Of a stretch of DNA of 31,642 nucleotides, positions 1-31,642 are shown in pieces. The notes under the pieces were generated by a model. It was given only the letters and a program-made list of their open reading frames with translations. It searched no databases and was not told the origin of the DNA. Origin of the DNA: a virus; the IMG/VR virus record IMGVR_UViG_3300042293_000356, positions 1 to 31,642 of that record; one strand, written 5' to 3'. A program made the position numbers and the translations under genes. Positions within the stretch are counted from its first letter, which is position 1, and each line of letters opens with the position of its first letter.

Positions 1-338
1 AATAATTCTTTTAAGATGTTTCCAGATGGTGTAGATAATACTTCTACTGTCCCAACTAAATCTTGTCCTTCAAAATGCATTTCTACAATATTATGAGAAA
101 CGTTTTTAAGGTTGATTACAGTCGATTCTGGGTGGTCTAATTCTCCCAAAGCTCTTCTTTCATTAATCAATACATCGTACTTCTTTGCTTCTCTCATTAA
201 GATTGCCATAGGGTATATACGATTGTTCTGATTTGCTGCATCTGCTCTTTGTAAAACACCCTTAACCAAAAACTTTCCGTTTTGGTCTTCACTAATCTTT
301 CCTTCAAATAAGGTATGTTCTATTAATAATGGTTTCAT
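1..338 (-). CDS. 21: Prohead core protease, T4 gp21-like (partial, C-terminus outside window)
   Basis: The reverse strand from an ATG at 338 encodes MKPLLIEHTLFEG and then about 100 further residues, open to the window edge. The sequence carries marks of the T4 gp21 prohead protease family: an NNRIYP segment (near residues 40-45), RRALGELDHP (about 65-74), a following NLKNVSHNI stretch and TPSGNILKEL near the cut end. In T4-like phages this serine-type protease sits in the prohead core and cleaves scaffold and capsid precursors during maturation. The catalytic His is expected in the ELDHP motif; the Ser part lies outside the window. The start overlaps the stop of the endolysin gene by one base (TAATG), suggesting coupled translation. 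Position just downstream of portal and core genes matches T4 order. Family call is strong; only the N-terminal third or so is visible. Confidence 0.88.
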   Translation of the reverse strand, partial: MKPLLIEHTLFEGKISEDQNGKFLVKGVLQRADAANQNNRIYPMAILMREAKKYDVLINERRALGELDHPESTVINLKNVSHNIVEMHFEGQDLVGTVEVLSTPSGNILKEL

Positions 339-1189
339 TATGCTAATAATTTATAATATTCATTGAAATGTTTGATTCTATCAGCTAAACCAATAGTACC
401 ACCATTTACTCTTTTAGTAATAGATGTTACTACTGCATCGGTTGCTCCACCATCAGCCATTTTGTGTAATCCGTTTTTATTAAAGAACCATGCTGCAGAT
501 GCTAATGCGTATTTACTTGCTACTAAATCAGGGTTTGCAATACAATCTTCACCAATTGATTTAGTAAATGCTGTATAATTATCTTTTCCTGTTAATTGAA
601 TAAATCCTCTACCATGAAACTTCCAACCTTCACCACTTGCTTCTGCTCCGTTACCCATTCTACCACCATATACTTTGTTGGCGATTTTCTCTGGTTTTCT
701 TTCGTATGGAACTGCTGATTCTAATGTTGGGAAATACTTTTTAAATATCCCGTTCAATCCTTTTGCAGAATAGTTTAGGTTTTCTTTTGTTAATTTAAAT
801 CCACCACTTTCGTGTCCACATTGTGCTAAGAAGTGTGCTAATCTTAATGGAGTATTGATTTCAAACTTAGATGCTACTTCTGGAATCATTGCTATAACAC
901 TATCAGGAATGTGTCCTTTCAATGTATCTAACTTTAATCCAGTTGTATTTGTTACAGGGGTTGGTGTTGATACTACCGCAGGTGCTACCGGAGCTACTGC
1001 TTCCGTAATACCCATAATCTTATTCCAAGTTCCGTTTCCTACAATACCATCCGGAGTTAAACCATTTTTAGTTTGAAATGCTTTTACTGCATCTTCTGTT
1101 TTAGGACCATAGTTTCCTATTGGCTCCAAACCTAATTTAGTTTGTAGTTGTTTTACACTTTCGTTATTATCACCTCTTTTCAATAACAT
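338..1189 (-). CDS. Endolysin: peptidoglycan-binding domain plus GH19 chitinase-like lysozyme
   Basis: A 283-residue two-domain cell-wall hydrolase. Residues 3-60 form a PG_binding_1-type domain (LKRGDNNESVKQLQ, then FQTKNGLTPDGIVG). A Pro/Ala/Thr/Val-rich linker spans about 62-84. Residues 90-283 match the GH19 fold used by phage lysozymes: HESGGF with likely catalytic Glu127, a second acidic residue at Glu136, and GRGFIQLTG at 193-201. Known members cut the glycan strand of peptidoglycan. No signal peptide is visible, so it would need a holin, or act as a virion-associated enzyme. A good Shine-Dalgarno (GAGG at 1198-1201, 8-base spacer) supports the start. It lies between a core-type gene and the gp21-like protease, and its stop overlaps the gp21 start. 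That is an unusual place for a lysis gene and leaves open a role in entry or in the virion. Confidence 0.9.
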   Translation of the reverse strand: MLLKRGDNNESVKQLQTKLGLEPIGNYGPKTEDAVKAFQTKNGLTPDGIVGNGTWNKIMGITEAVAPVAPAVVSTPTPVTNTTGLKLDTLKGHIPDSVIAMIPEVASKFEINTPLRLAHFLAQCGHESGGFKLTKENLNYSAKGLNGIFKKYFPTLESAVPYERKPEKIANKVYGGRMGNGAEASGEGWKFHGRGFIQLTGKDNYTAFTKSIGEDCIANPDLVASKYALASAAWFFNKNGLHKMADGGATDAVVTSITKRVNGGTIGLADRIKHFNEYYKLLA

Positions 1190-1197
1190 ACAAATAT

Positions 1198-1201
1198 CCT
1201 C
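1198..1201 (-). promoter_or_regulatory. Shine-Dalgarno of the endolysin gene
   Basis: GAGG on the minus strand, 8 bases before the ATG at 1189. It lies in the short gap after the stop of the EF-hand-like gene (1205). It fixes the endolysin start. Confidence 0.6.
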
Positions 1202-1204
1202 TAA

Positions 1205-1678
1205 TTATTTTCTTTTTTTAGATTCGTTCTTACTTCTTAATTTAGCTAAATCAGAACCTTCGATTTCACCATCACCATCTACATCTAATTTCTTTTGTCC
1301 TGCAGATAATTCAGCTTCTTTGATTTTCATTCTTTCTTTTAACTTGCCATGAACACCTTTAACTGCATCTTCAAATTTTCTTAAAGTATTTTCATCTTTA
1401 ATATCTTTTTTAGATGTAATACCAAATTTATCTAACATTTTGTTATGTACTTTTTGATATTCTTCTTCTTCTTTCATTACTTCTCTAACGATGTTTTTGA
1501 AATGTTCTCTACTTAAAGTTAATTTCTTTTCATCACCTTGAGTTTGAGGTAATCCGTTTGCTACGTTACTATCTTTTTCGGTTGGAACTACATCCATTTC
1601 ACTTTCTTTGATAGAGGTTGCTGGTCTTCTTGTTGTCATTCCCAATGCTTGCATCGGTACTAATCCTGATAATTTCAT
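1205..1678 (-). CDS. Prohead-region protein with EF-hand-like loop
   Basis: A 157-residue charged protein, rich in Lys and Glu, without membrane segment. A long helical stretch (about 53-125) is followed at 131-144 by LDVDGDGEIEGSDL, a near-perfect EF-hand calcium loop: Asp132, Asp134, Asp136, Glu138, Ile139 and Asp143 fall at the ligand and hydrophobic positions. Only one loop is present, and the C-terminus is basic (NESKKRK). Between portal and gp21, T4 has the prohead core genes 67 and 68, so a core or scaffold role is reasonable by position. The N-terminus LSGLVPMQALGM could hold a protease cleavage site of the kind found in gp21 substrates, but this cannot be shown here. No clear Shine-Dalgarno; the upstream gene stops 4 bases before the start. 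Function is inferred from place only. Confidence 0.7.
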   Translation of the reverse strand: MKLSGLVPMQALGMTTRRPATSIKESEMDVVPTEKDSNVANGLPQTQGDEKKLTLSREHFKNIVREVMKEEEEYQKVHNKMLDKFGITSKKDIKDENTLRKFEDAVKGVHGKLKERMKIKEAELSAGQKKLDVDGDGEIEGSDLAKLRSKNESKKRK

Positions 1679-1682
1679 AATA

Positions 1683-2348
1683 TTATGCTTTTTTTAATCT
1701 TACTGATTGATATTTATTCATCTTCGTTAAACTCTTTAATTGTGATTGTGCTGAGTTCTTCGGAGCCGGTTTTGTTATTGTTCTTCTATCTGCATCTTTA
1801 CTTGCTCCCTTTGGGGTTGCAGTAACTACATATTTATCCAAAGCCATAGGTTTTGTACCTTCAACTTCTTCAATGTTAGTATCACTTTCTGCTTTATCTA
1901 TTTCTTGTATAGAACTTGCAATCTTAATGATTCTTTCTTTAATTCTATAAATGTTTGTGTTGGTTCTTTTAAAGAAGTCATTTTTACCTAAGTTGTTTTC
2001 GCTTCTTAATCTATTATACCAATTAACAAATCTTTCAATTTCTGCTAATTGATTCTTAACTTCTCTAATACCATGTGATACTTTTTGAGATGGAGTTCTA
2101 GTTTCATCTCTTTTTAAATCTAACCAACGATTTTCATCTATACTTTTAGCAAATTCAAATCCGGTACCCGATGACTTAACTTTACGTTTGATATCACCCT
2201 TTGTATCTTTACCAAATGCAAATGGTGTATTATATCCATCCGCCGATGCCGTAGTATTTTCCTCTTCGATTTTTTTCTCTCTAAGTTTAGTACGAATCGT
2301 TTCTTTTAATTTACTGATATCTTCGTTAGATAATTCCTTTTTGAACAT
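1683..2348 (-). CDS. Hypothetical helical protein of the prohead-core region
   Basis: A 221-residue soluble, charged protein. Residues 1-30 are a Lys/Glu-rich helix. A segment TASADGYNTPFAFGK (about 33-47) resembles short GY-TPFAFG motifs I associate with marine T4-like phage proteins in this position. Residues about 85-155 are a helical block (RTPSQKVSHGIREVKNQLAEI onward, with FFKRTNTNIYRIKERI). The C-terminal 50 residues are Ser/Lys/Ala-rich and look disordered. A Shine-Dalgarno AAGGA (2357-2361, 8-base spacer) inside the end of the upstream gene supports the start, and the two genes overlap by 23 bases. The position between portal and prohead protease suggests a scaffold or core component. 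No enzyme motif seen. Confidence 0.7.
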   Translation of the reverse strand: MFKKELSNEDISKLKETIRTKLREKKIEEENTTASADGYNTPFAFGKDTKGDIKRKVKSSGTGFEFAKSIDENRWLDLKRDETRTPSQKVSHGIREVKNQLAEIERFVNWYNRLRSENNLGKNDFFKRTNTNIYRIKERIIKIASSIQEIDKAESDTNIEEVEGTKPMALDKYVVTATPKGASKDADRRTITKPAPKNSAQSQLKSLTKMNKYQSVRLKKA

Positions 2349-3204
2349 CGCTCAATTCCTTTTCCAATTCATAACACATAATCAAAGATGTGATATGATT
2401 GTCTTTTATTTTTTGTGAATTACCAATTTTTGATAACTGATTCATTGTTTCTGCCAATTTGATTTTTGTAACCTTATCATTAATTTTAGAAGAAATTCTT
2501 TTGAATTCTTTTATTAATGATTTAACTTCTCCAACTACATGATTTTTTAAATTATCCGAGTTAGTATAAGAGTTTATATATTCTTTTAATAAACCTTTTT
2601 GTTTATCATTAAGATTATTATATTTTTTATTAAAACTATCTACTAACATTTTATAAGAAAGTAATTGAATTTCTTTATCTTCTTTCTTTAAATCGGTATG
2701 TATTGTAGTTTCTGCTAATGTTTTATTTGATGGTGTTTTGCCAATCAAATGTTCAACTAATGTATATTTTGTATTTACGAAATCTTTAGGGTCGTAATTT
2801 TGGTCAACATTTACTTTGTATTCAAATATTTTATATACTGATGCTAACACTTTGTAGTTAGGTATTTGAGAACGTAAGAAATCTTCAATTGCGTAATTAT
2901 CTTTAATTTCTTTAATTAAATTATATTTTTCTTTTAAGATTTTCTTTTCATCTAATTTAGCTCTACTTTCAACAACAGCATCAACAAAACGTTCTGCTCT
3001 ATTTTCACTATTATATCTTTCCGATACAATAAATTGATATAGTTTCAACTCATTAGATAATTCAGTCTTTGAATTAAAGTATTTTTTTAATAATCCTTCT
3101 GCTATACCCTTTCTATTGTTAAGGATATCAGAGGTTACTTGTCTTACTAGCAATTCAAATAAAAAGCCGGTATTTCTGAATTTTGAATGTTTAATTTGTT
3201 TCAT
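2326..3204 (-). CDS. Hypothetical helical protein downstream of the portal
   Basis: A 292-residue, Lys-rich, almost entirely helical protein with no membrane segment. The N-terminus KHSKFRNTGFLFELLVRQVT (5-24), followed by a block around KKYFNSKTELSNELKLY, resembles a protein I recall next to the portal gene in marine T4-like phages; I know no assigned function. The rest (about 190-290) is predicted coiled-coil-like (EVKSLIKEFKRISSKINDK). It starts 46 bases after the portal stop codon's far side, i.e. it is transcribed before the 221-residue gene and after the portal gene, the slot held by gp67/gp68 in T4. A scaffold or assembly-chaperone role is possible by context only. Confidence 0.7.
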   Translation of the reverse strand: MKQIKHSKFRNTGFLFELLVRQVTSDILNNRKGIAEGLLKKYFNSKTELSNELKLYQFIVSERYNSENRAERFVDAVVESRAKLDEKKILKEKYNLIKEIKDNYAIEDFLRSQIPNYKVLASVYKIFEYKVNVDQNYDPKDFVNTKYTLVEHLIGKTPSNKTLAETTIHTDLKKEDKEIQLLSYKMLVDSFNKKYNNLNDKQKGLLKEYINSYTNSDNLKNHVVGEVKSLIKEFKRISSKINDKVTKIKLAETMNQLSKIGNSQKIKDNHITSLIMCYELEKELSDVQKGII

Positions 3205-3219
3205 TTATATACATTATTC

Positions 3220-3227
3220 CATTTATA
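3220..3227 (-). promoter_or_regulatory. Possible T4-type late promoter element
   Basis: Minus-strand TATAAATG in the 46-base gap between the portal gene and the next gene, 16 bases upstream of its ATG at 3204. T4 late promoters use TATAAATA at -10 without a -35 box, so this matches seven of eight bases. The region is AT-rich and chance matches are common, so this is tentative. Confidence 0.25.
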
Positions 3228-3250
3228 AATATAAGGTGTTAAAATAAGAA

Positions 3251-5170
3251 TTAGTTTTCTATGATATTTTGTTCATCTAACATAGATTTTCCTTCACTTA
3301 TTACTTTTTTTCCACCTTTAGTTATGTTTTTCTTTAACATATCTATAAAACTTTCGTTTTTATATTGATTTTTTAAGTCTTTACTTCCAATTACATCTCT
3401 GCCAAATGGTGATTTATCTTTACCACGTGTTGAGTATTCTTTAGGTCTACCAACTGCTTTGGCTTCTTGTTGTGGTTGTTCTTCATCATCTTCCCCACCT
3501 TCTAATTCTGCTTTTAATTTTGAAATTTGGTCTTCAACATTTAATGGTTGTCCGTTTGGTGTTGGTTCTTCTGTTGCACCCCCTCTATTATCATATTCAT
3601 CCGGTGCAGGTTCTTCACCATTCATATCTTCTGGATCTGTATTCATTGGTTCACCATTTTCATCACTTCCCATCGGTGGTTGCTGTCCCATCATACCTTG
3701 TTGGTCTTGTGGTTTTTCGTTACCGGTTTGTTCTAAATTGTTAAGTTTAAAAGTAAGCATTGCATCTTTCTTTAATCCTTCAATTTGCAATTCGGCTTCT
3801 TCATAACTAAAATTAAGTATATTCTTATACATCCATTCTTTAGAAATTACTTTTAATTGGTCCATTTTTTGAATCAATTCCATTTTCATAGTCCAAAGAT
3901 TAACTTTTTCTTGTTCGTATATTAATGATGGTAATGTTAATTCTAATTCGAAGTTTGTTAATTCACTATCATCAATACCTTGTGAGTATAAGTGAGCAAT
4001 TGCAATCTTTTCTAATCCATCAACTACAATTCTTTGTAATCTTTCAATTGTTTTTGCAAATCTCATATCCATTGCTGCTAATGTAGCTTTAGAGTTTCCA
4101 TCTTCTAAATAACCCAAATGTTGTTTAGGTATCTTTAATGCTGCAAACATCTTATTCTTTAAGTAATCGATATCTTCCATTGGTGCGTACTCTAAACCAT
4201 CTAAGTTTGTGATTTCAGTACCACTATCATTACCTCTAACCGGTAAATAGAAATCTTCCATTAAGTTTTGAACGTTATACTTTAAATTATACTCACCCGT
4301 ATCTGCGTTCACATATGGAGTTTTCTTTGATTTGTTTATAATTCTTTGAATGTATTGGTCTACTTCATTTGGAGCAATACCGCCTACATCAATTTTAAAT
4401 ATTCTTTTTTGTGGAGCTCTTACAATTCTATGTATAATCATTGCATCTTCCATCAATGATAATTGTTTCCATAATCTTCTAGCACCTTCTAATATTGATT
4501 TTCCGTAAGGTAAGAAGTTTGTATCTGATAATAATCTAAAATGGGCAATCTCATAGTTTTCATATTCAGTTTTTTGTCCTGCTATGAATAATGATTTAGT
4601 TGCCAATGGAGTATGAACAAACTTTACAGCCTGCCAATTGTTCGGGTCAAATCCTTCTACTCTTGTAATTTCATATGCCGATAATGGTTGAACCCCTACT
4701 ATACCTAAGTTTTCTGCAATCTCTAAATGTAAAAAGAAATCACCATACTTAACCATATTTCTAACCCAAGGCCATAAATTAAATTCTACATTTACAACAT
4801 CATAAAATAAGTTAGTTAGAATATCTTTAATATGGTCATTATTAGTTTTGATTTCTACAATTCTACCATACTCATTTCTACTTGTTGATTCATCTGCATA
4901 GATATCTAATGCGGATGTTATAATTGGATCCTGGTCCATTGCATCATAATCTCTAAATAACTCTTGTCTTATTTGTTGATAAGCCAAATAGTTTTCAAAT
5001 GTATTGTTCATTGCTGATGAATGCAATCTCATATACCTATCTCTAAGATTGGTAGCTATTGCCTGTGTTTCATCGTAATCAATTACCTTTAACTTTCCGC
5101 CTTGATTTCTTACGATAACCGCTGTTGAAAATAATTTCTTTAACCTGCCGTAAAATGAAGTATCTGCCAT
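3251..5170 (-). CDS. 20: Portal vertex protein, T4 gp20-like
   Basis: A 639-residue portal subunit; twelve copies would form the ring through which DNA enters the head and onto which the tail joins. Family features: DYDAMDQDPIITSALDIYAD (74-93), EYGRIVEI (100-107), WVRNMVKYGDFFLHLE (135-150), RAPQKRIFKIDVG (251-263), NLDGLEYAPMEDIDYLKNKM (322-341), then LKIPKQHLGYLEDGNSKATL (345-364) and a long helix to about 395. It is roughly 110 residues longer than T4 gp20 (524), mostly because of a Gln/Pro/Asp/Glu-rich tail (about 480-575) ending in a conserved-looking block GRPKEYSTRGKDKSPFGRD (574-592). The tail may be flexible or may bind the neighbouring core proteins. It is preceded by the small Cys/Arg-rich gene and followed by core-type genes, as in the T4 order 17-20-67-68-21. 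Confidence 0.93.
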   Translation of the reverse strand: MADTSFYGRLKKLFSTAVIVRNQGGKLKVIDYDETQAIATNLRDRYMRLHSSAMNNTFENYLAYQQIRQELFRDYDAMDQDPIITSALDIYADESTSRNEYGRIVEIKTNNDHIKDILTNLFYDVVNVEFNLWPWVRNMVKYGDFFLHLEIAENLGIVGVQPLSAYEITRVEGFDPNNWQAVKFVHTPLATKSLFIAGQKTEYENYEIAHFRLLSDTNFLPYGKSILEGARRLWKQLSLMEDAMIIHRIVRAPQKRIFKIDVGGIAPNEVDQYIQRIINKSKKTPYVNADTGEYNLKYNVQNLMEDFYLPVRGNDSGTEITNLDGLEYAPMEDIDYLKNKMFAALKIPKQHLGYLEDGNSKATLAAMDMRFAKTIERLQRIVVDGLEKIAIAHLYSQGIDDSELTNFELELTLPSLIYEQEKVNLWTMKMELIQKMDQLKVISKEWMYKNILNFSYEEAELQIEGLKKDAMLTFKLNNLEQTGNEKPQDQQGMMGQQPPMGSDENGEPMNTDPEDMNGEEPAPDEYDNRGGATEEPTPNGQPLNVEDQISKLKAELEGGEDDEEQPQQEAKAVGRPKEYSTRGKDKSPFGRDVIGSKDLKNQYKNESFIDMLKKNITKGGKKVISEGKSMLDEQNIIEN

Positions 5171-5181
5171 ATTATTTTATA

Positions 5182-5715
5182 TTACCATTTTCTACAAGAC
5201 CAATATCTTGCTTTTGTTCTAGGACCCGGACTATCACAATTATGTCTAGCTCTAAACGATTTTCTCGCTTTTGGGTTAGATTTTCTAATTCTCATTGTTT
5301 TCTCACCCTTAGCCGCTGCAGATGTTCCACCATGTCCAAAGTTTACTTTAACCACGTTACCTGCTGGATTTTTTACATACACTTTAAACTTCTTAACATC
5401 CCCTGCCGTTGGTTTACCTAACTGAACCGTTCTACCTTGATATTCTGCTTCCTCTAATGTAGATTCATTATACATTTCTTTTTCTTTAACTTTAGTTTTA
5501 AGAAAAGCTATAAAATCTTCCATTTCTTCTATATCATCCTCATCTACATCATATTCATCAATATCATCATCTATATCTTCTTTTATTTTACCAAATGCCA
5601 TTGCGTATGGGTCAGAATAAATTCTACCCAATTCAATTTTATTTCCATTTTCTAACGTATGTATAGATTTACTTAAAGGTAAACCAAAAAATTCATATAA
5701 AAAACTTTTCTTCAT
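5182..5715 (-). CDS. Small phage protein with acidic middle and conserved Cys/Arg-rich C-terminus
   Basis: A 177-residue protein of unknown function between terminase and portal. The N-terminus MKKSFLYEFFGLPLSKSI is short and hydrophobic but has no clear cleavage site. The middle (about 45-75) is very acidic (DIDDDIDEYDVDEDDIEEME). The C-terminal 90 residues form a domain I recognise from many marine T4-like phages: QGRTVQLGKPTAGDVKKFKV, a GNVVKVNFG strand, MRIRKSNPKARKSFRARHNC and the ending TKARYWSCRKW, with two Cys that might bind metal. No function is assigned to my knowledge. I prefer the ATG at 5715 over the in-frame one at 5736 because GAGG lies 8 bases upstream of 5715, inside the sequence the longer form would translate. 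The stop lies 11 bases before the portal start. Confidence 0.8.
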   Translation of the reverse strand: MKKSFLYEFFGLPLSKSIHTLENGNKIELGRIYSDPYAMAFGKIKEDIDDDIDEYDVDEDDIEEMEDFIAFLKTKVKEKEMYNESTLEEAEYQGRTVQLGKPTAGDVKKFKVYVKNPAGNVVKVNFGHGGTSAAAKGEKTMRIRKSNPKARKSFRARHNCDSPGPRTKARYWSCRKW

Positions 5716-5723
5716 TATATTTT

Positions 5724-5727
5724 CCTC
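5724..5727 (-). promoter_or_regulatory. Shine-Dalgarno that decides the 5715 start
   Basis: GAGG on the minus strand, 8 bases before the ATG at 5715. The alternative ATG at 5736 lies upstream of this site and has no such motif of its own. Confidence 0.6.
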
Positions 5728-5751
5728 GTTATACAATATATAAATATTATA

Positions 5752-7341
5752 TTATTTAATAAGCCACCTTAAATCTTCAAAATCATCCGTACCAATATTC
5801 ATTCTATACGGGTCTTCTCTTAAATCTTTTTGCGTATAAATGGGATTGTATTCGGTTTTAACAAATCCATTTAACGCACTTTGTGCTAATGAACCTCTTT
5901 CGTTTCTTAATCTTAGCGCGGTATCTCTAACCCACAATCCAATACCCAATGCCATCGTAAGGTCATCATTATAACCTCTTGCTGCTTCTGCTCTACCATT
6001 GTTCCATATAAAAGTAAATAACTCATCTATGGTTCTCTTAGAGTGTATAATAACTGATTTATCTTTCATATATTGGTCAATCTTAGATACAATCATAGGT
6101 CTTGTCTTAGATGAAATTGTAAAACCAGGAATCATTTGTTTTTGTTCTCTATAATATTTGTTAGTCCATTGTGTATTAACATCAACGTATTGAACATCTT
6201 TATTACTCCAAAATAAATTCTTATAATCTCTATCTAATATTTGCTGTATTGTTGCCCAACCGATATTTGCGTTATCTACAATCAATAATGCATCGTTGTA
6301 ATCAGTTGCTATACTGATTAACATATTACCAAAATCAGTTGGTTCTATTTTACCTTTATACTCAGCTACTTGTTCCATTGATTCTATATCTATGATGTGG
6401 AATGCTGAATAATCATTACCGTCACCTCTACTTACATCGGCAGTTACTACATATGAACGATTATAATCTGGTTTTTTCCATAACCATATATTACTATCAA
6501 ACCCAGTCTTTTCAATTGGGTCACATACGTTATTTTCACTATACCATATCAAAAGGTCACCATCAATTACGTTATCACCGGAAGAAATGAAATCACAATC
6601 ACACTCTTGTGCTGCTTGCTTATCACCTAATTGTTGTGTTTGTTCATCTCTCCAATCTTGTTCTCTATCAGGATGCACCGTCCAGTGAAGTTTGATTGGA
6701 TTAAATAAATTCTCACCGTTTTCTGAACCAACCCACATTCTATGAAACCAATTACCCACACCATTCGGAGTAGATAATGCAATACAATCACCACCGGTAG
6801 CCAACGTTAATTGAGTACCAGTCCATATCTCATCGATGTAATCAATAAATGCTGCTTCATCAAATACCAATAAAGATAAGGCTTCAGAACGACCAGAGTC
6901 AGGTTTTGAAGATACTGCTTTTACTTGTGAACCATTTTTTAATCTAAGGGAAAGTTTGTTATCTTCGGATTCTGCAACTCTTAACCATACAGGTAAAAGT
7001 TGATTCATCGTTCTAACTTTTAATACTAAGTTCTTTGCTACATCTTGTTTGTTCGCAATAATAAGAACGTTAAAATCCTCATTGAATATCATTTTCCATA
7101 GTGCATAACCTGCTACTAATGTTGATATACCTAACTGACGAGATTTAAGAACAATGTTGTATCTATGTTCTTTAAAATCGGTTAGGGTATCTTCCTGAAA
7201 TGGATATAATTCGAATGGTATCTTTCCTCTAATTGGATGCTGAATTTTACAATACTTTTTCATAAAGTATACCGGGTCACCGGCACACTTTTGATATTGT
7301 TCCTTAATTACATCCTTTAGGGATTTTTGTGGGGTATTCAT
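5752..7341 (-). CDS. 17: Terminase large subunit, T4 gp17-like
   Basis: A 529-residue packaging motor ATPase and headful nuclease. ATPase part: adenine/Q-type motif near FELYPFQ (43-49); Walker A region LKSRQLGIS (65-73); Walker B LLVFDEAAF (157-165) with Asp161 and catalytic Glu162; coupling motif STPNG (190-194). Nuclease part with RNase H fold: Asp302 in VVTADVSRGDG, Asp356 in LLIVDNANIG, and Asp460 in YNDDLTMALG, which line up with the metal-binding acids D401, E458 and D542 of T4 gp17. The Walker A lysine of the usual GKT is replaced (GIS); Lys66 just upstream may take its place, as in the lambda gpA type. It is shorter than T4 gp17 (610). The start overlaps the stop of the upstream gene (TAATG). 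Confidence 0.95.
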   Translation of the reverse strand: MNTPQKSLKDVIKEQYQKCAGDPVYFMKKYCKIQHPIRGKIPFELYPFQEDTLTDFKEHRYNIVLKSRQLGISTLVAGYALWKMIFNEDFNVLIIANKQDVAKNLVLKVRTMNQLLPVWLRVAESEDNKLSLRLKNGSQVKAVSSKPDSGRSEALSLLVFDEAAFIDYIDEIWTGTQLTLATGGDCIALSTPNGVGNWFHRMWVGSENGENLFNPIKLHWTVHPDREQDWRDEQTQQLGDKQAAQECDCDFISSGDNVIDGDLLIWYSENNVCDPIEKTGFDSNIWLWKKPDYNRSYVVTADVSRGDGNDYSAFHIIDIESMEQVAEYKGKIEPTDFGNMLISIATDYNDALLIVDNANIGWATIQQILDRDYKNLFWSNKDVQYVDVNTQWTNKYYREQKQMIPGFTISSKTRPMIVSKIDQYMKDKSVIIHSKRTIDELFTFIWNNGRAEAARGYNDDLTMALGIGLWVRDTALRLRNERGSLAQSALNGFVKTEYNPIYTQKDLREDPYRMNIGTDDFEDLRWLIK

Positions 7342-7979
7342 TATTTTTTCAATCTAATCTTCCAATATACACCACCACCAACATAAGGTGCTAAAGTGCC
7401 AGTTGTACCATCAATCGTTCTATTTGCAACACCAACTCCTAAATGATACATCTTATCCGATTTTGTATTGATTAAAAATCCCATACCTAAATGAGATATT
7501 AAATCTGCTTTATTAAATCCACCTTCTAAACCATAAAAGAATTTTGTTTTAGGTAATTCTTTTACAATTGTTGTTTCTTTAATAACTCTTTGTTTAACAC
7601 TCGCATTAAAAGTTCTACCCAATATTTTGTTTTGAGTAATAGTATCAATTAAAGATACAATTCCTAAACTATCTGGTAATTGTAATGTATCTTTATAAAT
7701 GTTCTTTGCAAAATAATTTTGTAATAAAGCTTGTGTATCTACGATTGTAGGGATTATTACTTCCTTAATTGTTTCATGATAGATATCTTCACCTTTTTTA
7801 GTTACTACTTTTGTTTTAACTATTTCAAATGTATCAATTTCATGTTTAATAAGTTCATACTTTTTACCATCAACTTTTACGATTTCACCGGTTGTTTTTT
7901 TGTTTCCACCACATTGTTGGAAAACTACTACTGCAATTAATGCTACTATTGCAATATTCTTAATGTTCAAAAATTTCAT
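7341..7979 (-). CDS. Membrane-anchored or lipoprotein-like protein upstream of terminase
   Basis: A 212-residue protein with a hydrophobic N-terminus (MKFLNIKNIAIVALIAVVVF, then QQCGGNKK). This is either a type II signal peptide with Cys23 as the lipidated residue or a single membrane anchor. The usual lipobox Leu-x-Gly/Ala-Cys is not met (Gln-Gln precede Cys), so lipidation is uncertain. The middle (25-140) is charged and strand-rich with many Val/Ile/Thr. The C-terminal 75 residues (FFYGLEGGFNKADLISHLGM and YVGGGVYWKIRLKK) have alternating glycine and aromatic residues like outer-membrane barrel strands. It could be a spanin-like or envelope protein, but I recognise no family. A strong Shine-Dalgarno AAAGGAG (7987-7993, 7-base spacer) sits inside the end of the upstream gene, and its stop overlaps the terminase start. 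Confidence 0.7.
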   Translation of the reverse strand: MKFLNIKNIAIVALIAVVVFQQCGGNKKTTGEIVKVDGKKYELIKHEIDTFEIVKTKVVTKKGEDIYHETIKEVIIPTIVDTQALLQNYFAKNIYKDTLQLPDSLGIVSLIDTITQNKILGRTFNASVKQRVIKETTIVKELPKTKFFYGLEGGFNKADLISHLGMGFLINTKSDKMYHLGVGVANRTIDGTTGTLAPYVGGGVYWKIRLKK

Positions 7980-8622
7980 TATATTTCTCCTTTATTATTT
8001 CCCAATCCTCATCTACTGCGGTTTGGAATGTTATTATTAATTCGTTTAGACCCGCTATATCTGAATCTAAATCTCTTTTTACTTTTTCAATATCACCATC
8101 GATACTCCACTTTTCAATACTACCATCTTCGTTTACAATAGTAGGAACTGTGTCTGCATCTTTTCTAGCTTGTTCAAATTTTGCTAAATCATCTTTAATT
8201 GTTCCTAATGCTTTTGAGTTCATTTTCCAATATTCATAGTTCTGATAGATACCTTCTAATTTAAGTTTAGCTTCTCTTTCTACTAAACAATTAATACAAA
8301 ATCCACTTTGTTTAATAAATCTTAAGTTAACTCCTTTTGGATTTGATGTTTTGCATTCTTTAGATTTACAAGTAGTTAGTATATCTAAATACGCTCTTGC
8401 TTCATCATATTGGGTAACTGAACTTTTAAATCCTTCATGTTGTTCCCATTCTTTTCCGTTTGCATCAAACCAAGTATCACCAACTTCTCTTTTTTCTTTT
8501 ACCTTATCCCACCCAACTGTTGCGTTTCCACTTTCTCTACCATGCATCACATCCAATATCTTTTTTCTACTCGGATGCATCCATGTCTTCTTATCCTTAT
8601 TACCTTTGCTCTTAATTAACAT
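7960..8622 (-). CDS. Cys-motif protein in small-terminase position
   Basis: A 220-residue soluble protein. The N-terminal third contains WMHPSRKKILDVMHGRESG (14-32) and GDTWFDANGKEWEQHEGF (48-65). Four cysteines at 85, 90, 109 and 112 (CKSKEC and CINC) could form a zinc-binding knuckle. The C-terminal half is helical and acidic (about 125-220). In T4 the small terminase gene 16 directly precedes 17; here this gene is two genes before the large terminase, so a packaging or DNA-recognition role is possible. I see no clear gp16 similarity and do not assign that name. It overlaps the next gene by 20 bases. The start at 8622 has no Shine-Dalgarno; the 31-base gap behind it is almost only A and T. 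Confidence 0.65.
   Translation of the reverse strand: MLIKSKGNKDKKTWMHPSRKKILDVMHGRESGNATVGWDKVKEKREVGDTWFDANGKEWEQHEGFKSSVTQYDEARAYLDILTTCKSKECKTSNPKGVNLRFIKQSGFCINCLVEREAKLKLEGIYQNYEYWKMNSKALGTIKDDLAKFEQARKDADTVPTIVNEDGSIEKWSIDGDIEKVKRDLDSDIAGLNELIITFQTAVDEDWEIIKEKYNEIFEH
7987..7993 (-). promoter_or_regulatory. Strong Shine-Dalgarno of the lipoprotein-like gene
   Basis: Minus-strand AAAGGAG, 7 bases before the ATG at 7979 and within the coding end of the upstream gene. It is the clearest ribosome-binding site in the window. Confidence 0.65.
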
Positions 8623-8653
8623 AAATTGTAACTTTATATATAAGTATATATTT

Positions 8654-11600
8654 TTATCGGCTAAACTTAAAAATTCCTAAAATTTGGTTCAAAGGTGCGA
8701 ATGCTCCCGTTAATTTATAAGCGTTTCCTTTGTAACTAAATACGATTCCTTCACTCGGTACAATTTTTTCAAACCCACCAATTGCATTTAATCTACTCAA
8801 TTCTTTTTCTAATTTTTTTATTTGAGATATTGTTCCACCACTCATAATTTGATTAGCACTAGATTCTAATTCAGCTCTCATTGATTGTAATGCTTTATCT
8901 GGTTGTGCAGTTAATACTGAACTCATAAATGATAAAACCTCTGCACCAACTCCTAAAAATATATCTTCAAACTTTCTAAGATTACCACTCATAATAGTAG
9001 TTTTAGCTCCTTTATCTATTCCTTCTGCCCATGCTCTTGCTTTATCATCTTTGATATCACCTACTCTCATACTTTTATCATCAAACGCCCATCTCTTAAC
9101 TAAACCTGCCTTTTCTAATGCTGATATTTTCTTTTTTGAATTAACTATAAAGTTTTCCCACCACGCTTGATGATAATCTGCTACACCATCTTTATCTGTT
9201 AATCCAAATTCAGATTGTAGTTTTGAAATCATTCCTTTAAATTTACCTTTTTGAGAACTTAATTGTTTTGTTTTAGGTAATTTAACAATTGGAGGTCCTT
9301 GTATTGTGTATTTAGATTGAACATGTGCATTAATTTGCTTTAACATACCACCTAATATACTTTCTGCACCATCTACTTTACCAATTGGATTTCCTGCTTC
9401 ATTGTATTCAACTGCATTATGGAAAACTAAAAGTGCTTGATTGTAAGGAATAACATTAACCGATGTAGGCCATATTACTTCTAAATTTACAAACACTTTA
9501 CCTTCTTTAAATATTTTATCTTTTTGTGCCTGAGATAATCCTCTAATTGCATTTTCCAAATCTTTCATTGCGAAATTATATGCATCAGTTAATCCGCCTC
9601 TACCGCCAAACTTAGTTGCTACACCATTGATATCCATTGCATTTGCTCCAGCGTTTGCTAAGTGCCCTTTATTTCTAGCTGATATTAATCTACCACTCTT
9701 CCAACTTATTGCCAATGCTTGTCCGTCAGTCTTTTCTCTAACCACACCTAAGTTTCCATCTAATGCATTATTTACAATTGCTTTCAAATCACCAAATGAT
9801 AAATTCATTCTAACATCAAATGGATGATTCATATGTCCATATGCACCACCTTCATTTATAATACCTTCTTCTACTTTTCTGAATGTTGTTGCTTGTCTAC
9901 CATTGATTGTTGGCATTCCGTGCTGGTCTTTACTAATATCCTTTACAACTGTTTTTTTATTTTTAAATTTACCAGTTAAAACCACATCACCTTTATCTAC
10001 ATCTACATTGATATCTTCATCTACTTCGGTAATTACTTCTGCAACGGTATTTGTATCACCATCTAATTTACCATCCTCTTTATCTCTATTGTAATCTTGT
10101 ATAGCGTTATCCCAAACTTCTAATGGAATTTTACCATCTTTCATTTGTTTAGCATAATGTAGTGTAAACCATTCAACATATTTATCATTATCACCATCCA
10201 TTTCTTTTCCTGCAAATAGTGCGGCTTTACCAATTCCACCGATTGCAATTTCTGCAACCAAATGTTCTGCTAAATGTACTCCCAAATGTTTCATTAACAT
10301 TCCAACCCCATGTCCTATTCCGCCACCTAATATTACACCCGCTGCACTCATTGCAATCGTTTTACCTAATGTTTTGAATGCATCTTTTTCTTTATCACTT
10401 ATTGGTTTACCTTGAAATAAATTTGAAATACCTTCACCTGCGTGCTTAAATGTATGTCCCAAATGTTCCATTTCCTTTTTTACGGATGGTACAATTGATT
10501 TTATTTTATTATTGATTGCTTCACCGATACTACGTCTAACTGGTGAATTTGGTTTATGTTGGTTGCCTCTAAAGAATTTTTTCTCATTCTCAGACCATTT
10601 TGAAATATTATGTTTGATGGTTCTTGCTACAACTTCTGGATTTTGAATTGCCTTAGTTGCTACTTTACCCATACCAGCCGATTTTGCTGCGGTTGTTCCT
10701 TTGGTTGGTTGCATTCCACTTGCAGGTGTTTCTTTATTTGCATCTGAACCAGGTCCTGCTTCTTGTCCAGATTTGGTGGCCACACCATATTCATTTGCAA
10801 AATCATTTGCTGACTGAATTGCGGTATCAATATCCTGGTCAACAATCATTACTTTTAATGGAATTGGTGCTTCTGGATGTTTTATATTATATGATGTAAT
10901 TGCTGCCCATCTATGGTGTCCATCAATTACATATCCATCTTTACTTACATAAAGCGGCGCAGTTAGATTTGGATTTGTTGGGTCTGCTTCTAATCCCGCT
11001 TCCATTCCTAATACTTTATCACCAACTAATTCTGTTTGAGTTGCTTTTAATGATTCTGCAGGTACTTCTGTATTTGTTACTTTAATACCCTTATCTTCCA
11101 ACATTTTTGCATATAGTTTTTCACCATTTATTTCTTCCGCATCCGGTTTTGCTTTACCTGCTTTTTTTTCTGCTTCTAAATCTTTTTCAGCTTGTGAACC
11201 AGGTTGTGGCTTACCTTTGAATTGTGGCATTTTTTTACGAGGAATTCCTTTATTTCCATTACAATATAAGTTAGTACCTGGAACAGATATGTCGCAAAGA
11301 TTATATGTGGGTTCTCTTTCTGAATCTACTTCTTTTTTAAAGTCTTCCATTTCTTCTGGTTTAACTTCATCTTTTGATTTTAAACCTCTACGTTCTAATA
11401 CTTTTTGAGTTGCTTGTTTTTTATCTTCATCAAAATGTTTTGCTAAACCTGTAATTTTTGTATTTACTTCTTCTCTAAATTTAGGTGAAATATCATCTAA
11501 TGTAGGCTCTACTTTAATTGATGTGCCTACCACATTTCCCTTATCATCAACCGGAGCCGTTTGATTCATCGGAGCTGGTTTCTTTTGTTGTGGTTGTGGT

Positions 11601-12811
11601 TGCTGTGGTTTTTCTTGAGCTTGTGCAGGATTAGTTAATGGTTTATCTAATGGTTTTTGTGTTTTGTTTGTACTATTTGTACCATTTTGATTATTTGCGC
11701 CAGGTGTTGGTTTTGCTCCAACTTTATTATTTGCACCCGTCATTGGTCCGCCGGCATTTCTATTTGCGGGTGGTTGTGATTGTGCACCACTTTTACCAAC
11801 TAATGCCATCGCTGCTCTATACGATGGATGGTTTTTATCGTAATTTAGTGCTGAACGAACTTTTACTTTCTCACCAGTATCAGGATTATCTACTAATTGG
11901 TCTAATGTTTTTTCATCATACCCACTACCTGCTGCACTTGCTTCTTTTATTGGATTATGTGGTTGATACATACCTTTTTCTATATTATGTAAATCACGAT
12001 AATATGTAAGTTTTTCTGCTAAATGGTCTTTAGCTATTTCAGCTGCGATTTTAATATCAGACGTATGTTCTAATTCAATCTTAATACCTCGTTTTAGTTC
12101 TTGTTTTACGGTATCTAATACGTTTTTGTAATCGTAGTAATCCCCTGCCCATTTCTTTGCAATATCTACCAACGTTAAATCATCTGCTTTTCCACCTGGT
12201 ATATTATTATCAGTATCTATACCTTCATTTAATTTTGTAATTAATTTAGTATAAATTGCTTTATCAAATTTACCAAAAAACTTTTCAAATTCTTTTTGTT
12301 TTCTTTCACCACCCATTCTATTGTTACGGAACATATTTCTAACATCCGTTGCACCAAATGAATTAGAAGGTAACTGAGAGAATACATATGCGTTAACTGC
12401 ATATCCTTTTAAGTTTTTATCGTTTGTATATGGTTTGAAATAATTACCACCTAATCTTGCATCATCTTTTTCACCAACTGCTACAATTAATGCAGTAGTT
12501 GTATCATCATATCCTCTCAATATTTCTACCGGTTGATATGGTTGTTTTACTTTTACAAATTTTGAAGATGGTATTCCAAATAATTTAGTTGCAATTTCTT
12601 TCTTATCGTTGAATGATAATGGGGATTTATCACCATCTTGCACATCGGATGTTGCAATATATACATTTTTAGAACCAAATTTTGATACCAATGCATCATA
12701 AACTTTTTTATGACCTTTGTGAAATGGTTGGAAACGTCCACCATACACTACAATTTTGTCGGTTACCGCTTGTTTTAAAACAGCTTCGACAATAAAATTA
12801 GCTAATTCCAT
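8654..12811 (-). CDS. Giant multidomain protein: HxGH nucleotidyltransferase, ParB-like and ligase-like nucleotidyltransferase domains
   Basis: 1385 residues. (1) 20-165: cytidylyltransferase/NMNAT-like fold with YGGRFQPFHKGHKKVYDAL, HKGH at 31-34, and GATDVRNM (153-160) matching the second nucleotide-binding motif. (2) About 215-280: helical module ending RGIKIELEHTSD...AKDHLAE, resembling DUF5661. (3) 340-420: Pro/Gln/Asn-rich linker. (4) 605-680: ParB/sulfiredoxin-like, with YVIDGHHRWAAI (627-638). (5) 813-868: Gly/Ala-rich hydrophobic stretch, perhaps membrane-active. (6) 985-1385: resembles phage family DUF6267, starting GGAYGHMNHPFD; it shows the covalent nucleotidyltransferase signature of DNA/RNA ligases: KTDG 1027-1030 (motif I, Lys1027), Arg1046, Glu1111, EGIVF 1354-1358 (motif IV) and YKLTG 1365-1369 (motif V). 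Domain calls are from motifs; the combined role is unknown. Lies between the 39-codon gene and the terminase region. Confidence 0.85.
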   Translation of the reverse strand: MELANFIVEAVLKQAVTDKIVVYGGRFQPFHKGHKKVYDALVSKFGSKNVYIATSDVQDGDKSPLSFNDKKEIATKLFGIPSSKFVKVKQPYQPVEILRGYDDTTTALIVAVGEKDDARLGGNYFKPYTNDKNLKGYAVNAYVFSQLPSNSFGATDVRNMFRNNRMGGERKQKEFEKFFGKFDKAIYTKLITKLNEGIDTDNNIPGGKADDLTLVDIAKKWAGDYYDYKNVLDTVKQELKRGIKIELEHTSDIKIAAEIAKDHLAEKLTYYRDLHNIEKGMYQPHNPIKEASAAGSGYDEKTLDQLVDNPDTGEKVKVRSALNYDKNHPSYRAAMALVGKSGAQSQPPANRNAGGPMTGANNKVGAKPTPGANNQNGTNSTNKTQKPLDKPLTNPAQAQEKPQQPQPQQKKPAPMNQTAPVDDKGNVVGTSIKVEPTLDDISPKFREEVNTKITGLAKHFDEDKKQATQKVLERRGLKSKDEVKPEEMEDFKKEVDSEREPTYNLCDISVPGTNLYCNGNKGIPRKKMPQFKGKPQPGSQAEKDLEAEKKAGKAKPDAEEINGEKLYAKMLEDKGIKVTNTEVPAESLKATQTELVGDKVLGMEAGLEADPTNPNLTAPLYVSKDGYVIDGHHRWAAITSYNIKHPEAPIPLKVMIVDQDIDTAIQSANDFANEYGVATKSGQEAGPGSDANKETPASGMQPTKGTTAAKSAGMGKVATKAIQNPEVVARTIKHNISKWSENEKKFFRGNQHKPNSPVRRSIGEAINNKIKSIVPSVKKEMEHLGHTFKHAGEGISNLFQGKPISDKEKDAFKTLGKTIAMSAAGVILGGGIGHGVGMLMKHLGVHLAEHLVAEIAIGGIGKAALFAGKEMDGDNDKYVEWFTLHYAKQMKDGKIPLEVWDNAIQDYNRDKEDGKLDGDTNTVAEVITEVDEDINVDVDKGDVVLTGKFKNKKTVVKDISKDQHGMPTINGRQATTFRKVEEGIINEGGAYGHMNHPFDVRMNLSFGDLKAIVNNALDGNLGVVREKTDGQALAISWKSGRLISARNKGHLANAGANAMDINGVATKFGGRGGLTDAYNFAMKDLENAIRGLSQAQKDKIFKEGKVFVNLEVIWPTSVNVIPYNQALLVFHNAVEYNEAGNPIGKVDGAESILGGMLKQINAHVQSKYTIQGPPIVKLPKTKQLSSQKGKFKGMISKLQSEFGLTDKDGVADYHQAWWENFIVNSKKKISALEKAGLVKRWAFDDKSMRVGDIKDDKARAWAEGIDKGAKTTIMSGNLRKFEDIFLGVGAEVLSFMSSVLTAQPDKALQSMRAELESSANQIMSGGTISQIKKLEKELSRLNAIGGFEKIVPSEGIVFSYKGNAYKLTGAFAPLNQILGIFKFSR

Positions 12812-12826
12812 AAGTATAAATATATA

Positions 12827-12946
12827 CTAAATATTGTTATAGATAAATGGGTCTCTCTTTCTTAGCTCTTTTATTTTCTTTTTAAACTCTCTCTTTAATT
12901 TCCAAGTTTTGTATAAACTTTTCAATTTTTTAAATAATGTTATCAT
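12827..12946 (-). CDS. Small basic 39-residue protein
   Basis: A 39-codon gene on the minus strand, ATG at 12944-12946 and TAG at 12827-12829. It encodes MITLFKKLKSLYKTWKLKRE, then a Lys/Arg-rich helix ending in LRKRDPFIYNNI. It is one amphipathic, very basic helix with about 17 Lys/Arg, and the ending RDPFIY resembles small proteins I have seen in other T4-like phages. It fills the only gap of more than 100 bases in the window. It overlaps the stop of the upstream glycosyltransferase-like gene by 17 bases and ends 16 bases before the giant gene. Dense packing, fitting start and stop, and protein-like composition support it. Function unknown; DNA or membrane binding is conceivable from charge. 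Confidence 0.65.
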   Translation of the reverse strand: MITLFKKLKSLYKTWKLKREFKKKIKELRKRDPFIYNNI

Positions 12947-14261
12947 TTTTATGTATTTTTAATTCTTTAAATATATCCGAGTACCTATAATTATTGTGTT
13001 TTATTTTTTCAATTAAGTATTTTTCAACTTGGTTGTTCTTACCAATATCAATCATTAGTTGATGATTATGTTTTAAAATATGAAAATTATCTTTTATTAT
13101 ATCATCTATTTCATATATGCTTAATTTGTTTAATCTATCTATTTCATTTATAATTACATCCATTCTAATATCATTGTCTTCAATTGTGTCGTATGTTTCA
13201 TCTATTAAAAAATCAAATGTTTTAAACCCAATTTCTTTTAAATATTTTAACATATGTGGTCTACCAATAACAATAAATGGATGGTATTGAAATATTGGTT
13301 TCCATATTTTTTCTGATATAAAATCATTATCAATATAAAATGAAGTTTCCGTTACCAAACTAATATAACTTTCTAAAAATAAATTTTCATTTTCATGATA
13401 ATATCCATTTGTATTTGCAATATCCTCTCTATCTGCAATTGATTTAGCCGGCAGTGCTTCAAATTTTTCTTTTAAATCCGAATGTTTTTTATAGAAATTA
13501 GATAATTCATTTGTTACTAATGTTTTATCAAATGATATAATAGAATCGTATTGTATTTTATTAAAAATTTCAGATAATAGTTTTACTCTATGTAAATCTA
13601 ATCGCCTATTTAAACATAAAAACTTAAATGGTTTTTGTAATTTATAATGTGTATTATATAAATCTTTATTAATATGTTTATTGAAAAAATGTTTTGAAGA
13701 TGCGGTTAAATAAAATGAATAGTTAATTACCGATGGATATTCTGTTATATTAAATCTTTCTTTAAACGAAAGTAATTTTTGTTCTAAGTTATAATCATTT
13801 AAAATTAAAATTACATTTTCAAATTTAATCCCCGCGTTTTTAATGCCTAAATACATTCCTTTTAATAACCAATCACCTACCCATCCTTCATGTGAATAAT
13901 TTATAACAATTTTACCTTTGTTCTGATTTACTTTTTTTATTATATTAGATGGTATTAAATCAAAGAAATTACAAAAGTCATCCGTTGCTTCTATGTTTAA
14001 AGAATACATCAAATGCCCCCATGGTTCTATCGGATATACCCAATTTTCAGATTCAATATTATCAGTAATTTCTAATTTAATATCTTTTATACCAAGATTA
14101 CTAATCCAACTACTATGTTGATTTCCAAATTTATTTTCTAATTCGAATGAATCAATTAGTCTATCTGTAACAAATATATGACTTAATATTTCTGGTTTTA
14201 TACAATTTGGAATTGGTTTATTAAATTTCCACTTATCGTATAATAAAACAATATTATCCAT
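12930..14261 (-). CDS. GT10-like glycosyltransferase paralogue C
   Basis: A 443-residue soluble protein, third member of a family of three in this window. Shared blocks: INYSHEGWVGDW (120-131), FKFLCLNRRLDLHR (212-225), and a C-terminal block SLVTETSFYIDNDFISEKIW (301-320) followed by HPFIVIGRP (327-335) and LKEIGFKTF (341-349). The last block resembles the nucleotide-sugar-binding part of alpha-1,3-fucosyltransferases (GT10) and exostosin-like enzymes, where a conserved E...SEK precedes the P-x-x-x-G turn. A transfer of an activated sugar to a glycan or protein is the likely role; donor and acceptor are unknown. The start lies 8 bases inside the upstream SGNH gene. It is the last gene of the sugar block before the 39-codon gene. 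Confidence 0.7.
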   Translation of the reverse strand: MDNIVLLYDKWKFNKPIPNCIKPEILSHIFVTDRLIDSFELENKFGNQHSSWISNLGIKDIKLEITDNIESENWVYPIEPWGHLMYSLNIEATDDFCNFFDLIPSNIIKKVNQNKGKIVINYSHEGWVGDWLLKGMYLGIKNAGIKFENVILILNDYNLEQKLLSFKERFNITEYPSVINYSFYLTASSKHFFNKHINKDLYNTHYKLQKPFKFLCLNRRLDLHRVKLLSEIFNKIQYDSIISFDKTLVTNELSNFYKKHSDLKEKFEALPAKSIADREDIANTNGYYHENENLFLESYISLVTETSFYIDNDFISEKIWKPIFQYHPFIVIGRPHMLKYLKEIGFKTFDFLIDETYDTIEDNDIRMDVIINEIDRLNKLSIYEIDDIIKDNFHILKHNHQLMIDIGKNNQVEKYLIEKIKHNNYRYSDIFKELKIHKNDNII

Positions 14262-15156
14262 TAATTTCTTTTAAAATATAATCACTAATACTATTTGCAA
14301 TTATTTTATGACACTCTAATGAAGCGTGGTCATCAGGTACTTTATTACCATTTATTCTTAAATCAGATGTACTAATCATCATTTGTGGGTCTGATTTCAT
14401 TAAATCTGCTAATGAATTATATTCTATTGCATTATTATACATTTTAATATAAATCTTATTAAAAAATTCATCTTCAATTAAAAATGGTACATATTCATTT
14501 TGCCAAGTTAAAATTCTACATTTTATACCTGCTGCTTCGTATTTTATAAATAATTCTTTAATTAGATTTAAATTTTGTTGTATAAAAAACTTTTCCATAT
14601 CTTCCCAACTTGTAAAATTATCAGAATAGAATTTAAATAATTTTTCATATGTGTCAGATTGTATTTTTCCATCAAACATATTAATATTATTTTGATGTAA
14701 ATTATGTCTATCTCTAACACCCGCTACATTTAATTCCATTTGCTCATCATTTATATAAACTTGATAGTTCCTAAATGGGTCAGTAAGTTGCAGTATTACA
14801 TAACCAATTTCATCTGCGGAATAATGTTGGTCTGCGAATTTTTTATAATGTTTTTTAGATAATGCGTTTGTATCTGTTTCATTTTCTAAATCTATTATAT
14901 ATTCTAACCATGTAATAGAACCATCATCCGAACCACCATTATCTATTTTATTAACTTCCCATGTTCCTAATTTATCTGCAACCAATCTACTAAAACGATT
15001 TGCACTCATAAATTTATACATAGCTTGTGTAATTTTATGTGAATCCGTTGTATTATTTGCTACCGCATTTTTAATATCAATAAATGGTGTATAAAAATAT
15101 AAACCACTTCCCCAAGTATGAGAACATCCAGTAAATGCAATTCCTTTATTAAGCAT
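14254..15156 (-). CDS. SGNH/GDSL-like hydrolase paralogue B
   Basis: A 300-residue protein starting MLNKGIAFTGCSHTWGSGL: the block I motif GDS is changed to GCS, with the nucleophile Ser12 kept. Further SGNH-type landmarks: an NGGSDDGS segment (about 77-84), YVILQLTDPFR (118-128), LTWQNEYVPF (about 219-228) and a C-terminal VPDDHASLECHK with an Asp/His pair for the catalytic triad. The SGNH family removes acyl groups from sugars or lipids, or sometimes adds them. The paralogue at 15655-16548 shares all these blocks. The two are separated only by the E1-beta-like gene, and all three overlap by short stretches. Likely acts on the glycan made by this locus; substrate unknown. Confidence 0.7.
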   Translation of the reverse strand: MLNKGIAFTGCSHTWGSGLYFYTPFIDIKNAVANNTTDSHKITQAMYKFMSANRFSRLVADKLGTWEVNKIDNGGSDDGSITWLEYIIDLENETDTNALSKKHYKKFADQHYSADEIGYVILQLTDPFRNYQVYINDEQMELNVAGVRDRHNLHQNNINMFDGKIQSDTYEKLFKFYSDNFTSWEDMEKFFIQQNLNLIKELFIKYEAAGIKCRILTWQNEYVPFLIEDEFFNKIYIKMYNNAIEYNSLADLMKSDPQMMISTSDLRINGNKVPDDHASLECHKIIANSISDYILKEING

Positions 15157-15694
15157 AATATAACTCCGGATATTCTACTAATATATGAATACCACCTTCA
15201 TTTGTTGCATATTTGTAAGCTAATTCAATATCTTCCGGTGATTTTAAATCGTGAAATTCTATATTTTTACATAAAGATTTAAATTCCTCAAAATAATTTC
15301 CTCTATGTTGGTGACCTGGATCAATTGGTTTATCACTCCCTTTACCTAATCTAATAATTAAGTTCGGTTTCCACTTTTCTTGACTCATTATTCCAATTTT
15401 ATCAACGTGATTTATTAATTGGTTTGCTGCACAAATAATAAAATCCCAACGAGGATAGAATGTAATAACTCTTTTACCTGCCATTGCCAACCCTAAACTC
15501 ATTCCCATTTGTGATTCTTCCATTACAGGAACTTCAATCATTTTTTCTTTTGGAACAAATCCTAAAGTTGTACTCATAGGATTACCTTGATAAACTATTT
15601 GTTGACCAATAAAAACAGAATCTTCTAATTCTGCTAAATTTTTCATTGCTTCCGTTAGAGCATCTTTGTACGGGGTGTATTCTGGGTTTGCCAT
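15149..15694 (-). CDS. E1-beta-like thiamine-diphosphate enzyme subunit, pyrimidine-binding domain only
   Basis: A 181-residue protein matching the transketolase pyrimidine-binding domain of 2-oxoacid dehydrogenase E1-beta subunits: TPYKDALTEAMKNL (7-20), PVMEESQMGMSLGLAMAGKR (56-75) with the likely cofactor-activating Glu59, an aromatic WDFIICAANQLINHVDKI (83-100), NLIIRLGKGS (111-120) and HQHRGNYFEEF (128-138). Normal E1-beta has about 320-340 residues; here the C-terminal transketolase_C domain is missing. Its partner would be the E1-alpha-like gene at 23673-24308, about 8 kb away. Together they could transfer a two-carbon unit in synthesis of an unusual sugar; no E2 or E3 gene is present, so a full oxoacid dehydrogenase is unlikely. 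The start overlaps the upstream SGNH gene by 40 bases but matches the family N-terminus. Confidence 0.82.
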   Translation of the reverse strand: MANPEYTPYKDALTEAMKNLAELEDSVFIGQQIVYQGNPMSTTLGFVPKEKMIEVPVMEESQMGMSLGLAMAGKRVITFYPRWDFIICAANQLINHVDKIGIMSQEKWKPNLIIRLGKGSDKPIDPGHQHRGNYFEEFKSLCKNIEFHDLKSPEDIELAYKYATNEGGIHILVEYPELYYA

Positions 15695-16548
15695 ATAACT
15701 TGTTTTTCTATTTCTTCTATTTTATTAATAATTGCTTCTGCCTGTATTTTATGTGCCTTCAATGATGTATGACCATTTATTACTTTTTTTCCAATAGTTG
15801 TAAAATACGGGTCATCTGAAATACTCATACCTATCGGTCTATCTTTTCTACTTTGTAAATCCCATATTGAACTAAATATATTTCCATTCACATTGTATTC
15901 TATAAATCTATCTTCTAAAAATGAATTATTCTTAATGTATGGTATTAATTCGTTTTGCCAAGTGTGTATTAAACATTTTTTTACACCCATAGATTCATAT
16001 TTTCTAAACTTTTCCTCTACCATTTTTGCAAATTCATCTAAAAAAACGTGTGTATATTTTTTTATATCACCATCATATATTTCTTCTAAATATTTATCAA
16101 ATTCACTATTTTTTATAGATTGTACCGAATTAATATTACATTTTCTTACTACACCGTTATAAGTAAATTCAGTTTCTGCTCTAAACATATCAGTAAGTTG
16201 AACTACTACATAATCAAAATCTTCTAATTCCATTCTAAACATTCTATGTGCTACCGGACTTGAATTTGCTGGCACATAATTAAGTTGCCATTGTGTATTT
16301 AATGTATCTAAGAAAATAAAAATTTGATTGTTATCACCACCATTACTATCTCTACAATATTCAAATGTTTCAAAATGTGTAGCAACTTGTCTTGCAAATC
16401 TTTTTGATTTAATAAATTCTACATGAGCAGGCGTATAATCTTCTCTGTAATGCTGAGTTGCATTCCATTTAATATTAGGGAGGTGAGAGTAATATTGTAA
16501 TCCCTCACCCCATGTAAAACTATCACCTGCAAATAGAATTCCTTTCAT
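15655..16548 (-). CDS. SGNH/GDSL-like hydrolase paralogue A
   Basis: A 297-residue protein starting MKGILFAGDSFTWGEGL, with an intact GDS block (Ser10). Other SGNH-type blocks: DSNGGDNNQIFIFLDTL (about 62-78), YVVVQLTDMFRAE (113-125), LIHTWQNELIPYI (about 193-205) and VINGHTSLKAHK near the C-terminus, where Asn stands in place of the usual Asp two residues before His. Expected role: esterase or acyltransferase on a sugar or lipid. Its start overlaps the stop of the epimerase gene at 16548 (TAATG). It is paralogous to 14254-15156 over the full length. Whether the missing Asp reduces activity cannot be said. Confidence 0.72.
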   Translation of the reverse strand: MKGILFAGDSFTWGEGLQYYSHLPNIKWNATQHYREDYTPAHVEFIKSKRFARQVATHFETFEYCRDSNGGDNNQIFIFLDTLNTQWQLNYVPANSSPVAHRMFRMELEDFDYVVVQLTDMFRAETEFTYNGVVRKCNINSVQSIKNSEFDKYLEEIYDGDIKKYTHVFLDEFAKMVEEKFRKYESMGVKKCLIHTWQNELIPYIKNNSFLEDRFIEYNVNGNIFSSIWDLQSRKDRPIGMSISDDPYFTTIGKKVINGHTSLKAHKIQAEAIINKIEEIEKQVIWQTQNTPRTKML

Positions 16549-17525
16549 TAGTTTTGAAATTCTGATTTATTTTCTAAATACCATTCATACGCATTAGCTA
16601 ATCCATCTTCTAACGATGTACTTGCTTGCCATCCTAAGTTATCAAAAATCTTAAATGAATCAATCTTACGAGTTGGAATCATTGATGGTTTACCTTTAAT
16701 AAATTCAGTTGGTGCATCAAAGTTTGCAATTCTTTTCATTATTTCTAATACTTCTAATACGGAATACACTCTATTAGAACCTACATTATAAACTTGATAA
16801 TCTTCTTTTTCTTTTTCCATTACTATTTGCAATGCTTCTACGAAATCTTCGATATATAATAAATCTCTCAATTCACTACCATCACCCCATACAGGAATTG
16901 GATTCATTTGGTCTGCTACTTTTCTAATTGTTGCCGGAGTAACATGACACTTATTGAAATCGTATTTATCATGTGGACCAAATAAATTAGCTGGTCTGAT
17001 AATTGTACATTTCATTTTAACCGGTAAATACTTTGCGTATAATTCACATTGAACTTCTGCATATCTTTTCATCCAACCCACAGGAAAGTAAACAGGATAT
17101 GGTTCATCAAATAGGAAATCAGTCTCTACTACGGGCTTATCTCCTTTTGGTGGATAAACTGTATTAGATGATAAGAAGATGTAATGTTGAACCTTATTTC
17201 TCCAACTGGCATCAATTAAGAAATTGTTCATTGCTACGTTTGGTGTAACATGTGCCAATGGGTCAACTACGGTGTCTACTGCGTTTGATGTACTTGCTGC
17301 TGCGTGATATACTACATCAATTCCTTTGGTTGCATCTAAACACCCTTCGTATGTTTTTAAATCAAAATGAACATACTCTACACCATCAATTGGTGTTCGT
17401 ACTCCTCTTTTGTGTAAATTAACTCTAATGTTTGTGTAACCTTCTTTGTGTAATCGGTTTGTTAAATTTTGACCTACTAAGCCAGAACCACCTGTTATCA
17501 GGATTTTTGAATCTTTGTTTATCAT
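16548..17525 (-). CDS. NAD-dependent epimerase/dehydratase 3 (GDP-fucose-synthase-like), catalytic Tyr position changed
   Basis: A 325-residue extended SDR enzyme. Rossmann motif GGSGLVG at 12-18; HAAAST at about 74-79; FLSSNTVYPP (117-126) with the catalytic Ser/Thr region; RPANLFGPHDKYDF, the substrate loop typical of GDP-L-fucose synthase and related 4-reductases/epimerases; RDLLYIEDFVEAL; and a C-terminal MIPTRKIDSFKIFDNLGWQA. The usual YxxxK motif reads VGWMK: Lys153 is kept but Val149 stands at the Tyr position. It probably acts on a nucleotide-bound deoxysugar, but the missing Tyr may weaken or change the chemistry. It is flanked by a 2OG oxygenase and an SGNH gene, and its stop overlaps the latter's start. 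Confidence 0.82.
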   Translation of the reverse strand: MINKDSKILITGGSGLVGQNLTNRLHKEGYTNIRVNLHKRGVRTPIDGVEYVHFDLKTYEGCLDATKGIDVVYHAAASTSNAVDTVVDPLAHVTPNVAMNNFLIDASWRNKVQHYIFLSSNTVYPPKGDKPVVETDFLFDEPYPVYFPVGWMKRYAEVQCELYAKYLPVKMKCTIIRPANLFGPHDKYDFNKCHVTPATIRKVADQMNPIPVWGDGSELRDLLYIEDFVEALQIVMEKEKEDYQVYNVGSNRVYSVLEVLEIMKRIANFDAPTEFIKGKPSMIPTRKIDSFKIFDNLGWQASTSLEDGLANAYEWYLENKSEFQN

Positions 17526-17526
17526 A

Positions 17527-18183
17527 TTATTTTTTTGAGTTCATTATAAAACTTATTAATGCTTTTCTTTCAAAATTTGGATTTGTTATTGGGTTTACCT
17601 CATGTTCTAAATTTGCATTGGTAAAATCTAATACAACAAAGTTACCAAATTCCGGTGTAATTTCCAATTTATTTCCATCAAAATCTGTAATTATTAGTTC
17701 TCCCCCATCTCCTTTTTTCCAATCTTTATTCAAATATAGTAATACTACACATATTCTAAATTTATCATCATCTTCACCATCTTTATGATTTTTAATAAAA
17801 CAATCTTTATTATATAAAGTTAAATTAAAAGATGGGTTTCCAAATACATAATGATTTCTAGGATATAATTCTTGTAATTTTGAATAACAATATTTAGAAA
17901 TTAATTCACAATCTGCATGTCCATTGTATAAATGTTCAAACCAAATTTGTGCTAAGTCATTGTGTTTTTCAATAACCGATTGTTTATATTTGTTTTGACT
18001 TTCAAAATCATTAGATGGAACGATTCTTACATTGTGTACTTCTTTTAACGAATATACAATTTGGTATTCAAATTCTTTATAATCTATAATTTTAGTTAAA
18101 TATTGATTAAGTAATAATTCGTATGATTTACCAAAAAATTCTAAACCTAAACCAGCATAATATCCTTTACCTGTATATAACAT
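17527..18183 (-). CDS. 2-oxoglutarate/Fe(II)-dependent oxygenase B (prolyl-4-hydroxylase-like)
   Basis: A 218-residue protein whose C-terminal half has the double-stranded beta-helix signature: iron ligands His133 and Asp135 (FIKNHKDGED), His194 (LEHEV), and the 2-oxoglutarate-binding Arg206 (NFERKALISFIM). Between them, VVLLYLNKDWKKGDGGELII (146-165) is the typical core strand with the GGEL turn seen in prolyl hydroxylase-like enzymes. The N-terminal 110 residues are helical. Such enzymes hydroxylate amino-acid side chains or small molecules using oxygen and 2-oxoglutarate. A paralogue lies directly upstream, ending at 18184, with no base between the two genes. Substrate unknown; a virion protein or sugar precursor is possible. 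Confidence 0.82.
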   Translation of the reverse strand: MLYTGKGYYAGLGLEFFGKSYELLLNQYLTKIIDYKEFEYQIVYSLKEVHNVRIVPSNDFESQNKYKQSVIEKHNDLAQIWFEHLYNGHADCELISKYCYSKLQELYPRNHYVFGNPSFNLTLYNKDCFIKNHKDGEDDDKFRICVVLLYLNKDWKKGDGGELIITDFDGNKLEITPEFGNFVVLDFTNANLEHEVNPITNPNFERKALISFIMNSKK

Positions 18184-18906
18184 TTATTTATTTTTTAGTA
18201 CAACGAAATTTAAATATGCAAACCTATTAAACTCATTCATTACTTTATGTACCGAATGTACTGGCATACTTTTTGTAAAATCTAATACACCATAGTTTCC
18301 TAATATTGGATATACAATATCAATATGTTCTTCTTTATTTTTTAATACCAATTCACCACCATCACCTACATTATATTCACTTAATGGAGTTAAATATATT
18401 AAACAGGCACATAGCCTATCATTTACATATCCATCATTATGCATTGTAATAAAATCACTATCAGTATACCAAGTTATTTGACCTACACTTTGTATATCGG
18501 TTGCAGTAATATTTAATTCATAATGTTTATTTATAATACCCGCACATACTTTGTCCATTATAGGATAAAATACTTTATTAAAATAATCGTTTCCCAATCC
18601 AATTCTTTCTGCTAATTCACCACACCTTTGATGCACCATTTTATTTTGTTGGTGAGCGTGGTATCGTATATCATTACTTCCATCAACAAACTCTTTTATT
18701 TCTTTAAAAGTTTCTTCATCATAATATCCACTATCGGTGTGCTTTGGATGCGGATTCATAGAAGAATACAAATAAGTAACTAAATCTTTATTATCTTTAT
18801 ATTGTATTAATATATTATAAAAAGATTTAATTGTTTCAATTTCACTTTCATTTAAAAAATCCCATATTGTTCCTATTGCGTATTCGGTATTCTGAATCTG
18901 TAACAT
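18184..18906 (-). CDS. 2-oxoglutarate/Fe(II)-dependent oxygenase A (prolyl-4-hydroxylase-like)
   Basis: A 240-residue oxygenase with iron ligands His156 and Asp158 (FITMHNDGYV), a third His at 217 in VHSVHKV (His220 less likely), and Arg228 (EFNRFAYLNFV) for 2-oxoglutarate. The core strand is CACLIYLTPLSEYNVGDGGE (166-185), with GGEL as in the neighbour. Residues 1-140 are helical, with a His-rich stretch RYHAHQQNKMVHQRCGELAE (81-100). The gene begins on the stop of the short coiled-coil gene (TAATG at 18906) and abuts the second oxygenase. The paralogues differ strongly outside the metal-binding core, so they probably have different targets. Confidence 0.82.
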   Translation of the reverse strand: MLQIQNTEYAIGTIWDFLNESEIETIKSFYNILIQYKDNKDLVTYLYSSMNPHPKHTDSGYYDEETFKEIKEFVDGSNDIRYHAHQQNKMVHQRCGELAERIGLGNDYFNKVFYPIMDKVCAGIINKHYELNITATDIQSVGQITWYTDSDFITMHNDGYVNDRLCACLIYLTPLSEYNVGDGGELVLKNKEEHIDIVYPILGNYGVLDFTKSMPVHSVHKVMNEFNRFAYLNFVVLKNK

Positions 18907-19304
18907 TATATTAGGTTTTTTGGTTTTTTATTTAATAAATTTGATTCCTCTATTGCCATTTCTTCTGCCAAATCAAATCTTATTTTATTTAATCTTGTTC
19001 TATCAATATCTAATTGTTTTTCAATTGAAATAAATTCGTTTTTTAATCTTTCAATTTCTAAATTTTTAGCATCTTTTATTTCTTTATTTAATTTTGCTAA
19101 TTCCTTTCCCACATTTGCTCTTGCTTCATTTATCCTATTTCTTTCTATTGCTATATTTTCTTTTTCATGTTCAATATCTTTCCATTCATAGTATATTTTA
19201 CTACGCTCCAACATAATCTTTTCTCTTTCATCTGCGATTATTTGCTTTTGCTTTTCTAAATATTCCATTTCTTTATTTATTTCTTTTTCAGATATCACTC
19301 GCAT
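18906..19304 (-). CDS. Coiled-coil protein B (short paralogue)
   Basis: A 132-residue, almost fully helical, highly charged protein. Its first 46 residues (MRVISEKEINKEMEYLEKQK onward) are close to those of the longer neighbour at 19320-20003, including the block YYEWKDI. A repeat unit at about 93-116 (IEKQLDIDRTRLNKIRFDLA, Asp101) occurs once here and three times in the longer protein. No membrane segment, no enzyme motif. It could be a rod, a scaffold, or a fibre-associated spacer. It lies between the longer copy and the oxygenase pair, with 15 bases before it and a TAATG overlap after it. Confidence 0.7.
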   Translation of the reverse strand: MRVISEKEINKEMEYLEKQKQIIADEREKIMLERSKIYYEWKDIEHEKENIAIERNRINEARANVGKELAKLNKEIKDAKNLEIERLKNEFISIEKQLDIDRTRLNKIRFDLAEEMAIEESNLLNKKPKNLI

Positions 19305-19319
19305 ACTATAATTATTAAC

Positions 19320-20003
19320 TTATATAATTTGTTTTGATTTTTTATAAATATTTAATTTAGCAGTTCCTATTGCAATCTCCTCAGCTATTTCGGCTCTAAT
19401 TTTATCTAATCGATTTCTATCCTCAGTTAGTTGTGATTCCAATTCATTTTCCTTTTGTTTTCTAATAAAAATTATATGATTTTCTAATTCCAGTTCCAAT
19501 TCTGTTTTTATTATAGAATGTGCAGTATTAATATCATTGTATATTTCATTTCGAATTGTATCTAATCGTTTTCTATCTTTTACTAATTGTTTTTCTAATT
19601 CTGATTCTTGTTCTTTTATAATTTTTTTATGTTTATCTGTAATTTCTTTTTCTAATTTTTTTGTTATCGTTTCAAATCGTTTCCTGTCATTTGCTAATTG
19701 TATGTCAAATTCTTTTTCTTGTTTTTTTCTTTGTTCACCAATTTCATTTGCCCAAAAATCTTCTTTTGCTTTTTTATTTAATTCATGTCTTTTATTCATT
19801 TCATCAATTAAAATAACATTAGATTCATTTAGATTTTCTCTTATTTTTTTATATTCTTCATCCAATTCCTGCAAATCTCGCCATTCATAGTATAACCTAC
19901 TACGTTCAATCATTAATCTCTCACGTTCTTCTGAAATTATTTGCTTTTGTTTTTCTAAATATAATTGTTCTTTATCTAGTTCTGTTTGAGATATAACTTT
20001 CAT
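19320..20003 (-). CDS. Coiled-coil protein A with three repeat units
   Basis: A 227-residue coiled-coil protein, start MKVISQTELDKEQLYLEKQK. The 32-base overlap with the upstream epimerase would make the start doubtful, but the same N-terminus in the shorter paralogue supports it. Three imperfect repeats are seen: around Asp106 (QLANDRKRFETITKKLEKEI), Asp143 (QLVKDRKRLDTIRNEIYNDI) and Asp195 (QLTEDRNRLDKIRAEIAEEI). The rest is Lys/Glu-rich helix, except for the stretch EDFWANEIGE (81-90). No homologue recognised. The difference from the short form is best explained by gain or loss of repeat units within a duplicated gene. Confidence 0.72.
   Translation of the reverse strand: MKVISQTELDKEQLYLEKQKQIISEERERLMIERSRLYYEWRDLQELDEEYKKIRENLNESNVILIDEMNKRHELNKKAKEDFWANEIGEQRKKQEKEFDIQLANDRKRFETITKKLEKEITDKHKKIIKEQESELEKQLVKDRKRLDTIRNEIYNDINTAHSIIKTELELELENHIIFIRKQKENELESQLTEDRNRLDKIRAEIAEEIAIGTAKLNIYKKSKQII
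19374..19715 (-). repeat. Three diverged coding repeats in coiled-coil protein A
   Basis: Units at about 19641-19715, 19530-19601 and 19374-19445, each encoding a QL..DR.R...I...I helix. Spacing between the Asp codons is 37 and then 52 residues, so the units are not in strict tandem. A fourth related unit lies in the short paralogue at about 18955-19030. Confidence 0.6.
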
Positions 20004-20910
20004 ATGTCAATTTTAAAGCTTCATTGAATCCCAATACTGGCAATAATCCTATTTCTTTTTGTAGTGTTGTGTCCATTTGTCTACGAAGGTCACCATTTGG
20101 TTTTGTAGTGTCCCATTTTATATCTATATTTTTACCACTAATTTTAATAAGTTGTTCAATCATTGATTTGATTGTAATTTCTTCACCTGCACCAAAGTTA
20201 ATTGTAGTATGTATTTGTTTTTCATATAAAGATAAAATTGCATTTGCTACATCACCTGCATAAACAAAATCTCTAATTGGTGTTCCATCCCCCCATGCTT
20301 CAATTTCATTTTCTGCTTCAAATACTTTTTTACATTGAGTTGCAATTACTGTTCCTGTTCCATCAAAGTTATCATACTCACCAAAAATGTTTGCTGGTCT
20401 TATGATTGCCCAATTTGTATAATTGTATTGAACTTTGTATGCTTCTAATAAAACCTCACCCATTCTCTTACTCCAACTTGGAAACCAATCTGCGTCTGAT
20501 GGTAATGTTTTCCATACACTATCTTCTACAAATGTTTCTGCGGGTGCATATACACCAACTGAACTAACAAATACTAACCAAATATTATTTTTTGAACATT
20601 GATTAATAATTTCAGTATTAATTTTAAATGATGGATATAAAAAATCCACCGGACTTTCCTTTGCTCTAATAGGAGAACCTTTAACACCAAAACAATTGAA
20701 TACTGCATCAGGAGTTTCATAAAAGAAAAGATTTTTAACATTATCTTCTATTGTTAAATCCATTTCATAAAATGTAAATTTTTCAGATATTGGTAAATTT
20801 GGTGATTGTCTCATATCAACACCAATTACTTCATATCCTGCTACTAAACATTTTTTAACTAAATGTATTCCAACTAATCCACTACAACCTGTTACTAAAA
20901 CTTTTTTCAT
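19972..20910 (-). CDS. NAD-dependent epimerase/dehydratase 2, catalytic Tyr position changed
   Basis: A 312-residue extended SDR enzyme with Rossmann motif GCSGLVG (8-14), FNCFGVKGSP (71-80), LVFVSSVGVYAPAE (112-125), a RPANIFGEYDNFDGTG substrate loop, RDFVYAGDVANAIL and INFGAGEEITIKSM near the C-terminus, all typical of nucleotide-sugar epimerases, dehydratases or reductases. In the catalytic block the sequence is WFPSWSKRMGE: Lys148 is present but Pro144 is where YxxxK needs Tyr. The same feature is seen in the enzyme at 16548-17525, while the enzyme at 26400-27368 has the normal Tyr. It follows the GT10-like gene B by 4 bases and overlaps coiled-coil protein A. Confidence 0.82.
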   Translation of the reverse strand: MKKVLVTGCSGLVGIHLVKKCLVAGYEVIGVDMRQSPNLPISEKFTFYEMDLTIEDNVKNLFFYETPDAVFNCFGVKGSPIRAKESPVDFLYPSFKINTEIINQCSKNNIWLVFVSSVGVYAPAETFVEDSVWKTLPSDADWFPSWSKRMGEVLLEAYKVQYNYTNWAIIRPANIFGEYDNFDGTGTVIATQCKKVFEAENEIEAWGDGTPIRDFVYAGDVANAILSLYEKQIHTTINFGAGEEITIKSMIEQLIKISGKNIDIKWDTTKPNGDLRRQMDTTLQKEIGLLPVLGFNEALKLTYESYISNRTR

Positions 20911-20914
20911 ATTT

Positions 20915-22186
20915 TTATTTTATTAATTTTGAATATACGTTATATAATTCCTCATCTTTTTGAAATGATAATAATAGTTTTTGATTTGCTTCTATTTTAT
21001 CCATATCAAACGGTGGTAATTCACCATTATCATCTATATACTTTAATAGTTTTCTAATTTCCTCAAATGTTTTTACTAATCGTAACCAAGGAAATTCTTC
21101 ATTATTTAAGTAATCATAATTTATAAATGGTGGAACATAGAATCCCATATCTTCTAATATTGTATTAGTATATCTTGGACCAATTACTATAAATGGATGA
21201 CAATTTGCAATAGGTCTAATTACTTTTTCTGAAATCATTATATCTCTTTCAAAAAATTTAGTTTCAGTAACAATAGATAATAAAGATTCTGCATATAAAA
21301 ATGAATCGTTGTTCCAATTATGTAAAAGATTTTCTACATATCCAGGATCTGTTTTTTTAATATCTACCGAAATTTCACCTGGCTTTGGATTAGCTATATA
21401 ATCATTTCTATATTCTTGTAATTCGTTTATTCCCATTGTATTATATCCCAATACATGTTCATCTGGAAATTCTAAAAATGAAATATAATTATTATCTATT
21501 ATATTTTCTTTTTTACAAAAATTATAAAACCAAAATCTATGGTCTCTTTTTGCATTTCTATTAAACGATAATATTGTTTTTAATTTAGGAGTAGTTTCGT
21601 ATTGTTCTCGTTTACATACACTAAAAATACTATCATTCATTTTAAAATTATTATCCAAATCATATGTTAAGAATGGAAAGAAAATATGATTACCTTTTGC
21701 AAAATCATTTATATTATAACAGGGTGTTATTGTGTAAATGTTTTCAGAATGTTTGGATGTATTAATCCAATTATAGAATTTTTTATAATGACCTGATTCG
21801 TGAAAACTGATAAATAATATTTTAATACCCTTTTCTAAAATAGTAGTATAATGTGGTAAATATTCTTCCAAATCTTCCATATGTACTTTTGGAGTAACTA
21901 AATAAAAATTTTCATCTGCCCCATCTAATATTGGTTGGTCAGAAAATACTATTTTTAAATCTTTATGTTCAAATGTTTTTGCATATTTTTTAGTTCCCCA
22001 ATGACTTCTTAAAAATATTTCATTATAACTAGATTGTATTTCACTATCCCTAAGAATATCTAAAATACCAATATAATTGTTTGTAACAGTTCTATCTTCT
22101 GGTATTTTGTAATTAAATACACCATTCGGTAACGGGAGATAATCATCACCCGTCCAATTTTCCATATAAAAATTTATCAATTTCAT
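20915..22186 (-). CDS. GT10-like glycosyltransferase paralogue B
   Basis: A 423-residue soluble protein. Shared blocks with its two paralogues: ILFISFHESGHYKKF (123-137), LSFNRNAKRDHRFWFYNF (206-223), and SIVTETKFFERDIMISEKVI (304-323), then HPFIVIGPR (330-338) and LEDMGF. The final block resembles the donor-binding region of GT10 fucosyltransferases. The N-terminal half may bind the acceptor. The start overlaps the stop of paralogue A by ATGA, so the pair is likely translated together. The divergent N-terminal halves suggest different acceptors. Assignment as a glycosyltransferase is by motif and context, not by close similarity. Confidence 0.7.
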   Translation of the reverse strand: MKLINFYMENWTGDDYLPLPNGVFNYKIPEDRTVTNNYIGILDILRDSEIQSSYNEIFLRSHWGTKKYAKTFEHKDLKIVFSDQPILDGADENFYLVTPKVHMEDLEEYLPHYTTILEKGIKILFISFHESGHYKKFYNWINTSKHSENIYTITPCYNINDFAKGNHIFFPFLTYDLDNNFKMNDSIFSVCKREQYETTPKLKTILSFNRNAKRDHRFWFYNFCKKENIIDNNYISFLEFPDEHVLGYNTMGINELQEYRNDYIANPKPGEISVDIKKTDPGYVENLLHNWNNDSFLYAESLLSIVTETKFFERDIMISEKVIRPIANCHPFIVIGPRYTNTILEDMGFYVPPFINYDYLNNEEFPWLRLVKTFEEIRKLLKYIDDNGELPPFDMDKIEANQKLLLSFQKDEELYNVYSKLIK

Positions 22187-23673
22187 TTGCTAAAAATAGA
22201 TGAATATAATTTTTTTACCGATTGTTCACCCGAATAAGTTTTACATAGATTTGAATTATGTATAACTTCTTCTTTTGAATCCATAAATATCTTGTGTAAT
22301 TTTTTCTTATCGTTTAGTTCCGTAGTTAGTTTAACCACTGCTTTCATTCTATCACCATGATCAAAAATCTTATCATAACTTTCATCAAAATATTTATCAA
22401 ATGTTTTGAATCCTTTTTCTTTTAACATTTCTAAATACAATGGGCCGGCTAATGCTATAAATGGATGAAAATATCGTAATGCCTTTACTCCTTTTTCAGA
22501 AACTTGACATGCGGTGAATGATGACTCAGTTAATAGTGTCATATATGTTCTTAAAAACGAAGGGTCAAATGATGGATTTACCCAATCTATCCAACCATAG
22601 TGAACTCTACGTCCATTTGCATAATATGTACTATCTTCAAATGTATCAATGTTATCAATTTTAACAACACCAATATCTTTTATTTTTTGCATCCATCCCA
22701 TATTATCATTAAATTCTTTTAATTTAGTGAATGCCGGAAACCCTCTATAACCATCTGTTCCCCAATCTATTTCTCTATCATATGGAAATATCATAGAATA
22801 TAAACAATCTTTTAATACATCATTTTTTTCTAATTGTGATAAATACCAAAATCTATGGTCTTTAAATACTGAACGATTAAACATTAAAAAATTCTTTTCT
22901 CTCTCACCTTCAAAATTCAATACATCACCATCATACGGATTATTTGAATATGCACTACACGCCGTTGAAAATAAATAATCAACAAAATAACAATTCATTT
23001 TTATTGTAATGTTATTTTTCATACAATACAATTCATGTTGTAAATTTACATTTGAATCTGCATTTGAGTAATGAATATTATCTGGACTTATACCAAATTC
23101 TTTACATGAGTTATATAATTTTTCAAAAAAAGATTCGTAGTGAACACCACCTTCGTGAAATGTAGAAATTATTAATTTTAAATCACCTAATTGAATTGCC
23201 CTTAATATTTCAGGATTTAAATTTAATAAATGTTTACCGGATGCTTTGTATTCAACAATATCTTTAACTGTTATAGATGGTGATTGAAATAAAAAATCTT
23301 CGTTTCCAAATAAATTAATTGGATAATAATTTCGTTCCCCACTTTTTATTCTATTGAATGGTAATACATTTAATTCATATGCATTATTTTCATATTCAAA
23401 TGTATATGTATTTTCATCTAATTTAGTAAAACTTTCTAAAATATTTTCTCTAATAGTTCTTGTATAAAAAATATTAAAAAGAATATCTTTATGTTCTGAT
23501 GATAGATTGATTACGTTATGATGGTCAGTAAATCCTCTACCAAAAAATTCTGATGTAGATATACCTCGTAATTCTATTTGTTGTAATGTACTATGATAAG
23601 CGGCTTCGGTTAACCCGTTTGGAAATATAACACCATCTTTTTCATATTCGTATATAAAGTTGATTTTTTCCAT
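22183..23673 (-). CDS. GT10-like glycosyltransferase paralogue A
   Basis: A 496-residue protein, the longest of the three paralogues, with extra sequence before the first shared block. Blocks: IISTFHEGGVHYESF (168-182), FLMFNRSVFKDHRFWYLSQL (262-281), TLLTESSFTACQVSEKGV (379-396), HPFIALAGP (403-411), LKEKGFKTFDKYFDESYD. These are the same blocks, in the same order and spacing, as in 20915-22186 and 12930-14261. The start at 23673 is preferred because it forms the TAATG overlap common in this operon; an in-frame ATG at 23688 would add five residues. Expected role: transfer of an activated sugar. It directly follows the E1-alpha-like gene. Confidence 0.7.
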   Translation of the reverse strand: MEKINFIYEYEKDGVIFPNGLTEAAYHSTLQQIELRGISTSEFFGRGFTDHHNVINLSSEHKDILFNIFYTRTIRENILESFTKLDENTYTFEYENNAYELNVLPFNRIKSGERNYYPINLFGNEDFLFQSPSITVKDIVEYKASGKHLLNLNPEILRAIQLGDLKLIISTFHEGGVHYESFFEKLYNSCKEFGISPDNIHYSNADSNVNLQHELYCMKNNITIKMNCYFVDYLFSTACSAYSNNPYDGDVLNFEGEREKNFLMFNRSVFKDHRFWYLSQLEKNDVLKDCLYSMIFPYDREIDWGTDGYRGFPAFTKLKEFNDNMGWMQKIKDIGVVKIDNIDTFEDSTYYANGRRVHYGWIDWVNPSFDPSFLRTYMTLLTESSFTACQVSEKGVKALRYFHPFIALAGPLYLEMLKEKGFKTFDKYFDESYDKIFDHGDRMKAVVKLTTELNDKKKLHKIFMDSKEEVIHNSNLCKTYSGEQSVKKLYSSIFSK

Positions 23674-24308
23674 TAAAATATTACCCATTTACCTGTACCA
23701 TAATGTGGCCATTGTTTTTCGTATGAATACCAAATAACTTTTTCCGATGGTACTTCTCTTTTTTTACCATTCCAAGTTGCTTCGGTTGGTGTGTTTGTTG
23801 ATACTCCATTATCTTCAACTACAAATATAATTGGTAAATCATATCTAACTGCGTATTTGTGCATTTCATAAAACCCACCGGTCTCAAATGCCATATCACC
23901 TATGAAACAAAATACTTTATCATCTTTACCATCTCTTTTATTTGCCATTGCTACACCCGTTGCTATCGGTATGATTGCACCAACAATTGCACTTGCATAG
24001 AATCTTTGTTCTTCACTAACGATAGTAATACTTCTACCATCTAATATTTCGTTTTCTAACCAAACAGGACACACACCTTTGATTAGTGCGTGGTAATGTG
24101 AACGCCAGGTTGAGAATACCCAATCTGTATCTTTTATTCTTTTACCAATTTCAATTAATTGTTCTTCGTTACCACCACTTAAATGCACCGGTCCTTTTAT
24201 TTTACCTGCTTCCCAATGGTCTGCAATCATTCTTTCGTATGCAATTAATTCATCCTTTGTAAATCTTGCATCTGATACAATAGGGTATTTTTCTAAATTT
24301 TCTATCAT
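23673..24308 (-). CDS. E1-alpha-like thiamine-diphosphate enzyme subunit, shortened
   Basis: A 211-residue protein resembling the thiamine-diphosphate-binding part of 2-oxoacid dehydrogenase E1-alpha. Motifs: HLSGGNEEQLIEIG (42-55), WVFSTWRSHYHALIKG (63-78), ASAIVGAIIPIATGVAMANK (105-124), and the cofactor motif from GDM (137-139) to EDN (165-167), in which GDG...NN has become GDM...DN. Usual E1-alpha is 320-360 residues; about 100 C-terminal residues are missing here. The likely partner is the pyrimidine-domain gene at 15149-15694. The start at 24308 is chosen because it gives an ATGA overlap with the RmlC-like gene; an in-frame ATG at 24347 would add 13 residues and a 43-base overlap. Together with sugar genes it points to two-carbon transfer onto a sugar rather than central metabolism. 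Confidence 0.8.
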   Translation of the reverse strand: MIENLEKYPIVSDARFTKDELIAYERMIADHWEAGKIKGPVHLSGGNEEQLIEIGKRIKDTDWVFSTWRSHYHALIKGVCPVWLENEILDGRSITIVSEEQRFYASAIVGAIIPIATGVAMANKRDGKDDKVFCFIGDMAFETGGFYEMHKYAVRYDLPIIFVVEDNGVSTNTPTEATWNGKKREVPSEKVIWYSYEKQWPHYGTGKWVIF

Positions 24309-24841
24309 CTGTCTCTTTTTTGTAATATAGGGTTTGTTGTTGGCCATTCCATTTGATATTCCGGGTCATTCCATTTAACTACACCTTGCTCATCTGCATC
24401 CACATAACCATCTTTATAGAATAAGTTATAGTGAAACATACAATCAGTTAATGCATAGTGTCCGTTTGCAAAACCAGGTGGAACTAATACTTGATTTCTA
24501 TCTTTCTCAGTTATCATAAAAGATTCCCACTCTCCAAAGGTAGGACTATTTTTTCGCATATCCAAAACAATTAGATAAATATCTCCAACTGCTGCTTGTA
24601 CTAATTTCCAAGTTTTATTATCGTAATGTAATCCTCTTAATACACCTTTATATGATTTTGAGAATCTACCATGCACTTCGTTTCCTTCACCTATTTTTTG
24701 CATAACAGGATGTTGTCCAGAATGAAAGGTTGTAAATATTTCGCCTCTATATTCTCTATAAATTGATGGAGTATAGGTCGGTACTTCATAACCAAATTTT
24801 TTTGATGGAGTTATTTTAAAATCATCCCACTTATTACTCAT
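24305..24841 (-). CDS. RmlC-like dTDP-4-keto-6-deoxysugar 3,5-epimerase
   Basis: A 178-residue cupin of the usual RmlC length. Family motifs: HGRFSKSYKGVLRGLHYDN (57-75) with the likely catalytic His72; VGDIYLIVLDMRKNSPTFGE (85-104); QVLVPPGFANGHYAL (117-131), where the common AHGF is ANGH; FHYNLFYKDGYVDADEQG (136-153) with Tyr138; and WNDPEYQMEWPTTNP (157-171) with Asp159. Members epimerise C3, C5 or both in dTDP- or CDP-linked 4-keto-6-deoxysugars. No nucleotidyltransferase or 4,6-dehydratase pair (RmlA/RmlB) is seen in the window, so the substrate may come from the host. It stands between a radical SAM gene (6-base gap) and the E1-alpha-like gene. Confidence 0.9.
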   Translation of the reverse strand: MSNKWDDFKITPSKKFGYEVPTYTPSIYREYRGEIFTTFHSGQHPVMQKIGEGNEVHGRFSKSYKGVLRGLHYDNKTWKLVQAAVGDIYLIVLDMRKNSPTFGEWESFMITEKDRNQVLVPPGFANGHYALTDCMFHYNLFYKDGYVDADEQGVVKWNDPEYQMEWPTTNPILQKRDR

Positions 24842-24847
24842 ATAACT

Positions 24848-26398
24848 TTATTTTTCTACATTTAAATATTGAATAATTTCATTTTCCAATTCATCGGTAA
24901 CAACTCCTTCTTCTAACGCTCTTTTTTCATAATCTTTTTTATATAAATTATTTTCATCACCCCTTACTTTTTTGATTTCAATTTCATAATCCATTTTGGT
25001 TGCTCTAACTCTTTCAAACCAATCTTCTAATTCAGGAAAAGTTTCTACAAAGTTTTTATTACGTCTAACATCATATTGTTGATAGAACGATTTGAAATCT
25101 CTTTGTCTACTTCTTAAATCTGATGCAAATCTATGTCCTTGTGATACTTCTCTTAAATATTCACATAGTCTATATATTTGATTTGCTAACCCCCATAGGT
25201 CAGTGTCATTGTAATATGAAGGTTTACTCTTAATAAAGTTTTCAACCCAATATTGGATATGTTCTGCTCTTTCTAAACGTATTTCTTCGGGTAATGTACT
25301 AACTGATTGAAATGATGGGAAACGTAAAATATTAAGAGTCATTAATACTGATGTTTTATCAATATATTTTTCTCTTAACTTATTCATTTCATCTAAGAAA
25401 TCTGTTATACTAAAAATACATAATGCATTAATTGTCATCATTACATTAAATGTTCTTAAATTACCATCTCTAATCATTCTCTCTGCATTTTCTCGCCATA
25501 CTTCCCACTTCAAACCATCTCTAATATATTCAGCATGCTTACCAACACTTTCGTTTGATGTATAAATGTCAATTGATTTAAAGTTATGAGTTGCTTTAAT
25601 TAATTTATCTACCAACTCTTTCTTTTGACCTAAGTTTGAGTTAACTGCGAAGTGAACATCACAATTAGGATTGTTTTCCCACCAATCCATTAACTTCCAA
25701 AAATCTTTACTCATTGTAGGTTCACCACCGGTCACTCTTAATTCTCTTAATGAATGTTGTAACTCACCTTCCCACCATTTCCAAAATGCTTCAACGTATG
25801 GATTATCTTTATTATCTTTACCATATATCATTGCATCATCTCCAGCGTGGTGAAATGCACCTGCACCATCGGTATTAAGATTTTGATAAGCACCATTTGT
25901 TTTAATATCCATTTGCCAAGTTGTACTAAACGATGCATTACAATATGAACAAGCAAAGTTACAATTAGCATCAAAACTAATTTCTAATGTTTTTAAATCA
26001 ACATCTTTGGTATATCCTAATTCATTTTTTGCTTCTATTAATTCTTCATCCGTATAGATTACTGATTTGTAAACTCTATCACTTACTTTATCCGGTCCTA
26101 AATCTTCAATCTTCCAACAATACTCACATTCATTCGGTCTAATACCTTCCATCATTTCTTTACGAACTAATTTCTTATAATGTGTATTATGTAATGCTTT
26201 ATATGATTTAGATAATTCTTCTAATGGTATTTTATGTGCCGGTGGATGGTGACATGATGTGGTTTGTCCCATATTTAACCATATAGTAGCATTGTACCAC
26301 TTTGCTCCACAAAAAGAATTAGAGAGTGAGTTTATTGCCCTATCTCTATATTCTTGAAATGTTTCATCACCTTTTTTTGCATATACAAATTCTGCCAT
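24848..26398 (-). CDS. Radical SAM protein B (twitch-type)
   Basis: A 516-residue radical SAM enzyme. The cluster motif is CNFACSYC (Cys146, Cys150, Cys153), followed by RVTGGEPTMSKDFWKLMDWW containing the GGEP SAM-binding motif. Before the core is a distinct region with TTSCHHPPAHKIP (Cys49, His50, His51) and a CEYCWKIED motif (Cys91, Cys94), which may bind a second metal site or recognise a substrate. Radical SAM enzymes make a 5'-deoxyadenosyl radical and modify peptides, sugars or nucleic acids. Its paralogue is at 28078-29469. The neighbours are an epimerase and an RmlC-like gene, one base and six bases away. Target unknown. Confidence 0.88.
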   Translation of the reverse strand: MAEFVYAKKGDETFQEYRDRAINSLSNSFCGAKWYNATIWLNMGQTTSCHHPPAHKIPLEELSKSYKALHNTHYKKLVRKEMMEGIRPNECEYCWKIEDLGPDKVSDRVYKSVIYTDEELIEAKNELGYTKDVDLKTLEISFDANCNFACSYCNASFSTTWQMDIKTNGAYQNLNTDGAGAFHHAGDDAMIYGKDNKDNPYVEAFWKWWEGELQHSLRELRVTGGEPTMSKDFWKLMDWWENNPNCDVHFAVNSNLGQKKELVDKLIKATHNFKSIDIYTSNESVGKHAEYIRDGLKWEVWRENAERMIRDGNLRTFNVMMTINALCIFSITDFLDEMNKLREKYIDKTSVLMTLNILRFPSFQSVSTLPEEIRLERAEHIQYWVENFIKSKPSYYNDTDLWGLANQIYRLCEYLREVSQGHRFASDLRSRQRDFKSFYQQYDVRRNKNFVETFPELEDWFERVRATKMDYEIEIKKVRGDENNLYKKDYEKRALEEGVVTDELENEIIQYLNVEK

Positions 26399-26399
26399 A

Positions 26400-27368
26400 T
26401 TAAAATGTTTGTGCGTATCCTAACGGAAATCCATTTCTAAATTCAGATGCCATTCTAGGAATCAATACCTGATAGGTTTTCATTAATTCTATAATACCAT
26501 CATCTAATGTGTATTTTGGTTTCCAACCGGTTGCTTCTATTTTTGCATTAGATACAATATAATCTCTTTTATCCGGGTCTTCGTAGTAATCATTATATGA
26601 TATTGCAAAGTCTGGAATATATTTTTGAATAGTTTCTAATAATTCTTGTTTAGTTAAATTTGCGTTACTTAATCCAACATTATAAACATTATGTCTCATT
26701 TTATCATAATTATTTAATGCCCATAAGAATACATTTGCCACATCTTGAATATGAATAAAGTTTCTCTTAAAATGTTTTTCAAATACGGTTATGTATTTAT
26801 CTGTCATTGCTTTGTATACAAATTCATTAACTAATAAATCAGTTCTCATTCTTGGTGATGTACCAAACACAGTTGCTAATCTAAAAATTATTGCTGAACT
26901 ACATTCTAATAGTAATTTTTCTGCTGCACATTTACTTTCACCATAAACTGAAATAGGATTTAAAGGTGATTCTTCGGTACATTCTGTTTGTCCTTCACCG
27001 ATACCATATCCACTATTTGTATTTGGATATAATATAATTTGTTCATCAGTAATTGTATCTAATATAGTTTCTATTTGAGTAAAGTTTACTTCCCATGCTA
27101 ACTTAGGGTCTTTAGCACAAGCAGGAAAACCTACAATTGCGGCTAATGGAATAATAACATCATGTATTCCTACTTCATGTCTTAATAATCTTTCATTACG
27201 AACATCACCATATATAAAATTATATTTTTTATTTGTTGTAAATTGTAATGGAGAAATTTGATTGAATGATAAGTTATCTATGACAGTAACACTATGTCCT
27301 GCGTTTAACATCTTTTCGGTAATTACTGAACCTAAATAACCTGCACCACCTGTAATTAATATTTTCAT
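26400..27368 (-). CDS. NAD-dependent epimerase/dehydratase 1 with intact YxxxK
   Basis: A 322-residue extended SDR enzyme: Rossmann motif GGAGYLG (7-13), IYGDVRN (52-58), IIPLAAIVGFPACAKDP (72-88), the catalytic block SVYGESKCAAEKLL with Tyr142 and Lys146, RLATVFGTSPRMR, FIHIQDVANVFLWAL and VYNVGLSNANLTK. It belongs to the UDP-glucose/GalNAc 4-epimerase-like and reductase-like group; the exact reaction cannot be read from the sequence. Unlike the two other epimerase-like proteins in this locus it keeps the full catalytic motif. It starts on the stop of the LamG gene (TAATG at 27368) and ends one base before the radical SAM gene B. Confidence 0.87.
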   Translation of the reverse strand: MKILITGGAGYLGSVITEKMLNAGHSVTVIDNLSFNQISPLQFTTNKKYNFIYGDVRNERLLRHEVGIHDVIIPLAAIVGFPACAKDPKLAWEVNFTQIETILDTITDEQIILYPNTNSGYGIGEGQTECTEESPLNPISVYGESKCAAEKLLLECSSAIIFRLATVFGTSPRMRTDLLVNEFVYKAMTDKYITVFEKHFKRNFIHIQDVANVFLWALNNYDKMRHNVYNVGLSNANLTKQELLETIQKYIPDFAISYNDYYEDPDKRDYIVSNAKIEATGWKPKYTLDDGIIELMKTYQVLIPRMASEFRNGFPLGYAQTF

Positions 27369-28078
27369 TATATTAGAGTTTGTTTTATATTTGTAATATC
27401 TGCCGTTTCTAATGAGTTTCCTGCTAATAATTTATTTAATTTAATTTGAATTGTTTTATTCATAAATTCTTCAATATATGCAAAATTACCATTACCACTT
27501 TTATCCCACACTTTAAATCTATTTACTTTTGTAAAATCTAAATTAGTAACTATACCTTCATTGTTTGAAACTATAAATTCAGATATTATACCATTAAAAT
27601 AATATCTTTCATTAGTATCTTTTAAAAATGGATTCATTACACCAATCCATAGTGGTACATGTGCATAATCGCAAGTTTTATATTTACATTTAACCATTCG
27701 TTTTTCACCATTTACTGAAACCAAAAACATACTGATTCCTTCTACATTTTGAATTTGATAAATAACTTTATATTCTTTATCATATTCAAAATCAAATTCT
27801 TCAATATGCATATCATCCGAAAAATTACCACTTTCAGGATTTGCAGTAAATAATACACATTTTAATTTATTATTATCAATATAAACCCCACTATTTACTA
27901 TTCCAGGTTTTGCAAAAATATATTGTTTTTTTCCATTATTTTGTGCAATAAATGTACAATTTATAATTACAGAATCGTTAAACACCGTTCCCAATAAATT
28001 AGGTCGTTTGGATGTATTGTGTTTAGATTCGTTCCATACACTGCAACAAAAAGTATCTTTAAATTCAAATAGTTCCAT
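27368..28078 (-). CDS. LamG-like (concanavalin A-type) protein
   Basis: A 236-residue protein, mostly beta-strand, with a LamG-like pattern: a central KVIYQIQNVEGISMFLVSVN (about 103-122), LWIGVMNPFLKDTNERYYFN (143-162), GIISEFIVSN, and then NLDFTKVNRFKVWDKSGNGN (about 179-198), which resembles the YDF...DLS.NGNHG tail in the LamG proteins upstream. No signal peptide. In phages such lectin-like domains occur in fibre, decoration or receptor-binding proteins. It lies between radical SAM A and epimerase 1 with TAATG overlaps at both ends, which links it tightly to the modifying enzymes and makes it a candidate substrate or carrier. Confidence 0.65.
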   Translation of the reverse strand: MELFEFKDTFCCSVWNESKHNTSKRPNLLGTVFNDSVIINCTFIAQNNGKKQYIFAKPGIVNSGVYIDNNKLKCVLFTANPESGNFSDDMHIEEFDFEYDKEYKVIYQIQNVEGISMFLVSVNGEKRMVKCKYKTCDYAHVPLWIGVMNPFLKDTNERYYFNGIISEFIVSNNEGIVTNLDFTKVNRFKVWDKSGNGNFAYIEEFMNKTIQIKLNKLLAGNSLETADITNIKQTLI

Positions 28079-29469
28079 TATTTCATTTCTTTACATTTGT
28101 TATAAAAATCAGCCAATTCAGGGAATGTTTTTTCAAAATTAGTTCCCCTTCTTTTATCATGCTCACTAAAAAATTTATAAAAATCTTTTCTATGTGCCAT
28201 TCTATCTTCATCATCGATTGATATAAAATAATCATAAATTCGTCTAATCTTAACGATTTCAACATCACTAAACCCATAACAATTTACATCATCCCTTAAT
28301 AATTCATAAAATTCAACTAATTGTGCTTGTTTAAATATTTCGTCCGACCATTCTTTATCTAATATTCTAATAGATTGATGGTTTGGATATCTTAAATATG
28401 AACTATCTAATAATAATGGTTGTTTATAATATCTTAATGCGTTTGTGTGTTTTGCTTTTAGTGAATATACATCATCAATTAATTTACGATACGATGGTAC
28501 TGATAATGCGTTGTATGTACTCATTATATCTACTGTCAGTCTTGGGATATACTGGCATAAATCATCTATTCTATCCATCAATTGATTATATACTAAACCA
28601 TTTCTAACGTACTCAGCCTGTGTACCATATCCATCACAACTTGTGTAAATAATTAATTCTTTAACTAATCCTCGATCGGATATAATTTTAAATTTTTCTC
28701 TGAATTTTTTATATAACGAATCGGGTACACCTAAATTTGAATTGATACTTAAACATAAATTCTTATTTGGATTTGGAGAATCAATGATATAATCTAATAC
28801 TTTCATAGTATCTTTATGCATCATAGGTTCACCACCTGTGATTCTAAATGTATATAAATCTTGATACAACTCCGGCCACCATTTCCAAAATGCTTCTACA
28901 TATGGATTAAATTCACTTTGTGGGATTGGTATTCTACCACTACTTACAAAATGTTCTAATCCATTAAAATTATCAGATGTTGGGTATCCACCATGTTGTT
29001 CAATTTCTTCCATCCATTTTGTTGAGAATGGTGGTGCACAATATGAACATTTAAAATTACAAGCATTACTGAATGAAACTTCTACATACGAAGGATTTAT
29101 ATTATCTCTCCAATTACTTTGTTTAATCTTTTCTAAATGTGGAAATGCCCATGGTTCAGACGATTTAAATGTTCTATCACTAAATTGATTTGAACTATCC
29201 TCTACACCCCAACAATAATCACATTCTGCCGGCTTCCCACCTTCTAACATTTCTCTTCTTTTTTGTTTTTTGAAGCGTGTATTATGAAGTGCGGAAGGGT
29301 CTCTATTTAATTCAGTTGTTGATACCTGATGTGTCATCGGATGGTGACAACTATGATTATGTCCAATATGTAAATGCATTGTTACTTGCATCCATTTTGC
29401 TAAACAGAATCCTACTCCTACCGCATTTAATTGTTCTCTTACACTTTCAAATTTTTCGTAACTAGCCAT
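28078..29469 (-). CDS. Radical SAM protein A (twitch-type)
   Basis: A 463-residue radical SAM enzyme with the cluster motif CNFKCSYC (Cys137, Cys141, Cys144) and FRITGGEPMMHKDTMKVLDY. As in protein B, there is an upstream NHSCHHPMTHQV motif (Cys41, His42, His43) and a CDYCWGVED motif (Cys83, Cys86). Shared stretches such as ALHNTRFKKQKRREMLEGG and NPYVEAFWKWWPEL show that A and B are paralogues. It sits between the GT7-LamG fusion gene and the LamG gene, with TAATG overlaps on both sides. A role in modifying a lectin-bearing phage protein or a sugar is plausible from context; no precursor peptide gene is visible. Confidence 0.88.
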   Translation of the reverse strand: MASYEKFESVREQLNAVGVGFCLAKWMQVTMHLHIGHNHSCHHPMTHQVSTTELNRDPSALHNTRFKKQKRREMLEGGKPAECDYCWGVEDSSNQFSDRTFKSSEPWAFPHLEKIKQSNWRDNINPSYVEVSFSNACNFKCSYCAPPFSTKWMEEIEQHGGYPTSDNFNGLEHFVSSGRIPIPQSEFNPYVEAFWKWWPELYQDLYTFRITGGEPMMHKDTMKVLDYIIDSPNPNKNLCLSINSNLGVPDSLYKKFREKFKIISDRGLVKELIIYTSCDGYGTQAEYVRNGLVYNQLMDRIDDLCQYIPRLTVDIMSTYNALSVPSYRKLIDDVYSLKAKHTNALRYYKQPLLLDSSYLRYPNHQSIRILDKEWSDEIFKQAQLVEFYELLRDDVNCYGFSDVEIVKIRRIYDYFISIDDEDRMAHRKDFYKFFSEHDKRRGTNFEKTFPELADFYNKCKEMK

Positions 29470-30911
29470 TATGCTTTACAATTTATTATTACAGAATTAT
29501 TACCTATTTCATCTACTGATATGAGTTCGTATTCTAAACTATTCATACCATCGTTTTTCCAATTATACTTACCTTGTTGCATTTCTAATATATATCTTCT
29601 TTCATTTCTTGCAGTTGTTTCACCCTTTGCCCATTTATCTACACCACCAACTGTTATTAGACCTTCGGTTTGGTGTGGTAAACATTCAAACTTACCATCT
29701 CTACGGAAAGGTAAGATAGTATTATTAACTTTCAAAGTATTTTCTTCTTTTATTTCAACATCATTTATTTCGCCATGATTTCCGTTATCACTTAAATCGT
29801 TTAATACATTTCCATTTATTGAATTAAAATCATAATGTGCCACCATATCATTCGGAAATTCCATTATTTCATTTTCTGATAAACATCTATCCCACATCAT
29901 AACTTTTGCAATATCACCTTTAAACCATCTATTAACCTCATCTACTCCTACCGATGGTGTTGTTCCAATATAGTATGGTTCTGTTCCATATCTTTTTAAA
30001 TACCCACTATATTCTAATGGTGATGTTGCACCTGTTCCAAATCTTGCATCACTTTTTTTACCATTGATGTGAAGTGAAATTAATTTATTATCATCATCAA
30101 CTGTCAATGTTACCCAACTCCATTGTTGTTCGTATCTCTTTGCCCATAGGTATAAAAATTCTCTTTCATTATTCCATAACATAGAAGTAAATGCTCTACT
30201 ATTATTATACGATATACCCCAATCATGTCCCGGTCTGCGAAGGATTGGATATTCACAAAATCTTCTATCTGCATCTCCAATTAAATAAATAGGAACTTTC
30301 TCCTCTTGTTGATGTGCTCTTACTAATATTGAAACCGTATGTGAACGTGAGCATAAATTTCTAATTGAACGAGATGGTTCTATTTTAACATATGATTTTA
30401 ATCCATCAAAATATCCATACTTTTGGTTGGTTATATCCGGTAAATAATGTTGTTCTGCATTACCGGTCAATACACATCTCCAAAAAAGGTCATCATCTTC
30501 CATACCCCAATCCCAATAATCGTTTGAGTAACCATTTGTTGCTCCAACTTGTTCTTTTGTAAACAATACTGCACCACCAAAATACTCCTCATATTTAAGG
30601 TTATAATCTGTTTGAGATATTCTTACTGCTAAATGCTTAGGGTTCTCAGGATTGAACGTATAATCACAAGAACTATCCTCTGGTACCATATCTATATCAT
30701 GCCATACAATATAATCACATCCATCATCAAATGCGTGTTTCGCTGCAATGTTTTTCATCTTACCTCTATTGAATAACTTATCATCACATTGATGCGCAAA
30801 ATATATTTTATGTTCAATACCTTGTTCTTCTAAGAATTTATGAACTCTAGGTGAAAACTCTTTTAAATGAGCTTCTCTATTTCTATATGGTACACATACT
30901 CCTAACTTCAT
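29469..30911 (-). CDS. GT7 beta-1,4-galactosyltransferase-like domain fused to LamG lectin domain
   Basis: A 480-residue fusion. Residues 1-185 match the GT7 family of animal beta-1,4-galactosyltransferases: VPYRNREAHL (7-16), FNRGKMKN (47-54), the metal-binding DID (72-74) in WHDIDMVPED, and FGGAVLFTKEQVGATNGYSN (111-130) followed by WDWGMEDDDLFWR (133-145). Residues about 190-350 are LamG-like: SWVTLTVDDDNKLISLHING, then YYIGTTPSVGVDEVNRWFKG and IAKVMMWDRCLSENEI. Residues 355-480 hold HYDFNSINGNVLNDLSDNGN and a C-terminal module with PFRRDGKF (401-408) that is also present in the neighbouring partial gene. Likely role: transfer of a hexose, with the lectin part binding the glycan or anchoring the enzyme on the particle. 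The start forms an ATGA overlap with the upstream gene. Confidence 0.88.
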   Translation of the reverse strand: MKLGVCVPYRNREAHLKEFSPRVHKFLEEQGIEHKIYFAHQCDDKLFNRGKMKNIAAKHAFDDGCDYIVWHDIDMVPEDSSCDYTFNPENPKHLAVRISQTDYNLKYEEYFGGAVLFTKEQVGATNGYSNDYWDWGMEDDDLFWRCVLTGNAEQHYLPDITNQKYGYFDGLKSYVKIEPSRSIRNLCSRSHTVSILVRAHQQEEKVPIYLIGDADRRFCEYPILRRPGHDWGISYNNSRAFTSMLWNNEREFLYLWAKRYEQQWSWVTLTVDDDNKLISLHINGKKSDARFGTGATSPLEYSGYLKRYGTEPYYIGTTPSVGVDEVNRWFKGDIAKVMMWDRCLSENEIMEFPNDMVAHYDFNSINGNVLNDLSDNGNHGEINDVEIKEENTLKVNNTILPFRRDGKFECLPHQTEGLITVGGVDKWAKGETTARNERRYILEMQQGKYNWKNDGMNSLEYELISVDEIGNNSVIINCKA

Positions 30912-31642
30912 AGTTTAACTGAAATTTTTATTGCTTTTTCTGAAAGTTTGTTACTTTCTATTTCTTTATATATGCAGGTGTTTAATCCATCTATTGATAA
31001 ATCTACTATATTACCTTTCATTTCGTTGTAAAATCTTTCTTGATTTTTTCTTGTTTCTGAATGTACCCAATTATTCCCAATTGTTGAATTTGAACTATGT
31101 TTTAATGTTTTAAATTTTCCTTCTCGTCTAATTGGAACTATAATTTCTGTTTCAAATTTATCTACCAATATGTTATCTTCACAATTGTAAATAAATCCAT
31201 TATTTTTATTGCCACTTAAATCTTGTATAATATCACCTTTAAAATTTTTAAAATCATAATAACATTTTAAGTATTTTGATTTATCATATTTTCTATAATC
31301 ATTAATTATAGATTTGTATAATGAATTTTCATATACTTCTTTTATGTTATCTAATTCTAATACAATATTCCAAATAGCAAACTCAGCAATTAATCCTTTA
31401 AAATAAAATTGTTTAGCATCTAATGTTGGATTACCTACCCCAATATAAAAATAATCATTATCATATTCATATATTTGTTCTTTTAATTCTTTGGTATCGA
31501 TTAGTTCACCATTCATATAAAAAGAAAATATATCATCTTCTTTTGTAATTACTAAGTGTGACCATACTTCACCAATGATATCACTTTGAATAGATGTTGA
31601 AATATCATCTTTAGTCCAAATCTCACCTTTGTATCGTTTGAA
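30908..31642 (-). CDS. LamG-domain protein (partial, N-terminus outside window)
   Basis: The frame is open to the window edge, so the first 244 codons seen are the C-terminal part of a longer protein; the ATG at 31516 is internal to the LamG fold and is not the true start. The edge sequence reads FKRYKGEIWTKDD, followed by EVWSHLVITKEDDIFSFYMN, YFYIGVGNPTLDAKQFYFKG and LIAEFAIWNIVLELDNIKEV, a clear LamG pattern. Then YYDFKNFKGDIIQDLSGNKN and a C-terminal module (VPIRREGKF, ENNWVHSE-like, ERFYNEM, DGLN) matching the end of the GT7-LamG fusion. It may also carry a glycosyltransferase domain further upstream, but this cannot be seen. The stop overlaps the next start by ATGA. Confidence 0.75.
   Translation of the reverse strand, partial: FKRYKGEIWTKDDISTSIQSDIIGEVWSHLVITKEDDIFSFYMNGELIDTKELKEQIYEYDNDYFYIGVGNPTLDAKQFYFKGLIAEFAIWNIVLELDNIKEVYENSLYKSIINDYRKYDKSKYLKCYYDFKNFKGDIIQDLSGNKNNGFIYNCEDNILVDKFETEIIVPIRREGKFKTLKHSSNSTIGNNWVHSETRKNQERFYNEMKGNIVDLSIDGLNTCIYKEIESNKLSEKAIKISVKL

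Follow-up and report, generated by a model that had tools for sequence, protein, structure and literature searches.

Large uncultivated water viruses of bacteria carry a conserved enzyme set that looks able to make a rare carbon-branched sugar. The set lies in a window of 31,642 nucleotides (positions 1 to 31,642 of IMG/VR record IMGVR_UViG_3300042293_000356). The window is a T4-like phage fragment in which 20 ORFs form an island from 31642 to 12930, all on the minus strand, as are all features given below. We consider the island best explained as a phage-owned glycan locus with a GDP-heptose/mannose pathway, a two-carbon (C2) branch and a glycan placed on a soluble phage protein; this explanation as a whole, pathway and acceptor included, has a probability of about 0.43. 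The carriers are large T4-like phages whose hosts are probably Bacteroidota.

All of the parts named in an initial annotation of this DNA were recovered between 12930 and 31642. The neighboring genes (338..12811; PHROGs) encode a nucleotidyltransferase fusion, terminase large subunit, portal and endolysin. The sole basis for reading the island as one transcript is that its ORFs share a strand and abut or overlap. Two genes missing from the initial list encode coiled-coil proteins recognized from their sequences, one at 19320..20003 (present in 3/35 loci) and its paralogue at 18906..19304.

The most conserved part of the island consists of a 4-keto maker (Epi1), an RmlC-like protein and a two-gene short E1, often with Fcl-like reductases. 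Epi1 (26400..27368) is a sugar-nucleotide C4-dehydrogenase-like SDR, and its nearest solved structure is 6vo6 (E=3.9e-115, residues 2-303), which we take to be Cj1427, the GDP-heptose C4-dehydrogenase. It is one of three epimerase/dehydratases matching PF01370 (9.8e-36, 3.9e-41 and 1.6e-43). The RmlC-like 3/5-epimerase (24305..24841; PF00908, 5e-33) is of the heptose-epimerase type; closest to it among solved structures are 7ang, 7an4 and 7ani (MlghB/DdahB) and GDP-4-keto-heptose epimerases. The MlghB/DdahB active site comprises His67, Lys74, Asn121, Tyr132, Tyr134 and Asp173; by alignment the phage protein keeps five of the six (His72, Lys79, Asn126, Tyr138 and Asp177), with Phe136 in place of Tyr132. 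DdahB His123 has been described as contacting the heptose C7 hydroxyl, and RmlC has Phe at this site. The equivalent His128 in the window protein is invariant across 35 aligned rows. Its probable substrate is the 4-keto form of a GDP-linked heptose or mannose.

The short thiamine diphosphate (ThDP) enzyme is encoded by an E1alpha half (23673..24347; PF00676, 5.3e-20) and an E1beta half (15149..15694; PF02779, 1.7e-6) with a Pyr domain only, lacking the transketolase C-domain. PHROG_34187 covers both (profile positions 5-198 and 237-401), so the pair appears to make up a single enzyme in spite of the 8 kb between their genes. At 224 and 181 aa, versus 365 and 341 aa in 1ni4, both are missing the terminal parts that full-length E1 subunits have. 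In an alignment to human pyruvate dehydrogenase (PDH) E1alpha, the alpha half matches His55, Arg82, His84, Asp151 and Asn180; the beta half matches the E1beta structure 1ik6 (3.2e-14) with Glu59 aligned to Glu. The island thus has PDH-E1-like alpha and beta proteins with a ThDP site (Asp151, Asn180, E1beta Glu59), as in the alphaKADH2 sugar-branching enzymes. Two-subunit PDH-like enzymes have been shown or proposed to put C2 branches on keto sugars (PMC12247030), a role that passages of PMC10338323 also support.

The gene set recurs in related phages beyond chance, as the initial annotation's own co-occurrence test had asked. Every virus locus seeded with E1alpha has RmlC nearby (35/35), and 33/35 have E1beta; the exceptions, L003 and L021, stop before its usual place. 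For the 4-keto step there are two alternatives: 27/35 loci have Epi1, the remaining 8 have a GMD-like SDR, and no locus has the two together. Epi1-seeded loci contain RmlC in 25/27 cases and E1alpha in 22/27. Among GT7-LamG-seeded loci with 8 kb downstream (n=63), radical SAM protein 1 occurs in 63/63 and all five genes in 44/63, while at least one is missing in 19/63. The order GT7-LamG, radical SAM, Epi1, RmlC, E1alpha on one strand is found in 43/63 of these loci and in 39/56 clusters at 95% nucleotide identity. The earlier proposal of a phage-borne modified nucleotide-sugar pathway, with probable epimerization and addition of a C2 unit, is supported.

We regard as doubtful an E1 that does not branch the sugar and instead supplies precursors in a transketolase-like reaction or provides the SGNH enzymes with an acyl donor. 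Its domains are of the transketolase type, cellular neighbors include heptose-activation genes, and we know of no short E1 with sugar-branching activity. Against this, the top family matches of both halves are PDH E1alpha/beta and not transketolase, and RmlC with a 4-keto maker accompanies E1alpha in 35/35 loci, as would suit a ketone acceptor. Hosts, moreover, ordinarily have sedoheptulose 7-phosphate as a metabolite.

Some cellular relatives, in SAR11, Parcubacteria and Omnitrophota, have the short E1 near heptose-activation genes. An HddA-like heptose kinase is near E1 in 9/31 closer cellular loci (L039-L069) versus 0/21 more distant ones (L070-L090, mostly with full-length E1). Three HddA-like kinases were found in phages of this group (NF049969, about 1e-100, below cut-off). 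GmhA gave no match in 23 records, a search that may overlook it since S-SM2, with an annotated phosphoheptose isomerase, was also missed; a GHMP kinase was found in 4/23. For most of these phages the heptose reading therefore has to assume GDP-heptose from the host, which is a point against it.

The product is best read as a GDP-heptose- or GDP-mannose-derived sugar, probably C2-branched. In the proposed order, Epi1 (in sister phages the GMD-like dehydratase) would first convert a sugar carried on GDP to its 4-keto form; GDP-D-glycero-D-manno-heptose is the likeliest starting sugar, with GDP-mannose as the alternative. The RmlC-like enzyme would epimerize C3 and/or C5, and the short E1 would then attach two carbons at the keto carbon, probably as an acetyl group derived from pyruvate. 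Epi2 and Epi3, where present, may reduce either the C4 ketone or the ketone of the newly added side chain. The data show the gene content, its conservation and homologies, the matching catalytic residues and the purifying selection on the core; GDP as carrier, the heptose, the C2 branch, the sequence of steps and the acceptor are deduced from these. Epi2 (19972..20910) is an SDR whose best NCBIfam match is an Fcl-like reductase (NF047922, 2.5e-39, below cut-off); its first PDB match is 4zrm, named UDP-glucose 4-epimerase, followed by GDP-fucose synthetases. Epi3 (16548..17525; NF047922, 3.5e-43, below cut-off) is also an Fcl-like SDR reductase and matches the GDP-fucose synthetase 1bsv (1.3e-31). 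Epi2, Epi3 and GT10 appear dispensable, because 7/35 E1alpha loci have none of them.

Cytosolic GT-B and GT7-LamG transferases would attach the sugar. A 480 aa GT7-LamG fusion (29469..30911; PF13733, PF02709 and PF13385) had zero matches at E 1e-5 among 50,697 phage records. At the window end, 30908..31642 is the 3' part of another, clipped at the contig end, with the LamG portion in view (PF13385, 1.4e-13). Its complete version, 470 aa with Glyco_transf_7N/7C and LamG, is at L233:8592-10004 on a longer contig of the same phage, where a third GT7-LamG gene lies further upstream. The LamG-like protein at 27368..28078 has no glycosyltransferase domain and no Pfam match; it is assigned by a single hhalign comparison of profiles, which gave 97% against the LamG region of the GT7 fusions. 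The suggestion that LamG proteins are the glycan acceptors found no support: the ORFs at the window end and at 29469..30911 are glycosyltransferases carrying a LamG domain and therefore more likely machinery.

Three GT10-like transferases were also predicted, at 22183..23688 (a), 20915..22186 (b) and 12930..14261 (c). The model of c (pLDDT 78.9) has a GT-B fold, and the other two cluster with it (a also by alignment). The single Foldseek match of the c model with E < 0.001 was BshA; on re-alignment FutA (2nzx, GT10) came first with Z 12.1, but TarM (11.7) and T4 beta-glucosyltransferase (11.5) were practically level with it. A solved GT10 with matching sequence was not found, and the GT10-like label is by fold. 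The near equality with the T4 enzyme, in a T4-like phage, would suit transfer of the sugar to phage DNA bases prepared by the 2OG and radical SAM enzymes. Going by the genes of the island, we judge such hypermodification very unlikely, because the 2OG domains are PF13640/PF13661 and not TET/JBP, and three GT-B proteins, several GT7-LamG, SGNH enzymes and swapped decorations make a larger set than any for DNA glycosylation known to us.

Decoration of the glycan may fall to the SGNH and 2OG enzymes and perhaps also to the radical SAM proteins. Two twitch-domain radical SAM proteins (28078..29469 and 24848..26398; NF033640, 4.1e-97 and 2.5e-92) pass the curated cut-off of 170 with 325.8 and 310 bits. 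Their family is spread much wider than the sugar module; E1alpha is near just 10/59 loci of at least 15 kb seeded with radical SAM protein 1. Side-chain modification by these proteins and the two 2OG-Fe(II) oxygenases (18184..18906, PF13661, 8.4e-8; 17527..18183, PF13640, 2.7e-13), proposed earlier, found no support. Of the two predicted SGNH-type hydrolases/acyltransferases, the second (14254..15156) has the SGNH fold in its model (pLDDT 78.5; CE2/TesA, Z 13-13.7), and the first (15655..16548), with a GDSFTWG motif at its start, is assigned by 27% identity to it. Across 11 SGNH rows Ser12, Asn73, Gly75 and His277 are invariant; a conserved Asp is absent three residues ahead of His277, where an Asp-x-x-His pattern would place it.

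Compared with one close relative, the four core genes have dS about 0.35, like the head genes, versus 0.54-1.16 for 14 interleaved genes (GTs, SGNH, 2OG, radical SAM, LamG and Epi2), as if the latter had been swapped. The fast-changing enzymes would both attach the sugar and decorate it, perhaps giving the virus or host cell a variable coat. A fuller version, a lineage with a serotype-like system in which a vertically inherited C2-branched GDP-heptose (nine-carbon) pathway and a constantly swapped set of GTs, SGNH, 2OG and radical SAM enzymes yield a strain-specific glycan on the tail fibre or other virion proteins, we hold to be improbable. The core genes are under purifying selection (dN/dS 0.06-0.20). 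This, the order kept in 39/56 clusters, the like position in 14/16 contigs and the single clade of viral E1alpha (100/96, 40 rows) already disfavor host-derived cargo or stuffer DNA of no use to the phage, which we find scarcely credible in spite of a patchy distribution among relatives (E1alpha in just 1/7 portal-seeded contigs).

In 14/16 contigs with terminase at least 60% identical, E1alpha shares the strand of the terminase gene and lies 11.9-19.5 kb upstream of it. In the other two (G004 and G014), and in 7/10 E1alpha loci with the neighboring cytT in view, the module and the head-side genes run on opposite strands, so they do not form a single late operon in every phage. In 20/23 loci examined, a large ORF on the same strand comes before the GT7 cluster; 2/6 such ORFs match tail-fibre PHROGs and the other 4/6 match no tail PHROG. 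ORFs with at least five TM segments number 0/2101 in 115 phage loci versus 23/433 in cellular loci. This lends weak preference to an acceptor in the cytoplasm, for instance a tail fibre, rather than to export machinery built by the phage.

These data also bear on a different destination, in which the sugar would end up on the LPS or capsule of the infected host, blocking superinfection or altering a receptor. We consider this somewhat unlikely. The opposite strand in several phages would suit it, as would glycosyltransferases able to use host lipid-linked glycans in the cytosol, core relatives at cellular loci with many sugar-nucleotide genes, and the name LPS clusters given to those cyanophage clusters whose short E1 is fused. 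However, no flippase or polymerase is visible in the 115 phage loci, the module is usually upstream of terminase on the same strand, and at least two loci have tail-fibre-like genes ahead of it. We prefer a soluble phage protein, for example the tail fibre, as the most likely acceptor, which would give a variable glycan coat.

If this is true, these phages make their own rare branched sugar and vary its decoration as bacteria vary O-antigens. The short E1 would be a tractable ThDP carboligase for GDP sugars, and one could test directly if large aquatic phages carry variable glycans.

Virion glycosylation is known in mycobacteriophages (cited in a passage of PMC12619734); the likeness is in the proposed outcome, glycans on virion proteins, whereas the genes differ and the island is known from its genes alone. 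Phage dTDP-rhamnose sets (phAPEC8-like, Justusliebigvirus muut) are also phage-encoded nucleotide-sugar pathways with RmlC, but have annotated RmlA, B, C and D, an RmlC 34.5% identical and a stretch without an annotated E1. Cyanophage LPS clusters (P-SSM2, S-SM2, S-SSM7) and P-TIM68 are likewise T4-like phages, and the island shares with them several nucleotide-sugar and GT genes in one phage genome. A passage of PMC3037559 on the cyanophage clusters leaves open function versus stuffer DNA. Unlike the split E1 of the island, the short E1 is fused in S-SM2 and P-TIM68. The cyanophage E1 is a separate tree branch, Epi1 has only distant relatives there, and the clusters, which are near hli/tRNA genes, have no match to GT7-LamG or radical SAM protein 1.

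The alphaKADH2 enzymes (aldgamycin, kibdelomycin KbDH-alpha/beta and the proposed EvdU5/EvdS3), in the published excerpts describing them, are likewise PDH-E1-like ThDP enzymes of keto-sugar pathways. The phage E1 differs in being short (224 + 181 aa), in having relatives near heptose genes in some cells and in being known from sequence alone. The Campylobacter jejuni capsular GDP-heptose pathways (Cj1427, MlghB/DdahB, MlghC/DdahC) also combine a C4-dehydrogenase-like SDR, an RmlC-like C3/C5 epimerase and an Fcl-like C4 reductase. The string "thiamin" has 0 matches in the main text of PMC10680097 on these pathways. In contrast to them the island is phage-borne, is joined by the ThDP E1-like enzyme and has no membrane-export gene in view. 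They probably supply the nearest solved relatives of both Epi1 and the RmlC-like protein.

The 31,642-base virus record carries 31 main ORFs, all on the minus strand, which cover 99% of it. The low end of the window encodes a prohead protease, an endolysin, a portal protein and a terminase of a T4-like phage type. The terminases of Flavobacterium phage immuto and Microcystis phage Mel-JY01 share 54-55% identity with that of the window, and from this we predict that the host is likely a member of the Bacteroidota. The sugar island comprises ORFs o1-o20 (31642 to 12930), the majority of them abutting or overlapping. Between the island and the terminase is a gene, here cytT (8654-12811), whose 1385 amino acid product has a cytidyltransferase-like domain (PHROG_395) at its N-terminus, followed by a long stretch. 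A longer contig of this phage (loci L002 and L233), whose proteins are 100% identical to those of the window, extends the island further upstream. The extension encodes a methyltransferase-domain protein, a weakly GT2-like protein and two complete GT7-LamG proteins (glycosyltransferase-LamG fusions), of which one is o1 in untruncated form, and the locus ends in a large protein of at least 856 residues that has no Pfam match.

We propose that the core of the island, Epi1, an RmlC-like epimerase and the two halves of a short pyruvate dehydrogenase (PDH) E1-like enzyme, would make a C2-branched sugar derived from GDP-heptose or GDP-mannose. Epi1 has one solved match, 6vo6 (3.9e-115), which we take to be Cj1427, the GDP-D-glycero-D-manno-heptose C4-dehydrogenase of Campylobacter jejuni; all other solved proteins are far weaker matches. 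PMC10680097 and PMC7949155 describe the role of Cj1427 in GDP-heptose modification. The nearest solved relatives of the RmlC-like protein, ahead of other RmlC entries, are entries named GDP-4-keto-heptose epimerases together with 7ang, 7an4 and 7ani, identified as MlghB/DdahB in PMC7949155. Five of the six MlghB/DdahB active-site residues tested are matched, and Tyr132 is replaced by Phe136. The alignment of the E1alpha half with human PDH E1alpha matches His55, Arg82, His84, Asp151 and Asn180; for the E1beta half, the PDH E1beta alignment is limited to its first half and includes the matched Glu. PHROG_34187 covers both halves together. For the SDR proteins Epi2 and Epi3, the GDP-fucose-synthase model is the best match, under its cut-off. 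For the transferase GT10c, FutA and the T4 DNA transferase BGT are equal in rank, and therefore we conclude neither a GT10 nor a DNA transferase.

Among 35 virus loci found with E1alpha as seed, RmlC is present in 35 and E1beta in 33. Candidate 4-keto makers divide without overlap: Epi1 occurs in 27, a GMD-like SDR in the other eight (assigned beforehand from locus maps and sequence matches, then entered in the count), and both together in none. The GMD-like gene, for which gmd is the best match but under cut-off, lies between E1alpha and E1beta in the maps inspected, and a SAR11 cell has a gene with 61-63% identity to it at 4.5 kb from its E1alpha. Two different candidate 4-keto makers therefore accompany one and the same pair, and no other evidence argues more strongly for a 4-keto nucleotide sugar as the substrate of E1 and RmlC. 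Seven E1alpha loci have the minimal set Epi1-RmlC-E1alpha-E1beta with little else. A cluster represented by L024:1-1210 is found near the module in 16 of the 35 loci; the representative tested is a carbamoyltransferase (PF02543), a possible further decoration.

The Epi1 and GT7-LamG seeds support this picture. Loci of at least 15 kb numbered 29 of 35 for E1alpha, 27 of 32 for Epi1, 59 of 80 for rSAM1 (a twitch-domain radical SAM protein), 69 of 80 for GT7-LamG and 18 of 80 for the portal; one contig may supply loci of several seeds (L002 and L233, for example), so the 115 phage loci scanned for membrane spans represent fewer contigs. Of the 27 Epi1-seeded loci of this length, 25 have RmlC and 22 have E1alpha. 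All 63 GT7-LamG-seeded loci with 8 kb downstream (from the best 80 of 227) encode rSAM1; 43 of them have GT7LamG-rSAM-Epi1-RmlC-E1alpha as an ordered run, equivalent to 39 of the 56 clusters that are left once redundancy is removed. Counting against the picture, only 10 of 59 rSAM1-seeded loci of at least 15 kb (from the best 80 of 97) contain E1alpha. It is found anywhere in one of seven portal-seeded contigs (from the best 80 of at least 596).

In a tree built from 167 hit loci (after removal of rows that contained stops or were shorter than 150 amino acids, and thinning at 92% to 79 rows, L039 absent), all 40 viral E1alpha rows form a single clade (100/96) adjoining four SAR11-type rows (99/79), and two cyanophage E1 versions are placed elsewhere. 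One uptake by this phage lineage and separate uptakes by cyanophages would fit the tree. In the cyanophages S-SM2 and P-TIM68 (L037, L038) the two short E1 halves are fused into one chain, which bears a transketolase annotation; its gene is in clusters that also hold a carbohydrate kinase and a phosphoheptose isomerase. Among the matches listed from a scan of cellular genomes (at least 52 loci, L039-L090), cells of SAR11, Nanoarchaeota, Parcubacteria, Omnitrophota and further groups have short E1 pairs, in some cases alongside RmlC and Epi1 at 48-53%. In the fetched flanks, again among the matches listed, an HddA-like heptose kinase is present in 9 of 31 loci L039-L069 versus none of 21 loci L070-L090, GmhB-like genes in four versus none and HddC-like genes in four versus one, whereas GMD-like SDRs are equally common (8 and 10); in the cellular examples tested, the HddA and HddC matches are under their cut-offs and the GmhB match is above. 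Phage contigs of this group also yielded four GHMP kinases outside the module, and the three tested are all HddA-like. A search for GmhA (PF13580) matched none of 23 records; S-SM2, annotated with a phosphoheptose isomerase, likewise had no match. L039 (VHCC01000006.1), titled Candidatus Pelagibacterales and not among the nine HddA loci, is probably phage DNA binned with a bacterium, since it has the phage-type GT7LamG-rSAM-Epi1-RmlC-E1alpha run.

Within the island, the core seems more stable than the genes interleaved with it. Compared with the phage of the L004 contig, whose portal and terminase are 99% identical to those of the window, Epi1, RmlC, Epi3 and E1beta have dS of 0.33-0.37 (terminase 0.31, portal 0.23) and dN/dS of 0.06-0.13 (terminase and portal lower, 0.02). 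Fourteen other measured island genes, including Epi2 and GT7-LamG, have dS of 0.54-1.16 and protein identities of 29-90%, where values near 1 are close to saturation and best matches among paralogous glycosyltransferases may be non-orthologous. The flanking genes cytT and u23 have dS of 0.17 and 0.51; E1alpha has no row in this comparison, and coiled-coil 2 and genes past the contig ends have no match. As the core is close in dS to the terminase and portal and the other genes are higher, the interleaved island genes appear to combine two separate histories, resembling O-antigen loci in this. In a second phage pair the contrast between core and periphery is in dN only, and dS (0.52-1.12 overall) does not separate them.

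Module position is also largely conserved. Sixteen contigs have both E1alpha and a terminase that shares at least 60% identity with that of the window. E1alpha is 11.9-19.5 kb upstream of this terminase on the same strand in 14 of them; in G004 and G014 it is on the opposite strand, 7.8 and 8.7 kb distant. G008, G010 and G012 have terminases at 31-35%, and the module is far from them. Stuffer DNA is disfavored as a reading of the island by dN/dS, conserved gene order and module position. The module is on the strand opposite to cytT in 7 of 10 E1alpha loci with cytT in view (L006, L018, L020, L021, L023, L025 and L031), unlike in the window, and an inversion or a fresh insertion of the island may explain these loci. 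In L018, L023, L024, L031 and L034 the next ORF begins within the final part of E1alpha and differs in kind (GMD-like, GT10-like, longer fusions), as if the junction just after E1alpha were a swapping point. Two phage contigs with the module have additional genes: L363:5786-9001 encodes a 1072 amino acid outer-membrane beta-barrel protein (PF25183), a hint of a host in the Bacteroidota or of contig chimerism, and L364:969-2594, on a 180-kb contig, is a 541 amino acid ORF that is GroEL-chaperonin-like by eye, near an IscA-like ORF.

The initial annotation proposed that the sugar is placed on the phage's own lectin-bearing proteins or on the host surface. In a plain hydropathy scan at a stringent threshold, none of the ORFs of at least 100 amino acids in the 115 phage loci is predicted to span the membrane five times or more; in cellular loci the same scan found 23 of 433 ORFs, from 14 of 30 loci. 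A large same-strand ORF is located upstream of the GT7 cluster in 20 of 23 hand-picked loci, and two of six hand-picked ORFs of this kind match tail-fibre PHROGs. The lack of multi-span ORFs and the tail-fibre-type ORFs weakly favor a phage-encoded soluble acceptor; transfer to the host surface is a serious rival.

Among 50,697 phage records, GT7-LamG has no match, rSAM1 matches two records (22.6%), and the best-ranked match of Epi1 is 35.5%. In the open-licence literature we found no paper on the 6vo6 structure, on twitch-domain radical SAM proteins in phage, on GDP-heptose in connection with phage auxiliary metabolic genes, or joining laminin G, glycosyltransferase and radical SAM in a bacteriophage, and none on the union of a nucleotide-sugar cluster, a C2-branching enzyme, GDP-heptose modification, GT7-LamG and radical SAM in phage. 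YerA41 was rejected as an E1-bearing phage, as the E1 wording referred to a host gene. Several parts are already known separately: phage nucleotide-sugar clusters (PMC3037559), PDH-like C2-branching enzymes (PMC10338323 and PMC12247030) and GDP-heptose modification (PMC10680097 and PMC7949155). Besides the matched active-site residues, the phage RmlC-like protein shares with DdahB the histidine positioned for contact with the C7 hydroxyl, which is a phenylalanine in RmlC (PMC7949155).
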